In this document: piece after piece, positions 1 through 64,000 of the stretch
Numbering within the stretch: position 1 is the stretch's first letter
Layout of the letters: the number at the start of each line of letters is the position of its first letter
Assembly (NCBI GenBank): GCA_014871385.1
Contig: CM026426.1
Coordinates: 63,903,877-63,967,876, forward strand
DNA from: Ceratodon purpureus
Lineage: Eukaryota > Streptophyta > Bryopsida > Pseudoditrichales > Ditrichaceae
DNA length: 64,000 bases
Reading direction: 5' to 3'
Notes under the pieces: model-generated
Seen by the model: only the letters and a program-made list of their open reading frames with translations
Told to the model about the DNA's origin: nothing
Databases searched by the model: none
Translations under genes and position numbers: made by a program

Positions 1-9
1 TGTATGATT

Positions 10-204
10 TGCAAGTCCATGGATCAGGATCTTCCGATATAGTGCCGTTCCGGAAGAACAAATGTATGGACAAGTAATGTAATGAATATGTGTGTTTTGC
101 AAAACCATGGATCAGGAGATTTCCCGTTATAGGTGTCTTCCGGAAGAACAACAGCCATCTCACAATTGCACGAGTGAAATGGTATGGACAAACTAAGTAA
201 TATA
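10..204. repeat. imperfect ~90-bp direct repeat
   Basis: Two neighbouring segments, about 10-83 and 97-204, share the order CCATGGATCAGGA, then TTCCGGAAGAACA, then TATGGACAA. Each holds a decayed form of the GATC-centred palindrome that is common in the next 21 kb. No gene is recognisable between 1 and about 470. Confidence 0.4.
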
Positions 205-469
205 ACATTACAAATATACACATAGACCGATGATGGTGAAATAGTCATTTACATTACAAAAAACAAGTTACATGAATATGAGGTATTGTCATGAAAGTCA
301 TTCGAATGGACGTGCCATATTATTACCCACTAATACTCGTGGTACACAAGAGGCCACTGGATTGTAACCAACTCACTGCATGTACTGTCTATTGTTCTAC
401 TCTACTGGTGTAACCATTGCCTAAGTGATCTCCTACACAATTCCCCATCCATGGGAGTTTTCTGAAGGA

Positions 470-995
470 ACTCAGTAAACGGAGTCATAATGAACCAAAT
501 CCATAATGAATGGAAGTAAGGCTGTGCCGACGTCTGGTATGACGTTTCGCGGATTAGGTAGGTGCATTTTCACCCTTCCAAGGAGTCGGGAAATAGCAGG
601 AATGATTTCCATTCATTACATTCTTCCATTCACAGTCATCTACCATGAGAACTTACCCGGTTTGCAAAACCTGCGAGTTTTTTTATCCATACGAAGTCGT
701 TGCAAGGAACTTCTGGAAAGAATGGATAAGGCTTCTGTCGAACACACTTGTCTTGACCATACACAAAAATTAACTGCGATCTAAGCTCCACTGGAAGCAG
801 ATGCGCTAAGACAAGGTCCAAGCGGGATGGGGGCATACATGACCATATTCCGACATGGAAGTCTTCAAGAAGCTTTCGAAAGAACGGTCGAATTCCAGGA
901 CGGCAAATGACATTCCCTAAGTCCAGCAACGGCGGGCTGAATCCTTTATAATCCTCGAAGCACAGGACGCCATTAACCGAGAGAACTATCGCCTT
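470..995 (-). pseudogene. decayed FCP1/NIF-like phosphatase copy
   Basis: The open stretch 657-995 follows a good acceptor (TGTGCAG, first base 995) and reads as an FCP1/NIF (HAD-type) phosphatase-like domain related to the one at 1505-2157. The catalytic motif, DLNGVL in the neighbour, is SVNGVL here, so the nucleophilic Asp is Ser. At about 655 the frame ends in GTAAGT, which could be a donor. A +1 shift there, however, exposes VDDCEWKN then FPTPWK, matching the VDDSPQKN and HPPTW motifs of the neighbour, so I read it as a frameshifted copy. A further shift near 560 leads to NPRNVIPDVG. Its 5' exons are not found. A non-catalytic pseudophosphatase domain is the alternative to a plain pseudogene. 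Confidence 0.6.
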
Positions 996-1045
996 CTGCA
1001 CAGTTGAAATAAAAACATCAGGACATTTCTACATCTGAGACTAAA

Positions 1046-1115
1046 CATCGAGGGATCTCCCGATGTTTGTAAATGACGAATTCGCTTACATAGTTCATCG
1101 GGGGATATCTCGATG
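1046..1115. repeat. two GATC-centred 20-bp palindromes
   Basis: CATCGAGGGATCTCCCGATG at 1046-1065 and CATCGGGGGATATCTCGATG at 1096-1115. Both belong to the dispersed palindrome family described under the findings and lie just upstream of the decayed FCP1-like copy. Confidence 0.85.
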
Positions 1116-1301
1116 GCGCCTCCCAACGCCATGGCACACAGAGGTGGTCAGACCATGTCTTGAAAGAGTATTACCACAGCAAAGCGATTTTAAAACAAAA
1201 CAAATTCAAAGTTCCAGAACTCCATTGCGTTCAGTAAGACAAATGCAAATTTTCAGGAACTCGGTTAGTTTCATTCTGCTATCAAACATGAGGGAGCTAG
1301 A

Positions 1302-1512
1302 GCTTCATTACATGGTCATGTGAGAGAATGTATGTGTTGACAATGAAGAACTCTGAATAAAATGAGTGTTCCATAATCCAAAGTCATTTGCACTAAACTA
1401 CAATCTTCGCTTCATTACATGGTCATGTGAGAGAATGTATGTATTGACAATAAAGAACTGTGAATAAAATGAGTGTTCCAAAATCCAGAGTCATTTGTAC
1501 TAAGCTACACCG
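1302..1512. repeat. 107-bp tandem duplication at the fusion gene's 3' end
   Basis: The block beginning GCTTCATTACATGGTCATG at 1302 is repeated at 1409 with about ten differences. The second copy runs into the stop codon of the minus-strand FCP1-like exon, so the duplicated DNA is its 3' untranslated or flanking sequence. On the minus strand it holds TTTATT-type AT-rich tracts that could act as 3'-end signals. Confidence 0.75.
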
Positions 1513-2157
1513 CCCTCAATATCTTCAGTGCCAAGTCCGACGACCGGTCCATGGGGAACTGACCAAACGGAAGCGGGGCCCGTTTCACATACTCTGGGAC
1601 AGCTTCCCCTGAGCTGAATAGACCCTCCAGCCACGGTTTCAGTGTCATCGTAAGAAACCTATCACCACCATCCCCGGACCAGGTTGGGGGGTGGACAGCG
1701 TTATGAGGGTCGTTGAGAAGGTTCTTCTGTGGACTATCATCCACTAGTAGGACTTTCTCAACGGACTCCAATACCAGGAACTTAGCTAAGACACGGAGAT
1801 CCTTTAGAAAGAACGGCTTGTCTGGTTTTGACGACTCCACGTATGACGAACGTGTGCATTCGTTCTGGCTAAGAACCTGCACATCTGGCAGCTGTAAGGA
1901 GGTGCCCTGAAGAACAACAGGAAGAGTTTCAGGTATATTCCTAGGCGCGATGCTGGTCCAAAAGGCTACCGTTGCCTGAGTATGAAGCCAGTTCAGGAAT
2001 TCCTGGCATCCAGGTCTGAGCATTATAGGGCGCTTTTTTCCCTTGACAAAAATCCCACGGTGAACGAGAACCCCGTTTAAGTCTAGTACAACCGAATACC
2101 TTCGACCGGGTACCTTTCCGATCACCTTTGCTGGAACGGAGGATGGGAGAGGGGGCC
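1505..2157 (-). CDS. fusion gene exon 7: FCP1/NIF-like phosphatase domain
   Basis: Reads 217 codons to a TAG. FCP1/SCP-type landmarks appear in order: VVLDLNGVLV (catalytic motif; first Asp present, second Asp is Asn, as in some plant relatives), AFWTSIAP (Thr/Ser motif), a Lys in KPFFLKDL, and VLLVDDSPQKN with the acidic pair, followed by AVHPPTW. Such enzymes remove phosphate from Ser/Thr, classically on the RNA polymerase II C-terminal tail, but the substrate here is unknown. The acceptor is CATTTTCCAG after a T-rich tract; the first codon is completed by the last base of exon 6. Confidence 0.75.
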
Positions 2158-5100
2158 CTGGAAAATGCAACCAAAAAAAGTCTCATCAGAATTCAGCATC
2201 GGGAGATCCCTCGATAAAGATGTCCACTATAAACAGGTGTGATCAACATTCAGCATCGGGAGATCCCTCGATATAGATGTCCACTGTGAACAGGTGTGAT
2301 CAACATTCAGCATCGGGAGATCCCTCGATATAGATGTCCACTGAAAAAATGTCATAGTAGATCCAAGCATCGGGAGATCCCTCGATGCACATGTTTACTG
2401 AATTCCTCAAGCATCTACAGGAGACACTACACGTTCTACATATGTCCAATCTGAGGACATTAGAACTATCAGTCCTACAATTAGAGTCCGACTAGATACC
2501 TTTCGCACTGTCGTCCAAATTCGGATCTTCGGCTTCCGATGAAATGCCAACCGTTTTAGACGTCGGAATCTGGTAAAGGTTTTTTTTCAAAGTCATTAGT
2601 AAATGGGATTTTATCATTATAGTCCTTGTAAACGAACTCGTGAGCCTGTCTAACTGCTTCAAGATGCTTAGCCTTGCGAGAGGGTGGGGTGTAATTCCCT
2701 CGCTGGGATATGTGATCCCTTACCTGTTCGTCCAGACTAGCACGAGCTCCTGCTGGAGTGCTTTTTCCCTTAGGCTCTCTCTCAGCACCGGAACCTTTTC
2801 CCTTCCCCTTGACCCCCGTTCCGGTGCTAGGCCCAGACTTACCCTTTCCTCGTGTGGCCGGGGGACCGGATGTTGTTCCCGACGGAAGTTCCGGCGGAAG
2901 GGATCGTTGCAAACGCTTCTCCAGCACAAGTGAGCGACATTCACGATCTGTGTCCTTAGATTTCTCCACCTCGACTACATCTACCTCAGTGGATACCTCC
3001 GTAGGTGCGTTGTCTAGGAGCCCTTCATATAAATCCTCGGTAGACTCCTCCACTTCCGCGTCGTTGTCTTTGACCTCGTCACATGCCTTCACATCGTCGC
3101 ACACCGGGGCTTCCGCGTCGCACGACGTCTTCTCCGGGCTGAACGCGTCTAAATCCTTCAGAGTGTCGTCAACAACATCTTCGTTCATGTCAGGAGCCAC
3201 GGGGGGAGACTGATGAGTCTCCCCGGGAGATGTAATCCGTGGGAGAGGAGGCGGGGGGCTGGATGGGAGAGGAGGCGGGGGGCTGCAAGGGATCACATAA
3301 GGAGTGACGGACAGCGAACTCTGAGGACCGCACTCCTCAGGTACGGGGGGGTGTTGGTTTGGAATTGGTGCACTGCCTTCTGTCATCGGGATATCTCCCG
3401 ATGGTGGGATGCACGGTTCATGCTGACTATCAGCTACTCCTCCCTCCGTCTCCTGCTCTTGAAGAGGAGAAATCCTTCCCGGGTCCACAGCATCCCTATC
3501 CGTCCCCTCCGAATCCCTGTGAACTCCCGCGTCCTCCTCTCCTGCTGGTGCGGATTCATTCATTCGCGGAACCGCAGCGAAGTTCTGGACATTAAAGTCC
3601 AAGTCATCCAGCCCGTCAGCACCCTCTCCCACGTCTTCTGCGCCACCTTCAGGTTCCGTAGTCTGAGTCTGGTGATCCACAGGTAATATCCTCATATCCA
3701 GCAGCAACCGAGCTACGTCCTTCGTGTTTCCCGACACGGTGGCAACATCGCTTCGTGGCGTCAAGGACTCCCCCACGTGAGAATCGTCAACGGTGTGATT
3801 CCTCGACGCAGCTCCACCATAAACGCGCCTGGAGTTCAGCAGTCCCTGGAATATGAGTGCAGGTAACCATTAGCGGTAAGAAAAGCTGCAGTGGAGTAGA
3901 AATTGGGTTCCAGTATATGGTACAGGAATACTACAATGCCTTCGAAGTTGACCCGAGGAGCAGTGCTAAGCAATCAAAAGAGAGGTGCCTTGCTCACAAG
4001 AGTAGGGAATTTAGTCGTGAGGGGGATGTTACATGGAATGAAATAATTGGTCGGGAGAGGAATAGCGTTTTCCAGAAATTTAACTTCCTCATTTTCCATA
4101 ATGGTATGCAATTTATGATGCTTACAGAATGGTACAGTTTCTTACAGAACCCCTACACGAGGGTAGTAATCATGCTAGATTTCGCCACTCGATAAAACAA
4201 CATGGAATCCCAAATTAGGGAAGCCTGCCTAAGGTCAAGAACCTACCGAGGTGCAAGCCGTCTCCTCCTCGTCGGAGTTGGATTCGGAATCACCAGGCGG
4301 CGATTGCTCGCGGGCATCTTCATCAGCAGGCACACCATCTTCATTATCACCCTCTCCACCGCCTGCCTCATCATCACCATCGTCACCAGCATCATCGTTT
4401 ACCAATTCATCTGGGTCAACTGCGTCCTTGTAAAGTATGTCCCATATCTGCTTCGACGTCTTCTTCGCGTGTTCCTCATCATCGTCACAGAAGACAACTT
4501 CGAGGACCATGGCTTTGTTTTCCTGTAGACATGCAGGCGATATGAACATGTATAAAATGCGGACAGCACACTCTAACCAAATGTCACGTTCAATTTCATT
4601 GCGTAAGGGTTCAGAAGTGCCGGGAAATGTGGACAGAAGTGCATGATTTATCGGGGGATCCCTCGATGATTTGAGAACCCCTTAAGCCTAGATTTTTAAG
4701 ACGTTATCCGTCCATCGAGGGATCCCCCGATAAATCTTGTATCCGTGAGGACATATCCGGAAACACTGAGGCTGAGAACAGAGAAGGACTTCTGACTTAG
4801 ATTCTATATACGTGAGTGAACGAGTGCATATATCGCGAGTACTATAAGTGGAGGACATCTGCATAATAAGTCTCAAGAACAACAGTGAATTCGCACAAGT
4901 ATGAACTAAAGTGGAAGCATTCGAGTCAGTGAAAGAGAAATATCTAATATGACTTCAACATTCGAAGGGTGCAGACAGAGTACTTACAAGTCCAAGGAGG
5001 GTGAAGTGAGCCCCGCCGTTGACGTTTACGAGCACCATGTTATCTTTAATGTGCTGCTGAAAGATAGTAGAAAGGGCGGCCACCTTAATCGTTGGTCGAC

Positions 5101-8100
5101 CAGGTCGTCTCCATTGCTGGATGGTTTCCGTAATGTCTTTGGCCAGGTACACTGCGTCGAATGGCCTCTTGCCCGCAAAGAAATCCCCGAAGCATTCCTT
5201 CGGAGACTGCGTTGGCGAATAAGCGAAGCAGAAAATCATGTACACAACATACGAAGAACCCAGCTCCGGTTCGGGAAATCCGTCCTCGCGGGAAGGGACG
5301 TAGTGGACCACATGCCAGTTCCACAACCTCCTCTTCGCTGTCCTCGTGCGCGTATCGATGTGCAGTAGTGTCGCATGGAATCCCGCCGCATCTGTGAAGA
5401 CAACTGCTCCTGAGCGAACAAAGACCTGCGTGCTGTTAAGTTCCTGCCCCAATAGAGGATCGAATATCCGAGACAGGACGTTCTCCTGTAGCACCTGAGC
5501 TTTCACTGGCATGTCAGCGATCGCATCAAACAGGAAGTACATGAGTATGTGTGGTTTTGCCCCTCCTCTCCAACTATACACTTCTTCACTTCGCAAAATA
5601 ACATAAATCTCGGGCCTACTCCGGTCCGTAACCACGCACTTATACTTCTGATTGAACCCCTTCTGGATGTGCGATAAGTGACTTGCTTGCTCTTATACCA
5701 TGTTGTGAGCGTCCCACATCACCTTAACGAAGTCAGGCACGTCCACAGGATCACACGTCTTGTTGAGGTTCCTGTTTCGGTCGTCCAGCCACTTCTTCCC
5801 CGAAGCCGTTGCATACGCCTTATCTAGCCAGCTCTCCAGCTCCGCCCGACCGATGTCTCTCGTATTGGCTAACTCCTCCCAGTCCGCAGCAGAATACATT
5901 ATGTATGTGCTCTTACGGCTTGGAAGCTCGAAACCCATATAGTAGTTCATATAGTAGTTCATACATCTGATCAGTCTTTCCCTATTCCCTGCTGTTTGAA
6001 GGGACGGTAATCTCGCCACTTTATCACCTTTGGTGGCCTTCGATCCCTTCACAGATATTTCTTTCTTCTCCACGAGGTCAGCAAGGTGATGGATATCCTC
6101 TGAGCGCAGGCCGTATAGTGGTTTCAAATCGTTCTGGACAAATGGCTTCCGCTTGAGGTCATAGTTCGTCTGCACATTCCCTTGCGCATCTGGGAGCTTC
6201 CCCTTCATGTACTGTTTCTCAATCTCCACCCACCGGTCAACCGCCGTATCGTCTTCAAGAAACAGTAGCGGTATCTTGCAGTCCCTTAGCTCTGATTCCT
6301 TCACGTGTGTGAAGATCGATGCGAGAGCTTGAGTGAATTGCTGCGTACCACACGTCGGGGGAGGGGTTAGTAGAGCTCTCCGACAAAGGAAGTTGCCATC
6401 GGGGGATCGCCCGATGATGGGAAGTACGAGGAATACTCTAAGGGGCCGCGGACATTTCTACAACTCGGATCATCGGGGGATCTCTCGATGACTTTGATAC
6501 ATATATACAGACATACGACTAAGATCATCGGGGGATCGCCCGATGATTGGAAGTACGAGGAATACTCTAAGGGGCCACATACATTTCTACAACTCGGATC
6601 ATCGGGGGATCTCTCGATGACTTTGATACATATATACAGATATACAACAAAGATCATCGGGGGATCTCTCGATGAGGAGGGGAATACAGACTTACCAGAA
6701 ACTCTATAGGGTGCTGCCGTCCCTGTAAAGCTGGCATCGGGCACTTCAACTCTTTCCACTTGATTCTGGCGTGGAGCACCTGCATCATGAATGTGTGCTC
6801 CTTCTGTGGCCCGGCCATATCCTGGTTCAGGACCCGTGAGAGGAGCATGAGCTTGATGTGCTCAGGCTTGGGTGCCCACACTGGGATGATTGAGAACTTA
6901 GACGCCTTGTCTTTGTCAGCCCCAGCAATTTCCCCACTCTCAACGAGATCTCGGTAACACTGAACCGTATGCTGGCCCCCAATGATGAAGAATGGAGTGG
7001 AGCTGTTGATCTGATTCTTCTCCGGAGGTTTACTGAAAAACTCTACTTTTTTATCCGGTCCATAAGGTCCCTTCTTCAGTGGAAGTACAGTGATTTCTCT
7101 ATCTGTTCCACTGTACCTCGGAGCGATGCGCGCCTGGTTCGTCAAGGCTTTTAGCCTGTCCGGAACAAGTCCTCGGTAGACGATTGAACCTGGAGGGGCC
7201 CTGTGCAGCTTTGAGAAGTGCACAGTTATTGGCGCATCATTCTCATCCTTGAGCCTCTCGTGGCCCCACTTGTACAGTGGTTCAAACGCCTCGCTGTACA
7301 GGTTCTTCATCTCCGTCTGCTTGGTCTTGTCCAGCTTCTCAATATCCGAAGCTGACATTGTCACACACTGCTGTAGAGTGAGCTTGTCATCACCCTTTCC
7401 CTTCTTGCCCTTCCCTGTGTCCGGCACCGCAGTTTCCCCGTCATTGATCAAGAAAGATTTCCGTTTTGTGCCCCGCGTCTTCGTAGGAGTAGTCGCAGTC
7501 GGAGTCTTCGATGGACCAGGAGCAGCAGCTTCAACCTCACTTCGCGCCTCGTCAATTAGGTTCCACTGGTTTTCAATTTGTGCCGGAGTCCACTTCGCCT
7601 TATCCTCCGGCAGGTACATCAAGCCCTTGGCAGTGAGGGATGCACACTGATTCAGGCTGAGCTTGCCGAGGTCGAGGATTAGTCCATAAGTTACAGTCCG
7701 ATCGGACTTCGGCATCTTCTCCTCCACCACCATGATAGCTGTCCCCACATCAAGGCCCTTCAGTTCGAGAACATTCAATCCAATCGGGGAATGGATCCGC
7801 GAATCACAGGTGAGGTGGGGGACAATGACGGCCATGCCTCCTGCCGTATTTTTCCACGACATCGCCCATGCGGTGACGTTCTTATCGCAGCAGTAAACTG
7901 CGCAGGGATTTGATTCTCCGACGTGATTGTAGCCATGGATCCAGTGATCGACAAAGGGGAACAGCTTCACGGGCTTGAAGTCCAATGGTATTCCATTATC
8001 TGTTCATTCCTGCAGAACAGACATACATCACTGTTGGTCAAATCCCTGCTCCAAATTAGTTAACATTTGTAGAAACAATTATCTCACAGTACCATTGAAA

Positions 8101-8876
8101 AAATCAGAGGCACGAAAGGGCACTGAGGTCATCGGGAGATCCCCCGATGTTCTGCCATACCTACAGGATGAGATGGGATACCAACACATCGAGGGATCCC
8201 CCGATGGACCAACGATATGACACCTAATCAAAATAGCGCTGTCCATACAGTTCATTGTCCTCGGTGAGCTTATCTGGTTATAAGTTTATGTTTTATTAAT
8301 ATGGTTTGTACTGAGTGGGTCATCGAGAGATCCCCCGATGTTCTGCCATACCCATAGGATGGGAAGGGGATTCGAAGACATCGAGGGATCCCCCGATGGA
8401 CCAAGGACATGTGCAGAGTGGTCATCGGGAGATCCCCCGATGGCTTGCCGTCCCCACAGACTGGTAAGGGGATAGTGACGCATCAATGGTAATTTCAAGT
8501 GAAAAAGGTCATCGGGAGATCCCCCGATGGCATGCCGTTCCGAGAGAGTGGAAAGGGATACTGACGCATCGAGAGATCCCCCGATGGACCAAAGACATTT
8601 TTATCGCATCAACGGATATCACTGAAGTTTTTTACAGTGTCCGTACAGTTTATTTTGTTGGAAGAGGTTCTCAGTTCCGTACAGTTTATGTTCGAACCTT
8701 AGTGTTTACAGTATATAAGAGGTGGAGCTGATTTTTAAGCCGGACTGGGACGTAGGCATTTCGAGATGTGATAAAGGAAAAATGTCACTAAGCACAGAAT
8801 TTGAGATTAAGAAAAAAACTTACGGGTCCTCCCAGACTCTTGCGGTCCCGGGCCCTCTGGATGAACTCCCTGCCAT
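1505..8876 (-). CDS. ParB-like / FCP1-like fusion gene, seven exons
   Basis: I join exons 8876-8824 (tentative), 7985-6696, 6340-4988, 4522-4247, 3845-2724, 2569-2500 and 2157-1505. Exons 2-5 are linked by phase-0 junctions and exons 6-7 by a phase-1 junction, all with good donors (GTAAGT, GTAAGT, GTAGGT, GTAAGG, GTATCT) and AG acceptors. The product would be about 1,590 residues: an N-terminal half with a ParB/Srx-like fold motif, a novel middle, an acidic Pro-rich linker and a C-terminal FCP1/NIF-type phosphatase domain. One in-frame TAA interrupts exon 3. Palindromic repeats sit in most introns. It could be a host gene or the coding part of an unknown mobile element; neither TIRs nor a second full copy were seen. 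The junction from exon 1 to exon 2 does not fit in phase, so the true 5' end is open. Confidence 0.6.
2197..2387. repeat. 57-bp tandem array carrying palindromes
   Basis: Palindromes start at 2197, 2254 and 2311, exactly 57 bp apart, each followed by a TAGATGTCCACT spacer; a fourth diverged unit starts at 2368. The array lies in the intron (2158-2499) just upstream of the phosphatase exon. Confidence 0.9.
2500..2569 (-). CDS. fusion gene exon 6 (70 nt, linker)
   Basis: A 23-codon-plus-one exon between TTTACCAG and AAAG|GTATCT. It encodes an acidic linker (SSEAEDPNLDDSAK) and supplies one base to the first codon of the phosphatase exon. It overlaps the intronic end of the longer unspliced reading frame, which would otherwise stop at 2556. 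Supported only by splice motifs and phase. Confidence 0.55.
2724..3845 (-). CDS. fusion gene exon 5: acidic, proline-rich linker
   Basis: 374 codons between TATTCCAG and ACAG|GTAAGG. The sequence is rich in Glu, Asp, Ser and Pro, with a doubled PPPPLPSSPPPPLP stretch and a basic Gly/Lys-rich tail (GKGKGSG), so it is probably disordered. No domain is recognised. One 20-bp palindrome (3384-3403) is translated within it as part of PSGDIPM without breaking the frame. Confidence 0.55.
3384..3403. repeat. palindrome inside coding exon
   Basis: CATCGGGATATCTCCCGATG, a perfect 20-bp palindrome lying in the reading frame of exon 5 of the fusion gene. Confidence 0.85.
4247..4522 (-). CDS. fusion gene exon 4: acidic segment
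   Basis: 92 codons between CATGTCTACAG and CCTCG|GTAGGT, both in phase 0. It begins ENKAMVLEVVF and becomes a run of Asp, Glu and Gly. It continues the ORF of the long exon across an intron (4523-4987) that contains a large inverted repeat. No domain recognised. Confidence 0.55.
4645..4736. repeat. 24-bp perfect inverted repeat made of two palindromes
   Basis: 4645-4668 and 4713-4736 are exact reverse complements of 24 bases with a 44-base spacer, and each arm is itself a quasi-palindrome of the GATC family. In an RNA copy of this intron the arms could pair with each other or fold separately. Confidence 0.9.
4988..6340 (-). CDS. fusion gene exon 3, with an in-frame TAA
   Basis: 451 codons between GTACGCAG (preceded by a CTACTAAC branch-like sequence) and GGACTT|GTAAGT. 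The frame is open except for one TAA at 5693-5695 (DAHNMV-stop-EQASHL); sequence on both sides reads as normal protein in the same frame. A 36-nt intron with plausible ends (GTATAAG to CCAG) could remove the stop but would be unusually short, so a nonsense mutation or CAA-to-TAA decay is more likely. The stretch before the stop is basic and charged; after it come YVILRSEE and FFAGKRPFDAVY. No family recognised. Confidence 0.6.
6397..6674. repeat. 129-bp tandem repeat with five palindromes
   Basis: Palindromes at 6397, 6471, 6526, 6600 and 6655. Those at 6397, 6526 and 6655, and those at 6471 and 6600, are exactly 129 bp apart with nearly identical spacers (GGAAGTACGAGGAATACTC and ACTTTGATACATATATACAG). 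The array occupies most of the intron between exons 2 and 3 of the fusion gene. Confidence 0.92.
6696..7985 (-). CDS. fusion gene exon 2: ParB-like domain
   Basis: 430 codons ending at TTTCTG|GTAAGT. About residues 245-430 fit the ParB/Srx N-terminal pattern: ITVHFSKLHRAPPGS, then RGLVPDRLKAL, then TPFFIIGGQHTVQCYRDL (the GGxH/R motif) and LLSRVLNQDM. ParB-type domains bind or cut nucleic acid, or hydrolyse CTP, in bacteria and phages; the role here is unknown. Residues 140-200 are a Lys/Thr-rich hinge. The unspliced frame runs on into a palindrome (HREIPR), which shows where coding must end. The true 5' boundary is uncertain: the upstream in-frame codons include a TGA just after a TTCTGCAG acceptor. 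Confidence 0.6.
8130..8586. repeat. palindrome cluster in paired arrangement
   Basis: Palindromes at 8130, 8187, 8321, 8379, 8423, 8510 and 8567. They come in pairs 57-58 bp apart: the first of a pair is followed by a TGCCGT- or TGCCAT-like sequence and the second by GACCAA. A degenerate eighth site lies near 8480. The cluster fills the region between the tentative first exon and exon 2 of the fusion gene. Confidence 0.9.
8824..8876 (-). CDS. tentative first exon of the fusion gene
   Basis: ATG GCA GGG AGT starts a 17-codon stretch (MAGSSSRGPGTARVWED) ending at a consensus donor CC|GTAAGT. It lies on the right strand 840 bp upstream of exon 2, but its phase does not match either visible acceptor there, so another small exon may be missing. 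Confidence 0.35.
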
Positions 8877-9590
8877 AGCTGCCTGCAAACTCTGCACGGC
8901 GATGGCACGATGCACGGGAAATTGCAAACAAAAAATGAGAATGAGAAATAAAAGAACAGTTTAGAGGAGCAAACACTGTGACGAATTTTAAGTTCACCTC
9001 CCTCTACTCGTTCCGACAATGCAAGTAACCATACCAACGCATACGATAATAACAATTATGCAAGAGATTGGCAAGTGCAAACACAAAAGAGGAGACACAA
9101 ACCCAATTGACCAAGGAATGTGCGCAAGAAATACCTGCGAGTACAGTCGCAGGTGGAAAACCCCCGATCCGCTGCTTCGTCTTCCTTCTCAAATCCCGCT
9201 CCGACGATCCGAGTTCCTTGTCCGCCCCCCGATTCCGAAAGCTCCGCCTCGATCGACAGAGAATGCCACTCCCAAACACCTCTCAAATGCCGAAAAAAAC
9301 ACCTCTCACTCGCCTCTCAAACACTTCTCAATCGCCCTAAATCGAGAGGAAAAGAATTACTCGCCCTAAACAATAGAACCAACTCTCAATCGCCCTAATC
9401 CTCCCTCGCAAATCGACACACGGAAGCGAATTTCCACGACGACCTAAGCCCCTCGACAGAGAATGTTGTGGAAAGCGAAGGGAACAGACGCGGGAGAGGA
9501 GCGACCTACAGGAAGGTGGCGCCAAAGCGAGGTAGAGCGGAAAAGCACTCGAGCGACGCCGTCTTTGCACTGTACAGTGGAGAACTTAGT
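8877..9590. other. upstream region of the fusion gene, no ORF supported
   Basis: GC-moderate DNA with many short overlapping ORFs on both strands and none with a domain or splice support. By position it would be promoter and leader for the minus-strand gene; I see no clear TATA box. Confidence 0.3.
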
Positions 9591-10990
9591 ACCATATTAA
9601 AAAAGAAAATGGGTTAGCACGTTCTTGGAGGAGAACGACGTACATTAAAGTGCACCAATCTCTGGCTCATGAGTGCATGCAGTCAATTGAAGTGACCCCT
9701 TGATATTAATTGGAAATTAATGAACGATGGGAAATGAACAAAGAAAATAGAAAATTAAATTGGATATTCAGAATAACGACAAAAAAAAAAATATAAAATA
9801 GAATGAAGTGAATAAAAGAGTTTAATGGGATAACTTTTAAAAGTAATTGAGAATTAAAAATTAAAAAAAATTAAAAAAACTAAAAATAAAAAATAAGAAA
9901 TCAAATATAAAAGAGAACCGAATGAAATATAAACGAGAAGGAATTACATTCAATAAGAATTAAAAGAAAACTCATAATAGGAAATAATGATATCATGGGC
10001 ATAAAAGAAAACGCACATTGAAAAATAAAAGATAAATAAATGATAGATAAAAGAGAAGCGAATGCAAATGGTGGAATAGAGAATGCCATGTTAAAAGAGA
10101 CGGCAATTAACTTAAAAAGAAAAATGAAATTAAAAACAACTAATATGGAGTACGCCTTTCGAGATTTCATGAATTAGGTAGATCCTCAAGAGATTTATGT
10201 CACATACTAGAAGATGCAATAATAGATACTCCCAGATAAATAAACCTGGAGCTCGAAGAACCTATATGGAGTTTTCCTTATAGGTTGCCCTACCGTCATC
10301 CACATGGTACCGCGCATGGATTATAACTCTAACATTCTCAAAAAACCACCATTAACTTTTTTTATATATATAATTTTCATTTGAATACCTTAAATAGTGG
10401 CAACCACTACTGATTTATTGCAAGATATAAATCATCCTCACGTTTTCATACTTGATAAATGAGACTCATAGTAGTCTATCCATATTTGATGATTATTAAA
10501 TCATTATTTTTAAAAAGAAAATGGTGCAAGTCATTTTTCTTTGAAATTACTTTCACGCGAACTGTTAAGTCATTCATTTTACCCTTATATTATCTTCTTA
10601 AAATTTCCCGTCATAAATAAGAGTACCATGTTATCAGAAAATGACCCGTTAAAAATTAAAATCAATGATAACAAAGGTTAGGTGATATAAAGATACCTTA
10701 ATTACAATATAGCATTTTTATACAACGTTACTTCGACGCTTTTTAAAGAAAATACTTACATGTGTGACTTAATTACATAAACCATTCACATCATAATTGA
10801 GATTGAATTCAATTTTTACTTTGTGATGCACCGTATTTAAAATACCCACACACTAAATCCCTAGAAAATTACTTGAAAGAGTCACGATTAAAAATTCACG
10901 TTTTGAAGAGTCAAGTTTTGAAGAGTCACTCATTTTCAGAAACGTGAAAGGTCACAGGAATGAATATAAAAAAGTAATGAATATAAAAAA
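9591..10990. other. AT-rich intergenic DNA with strand bias
   Basis: From about 9700 to 10150 the plus strand is mostly A with some G and few C, as in AAATTAAAAAAAATTAAAAA. After 10300 it is ordinary AT-rich sequence with many stops in every frame. Nothing coding is seen. Confidence 0.5.
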
Positions 10991-11002
10991 AAAAAAAAAA
11001 AA

Positions 11003-11100
11003 ACATTTGAATGGTGTGTAAATGCAAAATGGGGGCAAATTTTGGTGCTGCTTGTCATTTACTTCAAGACACTATAAATTAAATTGACCAATACTTTTCA
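11003..11100. repeat. diverged outlying copy of the 127-bp repeat
   Basis: After a 20-A run, the sequence from CATTTGAATGGTGTG to ATTAAATTGACC matches the tandem units near 12.2 kb with few changes (for example GGTGCTGC for GGTGATGC). A 27-bp duplication (ACCAATACTTTTCATCAG) follows. Confidence 0.8.
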
Positions 11101-12089
11101 TCAGAATAAAAAATTACCAATACTTTTCATCAGAATAAAAAAAAATGAGTTCCTTATCCTGTTTAGTTTTCATTGGAACTCACATTGGGTTGGCAACCTC
11201 AACCCCATTCACAGTACACATTAAGGGACATGGTTCTCCAACTCCATGTGAGTTATTGGAGCCATCATGGTGAATTCTTCTTAAGGTAAGAAAGAGCAGG
11301 TTTACCAAACCTTATGGGGTTAACAATATGGAGACTGAACCGCACTATCTATCTTTAAAGTAACTTCCTATAAAAATTTATTCACTTCCTCACTACCCGT
11401 ATCAGGTTAATACAAATAAAATACAAAAAGGGTCAGTAATATTTAATTCGCAATTCTTACAAATATTGATATTACCAATCAGTGATTCTGATATAACTAA
11501 AATTATTATTACATAATGAAAAGTATATTTTTAAATTGCAGTATCTATGTACATGCTTGTATATGAATTCTGAATTACCAAAATCTTCAAAATTGCATGG
11601 AATATATTTGGAATAGAATTCTAATTCATAATTAAACTAACAAGTTGTAGAAGAATAATATGATGATAACATTTGCGTAAATATGTTCCCAATTATAGTA
11701 TAGTAAATAAATTTTCATTGCTAATAGTGTATTTATATTTGATGCATTCGTAATATAATTACAAAACTATTTCGAATATATTTGTATATCATTTTTAGAT
11801 TTGAGTATACTTGAATATAGATTATTATTCTCGTTTCATAATCAATAACTAAAAATAAATTTGGAAAAGAATATATTAGTACCTTAGTATACTATACTAT
11901 ATTATTATATTATAATTAAATTATGTTCCTAACATGTACTTTAGGAATATGATGATTATATTTACGTAAATATGTTTCCAATTTGCGTATATGAAATTCA
12001 TTATCATTGCAAGTAGTGTATTTGAATTTGATGCTTCGGCAAATAACTACAAATTATTATTACAAAATTGGAAGAAGCATTATTGAATT

Positions 12090-12460
12090 GATGCAAAATG
12101 GGGGCAAATTTTGGTGATGCTTGTCATTTACTTCAAGACACCATAAATTAAATTGACCCTTACGAGATTTGTGTGACTTCAAAAAAAAAAAAAAAAAAAC
12201 ATTTGAATGGTGTGTAAATGCAAAATGGGGGCAAATTTTGGTGATGCTTGTCATTTACTTCAAGACACCATAAATTAAATTGACCCTTACGAGATTTATG
12301 TGACTTCAAAAAAAAAAAAAAAAAAACATTTGAATGGTGTGTAAATGCAAAATGGGGGCAAATTTTGGTGATGCTTGTCATTTACTTCAAGACACCATAA
12401 ATTAAATTGACCCTTACGAGACTTATGTGATTACAGAAAAAAAAAATAAAAAAATATGTG
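12090..12460. repeat. 127-bp tandem repeat, about three copies
   Basis: Units start at about 12199 and 12326 (AACATTTGAATGGTG), with a 5'-truncated unit before and a diverged start after. Each ends in a run of 17-20 A after GTGACTTC. The poly-A block in each unit suggests the monomer arose from a retroposed short sequence. Spurious minus-strand ORFs within it are satellite translations. Confidence 0.92.
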
Positions 12461-12519
12461 AATGGTGTGTAAATTAGATAGTCCCTCCAAAGTTTTATGT
12501 GACCTCGAAAATTCTAAAA

Positions 12520-12612
12520 TAGAGAAACCCTAAACCCTAAACCGTAACCCTTAAACCCTGATCCCTGAAACCCTGAACCCTGAAACCCTGAACCCTGAAC
12601 CCTGAACCCTCA
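12520..12612. repeat. decayed interstitial telomere-type repeat
   Basis: Two perfect CCCTAAA units, then variants (CCGTAAC, CCCTTAAA, CCCTGAA, CCCTGAAA) for about 90 bp. The perfect units match the plant telomere repeat TTTAGGG read on the other strand. It directly follows the 127-bp satellite. Confidence 0.85.
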
Positions 12613-12639
12613 AGCTTGAACTCAGAAATGGCCTATTAC

Positions 12640-13620
12640 GCCAGCACTCCCATGAAAAGTGTGGGAACAGAAACGTGGCTTAAAGGTCGTGGTACGTGAC
12701 TCTAATAAATCATGCCCTGGTGTGGCTATCTACGTAACAGATCTAGACATATAAATACATCTTGGTCCTTCGTAGAGAGCGACTATAGTACAGTAGTGGA
12801 CCAGGTGATGATATGGACACTCCTACAGAAGTAGGGGGGACAGATCGAGATTCGCTGCATCATGAAATGGAAACCACCCTCACGAAAGTACTGCTGGATG
12901 GTTTATGCATCATGACATGTATGTTCCCTTCAAATTCAAACCTGAAGGGCTCGATCTTGTTTCCCCCTTCTGAATTGGCGGGGATTCTCCGTTTGAATTC
13001 TCTGCTGGACCGCCATCTCCTGATTCATTCACATCAATTCAGAGCAGTCTCCTCAGAGTTGTTTCATTAGCGCGTTTCAGAGTACCAGTTTCCTGCAACA
13101 TAGCATGTCGTAGACGGGTTGTAGAACCTTGGACTGGTGGTAGAACCTGAGATTAGAGGGTTGCGGGGAACCGAGGATGGGATTGAGGTGCCGGAGAATC
13201 ATTCGAGGAGGCGGAGGGAGCATCTGCTCGGGTGTTTAGAGCGGCCGATTACATTCGCAGGGAGCGCAGGTATGATCTCGGTCTTTCCTTGGAAGATCTT
13301 TGTCAATCGGGTTTATTTCATTGCTCTTGAATGGTGTGTTCTATCTCCTGTACACGTTACATGTGCTGATCATGTGATCCATCGCGGAATCCCCTATTGT
13401 AAGTAGAATTGTTCATGTAGTTCTCCGCGGATTATGTAGAATTTGCAAAGGTATCGGGGAATTTCTAGTTAAGATCAACCCTTGCATGTTGCATATTGGT
13501 GGAATGAACTGCACTTATGTGATTTCCGTGTTGTTGTAGAAATTATTCTGTACGGACAGGAATCTCACTGTACGGACAGGGGGTGGCGAGGTGGAGGCTG
13601 CTTCTTCGTGGACCCAACTA
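12640..13620. other. upstream region with no recognised gene
   Basis: Two plus-strand ORFs (12813-13070 and 13137-13406) have no recognisable motif, no clear splice context and ordinary base use. Decayed palindromes occur at about 13380 and 13450. By position this is upstream DNA of the transposase-like gene at 13953. Confidence 0.35.
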
Positions 13621-13624
13621 CACT

Positions 13625-13932
13625 CATCGGGAGATCCCTCGATGCTGCTTTGGAGATCATAATCGAGAGACACTCATCGGGAGATCCCCCGATCCTATAG
13701 AAGTTAGACCCTCATCGAGAGATCCCCCGATACTTCTTTGGAGATCCTCATCGAGAGACCCCCATCGGGAGATCCCCCGATCCTAAAGAAGTTAGACCCT
13801 CATCGAGAGATCCCCCGATACTTCTTTGGAGATCCTCATCGGGAGATCCCCCGATCCTATCGAATTTAGACCCTCATCGGGAGATCCCTCGATCCAATAG
13901 AATTTAGACCCGCATCGAGAGATCCCCCGATA
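13625..13932. repeat. promoter-proximal palindrome array
   Basis: Eight palindromes (13625, 13675, 13713, 13763, 13801, 13837, 13875, 13913) separated by short alternating spacers, ACTTCTTTGGAGATCCT and TAGAAGTTAGACCCT. The last spacer, ACTTCTTTGGCTCTCG, runs straight into the start of the downstream gene, 21 bp before its ATG, so the array is the gene's immediate 5' flank or leader. Confidence 0.92.
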
Positions 13933-13952
13933 CTTCTTTGGCTCTCGTGAAA

Positions 13953-15227
13953 ATGGACTCTGAGAGTGACAGTGACGGTCCCCAGATGCCGTCTGTGGGT
14001 CCTTCCCGTCACGACTTCTCTCAGGAATCAACTGCTCGCTCAGATGAGCTTCGACCCGGGCAGTCTGTGAAGCTTGTCGTCCCCCGTTTCGGAGATGTTG
14101 GAATCGGATCTGTTGTCGACGTTAATCCTTTTGGGCAGTGGCTTGGGGTTTGCATTCCACCTGGCTCTTCAGAATTTATTCTTGTGCAACCATCAAGCAT
14201 CGTGTCGGACGCAGAGGACCTCTTCCTCGAACCACGCCAGAGAGGCTGCATCGTTTTGAGGGATGCTTTGAATCGAACAGTCCTCTGGAGAGCTGGTGAT
14301 GCGATTGCATTGTTGCAGGATCCTCCCACGAACGATGTTGAATACGTTCGTCAACAATCCTGGATTGGTCTGGAAGTTCAGAAAGTAGACCTTGCGGGTG
14401 CGGTTATAGCCTCCGGTAGAGTGTTCTGCTCAGAACCGGAGGAGTATTTCCGAGACGGAAGATTGGGCGAGGGATACATTGGAGTGACAATCCTCGACGT
14501 CTTTGTCGGGGACACTGATGCCATAATGAGTAATGAGCGTTGGTTGATATCTGAATGCAAATTCCCGAACGGCCCTTCTCTTCGGTCAACAGTAGAGCAC
14601 TTCTCCCGAATCCCAATGGAGGTAGATCCACAGGAGCACCTTGGAGGCAGACGGAAGGCACCTTACCGGTTTATAGTGCGGAAACCTAAAACGCATGAAA
14701 AACGTTTGCTGTACAATACGAAGACAGCGGATGCGGAAGTGAGGAAGGTTAGCTCCGAACGATGCTGCTCGAAGCATTGCTGTTAGACATTTCCCCAGGA
14801 GCTCACGCTAATAGTGCGTAAGAAATTCTATTCGAAATCCTTTCAGGGAAGACGGGAATACGGGATTGCGGCGGGTGGACAGATGCATTCAATCGACGGT
14901 GACCGTAGGAGGAAGTACTTGACGCTGCATGGTTTGGAAGTTTGCGCAACTGCGTGGTATCTTATTCACGGAGTTCCCAAGTCAACTTTTCATAGCTATG
15001 TCCAACGATACAACGAAGGGGTTCTATCAACAGCGCATGGAAACAAGGGCTACAAGCGACCGAGGATCGGAACAGTTCAAGTCATGGGTACTATTGCTGC
15101 TATTGTAGACGAGAATGCAGATCAGATGCCCCATCAAATGCGAGGAATCGGAAATGGACGAGTGGACACTCTGAAATATCTTCCAGCAGGCAACAACTGG
15201 AAGCGGGTGATGGCTGACGCCAATGAG
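13953..15227 (+). CDS. DUF7869-like transposase gene, 5' part
   Basis: The ATG at 13953 opens 265 codons to 14747. In the same frame a TAG at 14784 would stop translation, but a 51-nt phase-0 interval (AAG|GTTAGC to TTCCCCAG, 14748-14798) could be spliced out, after which the frame runs on to AATGAG|GTATGA at 15227. The N-terminal part is unrecognised (SDELRPGQSVKLVV, then GQWLGVCIPP). The second part has a helical DNA-binding look (HGLEVCATAWYLIHGVPKST) seen upstream of the catalytic region in DUF7869-type proteins. Whether the short interval is an intron or the TAG is a lesion is not settled. Confidence 0.6.
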
Positions 15228-15265
15228 GTATGAGTCCTTGCTTCGCGTTTCTTGTAGTGTCATTG

Positions 15266-15285
15266 CATCGGGAGATCTCCCGATA
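15266..15285. repeat. palindrome in an intron
   Basis: CATCGGGAGATCTCCCGATA lies inside the 227-nt intron (15228-15454) of the transposase-like gene, whose acceptor is TTTTCCTCACCAG. Confidence 0.85.
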
Positions 15286-15454
15286 GAGGTTACTTTCGTA
15301 TTGACAGTCAGTTCTCTGTCTTATAGTATCGTTGCACTCTACCTACGTCATGCAATATAGAACTCTTTTTCTCGTCTTCGGTGATTTGTCTGAATTTGTC
15401 GTCTAATACTTCGAGCTTGTTTGCTTGCGTGCGTCGCTTTCTTTTCCTCACCAG

Positions 15455-16294
15455 CCATTTGAACGTACCGGTGCTTTGCAGACAAATGTTTCATTAGGTC
15501 TGCCTACAGTGAGCCAGTCTACAATTAGTAGAATTAGAAGTTCACTCTTCAACAATATCGCAATCAAACCGGTTGGAAGTTCTTTTGCGAAATGCTCAAC
15601 ATGTGACCAACTTCAAGAATTCATTCTGAAGTCAGCCAACGGAAGTCCAGAATATGTTGACTTCGTGAAGCAACGGGAGGAGCATCTTGCTCACCAAGCC
15701 TCTTGTCGTCGTCTGTATGGTGCATGGCGCGAAGAATCAAAGCGCAATCCCAGCGAGATTCTGTGCATCATTCATGACAAGATGGATACTGCAAAAACCG
15801 CCCTTCCCCGGATGCGGGTTACAACAATGGCTACTCAAGGTTTGGGCCAACTTCCCATGAACGTCACTGGTATGGTTTCTCATGGGCACGGGGATGGCGC
15901 CTATGCACATTACTGTCCTCAATGTTGGCCAGGAGATTCTAACGCCACAATATCGTCGTTGGCGAGGCTGTTCCGTCGACTGGAAGGCCCCTCATTTCGG
16001 GAGTCTGGGAAACTATTTGAGTACCCCCCGCAAAACTCATTGTTCGAGACATTGTTGAGGGGGAAGTCTAGGTGCCTCGACATTTTACCGCGTATCGAGG
16101 GATCCCCCGATGTCCCAAGGTCGAAACCTTTACCGAGGAAGTTATACCTTCAACTAGATAACTCCGCCAAAGATAACAAGAACCAATATCTCATGGCGTT
16201 TCTCTCCCTGCTGACTGCACGGGGTGTTTTCAAGGAAATTCAGGCTGGATTTCTACTAGTGGGTCATACGCACGAAGATATTGACGCTTTTTAG
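15455..16294 (+). CDS. DUF7869-like transposase, catalytic region
   Basis: Follows CTCACCAG in phase 0 and runs to a TAG at 16292. It shows the three blocks I associate with this transposase-like family: CIIHDKMDTAK, LYLQLDNSAKDNKN and LLVGHTHEDIDAF, which probably supply the acidic residues of an RNase H-like fold. A Cys pair (FAKCSTCDQLQEF) precedes them. A palindrome is translated at 16093 as RIEGSPDV between blocks. The stop arises in a T run (GCTTTTTAGCC): family members continue with FS, and the next frame supplies it. Confidence 0.7.
   Translation, partial: PFERTGALQTNVSLGLPTVSQSTISRIRSSLFNNIAIKPVGSSFAKCSTCDQLQEFILKSANGSPEYVDFVKQREEHLAHQASCRRLYGAWREESKRNPSEILCIIHDKMDTAKTALPRMRVTTMATQGLGQLPMNVTGMVSHGHGDGAYAHYCPQCWPGDSNATISSLARLFRRLEGPSFRESGKLFEYPPQNSLFETLLRGKSRCLDILPRIEGSPDVPRSKPLPRKLYLQLDNSAKDNKNQYLMAFLSLLTARGVFKEIQAGFLLVGHTHEDIDAF
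16093..16112. repeat. palindrome inside transposase coding frame
   Basis: TATCGAGGGATCCCCCGATG, one mismatch from the consensus at the outer base, read in frame as part of RIEGSPDV. Confidence 0.8.
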
Positions 16295-17420
16295 CCATTT
16301 GTCGAAGGCATTAAAAAGCAAGAATATGTTCGTTCTAGCGGATCTAATGAAGGCCTTCATGCAGTCCCAGGAGTTGTCATTCATGCCGGAGTTCATTCAA
16401 GAGGTTGCAGACTTCAAGTCTTTCATCAAAGGCTATCAAAGTAGTGGTGCAGCACGCCTTATTGGACTTGGAGAGATGCACCTTTTCAAGTTCTATGTGG
16501 ACGATGATGGTTGGCCGGTTATGAGGTACAAGAAGTCAGCCGTCGACCCACAATGGCTACCCCTCAACAGACCCCCTATTCGATTGTGGAATGAAAACAT
16601 GGATAGCGGCCCAAAACTTCCTCACGGCTCACCGAAGCCGGTTCCGTTCAAACCTATGTGGGGAAGTGAGGTTCCTAAATCTACTGGGAATCAGGTGAAG
16701 GCGAGAGAGACCGCAGCCAAAGCTACTGAGAACAAGAAATTCATGAAGTGCGGACTCCAAAAGTACATTGAGTACTGGAAAAATGGAATGGCAAAATGCG
16801 AGGGATTTGCAGCAGCGTTTGGGCCTTATGTTGACTACTGGACTCGTTTGTTGTCTGAGCTTGATAAGCCTTTGCCAGTGACAAATCCTGAATTGTTAGA
16901 GGGTTTCTGGCCCCGCCATGACTGGAGGGACGTATCCAACGGAGTACCGCGCCCAAGATTTTTACAATTTTTACTGGAGGATGTGACTCCTGAGGATGAG
17001 GAACCAGAAGCGTATTGTGGCCCAGCAAACCAAGCTCCGGAGAGTCCTTTCAATCCGTGGCGTGATATTCGGCCTGGCAGCTGGGTTCTTTTGAGACCTG
17101 AAGATCCACTCATTTGTCTTGTATGGCAGGGAAGAGCAGCGACTGCTGTATGCAGAGAGGAAGGCCATGTAAACCATGGGAAATTTTTAATTCAGTTTTG
17201 GGAACCTCGTAGCGCGGAAAGAGACCTTGCATTGAAATACCGTAACTGTTGGTCTGCTAAGTGGGTAGTAGAGACGCGTGCTCCGGAGTGGGTCTCTGTT
17301 GGTGCAGCTCTGTTTCAAAATTGGTCAAAAATCAAGGACCCGTCCACTAGAACCATTCCTAAGAAATCTATGGAGGCTGCTTTAGCAAACTTAGAGAGAG
17401 CTAACGTAGTTGATCCATGA
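16281..17420 (+). pseudogene. DUF7869-like transposase, C-terminal part after a frameshift
   Basis: The frame overlaps the preceding segment by 14 bases and begins FSHLSKALKSKN, the direct continuation of GHTHEDIDAF, so the break is a change of T-run length (five T where seven would restore DAFFS). The rest is 360 codons, ends LANLERANVVDP and contains WVLLRPEDPLICLVWQGRAA, a possible small beta-barrel. Without programmed frameshifting the protein is cut at the catalytic site, so I call it broken. Confidence 0.65.
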
Positions 17421-17431
17421 TCCTCTATGCC

Positions 17432-17512
17432 ACTTAGGCACGACAGACGGTCATCCCTCGATGATTACATCTGAGTCACCTGTCTTCCTCATTCTCTATT
17501 AAAGAAATAAGA
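17432..17512 (+). repeat. shared 3'-end repeat, copy 1
   Basis: Just after the stop of the transposase-like gene: TTAGGCACGAC, a half-palindrome (CATCCCTCGATGA), TCTGAGTCACCTG and CATTCTCTATTAAAGAA. The same ordered block occurs at about 19459, 20342 and 21280, so this is the 3' end of a repeated element family. Confidence 0.75.
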
Positions 17513-17642
17513 GTCATCACTGCTTGACCGTTTCTCATCCCCGTGTAATATCATCCTTCCTCGTGTCAATGATGTTTGTTTCTGAGATTTGTGACACTTT
17601 AAGAACCATGACGATCATGACTGCGCAACGTGGAGACTGGTT

Positions 17643-17826
17643 GTGGAAGCAGATGGAGTAGTGGGAAACTGGAGGAAGGAAGTAGAAGCTTTCAGAACAA
17701 GGGGGGAAGGAGAGAAACTGCAGATTCATACGCCCAGTTCATTTGGTGTCGATAAACTTGAACTCCGAGCGTTCTGTTCAGGAGCGACTTTGGCAGCGGC
17801 AGTAGAAAGCAACGCAAGTTCCCGAG
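17643..17826 (+). CDS. possible first exon of unknown gene
   Basis: An open frame with ATG-free flanks ends at a consensus donor GAGCAG|GTGAGA. A T-rich intron with a TTTCCACAG acceptor (18390) follows, leading to the exon at 18392. If joined in phase, the frame becomes a short acidic tail that stops near 18445, so this exon may be leader sequence only. No protein motif. Confidence 0.25.
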
Positions 17827-18391
17827 CAGGTGAGAGCAATGCACACATGCAGGGGCCATGGCCAATCGACTTTAGTTTTTAGTTGAAATTCTCTTCTTTG
17901 CGTTTTTGGTTGTGTTGCGTATCGACTCTGTTGGGTTCTTGAGCAATTAGCAACACGAGTCATTGAGATTAGCTGGTGTATTAGTTTGAGCAGATACGGG
18001 GGGCATGTAATTAGGTTTTGGTCCACTGGAGTCGTCGTTTTCCTAATACATATGGACATACAATGTGGACAGCCTGATCCCACTGTATGTTGTTGCATTT
18101 GTCGATCGAGTACTTTTGTTGAGGTGGAAATTTGGCTAAGTGCTGCGATGAACTTGTAGAAAAAAGGATTTGCTGTTTAGGGTTCAGGGTTTAGGGCTCT
18201 GGAGGTGGATTTACATTCATATACATCATGTGTTTCAGTTGAAGGGTTTGAGATAACATATCTTGTCATCAGTTTTTTAACTTCTTTGAAGTGTGTTGTG
18301 GTTATTGGTTCTTTCGGATCTGGTTTTATGAACTTCATGTGGGTCTAGAATTTTCTAATATTTTTCTCTTGAATTTTTTTTTCCACAGTTC

Positions 18392-19009
18392 CCAGGTATG
18401 GAACAGGATCCGACTCTCACGAAGGGGAAGATGATGATGATTGAGGATGGTTCAACCTCCCAGAGGGAAGTCCAGAATATGGTCTTCAATGGAGATTGCG
18501 AGAAACCAGAACTTCCAGTCTGGAGAGATTCAGCAGCAAGGAGAGGTGGAGAGTTTCAATTCATGAAAGATGCACCTCTCAACCTGCCATGCCTACGACA
18601 TTGGCTGAAGGATCTGAAGACATTTCAAGAGACAACAAAGTATGAAGTTCCTGATTATGACAAAGTTTCTGGGATGAATTGTGAAGGATGGGATGGAACT
18701 TGGAGCTCCATTGCTTTGAGGCAATCTGTGGCCGTTGCAAATGCAACTGGGGTGATGCACCCTCCAAGGAACAAGAAGAACCAACTCGACTACATGAGGA
18801 ATCAGGTCCTTTCCATCATGAAGCACCTGGAAGAGACAATGGAGATAGAAGGGACAATGGAGACAGAGCCAGCTCCAGCTCCAACAGTGCCAGCTCCGAC
18901 AATGGCAACTCCGAAAGCGACTGGATATTCTTTCGCCAAATATCAAGCCGCCATCAACAAAATGGAAGAAAACCTCAAGAAAATGGAAGAAAACCGCAAG
19001 GATTTGTAA
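18392..19009 (+). CDS. unknown protein with C-terminal coiled coil
   Basis: After an intron-like acceptor (TTTTTTTTTCCACAG) an ATG at 18398 opens 203 codons. Sequence: acidic Met-rich start, a middle with PVWRDSAARRGGEF and NCEGWDGTWSSI, a Pro/Ala/Thr hinge (EPAPAPTVPAPT), and a repeated KMEENLKKMEENRK tail likely to form a coiled coil. The upstream intron contains short TTTAGGG-like units at about 18178. I do not recognise the family. It could be an exon of a longer gene or a transposon-borne accessory protein. Confidence 0.45.
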   Translation, partial: PGMEQDPTLTKGKMMMIEDGSTSQREVQNMVFNGDCEKPELPVWRDSAARRGGEFQFMKDAPLNLPCLRHWLKDLKTFQETTKYEVPDYDKVSGMNCEGWDGTWSSIALRQSVAVANATGVMHPPRNKKNQLDYMRNQVLSIMKHLEETMEIEGTMETEPAPAPTVPAPTMATPKATGYSFAKYQAAINKMEENLKKMEENRKDL

Positions 19010-19458
19010 GTGTGGTGGATGCCTTACGAGGAGGATTTTACTTCTGATTTAGCGGATATGTTGTAGTCAGAGACTTCAGGTGCCATTGAGGCAGGTTTTG
19101 TAGTTCTATGTTTCAGCGGACACGTAGGAGATTTTGTGTAAAAACATTCCTACTGTTCTCGTTCTCTGAACAATTCTGTTTAAGTCCATTCTCACAGACT
19201 TTAGTTGCCATTGAGCCCGGTTTAGAATTTTGACTAGATGACATGAAGTACTCGTAATTGTAAATTCTCAATCTGTAATGGTGGTTGTATGAGCACGGTT
19301 ACACCTATTTGTTAAATAGGTTTGAATGTGTGAATATCGCAATGCACTGGATCGGCAGGACGTAATTGACCGATTGAAAAATTAAAATAAATTAATTCCT
19401 CAGAAAACACAAACCAACATCGCACAGAAAATAACGCCCTAAACCAAAACTGTTTACA

Positions 19459-19530
19459 GTTTTTTGATCGGAGATCCTATATGCTGTTTAGGTACGACAT
19501 CGGGAGATCCCTCGATGATTACGTCTGAGT
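19459..19530 (+). repeat. shared 3'-end repeat, copy 2
   Basis: TTTTTTGATCGGAGATCCT, GCTGTTTAGGTACGA, the palindrome at 19498-19517 and GATTACGTCTGAGT, colinear with the copies at 17.4, 20.3 and 21.3 kb. Confidence 0.8.
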
Positions 19531-19773
19531 AAATAAGTCCTAGTCCTAATGATGCAAATGATGAGTAAGCTAGTCCTAGTCGGCTACCAGCCAAGTAGGG
19601 GAGTAGGGGCTACTAGACTAGGTCGACGTTGGCAATTAGTCGTCCAGAAAACCCTAGAGAAGTGGATTACTAGAACGTTTACCAGTTTACTAGACGAACT
19701 CGTCGGCTGTCTACTGTAGAAGCAGGTCGCATACTGTAGAAGTTAGTCGCATATTGTCCAATATTTTGTCGTT

Positions 19774-20295
19774 ATGGGGAGGCGGGGTAGCAATGTGGAG
19801 CGACCATTTGGTCGGGAGACACCGGCTAACCTCGAGGAGCTCCGGCCGTGGTATAGGGCGGTGGTTGCCCGTTCTCGCAACACTGCCATTCCAGCTTTCA
19901 AATACATCCCACGCCTTCTGCAGCCAGGTGCGCGGTGGTTTTGGAGTATTGCTCACAGCATTGAGTTGTTGGAGATCTCTGACGCTTCCAGCATCGCCTT
20001 CCCACTGACGTTCGAGGAGTCCGAGGAGTCCGAGGAGTCCGGGAGTGTTGGCAGTGTGCACTTCAGCCACACAGGGGAAATGTCAACGCAAACCATGTCA
20101 ACTTCAGGGTGGCTCCGCCTTGTTGACGAAGCTTACGACATCTCGGAGGGTGCTGGAAGTCGGTGCTCTGGCCAAGATCAGTGGTGCGGAGGGAACGCAA
20201 GCCCGCAGTCCACGTATTCGTCGTTTGGATCCGTGCATCCATCCGTCGATACTGGGTGTAGTGTTGTCCGAGCCAAGTCTACTGCGAAGGACTGA
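19774..20295 (+). CDS. hypothetical 173-residue ORF
   Basis: ATG-started frame, 173 codons, without recognised domain. It contains a 9-bp tandem repeat (GAGGAGTCC, three copies at 20020-20046) translated as a Glu/Ser run. Immediately after its stop the sequence TCGTCTGTGGGTCCTTCCC matches the start of the transposase-like gene (13990), then the shared 3'-end repeat follows. It may be an internally deleted relative of that element that kept only the ends. Confidence 0.4.
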   Translation: MGRRGSNVERPFGRETPANLEELRPWYRAVVARSRNTAIPAFKYIPRLLQPGARWFWSIAHSIELLEISDASSIAFPLTFEESEESEESGSVGSVHFSHTGEMSTQTMSTSGWLRLVDEAYDISEGAGSRCSGQDQWCGGNASPQSTYSSFGSVHPSVDTGCSVVRAKSTAKD

Positions 20296-20341
20296 TCGTC
20301 TGTGGGTCCTTCCCGTCTATGGGTCCTTCCCGTCAGATGTT

Positions 20342-20450
20342 TACAGTTTTTTGATCGGAGATCGTATATGCTGTTTAGGTATGACATCGGGAGATCCCTC
20401 GATGATTACGTCTGAGTCACCTGACTTCCTCATTCTCTATTAAAGAACGC
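20342..20450 (+). repeat. shared 3'-end repeat, copy 3
   Basis: The longest and least decayed copy, from TACAGTTTTTTGATCGGAGA through the palindrome at 20385-20404 to CATTCTCTATTAAAGAA. Confidence 0.85.
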
Positions 20451-21092
20451 CCTCCTCATGTTCTCATAGTAATAGATTACGTTCGCTGTATGTCTTGCGC
20501 AGAATTCCATTGCCTGATGCTCAGTTCGTGGTGATTGTCAAGAGGATGAGTCCGTGCTTTAGACCTGCACTTCTCGGTTTTAATCCCTGAACTTCATACC
20601 ATCTGATCCTGTTTTCCTCTTTGCTTCTGAACTTGCAGGCATTTTCCACATGATTAACTTCTTCCTGCTAATCAGCTCAGATATCGGAAGGGGACTTTAG
20701 CAAATAGTTAGCAAGACTGTTATATCCTACGATGTTTGGTAACCATAGATGTAAAAACAGATCACTTTCATCTTTTTGTATCTCTTGTCGAAGGTGTCCC
20801 CCGTGTGGGTTGTGAACTACTTTTTGAATGGAATGCCTTCAAAACAGAGTTGCTTTGAATAATAAACAGAGTTTCATTTGATGCTTTCATATTTGTATAT
20901 TTCGTATTCTAAGATTTCCATGGTTTGGAATAAATTTAGTAGCAGCAAATCTAGAATAGTTTCAAAACTGCTTCACATTATAATATGTCGGTCATGTTTG
21001 ATATTGGGGTATTGCGTGAAAAATACTTCTGAGGCCGCAAGCCTTGTACCTGATTGTATGTTTGCCATGTGATATCCATGGTTGTTCTCTGA

Positions 21093-21370
21093 CATCGCGG
21101 GATCCCCCGATGAATGGTAGAGTACTTCCGAGCCCACATCTCTTCCTCTCTTCCGTTGGTCACTATTGATGCAGTGGTGTATGCAACTTCGTCGTGGATC
21201 ATGGATCCGACGTGTAGAATCATTCCCAAGATAGCCATGGAATCTGCGTTAGCAAATGTATTGGGAGACAATGTTTCTGATCGGAGACCCTATGTGCTGT
21301 TTAGGTACGACATCGGGAGATCCCACGACGAGTCCGTCTGAGTTAATTCTCTTCCTGAGATAATTCTCTT
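21093..21370 (+). pseudogene. 3' remnant of a second transposase-like copy
   Basis: The frame at 21114-21341 includes MDPTCRIIPKIAMESALAN, aligning with KDPSTRTIPKKSMEAALAN at the end of the intact-length copy (17335-17400). It is followed by the shared 3'-end repeat with a damaged palindrome at 21311. Another palindrome lies at 21093. Only the last 25 or so codons and the 3' end are recognisable. Confidence 0.75.
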
Positions 21371-22010
21371 CCTTCTGATTGGAGATCCTATGTGCCCCCA
21401 TCTGGTCTATTCATTTGTATTACCGTAATCCCAATGTATGTATATCTCGGTCAAGTTGGGTGCTGGGGATCCCGTGATGAATATTGTAGAGCCGAAATCT
21501 CTTCTGTTTTCCGTTCCTTGCTCGCAATGTACGTATAATTATCTGGGTCAGGTTTGCTATCAGGGGATCTCGTGACACATACTCTGGAGCCCAAATGTCC
21601 TCTGCTCTTTAATATCTCGCTCGCAATTTACTTATATCTTGGTCAAGTTCGGTGTCGAGGGATCCCGTGATGAATACTTCTGAGCCCGTCCACGACGGTT
21701 CTTCCCATACATTGTTACATTTATGCTCTAAATTTGAGGACCAATTATCGGGTGATTACTTAATTCTGGACTCTGGACAGTCCAGAAATAGTTAAATATG
21801 GCATCTCCGAAGGAGACCGAAGTGAATTAAGTGTCTGTTCAATCCACCCCCAAGCCAATGCCCACAGGACAAAGGTATGGAAGTAAAGATCTACTCCCTC
21901 CTTTCGAGAGTAGACACTTTAGTCACAAAGTAACCAGTAACCAGTAACTAGTAACAAGTAACCAGTAATAGTAGTGATTATCTACTCAAGATTCATTTGA
22001 TTGCAATTTT
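21371..22010. other. decayed repeat DNA without a gene
   Basis: Three loosely similar stretches (about 21430, 21530, 21630) each contain TATATCTCGGTCAAGTT-like sequence and a decayed palindrome (GGGATCCCGTGATGAATA). At 21930-21972 AACCAGTAACCAGTAACT is a short tandem repeat. Nothing coding. Confidence 0.45.
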
Positions 22011-22014
22011 GGAC

Positions 22015-22253
22015 ACCAAGCCACGAGCTCATTTGTTGGTTGGAGGTGAGCGTTTGTCTCATTTATCTGGTCCGGGTTCGAACCCTGGTGGACTCGTTTG
22101 AGTGGATGTGGGGGATGAAGTGGCTTGGTACTGCTGAGTGAGCAATCGCGCAAGCAGTAGATGAGTTGTGCCAACCAACAGCCCCCTCTGTGAGAAGTTG
22201 ACAAGAGACTTGACACCCGTATGCTATCAATTCAAATAAAGTAGCTCTAGCTA
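22015..22253 (+). mobile_element. tRNA-derived SINE-like element
   Basis: Contains GGTCCGGGTTCGAACCCTGG (B box, 22070-22089) about 35 bp after TTGGTTGGAGGTGAGCG (A-box-like), the spacing of a tRNA-type RNA polymerase III promoter. It has no tRNA fold at the acceptor end and ends near TTCAAATAAAG. It abuts the 3' tail of the LINE. Whether it is an independent insertion or shares its tail with the LINE cannot be decided. Confidence 0.5.
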
Positions 22254-22254
22254 C

Positions 22255-22316
22255 TAAATTTTTATTTATTTTTAATTTTTATTTTATTTATTTATTTATT
22301 TTTATTATATTTAGGG
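22255..22316 (-). repeat. LINE 3' tail, (AAAT)n
   Basis: On the minus strand a run of AAATAAATAAAT-type repeats about 60 bp long directly follows the ORF2 stop region, as at the 3' end of many LINEs. Confidence 0.75.
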
Positions 22317-22327
22317 GTTTTCTTTGA

Positions 22328-23200
22328 CTATGGGGGGTCTAATGTTTCGGGTAATGGTTGGTGGTTTTCTATTCTTCTTTTGTGGAGAAGTATAGACATG
22401 GCATATTGTATGGCAATAGTGTTTATGTTTTTAAAGGTGTTTTTGATGGTAAGCCATGGTATTTTGAAATTGTCTGCAAGTAGTTTCATTGAAGGAATGT
22501 GTGTGGTAGCTCTAGCGCCTGCTGTGATGACAATAAGGGGGTCGACTTTCCATCCTCTAGCTGTAAGACTGGCAATTAGTGGGTTGTATTTGTTGGTTTT
22601 AGCTTCAAATGTTTCTGGTGAGAATCTGTCATTGCAGTATGTGAATTCAATGAATTGTATGGTAAGATTGGGGTTTATTTCTGTAGGGGGGTCGCTTTGG
22701 TACGGTAAACCTTTAACGCAAAGAATGTCTAGTCTAAATCTAGAGTTACAATGACATCTTTGAGTGCCACATGTGCATGGAAGTAACCAATTGGGAACGG
22801 TATTTTCTAAGGGTTTATCATTGAAGGTGCCCGCATTCATTAGAATAAAACAACGAGATTTTTCGGATGAGACTAGTAGTTTTCTAATTTCCCATACTGC
22901 TTTGTTGTGTCTTTTGACTCGGAGGGAGTGTATATGTTGTTGTTGGCATGTGAGTAATACATGTAGCCATGTATCTGGTTCGCGTGAATTGCAAATGGGA
23001 CATGTGATGGATGGAAATCTTTCTCTTCCGAAAAACATTTGTTTTCTAGCTTGGCCCATGTAAGTTCCCGTACGGAATTTTATGAGGCATGATTTTTGTT
23101 TGTCAGTGATGGCTGGGTTTTCCCAAAATTCGTTAGAAAGTACATTGTCTATGTCTACATTTCCCGTCCATTTGCAAATGTTGGGGGTTTCTATGGCCAT
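22328..23200 (-). pseudogene. LINE ORF2: zinc knuckle and restriction-like endonuclease
   Basis: 290 codons. Near residues 60-80 lies CPICNSREPDTWLHVLLTC (C-x2-C-x9-H-x4-C). Then comes a block RLDILCVKG, IQFIEFTYCNDRF, KTNKYNPLIASL and GWKVDPLIVITAGAR, the order seen in the restriction-like endonuclease of R2- and Dualen-type LINEs ([R/K]PD, acidic residue, K..Y). The usual Pro of RPD is Leu here. The frame is offset from the RNase H segment by a one-base change near 23250 (GTTAGACTCTAG). Confidence 0.65.
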
Positions 23201-23244
23201 GATTTCTAGATTGTTTTCTCTGTCGTATTTTTTGATTTGTTTTT

Positions 23245-25599
23245 CTAGAGTCTAACTGGTCCTTTGTCTGGAACATCATTTTTTGAAGGCCAGTTATCTT
23301 TTTGGAAGTAGAACGGAGTGGCATGGGCATGTTCGTATGAGTGTAGGGCTTTTCTGTGTTCTAGTTTTAGACCTTGCTTTGCTAAATAATCTGCTTCTTC
23401 GTTACCGTCAATGTTGACGTGTGCTCTAACTTTGTATAGTAAAATTGGTTGTGTTCTTTGTTGGAGTAGTTCTACTATGGAGGCAAGTGTGGTTTGATCG
23501 TGGTGACTATTATGTAGTGTTGGATGTTTTTTTTGTGTATTAAGTAAGTATAGTACATTTAGACAGTCGGTAAATATGTATGCTGGTTCGTTAGGGAATT
23601 GTGTGTTAATAATTCTGAGTGTTTTGTGTACTGCCATCATTTCTGGACGCAGTATATTTTGGTGTCCGTGGAGTCTTTTGGGGATATTGAGGCCTTTGGG
23701 GCTGTAAATACCATATCCGGCTCTTTCCCTTCTCCATTTACCGTTGCCAATTTCTTTTGGGGGTTTGAATGATCCATCTGTGTAATAACTGAATTGGGGG
23801 TGGAATTTTAGTGGTAGATTTGTTTGGTAATTTGGTAGTTGTGGGATAGGTGTTGAGTTATTTGCGGGGGTGTTTGGATAATACGATTTGGACCATTTTT
23901 TACTGGGATTGACATGAGTGTTTAAGGGAGTTGGAGATGCAATTTGTGTGTGAATTTGTAATATTTGGAGATTGTTAATTGTGTGAACGAGTTGATTTAT
24001 TTGCTCGTGTGTACCGATGTTGTTGTTTTGGTGGTGGATACAGAATATTCGGAGTGTAGAAAGTTCTTTTCTTTCGAGTTTAAGTTCGGGGGGAATTGTT
24101 GGCTCTTCATATGTAATGGTGTCTGCAGCAAAATGGGCAATAATATGTGTGTCCGGGAATGGACCAGTGTAAGGGTTGGGGTTTTGGTACCAATTAGTAT
24201 CGGGAGAGATGAGTATGGTGATACTGTTTGGGTCATTTTTTGCCGCAAGGCAGGCCCAATGAGTGGCTTGTTGTAAGTCGGTTTCATTGTGGGGGTGAGC
24301 GTAGCCAATTCCTGTCCATTTGTGATCAAATGCTTTCCCTAGGGACCCAAATATTATATCTCGTGAAAATGGTGAGTAGAATTGGGTAAATTGTATAGGG
24401 CATGTAACCGGTGACGAAAAGTAAAATTGGTGGATGTTGAATGTTGATATTAGAAAATCTAGTATTTCAGTTGGTATTGTATATTGAGCACATTTAAGTG
24501 AATCATTTTTTGGGATACGATATTTATATCTTTGATATAGCCAGACAATTTCAGTTTCAAATGATTGGGTGGATGGCTCAAGGCCGTGTGGGGTATTTTT
24601 TGCATGTTGATATTGTTTCCATAGCCATAGTAGTCTAGTTTTTGGGATGGTGATGAGGTGCCGGCCATTATCTTCGTATATGTGTGCGACGTCATGTTGT
24701 GTTTGGATAATGTTTGAGTCTGTTTCGATGTCATTTTCTTGGTTGCATTCATTAATGGAGACATGTGCTAGTGGGATAATTGTGGCCGGAGTAACGTATC
24801 TTGTATCTTTTTGTTGTTCTATGGAGAAGTGCTTTTCGATGATGTTTAAAAAATGTTTATGCTGTTGTTTAGTGTAGTATTGAGTAAGTAATTCAGTATT
24901 GTGGAGACAAGTGTTAATGTCGCTCCACGGGAAGAGTTCGCTTTGATTACGCCATTTGTTGTATGTGTTATTATTTGGCGTGGTCCATTGGCATAAATAT
25001 GTTGTATCTTTATAGTTTATCCCATTTGGATCTTTGATTTTATTTTGTTTGTGGCTTAGTATTGTGTGTATGGGAAATTGTCTTGGATATTTAAGCATAT
25101 TGTTGGGAGGAGGAGGATGTTCGGGAATAGGAGGGTTGGGGGGGTGTATTGGGGGGTTTAATTGTTGTGGTAGAATGTTGTGGTTTAATAATATGTAATC
25201 ATTTTTTAGAGTTCTTGGGGGAGAGTGGAATCGGAATCGACATGGTATTTGGCATCTTTGATGGCAAGTGGGTTTACAGAATAATTGACTGGCAATATTT
25301 AGTGCACTTTTTATGAGTTTTGTGGGGTTGGAGTGGTATACTTTATATTCGTCAAGGTTCATTAGGGTGGTCCCGTTAGGCATGGTTATTTGTTCTAAAT
25401 TTATTATATTATGTGATAGTAGTTTTTGTAGTAGTTTGAGAGAAGTTTTGGGGTTTAGGCCATGTAGGTGTTGTGCTTCTTGCATCCATGCGGTTTCGAG
25501 TGGGGATGGATTTAATAGAAAATTTTCTATAGTGCTTTTAAGGTGGACTCCGGCTTCATGTTTAAGTAAAAACAATGTTCTAGTGATAAGGAATCTCAC
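23245..25599 (-). pseudogene. LINE ORF2: connector and RNase H
   Basis: 784 codons in the same frame as the reverse transcriptase, separated from it by a stop at 25732. The first 600 residues are an unusual connector with a CHQRCQIPC cysteine cluster and a proline run (PNPPIPEHPPPP). RNase H occupies about 605-745: SYYTDGSF, ILRPEMMAVH, YIFTDCLNVLY and GNEEADYLAKQGL carry the D-E-D-D residues. Confidence 0.8.
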
Positions 25600-25731
25600 A
25601 CAATCTTGATATTTGATGCGGTCTATTTCTTCGGAGCCTCCAAATTTTGCAAGTATGAATTGTATTAAGCCAAAGTAGATTTTACCGAGTTTGCCTTTGT
25701 CATTGAGAGCATTCTGTAATTATTCTCCAAT

Positions 25732-27273
25732 TCATCGTAGATAGGCATTTTTTAACGAAAAGGCTTCCATTCCGAATAGATCGTGTGGGAGTTGTGTAGC
25801 AATATTAGATGTACTTTTTGGTAGTCCACATATTGTTTTGTGGAGTGCTATGATCTTTTTGTCAATTTTTCTAATGGCTGGAATAGAGTATGGTACTGCG
25901 TAGAAGCTGTATGCGATCCCGGCACGTATGACTGTATCGGCCATGTTGATTTTTTGTTTCATAGTGGCTGGGCAAGCCACTAAGGCTTGGCATTGTTTGA
26001 TGACTTTAGCCGTGGTGGTGTTTATTTGTGTTTTCCATTCAAGTGATGGTGCGAGGTTTATTCCAAGGTATGTATATGGATCATGTTGGTCCAAAATTGG
26101 TATTGGTTGGTTTCTGTAGTTTATATTGGTGGCTTGGATCTGTGCTTTGAATGCTATGGGGTTCATTTTTGATTTATTTGGGCATCTGGTCACTGCACAT
26201 TTAGGTATACCAAGATCCATTCCAGCCCATTCGCAGAATTTGTCTAATTTATTTAGTTGTATTTGTAGTGATGCTAATTTGTTAGCAATAGCTGCTAAAT
26301 CATCAGCATATGCTCCGGATGAGATTGTAACTTTGGATGTACCAAAGGTATATCCATTGTCACCTTGTTGTAACCATCGAAAAAGTGGTTCTAAGAATAT
26401 TATAAATAGATATGGACTAAGAGTATCCCCTTGTATAGTTCCTCTTTGGATGGGAATAGGTAGAGTTTTACCAAAATGTTCTCCAGAAAATATAGTAGAG
26501 GATTGTGAGTATATATTTCCTACCAAGTTTATAGCATCAGTTGGGTATCCGAGATCTTTCATTATGGCTAAGAGTCTCGCATGGTCAATAGAGCCAAAAG
26601 CATTTTTGAAGTCAATGTAGAGAATATATATATCTTGATTTGTAAATCTTGCATCTTCTAAGGCTGCAATAAGTAGTTGAAGTTGTCTCGATGTTCCTCT
26701 TTCTGCTCGGAATCCTTCTTGGCTGTCATGCAGAATTTGATGTCTTTCACCGTATGTGGAGAGGACAAAGGTTAATGTGCTAGTAAAGAGTTTGTATATG
26801 GTGTTCGCTAAAGCGATAGGCCTATAGTTTGTAAGTTGGGATGGTTCACCTTTTTTATATAATAAGACAGTTAGACTGGTTTTCCATGTTGCAGGTATTT
26901 GTTTTTGTTTGTAGCAGTGTTTAAAAAATAGAAATAGTAGTTTGTGGAATCGTGGGGGCATATTTTTCAGAATAGAGTTAGGTATTTTGTTTGGGCCTGG
27001 GGCTTTGTTATTTCCTAGGTTATTGAGGCATAAATCGTAAGTTTCTTGATCAAAATATGTGTGTAGGGGGATTTGTGGTTCTCCGCGTTGATCAATTGTG
27101 AATCCGTCCAAGTCATGCCATGGATATTGTCTGACGCTACATGTGCATTGTGGAGGATGTGTAATTTGATAGTGACATGTGGGGACTGTTGGCCGGTTAC
27201 TAATGGACTGTTGGATGTAAATTTCTTGAGCAATATCTTCCGGACTAGTTAAGATGTGGTTTTGTCTATCCAT
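25732..27273 (-). pseudogene. LINE ORF2: reverse transcriptase
   Basis: 513 codons with the full set of non-LTR reverse transcriptase blocks: NNKAPGPNKIPNSIL, YRPIALANTIYKL, QEGFRAERGTSRQ, YILYIDFKNAFGSIDH, QRGTIQGDTLSPYLF and the catalytic AYADDLAAIAN. The region is intact in itself but lacks a start and is cut by the stop after NAYLR. Confidence 0.92.
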
Positions 27274-27340
27274 TATAGAGTCAAGAGGTGAAGTTTCAGA
27301 GTTTTTGAAGACTTTTTGATTTACTTTTTTGGGGCTTTTT

Positions 27341-27790
27341 TCATATAGTTGTCGATATTTTGATACAGCTTTTGTGGATGCAATCTTTAGTGTATTTTGT
27401 GGTTATTTTTCTGGCTTCTTTGTTAGCAATTTTTGCGATTTTAGCTATGTCATCGATCCATTCGTTTGGTATAGAGTCCGTTGCTGGTGGATGTGGGATT
27501 TGTACGTATTGGTGGCTACGTATTTCGTTCAATATGGGGTGTGTTTGCCATTGGGGGTTGTTTTTTGCAATATATATAGTTTTTTTAATAAGATGGTATG
27601 TGGCAAGGTATTTTTTCCATTCTTTGGCTAGTTTTTGAGGTAAAAAACCGCCTTGTTGTCTTGTTCTATTTGTGAGTTGTGGTAGTGGGGGTGCGTTATA
27701 TGTTTTTTCAATGGTTTCCGAGATTTTTTCTACGATTTTGTCTAAGGATGCGCAAGCTTCTTGCCATAAATCGGGGGGTAAGATGGTCAT
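27341..27790 (-). pseudogene. LINE ORF2: linker between endonuclease and RT
   Basis: 149 codons in a third frame, overlapping the end of the APE segment by 83 bp. They bridge LARSLRILRQN-type sequence to the RT start and are rich in Lys and Ile. It shows that two frameshifts separate APE from RT. No domain of its own. Confidence 0.7.
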
Positions 27791-29810
27791 TATTTTCTAG
27801 AAGTCTGGTTAATTCATTTATTTGTATAGAATTTTTTTCAAAAAATTCAATATTAAATTTTTCTAAGTTTTCTGGAGGTATTGGATTTAAGATTCTAATA
27901 GTTGGGGTATTGATGGGAGTCGGTGGTCTGGCTATCAATAGGTTTTGTGGAATGTGTAAGGTGACTGGATAATGATCTGAGTTTAGATTCAAATTTGTGT
28001 TTGTCGTGGAGGTAATTCTAGTATTATCTAGGGATTTTATGTAGAAGCCATCTATGAGACTAGTTGATGTGTAGTTGTAACCACCTTGTCTTGTGAATGT
28101 TGTGTTTGTTGGGATGTATTCTAGATTTAGTGAATTTGTAAAGTTTTTCCATTGAATATCTTCTTCTTGTGGTGGGGTGTTGATGTTGTGGTTTTGTCTT
28201 CCGTTTAGTGCTATATCACGATTGAAGTCTCCACACAAGATGTATGCATGATTAGGGTGTGCATTTATTTGGTTTGTGATTGTAGTTTGAATGTGGGGAA
28301 TGAGGCGGATGTCTTCTAGGTGTGTCGGCATGTATAAATGTATGATTAACCATGGTAATAACGGATGGTTGTTTATTTTTATTATTTGTAGATATGAGGA
28401 AATGTTTGCTGGTGTAGGGATTTTGGTAATATTTCCAGGGAAAGCATATTTATTGTGTATAAGTGTAAGTAAGCCTCCTCTTCCGGGGGTGTAGGGCATT
28501 CTTTGTTGCATGCATCTTGTGAGGGCATGTGTGTTATTAAAAATAAGTCTATACTCAGGAAATAGATTTTGTATCCATTTAGTGGATTTGGTTGCTGTGA
28601 GTTTTGTTTCTTGGATGTTTATAATTGCCGTATTCCTTGAGGAGTTGTATATGAGGTTTTGTAGGTTTGGTAGAGCTGTATTAAGCGAAGATGCATTCCA
28701 TGTTATTATATTTGTTTCGTCATTAGTGTTGATGTTTATTCTTGGCGGAGGTGTTGGGATGTTTGGAAGGGGTGGTGGATGTGAGTATTCATTTAGACTT
28801 TCGAAACAGCGTAAAGCTTCAGTGATTAGTTTATTTGGGAAGAAGGGAAATTTTCTTTGGAGTATGATAGGTGTTGGTGGTGTATCTTGGTTATGGATAA
28901 ATTTGTAAAGTTCGTCGTGAATTGAGTTTTTTGAGGATATTAGGTCATAGTTCATTTCAATAAATTTGGTATAAGGGTGTTGAGTGAGGATGTGTCTTTC
29001 CGGGGGGTTATTTAGGTTGGCTAGTCTGATCAATACTGTATTGGTCCAAATATCATTGAAGTGGTGAATGCGGAGCTGAGCTAATATATTATTACATGTA
29101 TTTATTAGTGGGTGTATGGTAACGATTAATGCATATAGTATGTGAGGTAGTGGAGATTGTATTTGTATTTGTATATATCGATGTAGTTGTGGAAATTCCA
29201 TAATTGCTTGATGGTGTAGATGGTGGTTAGTTATTAAAATTGGAGCAAATGAGTTTGCAATATGTTGGTATTCCGGGCGCAATTTAATTGTGCTAGGGAT
29301 AAAGTATCTTCTAGCTCTTTTCTTGTAGTCGGCTGGATGAGTTCTAAGTATGTTGGGCATTGGTCCTATGTTTGACTCAATGTCCCCGCATTGAAGTAGG
29401 GCTAGTTTATTTACAAAGTAGTATCCTTGGTAGTTACTAGATTTGGGGTTTTTATAATTTAATTTATAATATTTTGTTGTTATAAAATTTGTTGTGTTAA
29501 ATAGATTAAGTAATGCATGTATTATTTGTTCTAAACGTGAGGGTAGGTAATGTGAGGTTTTAATGACTTCGGTTGAATGGTTTGTAATTGAGTTAGCTAA
29601 CCAATTGTATATGTGGTGGTTTTTGTTTCTTTCATTTTCTAGTTTCCCGTAGTGTAGATGGGTGTATTCTATTTGCTTGAGGTGTTGATAGGCCATGGTT
29701 GTCGAGTGTTTGTTTAAGAGATTTTGTTTTTGTATAGTGTCTAATATAATGTGAGTTTTAGGTATTGAGTGTATTCTCAGTTTAGGAAGACTTTTGATTT
29801 CTAGGGGCAT
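27708..29810 (-). pseudogene. LINE ORF2: 2A-like motif and APE endonuclease
   Basis: 700 codons. Residues 141-150 read CGDIESNIGP, a 2A-like motif whose NPGP core is NIGP. The AP-endonuclease-like domain lies at about 390-640: NIITWNASSLN, IINIQETKL, RGGLLTLIH, ILCGDFNRDI (catalytic Asp/Asn) and LNSDHYPVTLHI (catalytic Asp-His). It should nick target DNA to prime reverse transcription. It is in the same frame as the 29868-30311 segment upstream, from which TAG TAA separates it. Confidence 0.85.
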
Positions 29811-29867
29811 ATGGTTTGTATGTATTTTAGGATGGATTTTAGATTCAGGCTGTAATATGTTCTTTTA

Positions 29868-30311
29868 CTAAAATTTGGGGCTTTGATGAGTTTTAGGTTT
29901 TGGATTAATATTGTCTTTTGAATACATTTTGAATTTTGGATGAATTTTGGATTTTGAATGATCTTTGAAGATTGGGTGATTCATGGATTTTGGATGAATT
30001 ATGTATTTTGGATGAATTTTATATTTTGGATGAATTCTGTATTTTGGATGATTTCTGTATTTTGGATGGATTTTAGATTTTGGATGAATTTTAGATTTTG
30101 GATGAATTTTAGATTTTGGATGAATTTTAGATTTTGGATGAATTTTAATTTTTGGATGAATTGGAGATGATATGTATTCTTTTTGAATGGTAGTACTTAT
30201 AGATACTTTATTTATTGTTTTTTGTTTTTTGTTTTTAGTATATAAATATACTATATAATATAAGTTTACCGTCGCTACATCTGAAGTAACTAGTTTGTCA
30301 AGTCCATGCAT
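29868..30311 (-). pseudogene. LINE ORF2 start region with hexapeptide repeats
   Basis: An ATG at 30311 lies inside the last codons of ORF1 (22-bp overlap, different frame) and opens 147 codons: a basic N-terminus followed by about twelve variants of IHPKSK. The frame stops at TAG TAA (29865-29870), but IHPK-type sequence continues after the stops (ESKIHPKIH), so ORF2 originally ran through. Confidence 0.65.
29935..30166. repeat. 18-bp minisatellite in the LINE
   Basis: Tandem variants of TTTTGGATGAATTTTAGA, about twelve units and near-perfect between 30060 and 30140. The unit is a multiple of three, so it stays in frame as a six-residue repeat. Confidence 0.92.
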
Positions 30312-31921
30312 CCTTCTATTTCCGTGGTGCTTGGATGGTCTGCTTGAAGGGCTTCAAGAGTAAACATCAATTGTTTTTTCAATTGTTCAATTTGATACCT
30401 TGAGTTTTTGTTAGATTCTGCTTGTACCTTGTCTGCATATGTTCTTGCTTCGATTACTATCTCCTCCTTAAGTGTGCTCATCTCCTTCCGAATCTCCACC
30501 ATTGTTGTTGTTGTGCCTTTGGAAACCGCATCTTCTACCATCTTGTGAAGATCCGCCTTGGAATATCTACTTGATGGTCCATTTTCGAGGGCTTTAATGG
30601 TATTTGCTAAGGTGGTATTGACATCTGCAAACCCTAATCTTACCAATTCAGCACTAGATGGTGCACTTATTCCATCCAAACTTTTGGGGTGTGGTGCAAA
30701 TTCTACCCATTTATTGAGTATTTTTGTACTTTGTTTGACATGCTTCTTGTAAACTGTAGCATTTAGGCATTGCACATTACAAGTGCCTACATGCTTTCCT
30801 TTTTCTAGGCGGAAAAAGGTGCTTACAACATTGCCAACCCCCATATATGACTTGATTCCCTCTTCCAACATCTCAATGGACTTGGTCTTATTGAGATTTT
30901 TGGCAATGAGGACAACAACATTCTTCTTTGCTTTATCATCGTCGGAGATCTTTTTCGTACTTGCAAACTTCAGATCAATGATTTCATTCCAAAATGAAAC
31001 CTTGTGAAGTTTGAGACGTTCCGCCTCCTCCGGGGATGGGGTTTTAATCCATGCAAAGTCAGCCAAGTCATTCTTTTGGATGTTTGTGACCTCAAAATCA
31101 AAACCTCTATTGAAACTATCAACCACAAGCTCTTCAAGAATTTCAAACCATTTTTTCCCCTTCAAACTAGGGCTTGCAACTCGGACTGATAGGAGGCTTG
31201 CAATGGCTATAGCATCAAATGATTTGCATACTTTCCCTCTCCAAAAAGTGGTATCATCCACTTTTAGGATGAAGGGTCGAATGCCTTGGAGGAGTATTGA
31301 ACCGTCTTTTTCGGGATTTTTGAGATGGAGTTTCAAAGATCCACTCCATCTCTTCGAACCATGGAAGCACATAACTGCCAATGGTTCTCCCAAAAGATCC
31401 CCCAATTCAATCTCTATCATTTTGAGCATGTCCATTGTCCAAGCAAAAACTTCATCCCTTTGGATGACTTTTTCACCTACCTCAAAAAATATTGCTACTT
31501 GGTAGTCCAAGGCAAATCTAAACTCATCAATTTTTACATCATGTGGCAATTGGGTGAGGTTGAAATGTCCACCATCCTTTCCATCTGCCCTTTTAGATGG
31601 CCACTCATCTTGAAAGGATGGAGTTGCCTCTACATACTCTAGAGCATCTTCATGAGTCATCCCAAGCCTCACCAATTCACTTGCAGAATATGACGGTTCT
31701 TTGGGGCCCTTTTGTTCAATCGCCAAACAATTCAATGCATGAAACCCCAACCAAAAGGGAGGGCGTTGCATCTGAGATGCTTTGCCCTTGACCTTCTTTT
31801 GGCTAGAGAGAGTCATAGCCAAGACTGGACGCTTTTGACCGGATGACAATTCAGCAAGACTTTCAACATTAGTTTCAAAAAGTTTTCTAGTGCTAGAGAT
31901 GTTGTTGGGTTCAGTTGTCAT
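30290..31921 (-). CDS. LINE ORF1 protein
   Basis: The ATG at 31921 opens 543 codons without interruption. The first 300 residues are unrecognised but well composed (PSYSASELVRLGMTHEDAL, HFNLTQLPHDVKIDEFRFAL). About 390-450 looks like an RRM-type fold (VVVLIAKNLNK, CNVQCLNATVYKKHV). The C-terminus is a long coiled coil (EIRKEMSTLKEEIVIEARTY). Such RNA-binding, self-associating proteins package LINE RNA. Unlike ORF2 it has no stop or frameshift. The same frame is open for 840 codons upstream, so the start is a judgement. Confidence 0.7.
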   Translation of the reverse strand: MTTEPNNISSTRKLFETNVESLAELSSGQKRPVLAMTLSSQKKVKGKASQMQRPPFWLGFHALNCLAIEQKGPKEPSYSASELVRLGMTHEDALEYVEATPSFQDEWPSKRADGKDGGHFNLTQLPHDVKIDEFRFALDYQVAIFFEVGEKVIQRDEVFAWTMDMLKMIEIELGDLLGEPLAVMCFHGSKRWSGSLKLHLKNPEKDGSILLQGIRPFILKVDDTTFWRGKVCKSFDAIAIASLLSVRVASPSLKGKKWFEILEELVVDSFNRGFDFEVTNIQKNDLADFAWIKTPSPEEAERLKLHKVSFWNEIIDLKFASTKKISDDDKAKKNVVVLIAKNLNKTKSIEMLEEGIKSYMGVGNVVSTFFRLEKGKHVGTCNVQCLNATVYKKHVKQSTKILNKWVEFAPHPKSLDGISAPSSAELVRLGFADVNTTLANTIKALENGPSSRYSKADLHKMVEDAVSKGTTTTMVEIRKEMSTLKEEIVIEARTYADKVQAESNKNSRYQIEQLKKQLMFTLEALQADHPSTTEIEGCMDLTN

Positions 31922-34462
31922 TCTGTGCCAATAACAAAAAGTTTGTAAGTATATCATATGATTTGTAGAGATTTTTCCTCTTACCATCCCACATACTCTA
32001 TCATTCCACAAATTAAGTTGTGGGCCTCCTTGATAAAGAGTTAATGGGAAGAGGCTTATATTGCAAAGCATTTCTAATTTAATCATACATTTCAACGGAA
32101 ATTTCATACATTCCAAAGGTCCTACAATCTCAAAGCATTTAGTGCTCTTCAATGATTGATCATTGGCAAACACATCAACCCCTACATTTCTAATCCATAC
32201 ATACATCTTACTATTAGAAACAAACACAAACTGGTTGTGCTTGCTCTTACAATATATACAAGACATGTTCACACTACTAGACAATAGTATACTCAACCTA
32301 AACTCTTTGTAATAAGGCAAACAATCACAATTTAGCACATTATGAGTGTTGCAATTATTAGTTACAGACTTGCTGTAATAACCATTACTACTCACATGCC
32401 CAAGCAAACAAACATTTTCAATCATACAACAATTTCTAAGCAAGCATACATTTTTAATGTAAAAATCATCTATAAACCTAATTCTAATAACCCCTACAAT
32501 GGACCTAAGTTTAATTACACATGCACAAAGTTGCTTCAGCCTTAGGCTGATAGCATTCCAAGTCTTTAATTGTCTCTTATAGTATGGTGTGGTACATTTC
32601 CATCTACTCCAATTGCAGTCCAAGTGAAGGTTTTGTAGACTAATGCAAAAATCAAAGACCATTTTACCTGAGATTGGCGTCGATGCACCTTTGTACCTTT
32701 GCCGAATATTTTCTATCTGCCAGCTCGAAGCTCTGATATCTGCCTCCATCGGTGTTGAGATGACCTTCACTAAAAAAGTCTCCAAGATTCCCTCCTGAGT
32801 AAACGCTGCAGTCGTCTTTACCGTTGGTGTCGAAGTTACTTTCACCCCTGTTGTCGTTGTCGGGGCGTGTTTAGCTGCCATCGAATTGAACTCTGCCGCT
32901 GTGGGAGTAGTCTCCACTGCTGAAGATATGGACTCCTTTGTGTCAATTTTCCGCGACCTTCCCTTCGTCTCTCCCGATTGATAAGTAACTGTGACGAGGC
33001 TTGGTTCCGCTTGGTGTATTGATCCAAACTTGAAGAGGCCTGACTTGGTCTTCTCGGTAGTTGCAAGTGAAGCAAACAATCGCCCCAACTTCTCCCACGT
33101 CGATGGTGACCTCGCAGCTGCTCCTGTCGATAGTCTCCCCGCCTTTTCCTTCGCCGAATGCCTCTCGGCAGTCTCCTCCACCAAATGCTTTGCCACTACC
33201 GCCACCTCTCCTGTCGAGGTCTTCACCACTTCTGCCGAGACCACCTTCTTTACCGAGTATGAGACGACCTCCTTCACTGCTGGCGATACCACTTCCTTCT
33301 CTGCAGCTGAGACCACCTCCTTCACTGTTGCTTCCGACACTACTGAAGTCGGCCCAATCGCTGTCGACCCACTAGTTCTCTTGCTCTTCTTATCCTTCGC
33401 AGCCAAGCATGCACTCCCTCCGTCGTCCGGCTTGACCGTCAACTTGCAGCGCTTGGTCTCGACATTGCTGCGCTGGTCCTCCACAGCCCAACTCTTGATC
33501 TTCACAGCGCTTCTCTTGAGCTTCACCAAAATTGCTACCAACTCACTTACTTCGCTACCATCTTCCGCTGCACACTCCTGGTATGGGCACTTACTTCTAT
33601 TTTCTCTAGCAAATACAACCTGTCTAACAATGTTTCTGACTACGCACACACTTTGGAACTTAGAGTGGTGGAGGCTCTCGGAGTGGGCCGTTATATACTT
33701 GCAAATGCAGGTAGAAAGAGTCCTAGGGTTCCTAAGAGTTACATGGCGGCTATGGTGATTATTGTGTTGTGGTTTAGGGTTTGTGTGGGGGGTGCCATTG
33801 GATGTTGTATTTCTGAAATCGCACGGTGCTTGTGTGCGTGAATGAACAGTAGTTATGCACAGTAAATTTGTTTTAGGGTTCAGATGACTTACCTGATTTT
33901 TTGCAGTGTCGTTGGTGTGCCCAGAAGGGGGTGCTTCTTTGCTCCCTTGGTTCCTCCTCCTTACTTGAGCCCTCATCTCTTGGTTCTTGTGTGCGCTGCT
34001 CCATGCAGATTGCAGCTGGTCAATTTTGAAGTAGCCGAGGGCTTTGGTTTGATCTTGGTCATTGCACCTGTTGGAACAGCTGGTGAAGCCGCTCCCCCCA
34101 TTACTTTTACAACTGCGGTTGGTGCTGAACAAGGCTGAGATCTCCATCTTCAGCTGAGCTTGTACAACCCACGTGAATTGCAACTTGTGATTTGTAGCTT
34201 GATTGTTGGTTCCTGAGTGGTCGAGTTTAATCGGGATTGGTGTCACGGTTGGTGCAGGTTTTTGCTTGTGCAGGCTCCTACGATCTTGTCCGCTGTCTCG
34301 CTCATGTCTTCTGCTGATCTGTTGTGCATGCTCTTTCGATTCAGCTCCCCTATAGCATTTACGTTGAATGCTCTTGTGAAATTTGTTCATCTTGAGATGT
34401 TGATTCGTCACATGTTGCTGGTTAACGACGTTTTGTGATGCAGGCGCTTGGTGTGATGTCAT
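31922..34462 (-). other. long open region upstream of LINE ORF1
   Basis: No stop occurs in the ORF1 frame from 34462 to 31921. The middle (about 32990-33620) encodes a quasi-repeat of EVVSA-type units (KEVVSAAEKEVVSPAVKEVVS) and Lys/Ser-rich protein. The parts on either side are Cys/Asn-rich and do not look like folded protein. It may be a 5' UTR with a coding past or an N-terminal extension of ORF1. Around 34200-34700 the plus strand carries scattered TGCAGGTG motifs about every 50-100 bp. Confidence 0.35.
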
Positions 34463-34945
34463 GGCCGTTGCTGGTTGGATTCGTTGCGGTGCAGGTGTAA
34501 ATGTTTCTTGTACAGCTCTGAACGTCGTTGCTTGAGTTCCTTTCGATGCAGGTGCTTGCTTGTGTCGTACATGGATGGTACTGCGATGATCTTGCAGGTG
34601 GTGATGCTTGCAGTTTTGGTGGTGGCCGCTCTGGTACTCTCTGTCTACAATCCGTCTCCAGCAGGTGCATTGTTGATATTCAGAGTAGTGTTGATAGTTT
34701 GTGCAGATCTCTTTGGCAGCAAGGTGTAATTGCAGATCTCTAAAGCCCCTACGCCTGTGTTGAGTTTTGGTGGTTCAGAGTACTCCTGCCTCGTAAGAAA
34801 CTTTGTAAGAAACGCATTTCTTCGTAGCAGTGTCCACTTTGTTCTTGTTGCTGCTTGTCACGCTTGAATGTTCTTGTTGCTGCTTGTCACACTTGAGTAG
34901 ATTTTGGGTCGGCATTTGAGGTGTTGAGTGTTGAATGTTGGTGCT

Positions 34946-35179
34946 GGGGTCGAACGTGCCATCGTCCAGGGTGCCGTCCAGGCTCAGCGTCGTCGCTAGC
35001 GCCAGCGTGAACTTTTCCCCGACGTGCATGGGGTAGATGTCGATGTTCACGTCCAGCAGCACGTCCATGTCGAGCTGCTCGCTGTGCGCCACGATCCGCG
35101 ACACCTTGTCGAACTTCTTGCCATCGGGGTCGAGCTGCGTGATGCTGCAGATGTCCTCGAACAGCACCGTGTCCGCCAT
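34946..35179 (-). pseudogene. RPB8: truncated RPB8 (RNA polymerase subunit) fragment
   Basis: The ATG at 35179 opens 78 codons that match the N-terminal half of RPB8/RPABC3, a small subunit shared by RNA polymerases I, II and [23 protein letters not shown], then [18 protein letters not shown] and [12 protein letters not shown]. The plant family has about 145 residues; here the match ends abruptly at DP with no splice donor, followed by unrelated low-complexity sequence. The fragment is GC-rich, unlike its AT-rich surroundings. A duplicated CTTGTTGCTGCTTGTCAC lies at 34843-34890, and TTGAGGTGTTGA-like sequence flanks both sides. I infer a captured or retroposed piece. Confidence 0.8.
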
Positions 35180-35239
35180 GGCGTGGCGAAGCAGAGTTGG
35201 GCAGCGCCTCAAGAGCCTGCGAACGCGAGGCAAAGGAGA

Positions 35240-36490
35240 GTGTGTCTGTATGTGTGTCTCTGCCCTGCGACACAGTTGAGGTGTTGATTGTTGAGGTGTG
35301 TAATGCCAAATGCTTGTGCTGAATGGCTGTGCCGACTGTGATTGCAGGTGCTGAGCCGTATGGTTTAGTCTGCAGCAATAGTAGTCTAGATAATGCTTTT
35401 GTGAAGCTTAGTTAGTATCACTGAGCAATCTGCGTATTGTTGGGATGTAGTGTACATTTCTGCAAGTGCCTATTCTGTCTAACATTTCTAAACAATAATA
35501 TTGAGTTTCAATAATTTCAATAACAAACAATGCAAGAAGAATGAATAGAAGAGTAGTGAGGTAGGGAGAAAACTGCCCCTGTTTGTGTAGTGTTTTGACC
35601 ATTTGTAGATGCGGATATTTCGGATCTGGAGAGGGTAGGGAGTTTGGTGTGAGGGTTTCATAGAATTCCTTGCACCGTCTGAGGATGATAGACACTAGAT
35701 CTGAGGTGCAAAGATTGTGGGTAGTAAGGAAACAGTGCACCAACACATGTCCCAGCCCATTGCTTGTTTCCATTGAACTTCTAGCACAAACTTGCAACAG
35801 ATCTAGCTTCTCTCAAACTTGAGTCCTTTCCAACACATATTCTCTACCCCCACACAAAATCGCAGATCTAGCAAGTGTACATAGGACTCCACAGCATATT
35901 CAGCCTCTATGCTGCCTGCACACTTCCTCTCAAACGACTAACTCCCTAACCCTCTCCTCACCGGAAAACGTGGAGCTCCTTAGCTACTCATCTCTCCTCC
36001 TCTGCCTCAGAACAATTCCAATGCATCTGTTACAAATATGTTTAAGTTACGAATGACTCTCAAAATACAATGTACTCTCTTGAACATCATTCAAGAGAAG
36101 GTTACACTGTTATAATCACTCTATACCTTAGACGCACGCAGAAGAATAATCGGAGAACAATTTTTGGAATAGATTAACCAAGTGCTAAATTAAGAATACA
36201 TTCTTAGAGTAGATTTGATGCCAGAACATCTTTGATTAAAGGCTTACTAATGGGAACAACACGGTTTAAATTAACGATACTTACCTCGATCGCATCCACT
36301 CCGGTATTCTGTGTAAACCTGACTGCATTAGAAGTGTCTCATCATGAAATCTCGGTATTTACACTTCTTAATTCTAAATGTAAGTTCATGTACTAGATTA
36401 TATTTACCTGCCAGTATGGTAGGTGGTAGAACAATCTACCGCGCTTAACGCCGTGAGTCTTGGAAGGTCAGGGAGTTTTTCACTCTTCTT
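35240..36490. other. no gene recognised
   Basis: A minus-strand ORF of 129 codons (35408-35797) has one hydrophobic segment (LLFILLALFVIEII) but no motif or splice support. The rest is AT-rich with stops in all frames. Confidence 0.35.
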
Positions 36491-36565
36491 GAGTTGCGTA
36501 CTGGTCCTCTCCGGTGCAACACCGCGGCTCTGAGTACTCACACCGTCTTGCTCCGTTTCGTCCAA

Positions 36566-38337
36566 CTAAGAGGTGTGTTGGTACGTGAGCTTTCTGCTCT
36601 CATAAGCGTCTCGGTACGTGAGCTTTCTGCTCTCATAAGCGTATCTACCTCGCATTTGATTGCCACACGGTGGACAAGCTGCGTAACCTTGGTGTCCAGA
36701 TCCAAATACAGTTCCGTATCCTGGAAAGTCATGGGTTGTATAATGTACAGCAGCCCGCAAATTAAAAACGCGTTCTCCCTCTGGCTTTAAGACATCATAT
36801 GCGGGAACACCATCCCATAGCTCTTTCAACTCATCAATAAGAGGTCGAACCCAGACATCAAAAAAATCAAAAGGTACTTGTTCCCTACCAGGTATGAGTA
36901 GAGTCAACATGGTGAAAAACTTTTTAGTTATAAGCCAAGGTGGGAGGTTTAGGAAACTTGTCATCAGTGGCCAAGCCGACCATGTAGACTTGTGCAGTTT
37001 GAAGGAACAAATACCGTCACACGATATCTGAAGCCCACATCTCTAGGGTCTGTTCCAAATCCTTTTGTATCGAATTCCTCTGGAGGCATATTGTCCAACC
37101 GCTTCCAGGCTAGAGAATCACCTCGGTACCGGACCTTTCCATCCTAACAAGGGTTCTCCTTGTGCCATCGCATTAGCTAGGAGAGAATGGGAATCCGGTA
37201 AAAACGCTACAGCCTAGGAGTTATTTTGAATTGCCTTAATACCTTGAGAGGTCTAATCTTGTGGATCATGTCTTTATACCTCCCTGTGTTGCACTTCGGG
37301 CACCTGTCTAAGTTCTTGGTGTCTTCTTGGTCGAACAAGACGCAACCTTTGACGCAACCGTGTATATTCACAAAATCCAAGCCCAGGCGCTTAGTCAGAG
37401 CCTTAGCTTGGTATAGCGATCCCGACAAGTTGTTGTCTCCGGGCAGTATACACTTCATGGTCGCTAAAATGTCGTCAGCCGCCTTGTCTGAAATACCCGA
37501 GTGTGTAGCGAGTACGTTCACCATCATAACACTCGCCCCAAGCTTAGTGTGGTTCGATCCAACGAATAGAAGGCACATGGCTTCCTCTAATACTGTAACG
37601 TCTTTGAGTCTCTCCTGTTCTAGTTTGTCCATGTCTCCTTGATTTTCTCTGCTCAAGTGGTCGTGTTCTTGCTCTCTCCAATTTAAAGAGCCTCCTTTAT
37701 TGTCATAATTCTCGCCTACTTGAATGTTCTCCACGTGCACTGGTAATGGAACGTCGTTGCCGTCTTCATGTTCGGGCTGACATCCCCGCTGGCGGCCAGT
37801 ATCTCCTACTTCCGTTGGTATGTTCACATAATCTGGAAATCCTTCTGGTGCGACAGGTTCACCTGTAAGTGGGCTGGTAGATGAGGTTGATGCTTGGTTG
37901 ATCCCTGTAATCCCATCCACGGTCTCCAATGCAGCCAAAGCAATATTGTTGATATGGTCTTCCGTATCTGCAAATTGCTGGACCTGCTCGTACATTTCCT
38001 GCACCATTTGACGGACCTCTACACCTTTATCGCGAGGTATGTTACGGGTTTTTGATGCAACTATCTTTGACGCAAAATCCAACTCCCATTCGTCGTTCGA
38101 TGAGTCCTGTTCTTCCGGACCTCTCCAAGTTCGGCAATTTGGAGATCTGCCGTACCTTACCAAGTGTTTATGGATTTCTGTAAGGCCCACAGGATGGCCT
38201 ACGCCTTTGTGCAACTTACACGGGCATGGTAACCTTGTGAAAATATACAGTGCTGCTCTTCGCTGATCGCGAAGCCAAAGCTTGTCATCACGAGTATTAT
38301 TTCTCATAATATCTGTAAGGGGCAACTTGTCTGTCAT
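36566..38337 (-). pseudogene. CACTA (TNP2-type) transposase remnant
   Basis: The upstream part (38337-37207, 376 codons) has the transposase-associated region, PCPCKLHKGVGHPVGLTEIH, and the start of the TNP2 domain: GISDKAADDIL, HGCVKGCVLFDQEDTKNLDR then CPKCNTGRYKD, ending VLRQFKITPRL. After several stops (around 37200-36965) homology resumes as MRWHKENPC, GDSLAWKRLD and then 36964-36566 with PLIDELKELWDGVPAYDV, RAAVHYTTHDFPGYG and a Cys pair ACPPCGNQ. The catalytic core downstream is missing. A 30-bp direct duplication (TCGGTACGTGAGCTTTCTGC) at 36579-36645 marks the broken end. Confidence 0.85.
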
Positions 38338-40380
38338 CTACACAAAATCACAGAGATTAGAGATAGTTAATAGACCAATGTCGGGAATAATCATAGTCAG
38401 GTGGTACATGATGTTACATATCACTCTTTGAATGTCGTTACTGTTAAATGGCCATAGTGTCTTAATGTTAATAAAATGTCCTGCAATACATGAAACACAT
38501 TCTGCATCATGCTTCGGATAAGGAATTGTGTAATTGGATTTGTTTAACATACTGATTTAGGGAATACTAATCGAAAAAGGGAACTTGGACTTGGAACCTC
38601 GGGGATAGTCTGTTTCACTTTTCTCCGAATGTAATGTATTAGCGTACTTACGAAGTAGTATATTACGGATCGTGATAGCATCAGCATTACACCTAGAGCC
38701 GACAGAAGGTAGGGAATAGTTGATTCGTACCTTTTCGAAGACGACAATTAACCTTTTTTCTCCAAACTTAAAATATTGTCGTTGTACTATGTAATCTTCC
38801 AGTACTGCGTTCATCGCATCCATACATTACAGAATTCAATCGTGAGTGAGTTAGACTTGACTAAAATGCCGTGTACAGTCACACCTATGAGCTTGTCGAA
38901 TAAAATAAAACAACGTCTAAAATTGTTGAGAACGTAATCTGAATTTCACTATCGCGGACTTTGACACCAGATGATGTCGTCAATTACGGAATTCATTTAA
39001 GCACCTGTATACTGAATGAAGAACAACCAGGATGGTGGTGGAATATGTTTACCGGCATTACAGCTCAAACTGAATTGAAGTGACTGCGTCGTTTTCTTCA
39101 ATCGCTACGGAATGTTACCTGTGTCATTGATCAAAATGAGCGAGTATGTCATATAGAAGTTGTCATTATTTGTCCAAATTTCTATAGACGGAAGCTCATT
39201 CTTTTTTGAAATACAGTATGTGAGGGTATATTGTAAAGTCCTAACATGCTTACCTCTATGAAATTTCGTTACTGTATGAACTATGAATTGACAATATGCG
39301 AAGTCATGTCATTATATAATGTAATTTAATGTACAAAAAGCAAATAACGGGATTGAATAATACCTGTGTTTAGAGGAATACACCCTCTCTTAGTATGTAC
39401 GTAATAGTTTATCTAGCGCTGTTGTTCAAAATTCTCCCAGATTTGATCTCTGAACGATGCCCTGACTCATGTCGCTCATTATTTTCCCACATTTCCACTC
39501 TACTATAGATTAAGATTGATAAATACGGGACAACCAACATACTTACTAGAATCATTGCACTCCAAAATTATAATAAACGTTTAAGACGGGATAGAGTTGG
39601 CCTTACCGTCATTGTAAAATTGAAGCCAAGGAGTCGTAATTAATTTAAACACAACCCGAGTTGAGCTATCGACAAGGAATGTGTTGGTCCACAGACTCAG
39701 CGGGCGTGATTTCCTTTAGTAAACACAGTCGCGATCTATCTTTGAATACTTGACAGTGGGAGAAATTCACACACAAAGAACAGTATCAGGCCAAACTTGT
39801 TTTTCAACCCGGATCAAAAATTTGCAATCCAGAACGAGTCCCCTATACCTCCTCAAAACATAGGTAAATAGAGGAAAGCCTTCACAGTATTTTCCGTATA
39901 CTCCTACACCTAAAAATTAGACGATGTCTAGGGAACAAGAAAGCAAAAAATTCAACGGGAAATCAAGCTTTCAATCGACTAACAACATAACAAAGGGATA
40001 AAAATGTATCCGGTGATACATTTGAAGCATCGGGTGAAGCTGCCACCAGCAAACCTAGAAACTGAAATACTGTTTTCACTAGAAGATGTTTTCCTCGAAG
40101 AGGGTCACCTTGATTAGAAAGTCCTTGACTTTTCCTCGTCACAATTGAATCAGAACCTGCTATTTTGAACAACTAGTGAGCGGATGCCGCAAACTCTTAA
40201 AAATCCTATCGTTCGATGTAATCGATGGTGTGCTGGGGAAATTCATGTAATACCTTGTAGGGGAGATTGTCATCGGCGACACAGTTGTTAGCAAGTAGAG
40301 GTTTGACAAGAGCGTAACTCATCAAGGCAGCAGGGAGTAGAGACAGGAACGGTTCACGATTGGGAGACCAATTGAATTAT
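38338..40380. other. no gene recognised
   Basis: Short ORFs on the minus strand (38338-38550, 38544-38823, 39963-40172) lack motifs. This could be the 5' part of the CACTA element, but no CACTA terminus was found by eye. Confidence 0.35.
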
Positions 40381-40390
40381 TTCCGTGAGA

Positions 40391-40546
40391 ATGTCGAGAG
40401 AGTTGTCGAGGAGCGATGGGGCCGACTCCGACAAATTTGAGAATGAAAAAGAGGATATTCCCGTGAAGAACGAATACGAATTGCAGCGTGAGGCAATCAT
40501 GCAGAGCAACCGAGAGAGGATGGGTCCTCGAGGGAGCGCATGAGCT
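40391..40546 (+). CDS. first exon of a transposon-type or unknown plant gene
   Basis: The ATG at 40391 opens 50 codons: an acidic start, then NEYELQREAIMQSNRERMG, a pattern common in plant transposon-associated proteins (E-Y-E-x-x-R-...-N-x-x-x-M). A TGA at 40541 precedes a good donor (GCT|GTAAGT) by three bases, so the exon may carry a fresh nonsense mutation or use another donor. The next exon is probably 40809-41008. Confidence 0.45.
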
Positions 40547-40808
40547 GTAAGTGTATTTTGCTTATAATAAACCCTATTTGGCGTATACCGTCATCGTTAG
40601 GATGCAGGCCACGTGTAGATCTTGACGGACCCTGTTTGCACAGATTTTTGGTTAGGGTCTTATGTATTCCTTGCAACACTGAGTTTTTGGGGTTGTGTAG
40701 GTGGGAGCTTGGTGAGTGCTTAGATGATTTGAGCATTCTTTTGTTATAGTTTGTAATTTTATAGAATTTACGGACTGTGATGAATTGAGTCTTGTATATG
40801 GTGTGCAG

Positions 40809-41008
40809 GACTGCTGTGGTGAACGCTGGTAGGAAAAACAAAGGTTCTAAGAGTTTATCCCGCAAACAGATACCTAGTCGCCGTAGCGGCAGACTAAGGC
40901 CCGATACCGTTAATGATGTCTCCGGCCGCAGTGTCTCTATTGAAATTCTTGAGTCGTCTACGCCTGCCGAGGGTAGACGCACGGCGTCGGTCGGAAATCC
41001 GGATACAG
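40809..41008 (+). CDS. second exon: basic RRSGRLR-type segment
   Basis: Bounded by GGTGTGCAG and GATACAG|GTGACT. It encodes AGRKNKGSKSLSRKQIPSRR then SGRLRP and an acidic/Ser-rich tail, the usual company of the motif in the previous exon. Continuation may be the ORF at about 41345-41566 (after TATGTCGCAG), which ends 20 bp before the first GC-rich array; the gene appears to be interrupted by the element nest. Confidence 0.4.
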
Positions 41009-41606
41009 GTGACTCAGAACCCTAGTATTTACTTCCAGTGTGTGCTGTTTATGTTGGTTACTTCATGGCTTGTTACATTCACAGCTTATTCCATTTGTAA
41101 ATTCTTTAGCAGTTATTTAGACAGGACGTGGTATCTTTGCAATTTATAAAGCTTTAGACGCTTCCGATTATTTGTAGGGCATGTTGAACTCCAACATCGA
41201 CCTGATTCCTTATGTGTAATGGGGTTTAACAAATATGAAGCAAGTTTGCGGTCTTACAACCGTAAAGGTCGATGGCTACATGCTTGGTTCTTTGGACCCA
41301 TTAGTTTGTAAATTCTTTTTTCATTTCTCTTGCGGTATGATATGTCGCAGGAGAACATGTCGTCGAAAGACATTCTGAATACTCTAGTGGGAGGGATAGA
41401 GTGGGAACGCCCACAAGAGATCCCATTTGCGGGAAGCAAAGATTACGCTTCGATGACGCAGATGACCATAGTTGTCATAACAGACCGACCGTCCGTTAGT
41501 AGGTTAGTCCGTCATGGTGAGAAGACACACCCCTGTGTCCGTCACATAAGGGCGTTGACCACTTGACTCACGGTAAGGGTAAAACGAATTTACCTAGCGC
41601 CGAATT

Positions 41607-41942
41607 AGTGCGGGCGCAAGCGCGATTACGGGCGAGTGCATGTGAGCGCGATTACGGGCGAGTGCATGTGGGCGCGAGCAGTACGACGGGCGCGAGCATC
41701 CGCGCGAACGCGATGTCACGGGCGCGTGCAGGAGTGCGGGAGAGCGAGGGCGCGTGCGTCGTTTCGACCGGGCGCGTGCGCGTACAAACGAGCGCAAGCG
41801 TTGCGGCGGGCGCGATCGAGTTGATGGTTGCGACCACAGTTATCGGGCGCGGTCATGCGGGTGCGAGCTTGGATCGGGCGCGTGCGTTCGGGCGAGTGCG
41901 CTGCATCGGGCGCCGGCGGTTGGGCGCGAGCACTGCACGTTA
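41607..41942 (+). repeat. GC-rich array 1 of GGGCGCGAGC-like motifs
   Basis: Fourteen GGGCG cores in 335 bp, mostly in the context CGGGCGCG(A/T)GC, spaced 15-35 bp with unrelated sequence between. It lies 180 bp beyond the stop of the kinase-like gene. ORFs across it on both strands (Ala/Arg-rich) are composition artefacts. Confidence 0.9.
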
Positions 41943-42124
41943 GAAGGGAAAGAGCGACCTCGGGCAACATCACAAGAGAGGGCATGTATTGCAGGAGAGG
42001 CAAATTGAGAAGTGCAATGTTTATTGAAAAGTATTGCAAAATTGTGGCAATAAACCACTTACAAAGAATGTCCCCTCTTATGGAGAACTGGGAATATCAC
42101 ATTGTTGTCACTTCTTGCGTACTT

Positions 42125-43678
42125 CTAAATATGTTTGCAATAACAACACTCTGGGATCTGGAAATTGTAGGGAGGGGATGTTAGAGTAGCGTGGGCCAAC
42201 TGCAAGGTGGAGCCTGTGGAGCGGTTCTTGGGATCGGGATTTGTGAGCTCCTTCAACACCACTGCAAATCTAGCCTTCCCCGCTGCATCCTTGAAAAGGT
42301 CGAAGTCGTCCTCGTCCTTCCAAATCATATTTGCTACCACTCCAACCGAGTACGCATCGGCAGCTTGCGTATATAGATGTCTCCTCCTTAGAGTTTCCAA
42401 TGAGGTCTCCGAATTTGGCTTACCATAAGTGTACCACAACTCCGGAGCGACAAAAGTACCACGTTCCTTGAAGGCAGCCGTACGCTCCGCTGCAGTTGGG
42501 TAACCGTACCTTGAAGGAGTTGTCTCGTAAGTGCGACTTGCCATGCCCCAACCGCATACTCCAATGTAAACTTCGCTCACTTTATCCTCTGGGAAGTGAA
42601 GCAAGACGTGTCCCGAGGAGATGTCATTATGCTGCAAATACCCCTTATGGACCAGGTCCATAATACAGATCAGTGCCCAAGCTAGCTTGGCCCTATGGGT
42701 GCGGAAGGCCTTAACACAATCACGTGTTTCCATGGGCTCATCTATTTGCTTGTGGATGTTACGGTTCTGAGTACCCTCCGAGATATTAGAATTTAATCTG
42801 TTCAGAAAATTCTGAAGGCAATCCCCATTCCACCAAAGCGTGTAGGCTTCCATCGTCCAGTCATTGACCGCAAAAAACTTAATAACGTCGGGATGGTCAA
42901 TCTTGCAAACCATGGCTTCTATTGCTGTCTCGTACCGCTTCTGGGTCTCGTCAGTAGCCTTGGACATCTTCCCCGCAAAGACACAAGTCTCAGGTATGGT
43001 TTCCATGCCAACAATACGTAATTTTTGGACTTTACCATACCCGCCTTCCCTTATGCCTAACAGCGGAACCAACTTGACCCCTCTTGGAACCGAGACCACT
43101 GCTCCCCACAAGTATTTATCCATTGCGCTTTTCAGTCTAGCTTCAAGCGATGGCCTCACCCTCGTCCTATTACTTGAGAATCTCGTGCACGAATCTTGGA
43201 CATATTTGAGCTTCTCTATCTCCACCTTCTGCGCCTGCGAGTAGCCCTCCGTCGGCTTCTTGTTGACACACTCAAACACATACACAATGTTCGTAGTGTT
43301 TGTTATTATTTGTTGCTCCATCCATTTAGGGAAATGATAGTATTTAATACAATCATTATATCTCTCGGAACTCTGCAGCTTCTTCCACAAATACTCTTCC
43401 AACTGCTCCTTTAATGCCCTAATTCCCGACTCTCCCTTGTCAACATATGTACGGGTAATTGCCTCCCGTTTACAACATCCGTACCAATCCAATGTTAGCT
43501 CTCGAATGAAGTCCGGGTCCTTCTCACTTGCCCGTTTCCGGTTCTTCTTTCCCGAGAAGCTCGATGACGGGTTCGAGCCAGTATGAGATGGTACTGTGGA
43601 GGTTGCCACCACCTCATCTACAAGAGCATCAAGATCTAAGTACGCGGGACGTTTCCCGGATCCACGAGAAAGCGACAT
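42125..43678 (-). CDS. intact protein kinase-like ORF (likely pseudokinase)
   Basis: The ATG at 43678 opens 517 uninterrupted codons. After a basic, Ser-rich N-terminus (GKKNRKRASEKD) and an unrecognised domain (LKEQLEEYLWKKL, YHFPKWMEQQI), a kinase fold occupies about 215-510: LLGIREGGYGKVQKL (glycine loop), CVFAGKMSKA (lysine), an Ala-Ile-Glu helix, YLQHNDISSGHVLL (HxD present, but the loop Asn is His), VCGWGMAS in place of DFG (metal-binding Asp is Gly) and GTFVAPELWYT (APE). Phosphotransfer is therefore doubtful. A TATA box (43851-43860) lies 173 bp upstream and GC-rich arrays flank both sides. It may be cargo of a DNA transposon; no introns. Confidence 0.8.
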   Translation of the reverse strand: MSLSRGSGKRPAYLDLDALVDEVVATSTVPSHTGSNPSSSFSGKKNRKRASEKDPDFIRELTLDWYGCCKREAITRTYVDKGESGIRALKEQLEEYLWKKLQSSERYNDCIKYYHFPKWMEQQIITNTTNIVYVFECVNKKPTEGYSQAQKVEIEKLKYVQDSCTRFSSNRTRVRPSLEARLKSAMDKYLWGAVVSVPRGVKLVPLLGIREGGYGKVQKLRIVGMETIPETCVFAGKMSKATDETQKRYETAIEAMVCKIDHPDVIKFFAVNDWTMEAYTLWWNGDCLQNFLNRLNSNISEGTQNRNIHKQIDEPMETRDCVKAFRTHRAKLAWALICIMDLVHKGYLQHNDISSGHVLLHFPEDKVSEVYIGVCGWGMASRTYETTPSRYGYPTAAERTAAFKERGTFVAPELWYTYGKPNSETSLETLRRRHLYTQAADAYSVGVVANMIWKDEDDFDLFKDAAGKARFAVVLKELTNPDPKNRSTGSTLQLAHATLTSPPYNFQIPECCYCKHI

Positions 43679-43850
43679 AGTTGGAATGATAAATTGGACA
43701 CCAGAAAAAAAAAAACAAAAGTTCCTCCCCACCCAATCTGATTGCTCCCACTTCCTGCAGTTCCAAGCAGAGCACGTGGAGTCACGAGCTAGGACAAGGA
43801 GCCACCTGGAAGAGGAGACTTTGAAAAGTAGAAAATAAGGGTTAAGGGGA

Positions 43851-43860
43851 GCCTTTTATG
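43851..43860 (-). promoter_or_regulatory. TATA box of the kinase-like gene
   Basis: CATAAAAGGC on the minus strand, directly downstream (in gene direction) of GC-rich array 2. The arrangement array, then TATA, then gene recurs at 52246 and 53271. Confidence 0.55.
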
Positions 43861-43879
43861 CTCCCCTCGGATGATCGTG

Positions 43880-44232
43880 CCCGTAAGAGCGTACACGCGC
43901 GCGTACAGGGCCTGCATACGCGCCCGAACACGGACTCCACACGCGCCCGTCCGCCGCGTTCGCACGCGCCCGGGGAGAGTGCTCGCGCTCGTGCCCGCGT
44001 GCGTGCCCGTGAGCCCAGATCGGGCACGCCCGACGACGCTGCATATGCCCGTGCCCGCGTGCTCGCGCCCGTAACTCTGCACGCGCCCGTAACTCTGCAC
44101 GCGCCGGTTATCTGTACATGCCTGCTCGCTTCACGCGCTTGTGACCGTGCACGCGCCCGTCTCCGCGCACGCGCCCGTCTCCGTGCACTCGCCCGCCTTC
44201 CTATACGCGCCCGTCCCCGTGCACGCGCCCAG
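43880..44232 (-). repeat. GC-rich array 2, inverted orientation
   Basis: About fifteen copies of the same motif but written CACGCGCCCGT on the plus strand, the only array in this orientation. It separates the kinase-like gene from the 3' end of the hAT gene and could belong to either. Confidence 0.9.
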
Positions 44233-45205
44233 ATATGCAGCATTACATACAGGTTCGAGTGCGGTTTACTCATACATTGTAAAGAATACAAAAAAAAGTC
44301 ATTGGTCAATGACTCAATGGAAATATATTAACCGCATTAAGCGCTCAAAAACTAATACAAAGCACAACCATACAATTCCTTCGAGTGCGAGATATCTCTT
44401 GAAGCAAGCTTGAGTCTCCTTGTGCCGAACCTGTTCCCGAGTTGCCCTCCCTTCTAACAAAACCAGTCCAATGAGGTCCATCTGCAGCCCGTCCATGACT
44501 TCCATCACACCCTTCGTCATTGTCCTCGTCATCATCGCTAGCATGGTTATCGTTGCCAAGATGGTCCTCGCTGGATGAATCATCCGCAACCCCGTCATTG
44601 TTATCGGGATTGATATGGACTAGAATAGCATCTCCTTCGTCACGTGCATCTCTTCCTCCTGCATTAGCCGCTTCATCAAAATCCGGGAGTGTGGGTAATT
44701 CGTCTCCGTAGATTTTTATGTCCGGGGTTTCTTTGGTTATATTGTGGTTCATTGTTGAAGTTGTACGCATTACCGTTATCATCGTGGTTGTTGCGGTCAC
44801 GAGGACTGTTGCGGTTAGCGTCATCACCCTCGTTGCCATTACCGCCGTTGTGCCCATTCATGTCAACGTCATTGTGATCATGTCCCCAGACATCATCATC
44901 CTCACCGTCTGCGTGGTCATCCGGTATGTAATGATCGTCGTCATCTCCGTCCTCTTCGCTTGGATCTCTCTCCGGATCGGACTCCTCTGACCATGCATTG
45001 TTCTTGTACCATCTGAGGGGGTTGGGCTTTGGGCGTTCACGGAGGAGTCTGCTGTTCGTACAAATGTACACCATGGCCTCAAACTTCTCCACCCCCAGGC
45101 GGTTGCGTACCTTGTTGTGGACAAACGAATACATGCTCCAATTCCGTTCACACGATGAGGCGGAGCAGACCTGAGATAAAATGCGCTTTGCAATGATTGC
45201 CAAGG

Positions 45206-45224
45206 CCCCCCCCCCCCCCCCCCC
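45206..45224. repeat. 19-bp mononucleotide C run in hAT coding sequence
   Basis: C19 on the plus strand, translated on the minus strand as a Gly tract between WWQRI and ALAIIAKRILSQ. Relatives usually have a short non-repetitive loop here. It is a likely site of length variation and sequencing error. Confidence 0.85.
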
Positions 45225-45482
45225 AATCCTTTGCCACCATTGATGGGGTTCCAGATTCGCTGCTTTAATATCGATGGTCACTTTGGGGCTGTAAGGGCCA
45301 CGTTCCTCGTCGAACTGGGTAATCTCTACCACGAGTTCGGCAAATGGAATTCCCATTTGCCCACCCACCTGACGAAACACCCGATTGAGAGCCCCCTTCG
45401 CTTCTCCTATGGCTTGTACGCCGCGATGCCCTTTGGTCCAAGGTTTCAAGAGCGCCGCGGCATAATGAAGATCGGTGTGCAT

Positions 45483-45886
45483 CACGTTAGGAGAAAAATG
45501 AGCTCAAAATAAGGCTGTGTAAGCCTGCCCTTTCTAGGTGAACTCCCTACTTTGGGCACCTCTGCCGCTGGCAGCGGATGCCAGAGTTGCTGCCCGCACA
45601 GAACTGCGTGGCGCACTCACAACAAAGGTCCTCGGAATATTAGGTGGGACATGAATGCCTCAGCTCGGGCTTTGGTCCCAAGTGGGCAGGTTGTGTCAGC
45701 CCGACACTGTAGATGTGCCCTCCACACGCCTCCCTCGGAGGTCATTGGTTCGAGCCCCCGTGGCGGTTGCTGGCAGCAAGGTGGCACCTCACATGCCATG
45801 TCAAAAAGTACGTGGGCAGCGCCCGTTTTTTTCTCTCACGTGCCGCTTACACGGCCTTTTTGTGACCTGATTTTTCTCCTAATGTG
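45483..45886. mobile_element. 404-bp TIR element inserted in the hAT gene
   Basis: The ends are inverted repeats of 17 bp with one mismatch: CACGTTAGGAGAAAAAT at 45483-45499 and ATTTTTCTCCTAATGTG at 45870-45886. It interrupts the hAT frame between RRWDT and MHTDLHY. Inside, GGTCATTGGTTCGAGCCCCC (about 45741-45760) resembles a tRNA B box with a stem-like CCTCCCTCGGAGG just before it. No obvious target-site duplication. It could be a MITE that captured or evolved a tRNA-like promoter, or a SINE inside a MITE. Confidence 0.7.
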
Positions 45887-47699
45887 TCCCATCTACGGTC
45901 AAATTGCCTCTCTAGCCTTGTTACCATGTCCGATGGGAAAAAGCGAGGGTCTCCTCGGAGACTGTACACGTGATCCTTTAGGTTGCTCATTGTAACCCAT
46001 GCCTTGCCCATTGCGGGCTGGTTTCCATCGAACGTTCTGAGAGCTACCAAGGCTGGTTTCACCAGGTGCTTGAAGTTGTCACACTGATGCCAGAATCCAT
46101 CATCACGGATTGTTTGACGCACTAGGCTTGCGCGTGTATGATTACGCACCCCCTCGGTTTGGTTGAATAGACCGTCGACATACTTGAACCACTCCGATGC
46201 CATGACCGCTTGCTCCAAAGCAAATTTAACGTCCATAAGGCGCGCTATCATTTGATAGTTACAAGCGAATCTGGTTTCAGCGAGAACCACCAAGGACAAC
46301 TTGGGTTCAAATTTGCGGAAAAGGGCCATAGGAACATGATGTCTCCGAATGTTATGACACACGTGTTTAGCTTTGGCGACCAAATCCTTCACAAAGCGTT
46401 CCTTGCCCCAGTCCTCCATAAGAAGATCTAGAATATGGGCACAACATCCCTGCTTGTACATGTGAGGATACTCCTCTAGGATATTATCCATGGCGCCAAG
46501 CATGTTGCTTGCATTGTCCGTACAAATCTGGACAACATTCAGAGGGCCAATTTCTGGAATACACTTCTTCATCTATCCCGCAATGTATCCCATTGACTTC
46601 TTCTCACTAGTCGTATCAACAGACCCAAGAAATACATCGCCATTGGAACACACTAGCATGACATTCATCAATGGTCGGCGATTCACATTATCCCAACCAT
46701 CAGAGCAAATAGTAGCCCCGTATAACTCAGTCGACGTTTTCTTACGTTCATCAATCTTTGCCTTGATTTGCTTCTTTTTTTCCTTGATGTGCGTTGTTCG
46801 CATCGCGTTATAGGAAGGGGGATTGTAGTCAAATTTGGCAGCCGACGTTGTGATCACCACCTTTATAAATGCTGGGTGCTTGGCCACGTTGAATGCGACG
46901 TTGGCTTCGTAAAAGAAGGATGACCACAACATGTCCAGCTCCTTTCGCTTGGAGATCTGGAGTGCTTCACTCATGTCCTGTTGCAGCAAGCTCCTAGTGG
47001 TATTCGAACCGGCCCTACTAGGTGCAGCACTAGAGACATTTCGGTCCTCTTCGGTATCATTGTACGAGGGTTTGGATCCACCGTACAGAGTACCGTGTGT
47101 GGAAGCACTAGAACACGGACGTTGAACTGACGCGGGGTATGTTGGCCTCATAGCATCCATCTCCTCCTGTGTCAAAGGGCCGGGAATCTTTCCACCGCAA
47201 AACTGAAACTTCCTCTTCACTACGGTAGGTGCCTTTTGGCAAACCCTCGAGAGATTGGGCTAGTCCCAATCATAATGCTGAAGGCACCTAGACTTCACGT
47301 ACGAAAACTTCGTCCTGCAATATACACATTGGGCTTCCTTAATTGACACTGACCCTTCCTTGAGCTTGACGTAAACCATGGTGCCCACTCTCTCGTACCG
47401 AGTCTCGGAATGGCTCTCGCCAGAGCAACCACTTCAACCGATTCAACCGCTTCAACCGGATCCATAGTGAATGATTAGGGAAGTCTCTCGACTAATAGGA
47501 CCAGTAGTACCAAAAGATTATCATCTGATATAACTTAGTGTGTCTGAAAAATGCTTGACACATTGATTTATGGAGAGAAGAATTTTTACATTCCCCCCAC
47601 CCAAACCAAGTGTCTTCCCAAGCTAACAGTTTCAAGCAAGGAGCCTTCAAGGAGACCTAGGACATGAAACACGCAAGGAGGTAAAGTGGATGTCATATC

Positions 47700-48060
47700 A
47701 AGGGGCAGTTTGTATACTGCTGCCCTCGACCGCGCGAGTACTGTCACGACGGACGCGATCCAACGGGCGCGCGCGCACCAGGAGATCGAGCGCGCTCCGA
47801 AGCCAACACGCGGGGCAGGTGGGTGCGCGCGATTGCAGGCCGTGTGGCGGATCGCGCGCGAGAGGGAAGACGGGCGGGGGCGGGCGCATGCGGGCGCGAG
47901 CGCTGTAGGACGGTTGCAATGCTCGCGCGATGCGTTGCGCGCGCGAGCGTAGAGGGGACGAAGCGGCGGACACTGACGGGCAAATGCAGGCGCGGGCGCG
48001 CACTGGCGGTCAACTGCGGGCGCGCACGAGCGAGCGCGAGAAAACAAGCGAGATCCATTT
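47700..48060 (+). repeat. GC-rich array 3
   Basis: About twelve GGGCGCG(A/C)GC-type motifs, 320 bp upstream of the hAT start codon. No TATA box is obvious between the array and the gene, unlike the other three arrays placed 5' of a gene. Confidence 0.85.
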
Positions 48061-48384
48061 GGCGCGCTCAATTCACTGAGAAGAAATAACAATGAGAGGG
48101 AAAAATGAATAAAATTTAAAAAAAATAAAGTGTGTGAACTACAAACACGTGAGCACCTACTGAAAATAAGAAGAATCCTATTTAGATTTCAGTTTGAGAC
48201 ACATGAGAGAAGCCAGAGGACTATCCACCCCATTCACACATGTCTAAGAACTAGAGCACGTTGTCATCTGGCTCTTTATGTGTCTGCACTCTCAGTGGAA
48301 GGTAAGTCGTTTTAAGTTAACCTCGGGCAGAGTTAACTAAAACTATGGGATAAATTTTTCTAGTTACCGCGTCAATCCAGTCAA

Positions 48385-48645
48385 AACCACGAGCGCGCGC
48401 GCACGCGGCGTAGCTAGGGACGGGCGCGAGCAATCGCGAGCCAGCACTCGCGCGAGAGCACTTGGACGCGAACGGTTGGGCGCGAGCAGTTGGGCGGGCT
48501 CGCGACCGCGCGTGGAAGGCCGGCGCGCTAGTACTAGCAGGCACAAGCGCGCGTGGGCAGTCCAATGGGGCGACCGCGGAAGCGATCGCGCGGGCGACTG
48601 CAGGCGCGGACGGACGGTCCCGATCGAACGGGCGCGTGCAACAAA
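48385..48645 (+). repeat. GC-rich array 4
   Basis: About nine motif copies (GGGCGCGAGCA and variants) with no gene attached. A purine-rich, AT-rich tract begins right after it. Confidence 0.85.
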
Positions 48646-48738
48646 GTTAAAAAGCCCGCATACTGGAAGTTTAAGAAAAATAAAATCAAAAAAAGTCAAG
48701 GGAGAGTATTGACTACTGTAAAATATAATTCATTATTA

Positions 48739-49045
48739 TGGGAGATTGGTGGAACCAAAAGTAAAAAATAAATAAAAATCGAATAGGCATTCAAATTATA
48801 AAATAATGTTAAACACAAGAGGAATAAAACAAATTAAAGAGTGTAGGAGTATTAAATAAAACAAGGAGATAGGATGGGAGAGTGGTGGAATTAGAAAAAT
48901 GAACGGACGAAATGAGAGAGGGAATTAAATGATAGCATAGAGTTCTAAGAAGGGAAAAAAAATAACAACTTAAAGAGTGTAGGAGTATTGTATAAAAACA
49001 AGGGGATAGGATGGGGGAGTGGTGGAATTAGAAAAATTATTTCAG
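48739..49045. repeat. 135-bp tandem repeat in purine-rich DNA
   Basis: AAAGAGTGTAGGAGTATT at 48837 recurs at 48972, each followed by GGATGGGGGAGTGGTGGAATT-like sequence; a weaker third copy of the latter is near 48739. The plus strand is strongly purine-biased. Confidence 0.75.
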
Positions 49046-49064
49046 TAATCTTGTTGGAGTGCTT

Positions 49065-49455
49065 AGGCGCGTGCAAAATGGGCGCGAGCACTAACGGGCG
49101 CAAGCGCGTACGGGCGTGTGCAAATGGAAAGAGGGAGTTTGAGGGGAGAAATTAGTTGTGTGATACAGTTGCAGTGCTCCCGCGCGTGCAATGACGGGCG
49201 CGAATAGTCGGGTGCTACCACATTGGGCGTGAGCAGATTGCGAGACACATTATGCGGGGGAGTTTCCGCGATTCGGTATTCGTGCGCGCGCTGTTGGTTC
49301 GACGGGCGCGAGCAGTTTGCGCGCGCGCGTACGAGCGCGTTCCTGAGTTCTCAGAAGAGTGTTCTCGTCGGGGACTGGTCAGCGCGCGCGCGCGCACGCA
49401 TAGTACGGGCACGCATAGTACGGGCGCGCGCAAACGCGCGTGCATGCGGGCGGGT
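49065..49455 (+). repeat. GC-rich array 5
   Basis: About twelve motif copies in two clusters (49065-49230 and 49290-49455). It lies beyond the 3' end of the gene at 49867-52010. Confidence 0.85.
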
Positions 49456-49866
49456 TCACGGTTCAAATCCACGTAACATAAAATCAAGTCCATACCTTAA
49501 TTACACTTACCATAAATTAAATTTTCTTGCCGCGACTTAAATCCACTTACCATGCAAAACATTTTGGTATGTACTAGAGTTATTTATGCATTTATCATAC
49601 TATGGAAGGAGAAGAGACAACGGACGGAATGGACAACATGTTTGGCAATCAATAAACGGGAGACCAATGTAGGGAGAATAAAAGCGTCTTGGGAACCACG
49701 ACAATGATTCCAGGAAGAAAATTGACATCCATTGTTTGAGTTTAACAAACATTAAACATGTGAATGTAATCCTAAACCTATCCAATTCCCTATGCCTTCT
49801 ACATGTATTTTTATTCCGATATCTTTTTTACAAAAACGTGGTCTTCACTCATGAATCTCCACGACG

Positions 49867-52010
49867 TCACGTGCCCGGTGCAGAGGAACTCGTTCCACCC
49901 TTATCGTGTCGTGCACGAGAGCTCCTCGCTGCACTACTTTCTGCCCCATCACTAGCGATGAGTTTCCGCTTCGCAATACGGGTTCTCTTCGCTATGCCAT
50001 CTCCTCCAAGCATTGCTTCCATGAAGTTGATGTCGCGCATTTGACGGAGGAGTGTTAGGGTCTTTGGAGTATGTTGCGCGCAAAGGAAATCCACGGCTTG
50101 AGCCTTGAACAAGGTATCCCATTCACATTCTGCGGCTTGTGAGTCATTAGCGATCTGGAATTCCTATTCGTTCATTTTGTGCAACTCCTTGTGCGGATCC
50201 GCAACGAGCTTCCCTTTGGAATTCCACCTAAATCTAAGAGGATGGGCGCCGTACTGGAATGTATTGGTATGAACATCCCTGTACCCTCGTAGCACTTGGT
50301 AGAAGAAATTCCTCCTTCCTCTCTTCTCATTGGATTTGGCGGTCTCGTACTCCCACTCCAACTGCGTCCAATCTATTTCCTTACCAATCATCGGTATGTC
50401 GTCAGGGAACATTTCATCTGGATCTGCCCACGAGGTAAGTCCGAAATCCCTCTTGGAGTTAAGCTTGAGGAAGTCGTGGTCAATCCTCTTGAACTCACTG
50501 TACATCTGTCTCTGATGGTCAACGTTTAGAATGCATGCAATCTTCCATTGGTAGTATTGTCTGCTCATCTGGATCAGATACGTTCTGAGCATCCCGTTGG
50601 TAGCTTGCAATTCAGAGATAGTGGGTACCGCTGACTGTTGAAATCCCAAAGAGTCCTCCGTCTCTTGAGAATCCACGAACATGATTTGCCGCTGGGGGGG
50701 GTGCATCACTTGACTTGATGATGCGAATGGGATGATTGGCTTACGGGGAACTCGGACCGGGGTATCTTCCAAGAGACCGTGCGTGGTCGATTCAATGATG
50801 GCATTTTCGTCTTCCTTGTTTATTCCAGGGCTACTAGGGATTGGAGCTTGGCTCACCTCAATTATGTTAATCAAACTCCTCGCTGATTTAATTTGCAAAA
50901 TCTCTTCATTCTGCTTCCGGATAATCTCATTCATCCTAACAGCTTCTTTGTACAAGTTCACGATAGTCTTCTCCATCTCAAAAATCAACGCATTTTTTTC
51001 TTCCAACTCCTTACGCAATGCGTCGCCTTGCTCGCCTTCGGCATCATCCCCGGATAATGCAGCCTCCAACTCAATTGCAAACCCATCGTCATCATCTTCC
51101 ATTACATTGCTCGGGCCTGCAATCTGTGGATTCAATACAGGAGGAGCTACATCCACATTGCTCGGGCCCGCAATCTGTGGAATCAATATAGGAGGAGCTA
51201 CATCAACATTGCTTGGGCCCCTAACGATTGCTAGTGGAGCCTGACCAGCAATACCCACCCCAGTAGGACTTGCAGGCGGTGCACGATTCCTCGTCGACAA
51301 ACACGCAGCCAACTCAGGATCCTTCTTTTTCAACCGTGTAAGTCTAGCATTAGCCGCTGCTTTTGTTTGCAACTGAGCGGGACATTTTACCGTCCCATCA
51401 AAATCATTATCCGGTTCTGAGTCACTCCACTGAACAGGCTCAGGATCCTCGGGATCATCCAAGTATGCCTAGTCATGATTTGGAAATTTTAGGACCCCTG
51501 TAGGTATCACCATCTCTCGTGGACGCCGCTGGACGCTAGGAGTCGTTCGTATGGTCCTCCAATCCACCTGCCTATGAAGCATTACCTGGCATATACCATT
51601 CTACAGATAAAGAGCGGAACCTCGTTTCTCTCGTTGATCGCATGCCCGTATAGAACCTGGTACACCTCCAAACACCGCCTCCCAAACTGACGGTTCTTGC
51701 ACCATTTCATGTTCGCCTTGTTTGAAGTTCGATTTTTATTATGGCGATGCAACGGGAAAAACTTCCCAATGTGGCACCATTCAATGAATTCCTCACACGT
51801 TGCTAGACTCCACGGTTGCGGTGCGGCTTCCCACCCTCTGAATGCCAACTTTGCAGGATTCATTAAGACGTGAACCCTCTTAGGTTGGAGGTTTCCATGC
51901 CTTTTCCGTCCTGCATCCTTTTGCTTTTTCCACTGTTTGCCTCCGTGGGCGGAGTCGGTCGTTGCTGTTCCATATCTGCTCGAGGTAGATTGTTCTTCGA
52001 AGTCTTCCAA
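49867..52010 (-). pseudogene. unknown gene with coiled coil, broken
   Basis: Reads from about 52010 in three pieces: 52010-51582 (WSLATCEEFIEWCHIGKFFP, KANMKWCKNRQFGRRCLEVY), a one-base frame change near 51580, then WRTIRTTPSVQRRPREMVIP to TAG (51469-51471), then 432 codons with three GPSNVDVAPP repeats, a coiled coil (KELEEKNALIFEMEKTI) and WADPDEMFPDD, TAG at 50164-50166, and a basic tail with a nuclear-signal-like AKRTRIAKRKL. I do not recognise the family. Its N-terminus resembles the gene at 52742-53131, and both share promoter sequence. Probably the product of an undescribed mobile element. Confidence 0.5.
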
Positions 52011-52245
52011 AAGTGCAAAATTAAAAGCCTACGACTACCCCAAAACCTCAATCACATTTACAAATTATAAATATTTACAGTATTTTCAAATGTACCACAC
52101 AACCACCATAGAGTTCTGGAGAACTAAAGCCCGGACACGTGTCAGAGTGCTGGAACCCACCTGAGTACCATGCAATCAGCTACCCGGAGGCTGTTGAAGG
52201 CGAGGTGCTCAAAGGGGGGGAGTGCAAAATGAGGGGGCGGATTGC

Positions 52246-52255
52246 CCTTTTATAG
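52246..52255 (-). promoter_or_regulatory. TATA box next to GC-rich array 6
   Basis: CTATAAAAGG on the minus strand, ending 4 bp from the first motif of the array. Downstream (minus direction) lies a C-rich leader and CCTTCAACAGCC, closely matching the leader of the gene at 53131. Confidence 0.6.
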
Positions 52256-52258
52256 TCA

Positions 52259-52628
52259 CGGGCGCCAGGGAACGGGCGCGAGCAGAGACGCTACGGGCGC
52301 GCGCGGGCACCGAAGGCGGGGTTCGGCCGTGTATACCTCCGCGCCCGCGCGGGTATCAACGGGCGCGAGCGGTTCCCATGGCGGGTATATGACGGGCGCG
52401 AGCGGGTTTTACCGCGCGCGTGCGGGTATCGGCCCGGTCTTCATCGGGCGCGAGCGGGCGTCGTCCGGGTACCAAAGGGGCGCGCGCGCGGATGTCGTCG
52501 CGGGCGCGCGGATATTGATCGGGCGCGATCAGAATTGCACGGGCGCGACCGTCGGGCGCGATCGTTGGATGGACGGGCGCGAGCACTGGTCCAGGACGGG
52601 CGCGCGCGTTCCCGATAACGGGCGCCAC
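52259..52628 (+). repeat. GC-rich array 6
   Basis: The densest array: about sixteen motifs, beginning and ending with ACGGGCGCC. Lies immediately upstream of the TATA box of the unknown minus-strand gene. Confidence 0.92.
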
Positions 52629-52741
52629 CACAAACTAGAACTCTGTTAAAAATCAGAGTAAACCAAAGAGAACTTGCAAATTTAGGGTTAAAAAAAATAC
52701 TTTATTTATTTTGAAAATTTATCACTTCATTGTAATGTCAA

Positions 52742-53131
52742 CTACAATGCCATGCACTCTAGGTACCGGGCCTCTAGATCTTTCAAGTGCGTCTCGAAAT
52801 GGTTTGTTTGAGCACTAGAGACAATATTGGGGACACAAAGTATTGCCATCTCCTTCTTCAGTTCTTTGATGAGATTGCCAATCTCACAGTCAAGTTCTTC
52901 AACAGTTGCTTGGGTTGCCAACTGCTCTTCAGTGGTTGGAGGCAGAGGGCGTCCATTCTTTGCGTAGGCCACCAATTTGTCACGGCGAGAGATCCAATCC
53001 TCGAACAACTCAATCAGTTCCGGAGTCGCTCCAGCATTGACCAAATAATTGTGTCCGTTTGCTGTGCAGTGTCCGGTGGGGTAGCACCATTCGTTAAACT
53101 CATGTACGACTTGATTTGTTGACAATTGCAT
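52742..53131 (-). CDS. unknown 129-residue protein related to the 52 kb gene
   Basis: The ATG at 53131 opens 129 codons: VVHEFNEWCYPTGHCTANGH, then a helix with ELIELFEDWISRRDKL, then a coiled-coil-like ELDCEIGNLIKELKKEM. The segment EFNEWCYPTGH parallels EFIEWCHIGKF of the neighbouring gene, so the two share an N-terminal domain; this one stops early. TATAAAATGC lies 140 bp upstream. It could be a truncated or accessory version of the same element's protein. Confidence 0.5.
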   Translation of the reverse strand: MQLSTNQVVHEFNEWCYPTGHCTANGHNYLVNAGATPELIELFEDWISRRDKLVAYAKNGRPLPPTTEEQLATQATVEELDCEIGNLIKELKKEMAILCVPNIVSSAQTNHFETHLKDLEARYLECMAL

Positions 53132-53233
53132 GCGTTGGAACTCATATTGGATGGTACAGCAATTGTTGTGAAACCCACCGTAACACTAAGCAATCAGCTA
53201 CCCTCGGGCTATTGAAGGCAAAATGCACACAGT

Positions 53234-53248
53234 GGGGGGGGGGGGGGG
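53234..53248. repeat. G15 run in the 5' leader
   Basis: Fifteen G on the plus strand between the TATA box and the start codon of the minus-strand ORF; the homologous position in the 52 kb gene has seven. Confidence 0.8.
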
Positions 53249-53270
53249 TGCGAATCAGTGGAGGAGGGTG

Positions 53271-53280
53271 GCATTTTATA
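53271..53280 (-). promoter_or_regulatory. TATA box next to GC-rich array 7
   Basis: TATAAAATGC on the minus strand, 20 bp from the first GGGCGCG motif of the array. Confidence 0.55.
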
Positions 53281-53297
53281 CTCATGGGGGCGACAGT

Positions 53298-53505
53298 GTG
53301 GGCGCGTGTAGGTTGGGCGCGCGCAGGCTGGTACGGGCGCGAGCAGATTGATCCTATGCTACGGGCGCGGGCGACCCTGATCGGGCGAGGGTATTCGGGC
53401 GCGATCACTGCGCGCGCGCGAGACAGACGACGGATGCGATCAACCACAGCTGACAGGCGCGAGCAGGCGCAGATACGCGCGCGGACGCGACGAGGGGCGC
53501 CACCC
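53298..53505 (+). repeat. GC-rich array 7
   Basis: About nine motif copies ending at GGGGCGCC, followed by a short tandem GTCCGATAA(C/G)CGTCC near 53569-53590. Confidence 0.85.
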
Positions 53506-53519
53506 ATGGTAAACAGTAG

Positions 53520-55870
53520 TAAACTGTGAGGATAGTAATTTTGCTCGCTCGGGGGGAGCCCGTCCGATAAGCGTCCGTCCGATAACCGTCCGTCACCTGA
53601 CTACACGACAATTTTATGGCAAGTCCGTCTATTATGACAACCCTGTCGGCTACGGAGATTGAAAGTAGAGCAAAGGGACTGAACATTCCATACATTGGCC
53701 GGGTCTCCTTTGTTTGAGACTGTTGAAGACGGAATGGGATTCAAACTTCGTTGACGAAAGGATTTCCTCGAGCGCTCAGGGTCATCAGTGGCTCGTCGTC
53801 TTTGAGTAATGTGAGCAATTCATCACCGATGCAGTGACAGAGTCCATCCACTATGAAGATGACGATCACTCTTCAATCTCGTGACAATGTGCATACCATT
53901 AGGGTCCATATAGCAAGGACCCTACTATTTTGTTGCTCTATTTTTTTAACACTTCGTGGGGTTCTCTTTAGGATTTGTTCTTGGAGCCATGATTTGTATT
54001 GGGTTTCTTCTCGAGATTGATACAAAGGAGAGTCTGATTTTGGGATGTATTCTTTTCTTGCTCTATCTACTCAATAGAAAGAGTTATGTAAATCCAGGGG
54101 TGGAGGTACCTTCTCATGGCCGCTGCGGGGTTGCATTACTGATGTTTGGTAATCGTCGAGGTTATAGTGGGACTCCATGTAGAGGCACATCTATGCAACA
54201 GGGGAAACGGCGTTCTTTACGAGGCCACTGTTTCTACGGAGATTGACAACCTCAGCATTATCCTGAACGGACCTTCTTCGTTCGAGAAGTCTACCGATGG
54301 AGACAGCGACGAAAACGAATGGATTCTGAAACAATTCTACGGAGGTATCGGAGAGGAGGATTGCGATAATCTAAGCAATTACAATGCAAATTAGAGTACA
54401 GTAGCATTATATACATTTTGTATCACACTTTTTCCAGCAATATACATTCTTTGACTATGTCTATGGAAATTTCCTGCAACGGTTTAGCGGCTCTTTGTTT
54501 CCTTAGCATATGTGACACTGAGAGAGCATATCAATGTGTAACTATGTGTTGTGACACTACATATAGTCAGTGGCTAGATTCTTTCACTCCCTCTTGTGTG
54601 GCATTGCTCGTATTCCGTGTATGATCATAATATCTCAGCCGAGATGTTTAATTATTGCTACATTGCATACATTGAAATGCCCACGTAACATCGTTCAATG
54701 AAAACAGAAAACTGTCATTTTGATAAACGGAGATACTGAACCCTTTTCAAACCATGAAGGCACATGTGGGTACATGGAATTTGTATCAAAAGTAGTAGTC
54801 TTAGTGTTTTTTCTATGTACGGGGAGAACACAACATTCTTGATTACAACTGTCACTACTAGCAATATGGTCTTTTCCAACTGTCAAATTTAGTCAAAAAG
54901 CAGGCCTGGCGACAAGAAGAGCACGCTCCGAAGCGGTTTCTTCACGGCTTTGTTCTCCTGGTTTTCCTGAGTACTTAGGGTCACAAAAGACAAGCAGTGG
55001 GCCCTCGCAATTATCGAGCATCGGGTGGAAGTAAGGTTCTTCAGCTTCGATCATCGACGATGCTAGTTGTTTTACTGCTTACGTGGAGAGGTTTTTGGCC
55101 ACGTTGGCTCCGAGTTACGTAGTCCCTTTTTAACTCTCCACCAATTTGCCCAGGTCTCGAAGCCATGTCCTGAAGAACATCAGCCGGACGATGTTACGAC
55201 AATCGCATGCAGTTTATTGGTCATTCAGATTGGTTACGTCGGTATGGGACTTCGTTTTGGGACGCACTGTGATTCGCCGCTTCCAATGGTATGATTACAC
55301 GTGGACCAATTATTACTAGGGTTAAAAAATGCGCGTGGTAATCAGACGGATGAATTCTGTTCACATAACGGTATGGTGTGGATGAATATTTATTTCGGAT
55401 TAGTGGTTTTTAATTAGCAGGGATGCCGTCTGTGATTGGATGGGGCTTCTTGTAACAGCATGGATTCAACTCAATAGAAAATGCGGGATACGCTCTTGTA
55501 GAATGCGCTGTCTTAAGATAATATTTATGGATAGGTAACATTGATCATCGTTTAATCACAAAAAATGCACTGTATCCATAATGCTCGATTGCAAATTGTT
55601 TCAGCTCTGGAAATTGTCCTTCAGCGTTACTCGCCTGACCGAACTACTATATGTCTCTACCTTTTTCTGCTCAAAACAATTGGAGACATATCATTCAAAG
55701 TCCACAAGAGTTCTCTCATACTCCCGGCACGACTTAATCTCATACGCACGCACTTTTCGTCTCCAATACTGACAGGAAAATGGAGATTGTGTACACTGCA
55801 CTAACCAGTTCAAGTTGTTTCTGGCACCGAAGGGAACGGAAACGCTCTTGCTATGTTGATTGGCCCCCCT
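53520..55870. other. no gene firmly recognised
   Basis: A plus-strand frame at 54146-54394 ends in an acidic stretch (DGDSDENEWILKQFYGGIGE) with a stop at 54392 and could be the last exon of the gene whose first exons lie at 40.4-41 kb, on the other side of the element nest. Other ORFs (54418-54624, 55067-55294, 55565-55804) show no motif. Confidence 0.3.
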
Positions 55871-55878
55871 GTCGACAT

Positions 55879-56697
55879 TCATTGCACAGTCACGTCGAAG
55901 GTATCGGATTCGACTTCGGTGAAGAGTATATTGTCACCAACCTTCAGCTGGTTCTTCACGCAAAATGTGGACCACCCCTGTGTGAAGCTGCAGAGTGTCT
56001 GCTTACGACTATGTGTTATAGCAGACCCCACTTCTGTCATAGCCATGGCCCCCCGTAAAGTGTAGAATTTCTGATCGAAATTTTCCTCCCCGACAAGACG
56101 ACAGAAGGATATTGGGATATCCTGAAAATTCGAGAAAATGCCACATGTCCGTTAAACAAGTAAAAGCATAACGAAATATACGATACAGGCCGCCAATCTT
56201 GTGACAATTCCTCTCAACAACAGTAAAGCAATGGTACATGTAACATTACCAGCCTCGTGCTTTTGTGAGGGGCAGTGTGCGATTTCCGCAAGGTCTTCAC
56301 AAAGCTTCTTGGCGGTTTAGGTGGTCGGACGACAGTCACCACTAAGCACTTGTCGTCGGCTGCCTCGAAGATGAGGTAGCTCCCCTGTTTGATGCCCATA
56401 TCGTCCTGGAATTTTGTGTATCCATTCCCAACCGATATTGCAGGGCCCCTCGGTGTCAAAAAACTTCCAGTTTGATCAAAATCCACTTGCCACTCTTTTC
56501 CGCTGTTGACCGAGGTGATTATATTGCAACCAGATTGGCTCGGGAAGTGTGTCTTGTCAGAGAATGCCGGAGGAATAGTCTGGTCACACAGAGTATCCAC
56601 GTATGGTTATTATCATGAACTAATCAGTTAAGGACAGGGAAAATAAGGTGTGTCATACCTGATACTTCTCTAGAGAGCACCCGTCAATAGACCGCAT
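55879..56697 (-). CDS. two-B3-domain DNA-binding protein (REM-like)
   Basis: Three exons join in phase 0: 56697-56659 (ATG, 13 codons, CAG|GTATGA), 56579-56250 (110 codons, CTG|GTAATG) and 56121-55879 (81 codons with TGA), giving 203 residues. The first B3 domain reads TIPPAFSDKTHFPSQ, GKEWQVDF, YTKFQDDMGIKQGSYLIFEA and LVVTVV. The second reads DIPISFCRLVGEENFDQKFY, QGWSTFCVKNQLKVGDNILF and FDVTVQ. The spacing of W, F, N and GD/GS is that of plant B3 transcription factors, most like the REM group, which have tandem B3 domains. No other domain is present, and it is complete and unbroken. Confidence 0.8.
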
Positions 56698-57213
56698 CTT
56701 TTGCACCCTAGTAGATGACAGACCGTGCCTTCTCAGTGGCGTCTGCGCCGATGTTAATCTCGTCGTACTTAAAGTACAGAACGCTCGAATCTCACATGCT
56801 AGATCTCGGAACATTTTAATGAACATGGAGTAGCAACTGATTCCATATAACAAATCATTTCCAAACGATAAGAAATTGTGGCATAAGTAAGAGAGAACAC
56901 TGTCGGTACAGAGGAGTAATTTTGAGGGGGGGAAGTTCACTTATCGGCTGTTGCTCGTCGTTTATGCAAGGGTTACAAAGCGCAGAATATACACCTGTAA
57001 CTTTGTTAGTGTCGCTCACTTAATAAAACAAGGTTAAATTGTAACGACAGTGACAGTGGTCCACCGACCTTGTCGGTTCGTCCCTCCCTCGTGATGCATT
57101 GACACAAAACATAATTCTCGTCAGTTCGTTCAAAAGTACCCTTCATATTCCGATGCACTCCTCAATCGAATATGAATTTGGCTGACATCACAGGAGTACA
57201 CCGGGGTGTCTGT

Positions 57214-57366
57214 TTACAATTCACATAATCGTAAGACATTTTCGAAGTGTTCAGGGTCTCTCACCAGCACTGATCGATTTGTAGATGAAGTTATTTCAAA
57301 TGAAAAGTAAATAGCCTCGCTTTCTTGCATCTCCTGCATGACCTTGATGAATTTTTCCTGCGCCAT
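57214..57366 (-). CDS. small hypothetical ORF
   Basis: The ATG at 57366 opens 50 codons, MAQEKFIKVMQEMQES then AIYFSFEIT and VLVRDPEHFENVLRL. It reads like a real protein segment (alternating beta and helix) but has no recognised family. It may be an exon; no partner was found. Confidence 0.3.
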   Translation of the reverse strand: MAQEKFIKVMQEMQESEAIYFSFEITSSTNRSVLVRDPEHFENVLRLCEL

Positions 57367-57599
57367 GGTTACGGTCCCGCTTCGAGTTGGAGGAGTGTTC
57401 TGTGTGCGAAAATGTATTCTGAAACAAGGAAGAGAGAGCCTAGTGCAAGAAAGAACAGACAATTTAGAAGCAAAAGGAGCCCCCTCTATGGCATTAACCT
57501 GGACGTGTTAAATGAAATCAATGCTTCCAAGGACAAGATACGATTTAGGGTTCATCATAGAGTCGTATTACCTAACGGAGGACACAATTACTTCTAATC

Positions 57600-59070
57600 C
57601 TCGTTCGTCATTACGAGGTCATTGAATACATGGCTTCGACCTGAAATGACATCACAGGATGAAGATTATGATATGTAGCAATGATCATGATCTGATAATG
57701 AAGACAACATTTACTCCAGTTGATAATGAGAGTACGCACCTATTGTGTTGTACGGCATTGTGGCATAGTAAAGCCGTTGATGGTTGTCTGGAAAACACAC
57801 AAGATCATATTATTTCTTTTTTGTTTTGAAGCAAAATTAATTGCAAAGGAAAAAAGAATACACACCCTCATCAGGCAGAGCCCAGGGCGGAAAATGTTTA
57901 CCAAAACACAAGGGGCCGGTTGTTGGGGAATGGCATCCAAACAACCGATAAACCACTACGACTACACAACAAATTCTGCAGAAGCCAAACAGAACAAGAT
58001 CATATTGTTTCAGAAGAAGGTAAGCATGCTATCCTGGAAATGCATATATACGGTAATATTCAGAACATGTTCGTCTTCTACTCTGTTTGTACCTTTAAAT
58101 GTCGTGACCAAAATATTGCTATGGCTACCGATATCCTATTACTATAACTTACTTGCAGAGTATACAACCAATCAATGCGATTTCATTACTATGACATGGA
58201 CACTAATAATGAGCAAAGCAGGGAAAATCTCATGGCCCGTACCTTCACTGAAACCTATTTAAATGTTTATGAAGGTGGTCTGGTAGTGTCGTTCATGGGA
58301 CTCGAAAATGTTTCAACCCCTTCTCTATGGGTGTGACACCGCTTTTCTAGTATGCCAGGACTAGGACCAAACCGCACCTCCTTCGCTCTGCGAGATGCTA
58401 CCAGGTCTCAAGGCGCAAATACCTGCAACTGATGTCTCCTGTAAGCGCAGTCTCCGACTGGGTTGTCAACCAGGAGCAATTAGTCGTAACAACGAACCCA
58501 CGGGACGGGTGTAATTTACAGCATCAAATTCACGTTGTCGTCACGATTGATTATGAAAATCAACAGCATGACCGCTCAAAGAAAGCAATCACCTTAGGCA
58601 TTTATCCGTAAATTTGCATACATAAACAGAGGTCAGCCATCTCCGTATGAGTGCATTCTCAATATACGGTTTACGGATGACCATATTAAAATTGAGATTC
58701 CAACTTCATATGCGACGGTCTTATGTGGTACATCTAACTCATCCTAGACGGTTTACATTGTCATCTTTACATAATTATGGAAAACACGATATAATCCATG
58801 GAAAATACGCAGATTATCGTTGACCGTTCCTGTAATGCAAACACCTGCGAACCAATACAGGAAAACAACTCAGTCCGTGACTGAGGGATATCCAATGTCT
58901 GCAGGAACGTGAAGGCTAGAGATATTGTTAGTACTCTGGTCTATGACCCTATAAACAGTTATATACTTTGTAACTTTTAAATGAAAACGATTGTGTAATG
59001 GAAAGGCTACTGACTTCTGATTTCTACGCCCTCGTTTTCCTCTTTACCTTCTCCTTGGTGTGGAGGTTCT
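57600..59070. other. no gene recognised
   Basis: One plus-strand ORF of 180 codons (57720-58262) lacks motifs and has poor composition. This DNA lies downstream of the Spm-type gene and may be its 3' region. Confidence 0.35.
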
Positions 59071-59076
59071 CACCTT

Positions 59077-59379
59077 CTACTTCACTTTGCTGACCTCTAC
59101 AGAATTTAAGTATCTTGTCTGCCATAGTATTGTTTGATCTTCGGCAAAGTCACCTTTCAGAGCATCGCCGATTGTGAGAATTCCAGGTCGCTGGTGGTCC
59201 GGGTACAGTACACGTGTGTTTTGCCACTCTGGGTAGACATGTTCAATTGTGACCTGCTGCATACCCGCTACCCAGGATACTCCCTTCACTTGAGGCACCA
59301 ATTTCTTCTTGTATGATCTCCAACTAGGACCACAACGGCCGAGTGCGATAGTCTTGTTTTGGTGATCTGGGTGTAGCAC
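59077..59379 (-). CDS. Spm-type gene last exon (TNPA-like domain)
   Basis: About 100 residues with a duplicated phrase, VLHPDHQ and VLYPDHQ, then ILTIGDALKGDFAEDQTILW. This resembles the C-terminal domain of TNP1/En-Spm proteins, which bind repeats at element ends. A TGA lies just before the frame, so the acceptor must fall within AGCAGTGTGAG. Confidence 0.5.
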   Translation of the reverse strand: MLHPDHQNKTIALGRCGPSWRSYKKKLVPQVKGVSWVAGMQQVTIEHVYPEWQNTRVLYPDHQRPGILTIGDALKGDFAEDQTILWQTRYLNSVEVSKVK

Positions 59380-62300
59380 TCACACTGCTTGTTTCAGTTT
59401 TATGGGTAATGCTTGACAGTTATAATGCCAAACGATGAATTAGAATTTGACAAAGGGAGTAATACATAAAAACATTTCGCAAACAACGAAGCTGAGGTCA
59501 CAAACAAAAACATCACCTCTTCGCTGCGTGGCTTATTCTCTGCTGGAGGGACGTAGTCGATGAATTTAGATGGTCGCTTTTTGTTCCGTCGAGGCCTCTG
59601 AGTAGAAGGGCAATCGGGTTCGGATGGAAACGTCTCAATAACATTCGATGTGTTGGCAACATCCGGTTGACTAGGTAACGTAGTGTTTGCAACAGCAGGT
59701 GGACTAGGGCCCTTCAGTTTTAAGCTCGGTCTCCCCCTTTTCGCCGGTGGTGCAGGGGTGGTAGTGTTCGGTTTCTCTGGAAAAGGGGTCACATTTTTAA
59801 ATCAATGCGAATGCCAAACCAATGCCAACTGGACAATTCTCCGTCCACACTGTGTGGATCTGGAAACAATCACATATAGTCAACGAAAACGATGTTCCCG
59901 ATGTCGTATTTACCTGCACATGCTGGTCGCTTCGTCAACAGCGAACCTTGTTGAGTGCTCGTAAGCCCGAACGCTGCTTGTAGCCCTGAAACTGCAGGCA
60001 CTCTATTGTCAATGTGAGCACTGGATGGGACACTGTCTACTCTCCCTCCTGCATCCACTCCGATATCCTCCGGTGTTATGGTTCGGCCTACTTCACAGCA
60101 AGAGGCGTTTGGATGCACGCCTTCCCCGGACTCTACTCCCTCGTCTACACCAATGAATGAAACACGGCGGTTTAGTTGGACAAAATCAATAATTGGGTGT
60201 GTGCACTTTCTGATGTCTACATGCACAGTCAAGTTCAAAGCATATATCAATTTGTAAATAGGTCAATCCCTCACCCGCAACCGGGAACTCTGAAATAGCT
60301 GCGCCCATTTCCTCTGATACGCCTGATGCTGAGCATGCTCGGTCGTTAGCGTTCGATCGTCCGTTGTTAGTTCCAGACTTCTCCATTGCGAAGGGATCTG
60401 TTCCCTGACCACATTGGGAATATTTGCGAATTTCCCCTCCAACAAGGTTTTTACCGGTAGCAGCACCAATGTTTGGCACTATGACAGCCAGTAGTCTGTC
60501 CAATTTATTTTTAACCGATGCCATATTCTGTTTGCTTTGCTCCAGTTTTGTTTTAACCATTGCCATATCCTCTTTGCTTTGCTCCATGTGACGATCGACG
60601 CCGTCTTTCCAAGCGGAGATGGACGTGACTGTAGATTTAACTGACAGAAGCTCTCTATTGATAGATCGAGCGACCGTGTCTGGTCTACGGTTGTTCATTG
60701 GAGACGTAGTTGCTTGACTGGGAGTGCCTGTATCATAGTTCATAGGCTGCATCGACCCATTTCCGGGGTAAACTGCTGTTCAATTCCGTAGCATAAAGCA
60801 ACGTACAAACAGGGTCTACATTGTAAATACATCATGCGTAAAACAATACATCATGTGGTAACATCACTGTGTCAGGATACATTACCTGAACGGAAGGCTC
60901 GGTCTCCTTTGACGGGGGTGTACTCTGGTTGGTAGCCTAGACAACATATCATACTCGTTTGTTCTTTATATATTTATATGTACATGCGAAACATGGCATG
61001 CTAACAATTTCTAGAGCATATTGCTCTAAATAACAATCAAACAAACAAACATGACGTTGCACATTCTCTCCATATCTACCAAAACTTACTAAGAAATCGC
61101 TGAAGTTTAGTTCCTTAGAAACTCACGTTTGCTTCCTTCTCGTACATGGCTGTAGAACCTTCTATGTCATCCCCTGCAACAGAGTCGTCGCTCGACTCTA
61201 GGTCCCCCCATTCACCTGATTGCAAATCCTCGTCGAGAAGTGGCTGTAATGCATGAAGGCCACGAGTTAGCAAACTGCGTCATAAAGGTATAAACAACTG
61301 TTCGTGTTTCGCATGGATATTGCAATAATATTAGAAAACAAACATTCCATGAATTTTTCGGATTTGTAGGGTGAACAAGGCATATATATACTGGTAGCTC
61401 TGTCCAAAGTACTTACATCCCAAGCATCTTCATCGTCCTGTGATGTTGCTTCACCTTGAGCAATCCGCTCCTCTTTTTGTTTTTTCGCAGCATCCCTTTC
61501 AGCTTTCAGTTTCCGGCTCTCTTCCTCCGCCTCTGCAGTTCTCCAGTACTTAATCAATGCGGGGAAAAACTTGGCCGGGCAAAAGCGATGTTTTTCTCCT
61601 CTTCCAGTTGTAACCCAGAATTTACGCCAAATATATCGAGTTGTTCGTAGCGAATTCTCGATGTAGAATAAAACGTAGCCATCTCGAAGAGGTGGATCAA
61701 AAACAAACCTCCTATTCAAGTCATCGTGGAGGATCTGCATGTCGGAATCTGGATGATCCCGAAAGTGCACAATAGACAAGTTGAGGAACCTTCTTGCTGT
61801 GGCACGAAACTGTGCGTGGACAAAAAGACGATTGGGCTTCAAAATCTCCCCTGCAGGTGTGCATTTGATCTTCATTGGCCACTGCTGGGATTTTGCCTTG
61901 AATAAGCTTTTCCGCTCACGCTGTGCCCTCCGCTGGATCGTCTTCTTTGACTCTTGATACCTGACTTCTATGTTCTCGACGGTATTTGATGCTGCTCGCA
62001 ATGCTTGTGAATTTTCTTGTTCCGATATTGGGCGAGAGATCACTTGTCGATCCCCGTTGCTGGGCATGGCGAAAGGAAAGGACACCGGAGGCGAAGCACC
62101 TACCCACCCTGGCCAAGACCCATCAGCGGGCATGTAGTAGGAGAGCTCCGATGATTGCATGTTCATGTGTGGGGGGTAATGTTGAGGCTTTGTTGCGGAA
62201 CGCTGGCTACCAACAACGTATCCGGTGTCCCCACTGCCACTAGTACTCCCGTCTCTGCCGAACGATTGCGAAGGCTGACTCAGTCTGCCCGAACTAGGGG

Positions 62301-63014
62301 CCACAGAATGTGTTGGGTCGATAGGGTTCCGGTTCGCAGAATGTACTGGTCCTGATCTCTGGAGCAAACCGAGAGCAACATGATCAAGGTGAGGAACAAC
62401 ATTCGAGGGTGATTGCATTTGGGACGGGTGGCCCGGTTGCGTGGGGCGATTGTACCCGTGAAACATGTATTGCATCGGCAGTTGCGAATCGGAGCCTCCG
62501 CTAGAGGTTGCTGGATAAACAAGGTGAGGTGGCCAAGACTGCACGTAGTTGGGTCGCTGTTGATACGTTGACAACACTGGCATGTTCCCGCTTGAATTCC
62601 CCTGCACGACAAACAACTTCTGTTAATACTTCTGCAGATAACACTTCGAATAATGCACTAGATGCAGTCATCAAGTGTTTCTCTAATTGATTTTCAAATA
62701 TATAAATGTCATTAAAAATATATATAAAAAATGGAATAACGACGCAGACCATGTTGTAGGCCTGAATGCAATGCCGAGAAATAAATCTAACACGCCTGGA
62801 ACTTCTGTATCTGTACGAATTTTGGCAATTCGTTGGAAAATGACGGTTACCGTACGGTACAGCAACAGAGAATGGTGAAACAATGCATCGTGCAATATCG
62901 GACTCATTATTCGTACAATACAGTTTCCATGTAATATAGATCAAATTTCAACGAGTATGAGTTACTGTTCACCTGCGAGGAAGGAGGTGAAGCGGAAAAC
63001 CCGGACGATCCCAT
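59077..63014 (-). CDS. Spm/Ptta-type transposon protein, eight exons
   Basis: Exons: 63014-62973, 62601-61417, 61243-61127, 60936-60886, 60746-60275, 60144-59914, 59776-59517 and about 59379-59077. Seven junctions fit in phase with GT-AG ends (two in phase 1); the eighth acceptor is unclear. About 885 residues. Exon 2 is Gln/Ser/Pro-rich and then has RLFVHAQFRATARRF, HDDLNRRFVFDPPLRDGYV, RYIWRKFWVTTGRGEKH and FCPAKFFPALIKYW with an EEESRKLKAERDAAKKQ helix, resembling the plant Ptta/En/Spm transposase family (PF03004). Exon 5 is a coiled coil, exon 7 has an AT-hook-like KRGRP, and the last exon (VTIEHVYPEWQNTRVLYPD, ILTIGDALKGD) resembles a TNP1/TNPA-type domain. No internal stop, so possibly active. 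Confidence 0.65.
61417..62601 (-). CDS. Spm-type gene exon 2 (main domain)
   Basis: 395 codons, phase 0 at both ends (GTGCAG|GGG and GGGAT|GTAAGT). Residues 1-190 are low-complexity Gln/Pro/Ser; 230-395 hold the transposase-like domain and a Lys/Glu-rich helix. Confidence 0.7.
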
Positions 63015-63019
63015 GTGGT

Positions 63020-63388
63020 ACCGAGTTGGTGTGAAGCCCAAATTAACACCTACCAAGCCTGGTACTCTTACAACAATCACTTCCTGCGCTCACCCAATAC
63101 ATATTTATTGATTAATCACACCATTTGGAAAATAATTCACACACCACGGACATTGACTCCAGTATGATTGCCATAATGGTATTGGAGACGGCACTGTTAT
63201 ATATACAAAAGGGACATCTTTGAAATTCATATTTTGAAAAAGCAAAATACAATTGCAAATCCTCTAAGTGCTGGAGATTGTGCATCTACAGGCTGGTGCC
63301 TACTCGAAGCCCAAACTCATTCTTTCCTGCCGCGTCACACGTTTTCCTTCCTGGAGTCGTTTCCGGAAAGACAATCACCACGTACGAT
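63020..63388. other. intergenic region between two minus-strand genes
   Basis: Contains the promoter of the Spm-type gene. No clear TATA or repeat seen; short AT-rich stretches only. Confidence 0.35.
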
Positions 63389-63931
63389 TCATTCCGAGTC
63401 TGAATCTGTAGACGTGTTTTCTGCATCGGAGCTCTCGGGAGATCCCCCTATAAGTACGCGGTGATCTCCCTTAATCCAGGACGCTAAACCTATCCTCCAT
63501 TCCGGTGTCCCCTCAATGAAACGCATCCACCCCGAACACACAGGGCGTAGGCTGCAGCAAATCTGGAAATTCTCGACGCGCGAGACACCCAACATCATCT
63601 CGGGCCACAACGATTTTGAACAGGCTTCCTCTGACCAACCGGTCATTAAAATCGGCCATAGTTTGGACAAAACAACTTCACGTGGAAGACAGTCCATGAA
63701 GGACTCTTGCACGACAGGCTCTGGGTCGCCAGCCTTGCGCTGGGGTTGGCCTTCCTCTCTCCAATCCTCGATGGGGATATACTCTGGTATCGGAAGATTC
63801 TGCCTCTTCATACTCCTCTCACTTTCATCTCTGACTGCCTTAACAACATATTTCATAACGGCATGCACTCTGGAACGGGTGCGAGGTGGAGCAGTACTGT
63901 CCACATCATCTACACCTACACATCTATCCAT
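63389..63931 (-). CDS. F-box-like protein
   Basis: The ATG at 63931 opens 180 codons. The centre reads MDCLPREVVLSKLWPIL, a possible F-box start (LPxEVxxxxW), followed by SRVENFQICCSLRPVCSGWM (the CRxW-like second half). The N-terminal part is basic (TRSRVHAVMKYVVKAVRDES). The C-terminus ends in Asp/Ser and translates a decayed palindrome at about 63428-63450 as IGGSPESSD. F-box proteins recruit targets to SCF ubiquitin ligases; the missing downstream repeats make function unclear. A TTGATCCACAG acceptor at 63966 suggests an upstream exon outside the window. Confidence 0.4.
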   Translation of the reverse strand: MDRCVGVDDVDSTAPPRTRSRVHAVMKYVVKAVRDESERSMKRQNLPIPEYIPIEDWREEGQPQRKAGDPEPVVQESFMDCLPREVVLSKLWPILMTGWSEEACSKSLWPEMMLGVSRVENFQICCSLRPVCSGWMRFIEGTPEWRIGLASWIKGDHRVLIGGSPESSDAENTSTDSDSE

Positions 63932-64000
63932 GACCCCTCCAGTATTTCCTAACACCTTTCTGTGGATCAACGTACGTACCTAATCAAGCAACGAAGTTTC

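Follow-up and report, generated by a model that had tools for sequence, protein, structure and literature searches.

The first part of a 64,000-nucleotide stretch of Ceratodon purpureus DNA (the window) is dotted with a short palindromic motif, which raises the question of what these sites belong to and what they are for. At most three mismatches, 35 sites in the window fit CATCGRGRGATCYCYCGATG, between positions 1046 and 21330. The expectation from 100 dinucleotide shuffles is 0.01 ± 0.10, which rules out a chance origin and agrees with the preliminary description, which had reported about 35 sites. Fifteen sites are exact, 19 carry one mismatch and one carries two. The near-absence described earlier for 21.4 to 63.4 kb also holds, as no site was found from 21.4 to 64 kb at this threshold and the nearest matches (21653 and 63433) have four mismatches each. 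In contrast, the claim that many sites are perfect palindromes did not survive: all ten pairs are Watson-Crick in 0 of 35 sites, and most F1 sites (named after their host element) have A.C or G.T at pair 6 or 8. The symmetry of the F1 site resides in its half-site, CATCGRGRGA.

The sites are laid out as follows.

1046..1115, plus strand: two sites (1046 and 1096), inferred intron
2197..2387, plus strand: four sites, inferred to be intronic, in a tandem array of 57-bp units
3384..3403, plus strand: one site within an open frame
4649..4732, plus strand: two sites face to face in an imperfect inverted repeat, inferred intron
6397..6674, plus strand: five sites in tandem repeats of 129 bp, inferred intron; the other three young copies have three
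8130..8586, plus strand: seven sites that lie upstream of the GGQH ORF, in the inferred first intron of the minus-strand gene
12091..12474, no strand: 127-bp tandem array lacking palindromes, three units in the window and many more in a C1 copy
13625..13932, plus strand: eight sites in a tandem array immediately upstream of the transposase-type gene
15266..15285, plus strand: one site separating two transposase ORFs, inferred intron
16093..16112, plus strand: one site in the DUF7869 frame, within a stretch that is variable among families
19498..21330, plus strand: four sites (19498, 20385, 21093 and 21311) in the 3′ part, with a degenerate relative at 17444
21441..21687, plus strand: 95-bp subterminal array with diverged palindrome copies

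By a gene model built from open frames and splice-like ends rather than transcripts, with introns inferred, two sites (3384 and 16093) are coding and 33 are noncoding, some of the latter (e.g., 6397, 6655 and 13913) still overlapping stop-to-stop frames. Most sites belong either to small tandem flank families (57 bp, 129 bp, some 88/38 bp and some 190 bp) or to an 83-bp repeat. This repeat is present at 17407, 19461, 20348 and 21274, the site of the 17407 copy being degenerate. Because most sites share a tandem flank family or this repeat, the 35 sites correspond to about a dozen independent places.

Judged by homology to copies on contigs C1 and C2, positions 1 to 21804 are one copy of a 22–26 kb DNA transposon of a family that we call F1.

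1..21804, no strand: F1 element copy, homologous to the copies on C1 and C2 and ending at 21804
21780..21804, minus strand: right terminal inverted repeat (TIR, 25 bp), matching in reverse complement the left end ATGCCATATTTAACTATTTCTGGAC known from other copies

Identity to the C1 and C2 copies is mostly 96–98%, with about 92% over 8.4–11.1 kb. The window begins directly after a 10-kb N gap. Aligned with the C2 copy, its first base falls about 208 bp into the element, the left end of which lies outside the window. Two F1 copies are flanked on both sides by 4-bp target duplications (TAGA and AAGA), and ATAA flanks two F1 ends that lie on two assembly pieces, one on either side of an N gap. F1 thus shows the combination of TIR and short target duplication that characterizes cut-and-paste elements. 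In four further F1 copies, the right end was located in all four and the left end in one. A right end was also located for a related family, F2; searches of L038 and L039 recovered neither the F2 left end nor the ends of a third family, F3. The element frames scanned by Pfam contain no Tnp2-type transposase, the enzyme expected of the CACTA (En/Spm) group; a Transposase_21 match lies elsewhere in the window (36566–37042).

The following coding regions were assigned in the F1 copy.

15407..17420, plus strand: DUF7869 region (Pfam PF25273, E = 1.1e-31 and 3.7e-06)
13908..14786, plus strand: N-terminal ORF of the transposase-type gene, coding for 292 aa in the window and 441 aa on C2; a CC...C cluster is conserved
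6654..8003, minus strand: GGQH protein ORF, from the alignment of three families
1505..2182, minus strand: NIF-type phosphatase-like frame (Pfam PF03031, E = 7.4e-17)

A Ulp1-like reading of the frames at 4955–6457 found no Pfam support and was dropped. The DUF7869 coding region consists of two overlapping frames in the window copy and of one 671-aa frame in the C2 copy. It is probably a DDE-type transposase core. In the alignment of the three families, D127, D251 and E290 are invariant, with spacings of 124 and 39. The moss protein exceeds the family cut-off of DUF7869, a Pfam entry to which no function has been assigned, and in the titles and abstract openings of the open-licence papers listed we recognized nothing on the motif or on DUF7869.

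Both the DUF7869 and the GGQH protein occur in F1, F2 and F3, and they diverge at different rates: identity of the other two families to F1 is 63 and 50% for the DUF7869 ORF and 30 and 23% for the GGQH protein. The genome holds at least 97 GGQH matches, and 64 of 94 F1 GGQH loci have an F1 DUF7869 match no more than 15 kb away; on contig C6 this applies to 55 of 74, compared to a random mean of 1.6. GGQH proteins gave no significant sequence match in Pfam, NCBIfam or PDB. No recognized DNA-binding domain was seen in the GGQH protein, and fast divergence alone is insufficient to name the binder. The GGQH motif is reminiscent of ParB and DGQHR-type DNA-binding proteins. A ParB-like binder was rejected, as only this motif resembles them, the best PDB match is SlmA at E = 1.3, and Pfam and NCBIfam gave no support.

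A genome-wide count, suggested in the preliminary description as a check, yielded 1092 exact sites for the F1 motif, 609 for the F2 motif GATCGTAGGATCCTACGATC and 1186 for the F3 motif CGTCGGCKGNCNGCCGACG, and none for the reversed-pattern controls. Copies of the elements number at least 98 loci for F1, 27 for F2 and 91 for F3. Among the matches listed on C1 and C2, 50 of 50 F1 sites lie in element-homologous DNA, the 50 F2 sites form three clusters and the 50 F3 sites form six. Placement is thus explained, among these matches, by one larger repeat family, an outcome that the preliminary description had named as one that would refute it. A prokaryotic or viral source was rejected, since the hits in two stretches of viral contigs and five of genome contigs comprise one site each, which we read as chance.

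Each family carries its own version of the motif. An F2 stretch (L032+L033) contains 27 GATCGTAGGATCCTACGATC sites at up to four mismatches in 20 kb, and an F3 stretch (L034) contains 17 CGTCGGCNGNCNGCCGACG sites at up to three mismatches in 10 kb; five mononucleotide shuffles of each stretch gave no own-motif sites. The F1 motif is absent from both stretches at up to three mismatches. Three partial, diverged F2 copies contain nine, seven and four F2 sites; the F1 and F3 motifs are absent from them at up to four mismatches. The half-sites are CATCGRGRGA in F1, GATCGTAGGA in F2 and CGTCGGCKG in F3. F2 and F3 palindromes occupy similar parts of the element to those of F1, the F3 layout resting on one copy, in which several sites overlap open frames. 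Thus, related families carry different, family-specific motifs in inferred introns and upstream regions, and a different tag in similar places is what would be expected if a protein of each family recognizes its own DNA by the tag.

The sites also change less than the adjacent bases. Between F1 copies, 6 of 220 site positions differ compared to 75 of 536 within 30 bp (p = 9e-7) and 688 of 6833 at all positions outside sites (p = 7e-5). Pooled F2 copies show 22 changes in 380 site positions and 130 in 915 flanking positions (p = 7e-6), although one F2 copy alone was not significant (11/120 vs 45/282, p = 0.08). As sites were chosen by their match in one copy, apparent divergence falls by up to half under neutrality; with the expectation halved, F1 remains distinct (6 seen, about 15 expected) and F2 weakly so (22 seen, about 27 expected). 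Young F1 pairs show 2, 2 and 0 changes in 360 site positions, small numbers from non-independent pairs, and array sites may be homogenized by unequal exchange. The preliminary description had offered a binding site under selection as one of two readings; the reduced substitution and, above all, the family-specific motif switch argue for it, with binding itself putative.

We therefore have to ask which protein, if any, the sites serve. It is rather unlikely, in our view, that the transposase itself, through the N-terminal part of the DUF7869 protein, binds them for synapsis or promoter repression, in the manner of TnpA at its En/Spm sites, and that there is no separate address or anti-silencing protein. 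The conserved CC...C cluster of the N-terminal ORF and an HG..KS segment conserved in the same ORF could be part of a DNA-binding region, the motif varies in step with the transposase family, and diverged motif copies occur towards the 3′ or subterminal part in F1 (21441–21687), F2 and F3 as well as near the left end of one F1 copy, on C2. However, it is internal sites that are best preserved, lying in inferred introns and upstream regions at distances of up to about 10 kb from either end, and the most degenerate ones are subterminal, the reverse of what end recognition predicts. Neutral concerted evolution, in which an ancestral palindrome-rich repeat was spread by tandem duplication and gene conversion while the families drifted with no binder involved, appears improbable. 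Tandem flank families are common, and array units are gained and lost among the four young F1 copies, where site number varies in arrays only. Yet sites with unrelated flanks, single ones included, share the family version while their flanks do not, both palindrome halves changed together, and changes are depleted in sites, subject to the ascertainment described above. Finally, the palindrome as a tiny mobile or templated unit copied to new places, the other reading offered previously, would account for identical or near-identical 20-mers amid unrelated flanks and for a joint switch of dispersed sites, but is highly improbable, because sites outside arrays keep their places in copies that are 2–10% diverged, hairpin pairing is not kept, the matches listed show no scatter beyond elements or clusters, and an informal look at the inspected alignments around sites revealed no clean 20-bp presence/absence site.

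The comparisons show that the sites are part of the element, that they change less than the bases next to them and that related families have different palindromes in similar parts. We consider it fairly probable that the sites are bound by a dimeric protein with sequence specificity, encoded by the transposon that carries them, and that they act as an element-wide address. We infer binding by a protein, its dimeric state and the GGQH protein, rather than the transposase, as binder, which makes GGQH the leading candidate for the site-binding protein. One subunit would contact each half-site, and through its sites in introns, in upstream regions and at 3′ ends the protein would mark copies of its own family exclusively. 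Binding protein and sites would co-evolve within each family. The likeliest purpose would be that the address protein regulates or anti-silences the element's own genes in a VANC-like manner; anti-silencing as the effect of the sites is put forward tentatively.

VANDAL transposons carry a Mutator-type transposase. No MULE domain was found in ten window frames and a second set of ten frames, where the sole transposase-type match was DUF7869, and the VANC domains DUF1985 and DUF287 had no Pfam match up to E = 5 in the GGQH proteins of F1, F2 and F3. VANC21 motifs of Arabidopsis VANDAL elements occupy introns of both VANC21 and VANB21 as well as the region upstream of the transposase gene VANA21; VANA is conserved and VANC variable (PMC5735166). 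The moss element shares with VANDAL a short motif repeated in transposon introns and upstream regions, turnover in tandem arrays, a motif that differs among related families, and a conserved transposase next to a faster-diverging second protein (PMC5735166; PMC10398659). In contrast, the moss motif is a 19–20-bp palindrome instead of the nine-base YAGTATTAY given there (PMC5735166), and the transposase-type protein is DUF7869, in an element for which motif binding and loss of DNA methylation are putative. Volvox carteri, too, has short palindromes that recur in introns and between genes, described as stem-loop elements averaging about 50 nt in organelle and nuclear DNA, the nuclear ones being thought organelle-derived (PMC2670323). 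Unlike these, the moss sites have no loop and do not keep pairing (0 of 35 F1 sites are fully paired as organelle-type stem-loops would be), and among the matches listed each motif keeps to one transposon lineage. In En/Spm and other CACTA transposons, too, a short motif, the TnpA site, recurs many times and is bound by a protein of the element, a binding that in the moss element is putative. TnpA sites are subterminal, whereas the best-kept moss sites are spread over about 20 kb of internal sequence, and the scanned frames of the moss element contain no Tnp2-type transposase.

It is a real possibility, although we stop short of favoring it, that this moss lineage independently evolved a VANC-like self-address, in which GGQH binds a 19–20-bp palindrome across a 20-kb element and palindrome switches split the lineage into mutually blind families, at least three of them in one genome. 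If so, this would be a second, unrelated case of transposon self-recognition by dispersed family-specific motifs, with three lock-and-key pairs readable in one genome and many copies with stop-free open frames. It would open to in-vitro study how a protein and dozens of dispersed sites switch specificity jointly, and whether such switches give rise to new transposon families. Moreover, a protein with no recognized domain would gain a function, and locus-specific work on chromatin would gain a set of simple palindromic sites.

Scanning the 64-kb window with CATCGRGRGATCYCYCGATG gave 35 matches at up to three mismatches, every one within 1046-21330, versus a mean of 0.01 in 100 shuffles of the window, in line with the roughly 35 palindrome-like sites of the preliminary description. 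Fifteen are exact, 19 carry one mismatch and one carries two. The sites lie in small tandem arrays or in a dispersed 83-bp repeat, apart from a few that stand singly, matching the tandem and single settings reported before. The claim that many are perfect palindromes does not hold (0/35): the symmetry is that of the degenerate pattern, with pairs 6 and 8 mostly A.C or G.T. The proposed genome-wide motif count returned 1092 exact sites in the assembly (362.5 Mb in total, with the window on a 110.5-Mb contig) and none for the reversed-pattern control.

Sequence comparison shows that window 1-21804 is a single copy of a repeated element, a giant DNA transposon family (F1). Its identity to copies on contigs C2 and C1 is mostly 96-98%, and ∼92% over 8.4-11.1 kb, while a partial copy near the C1 end spans window 554-9408 at 83-94% by segment. 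The preliminary description had named explanation by one larger repeat family as a refuting outcome, and for site placement, among the matches listed, this is what we find: all 50 F1 sites among the matches listed (first places, C1 and C2) lie in element-homologous DNA, with one such place, C1:128.9 kb, showing only ∼500 bp of element homology, sites included.

The left terminus of F1 copies is ATGCCATATTTAACTATTTCTGGAC and the right terminus its reverse complement. Identical 4 bp flank both ends in two copies (TAGA in one, AAGA in the other), and ATAA flanks two ends, one from each of two C1 pieces. The right end is present in all four further copies tried and the left end in one of them, the AAGA copy; the left end of the window copy falls in an N gap. 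Two 10-kb N gaps lie at or inside F1 copies, one directly before the first base of the window and one at C1:10279644-10289643. The two C1 copies on either side of the latter may represent a single insertion that the assembly has duplicated, although the length of their 127-bp arrays is not the same. The other three young copies are 22.4-26.2 kb long, one of them interrupted by this gap; length differences between copies arise largely because the 127-bp tandem array varies (window 11022-12474; compare fetched genomic stretches L015-L022 and L026-L029): the window copy has ∼3 units and one C1 copy dozens.

The probable transposase is encoded on the plus strand by two ORFs, one N-terminal and one with DUF7869 (Pfam E=1.1e-31). 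Its frames are broken in the window copy; a single 671-aa frame is present in the C2 copy and in many others. D127, D251 and E290 are unchanged across F1 and two related families, F2 and F3, and their spacing appears DDE-like. Further features of the element and the adjoining DNA are as follows.

Other features of the element and of the window
Minus strand: GGQH protein, unclassified
Minus strand: NIF-type phosphatase-like frame
Minus strand: further ORFs
22251-30353: LINE-type element frames adjoining the transposon right end, with reverse transcriptase PF00078 at 25732-27402
36566-37042 and 44676-47259: CACTA-type (Transposase_21) and hAT-type (Dimer_Tnp_hAT, DUF659) fragments

A genome search with the DUF7869 ORF gave at least 134 matches; 133 of 1063 candidates were scored, so that all counts are lower bounds. 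By our own grouping these are at least 98 F1 loci (72-100% identity), at least 27 F2 loci (62-69%) and at least 8 F3 loci (56-57%), the remaining match being the second piece of an F1 locus. In the copies read, each family carries its own palindrome. The F2 stretch L032+L033 lacks any F1 site at up to three mismatches and has 27 sites of GATCGTAGGATCCTACGATC (up to four mismatches), and the F3 stretch L034 has 17 sites of CGTCGGCNGNCNGCCGACG (up to three). Exact copies number 609 for the F2 motif and 1186 for CGTCGGCKGNCNGCCGACG in the F3 motif search, with no match to either reversed control. Fifty F2 sites among the matches listed form three clusters, of which two overlie F2 DUF7869 matches, and 50 listed F3 sites form six clusters with largely similar internal spacings, three coinciding with matches to the F3 GGQH query. 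In three diverged, partial F2 copies, all sites are of the F2 type. Half-sites of the three families share the form RTCGNNNG. In all three, sites occur 5′ of the transposase gene, in the interval between its ORFs, on its 3′ side and along the minus-strand gene. Several F3 sites overlap open frames. The right end of F2 resembles that of F1; the F2 left end and the F3 ends were not found in the fetched stretches.

Contig C6 (110.5 Mb, ∼30% of the assembly) holds at least 83 of the 98 F1 and at least 19 of the 27 F2 DUF7869 loci among the matches scored. F1 and F2 elements are thus concentrated on C6, seemingly the sex chromosome judging by its size; the Ceratodon purpureus genome is given as 360 Mb, with U and V each above 100 Mb (PMC8000587). 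Separately, a ∼500-bp stretch that contains a short ORF (window 19594-20078, L033:2386-2882) shows 83% F1-F2 DNA identity versus 68% for the transposase gene, perhaps reflecting later inter-family exchange or a strongly constrained gene.

The sites change less than their surroundings. In the comparison of the window copy with the partial C1 copy, counted at ungapped positions up to 8060 (array units missing in one copy, for example, being left out), 6 of 220 site positions differ, versus 75/536 in the adjacent 30 bp (p=9e-7) and 688/6833 everywhere outside sites, adjacent 30 bp included (p=7e-5). In young F1 pairs, compared without the arrays at 8.1-14.0 kb, 2, 2 and 0 of 360 site positions differ versus 1.7-1.8% outside. 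F2 sites show 5/180, 11/120 and 6/80 changes versus 30/423, 45/282 and 55/210 nearby (pooled p=7e-6). Part of the deficit is ascertainment, because sites were picked by their match in one copy; after halving the expectation the F1 deficit survives and the F2 deficit barely does. In the diverged F2 copy L036, C-to-T and G-to-A account for 7 of 11 site changes, and 4 of the 7 fall at the CpG of the motif; methylated, silenced copies might be expected to show such a pattern.

The leading candidate for a protein that would bind the sites is the GGQH protein, which is found in all three families and, in three-family alignments, evolves apart faster than the DUF7869 ORF. It has at least 97 genome matches with the F1 query and at least 91 with the F3 query (91 of 749 candidates scored), many with stop-free frames, and 64 of 94 F1 GGQH loci have an F1 DUF7869 match no more than 15 kb away. 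Searches of Pfam, NCBIfam and PDB sequences yielded no significant match for it. An alternative candidate binder is the transposase N-terminus.

The nearest functional parallel to this arrangement is VANC, the anti-silencing protein of Arabidopsis VANDAL transposons. There, motifs are located in introns and 5′ of the transposase gene, tandem arrays turn over, the motif varies between related families, and the transposase is conserved and VANC variable (PMC5735166). VANDAL membership of the moss element fails on two counts: no VANC domain was found in the GGQH proteins, and the transposase is a different one. It looks as if the element works in a VANC-like manner, yet is not a VANDAL.
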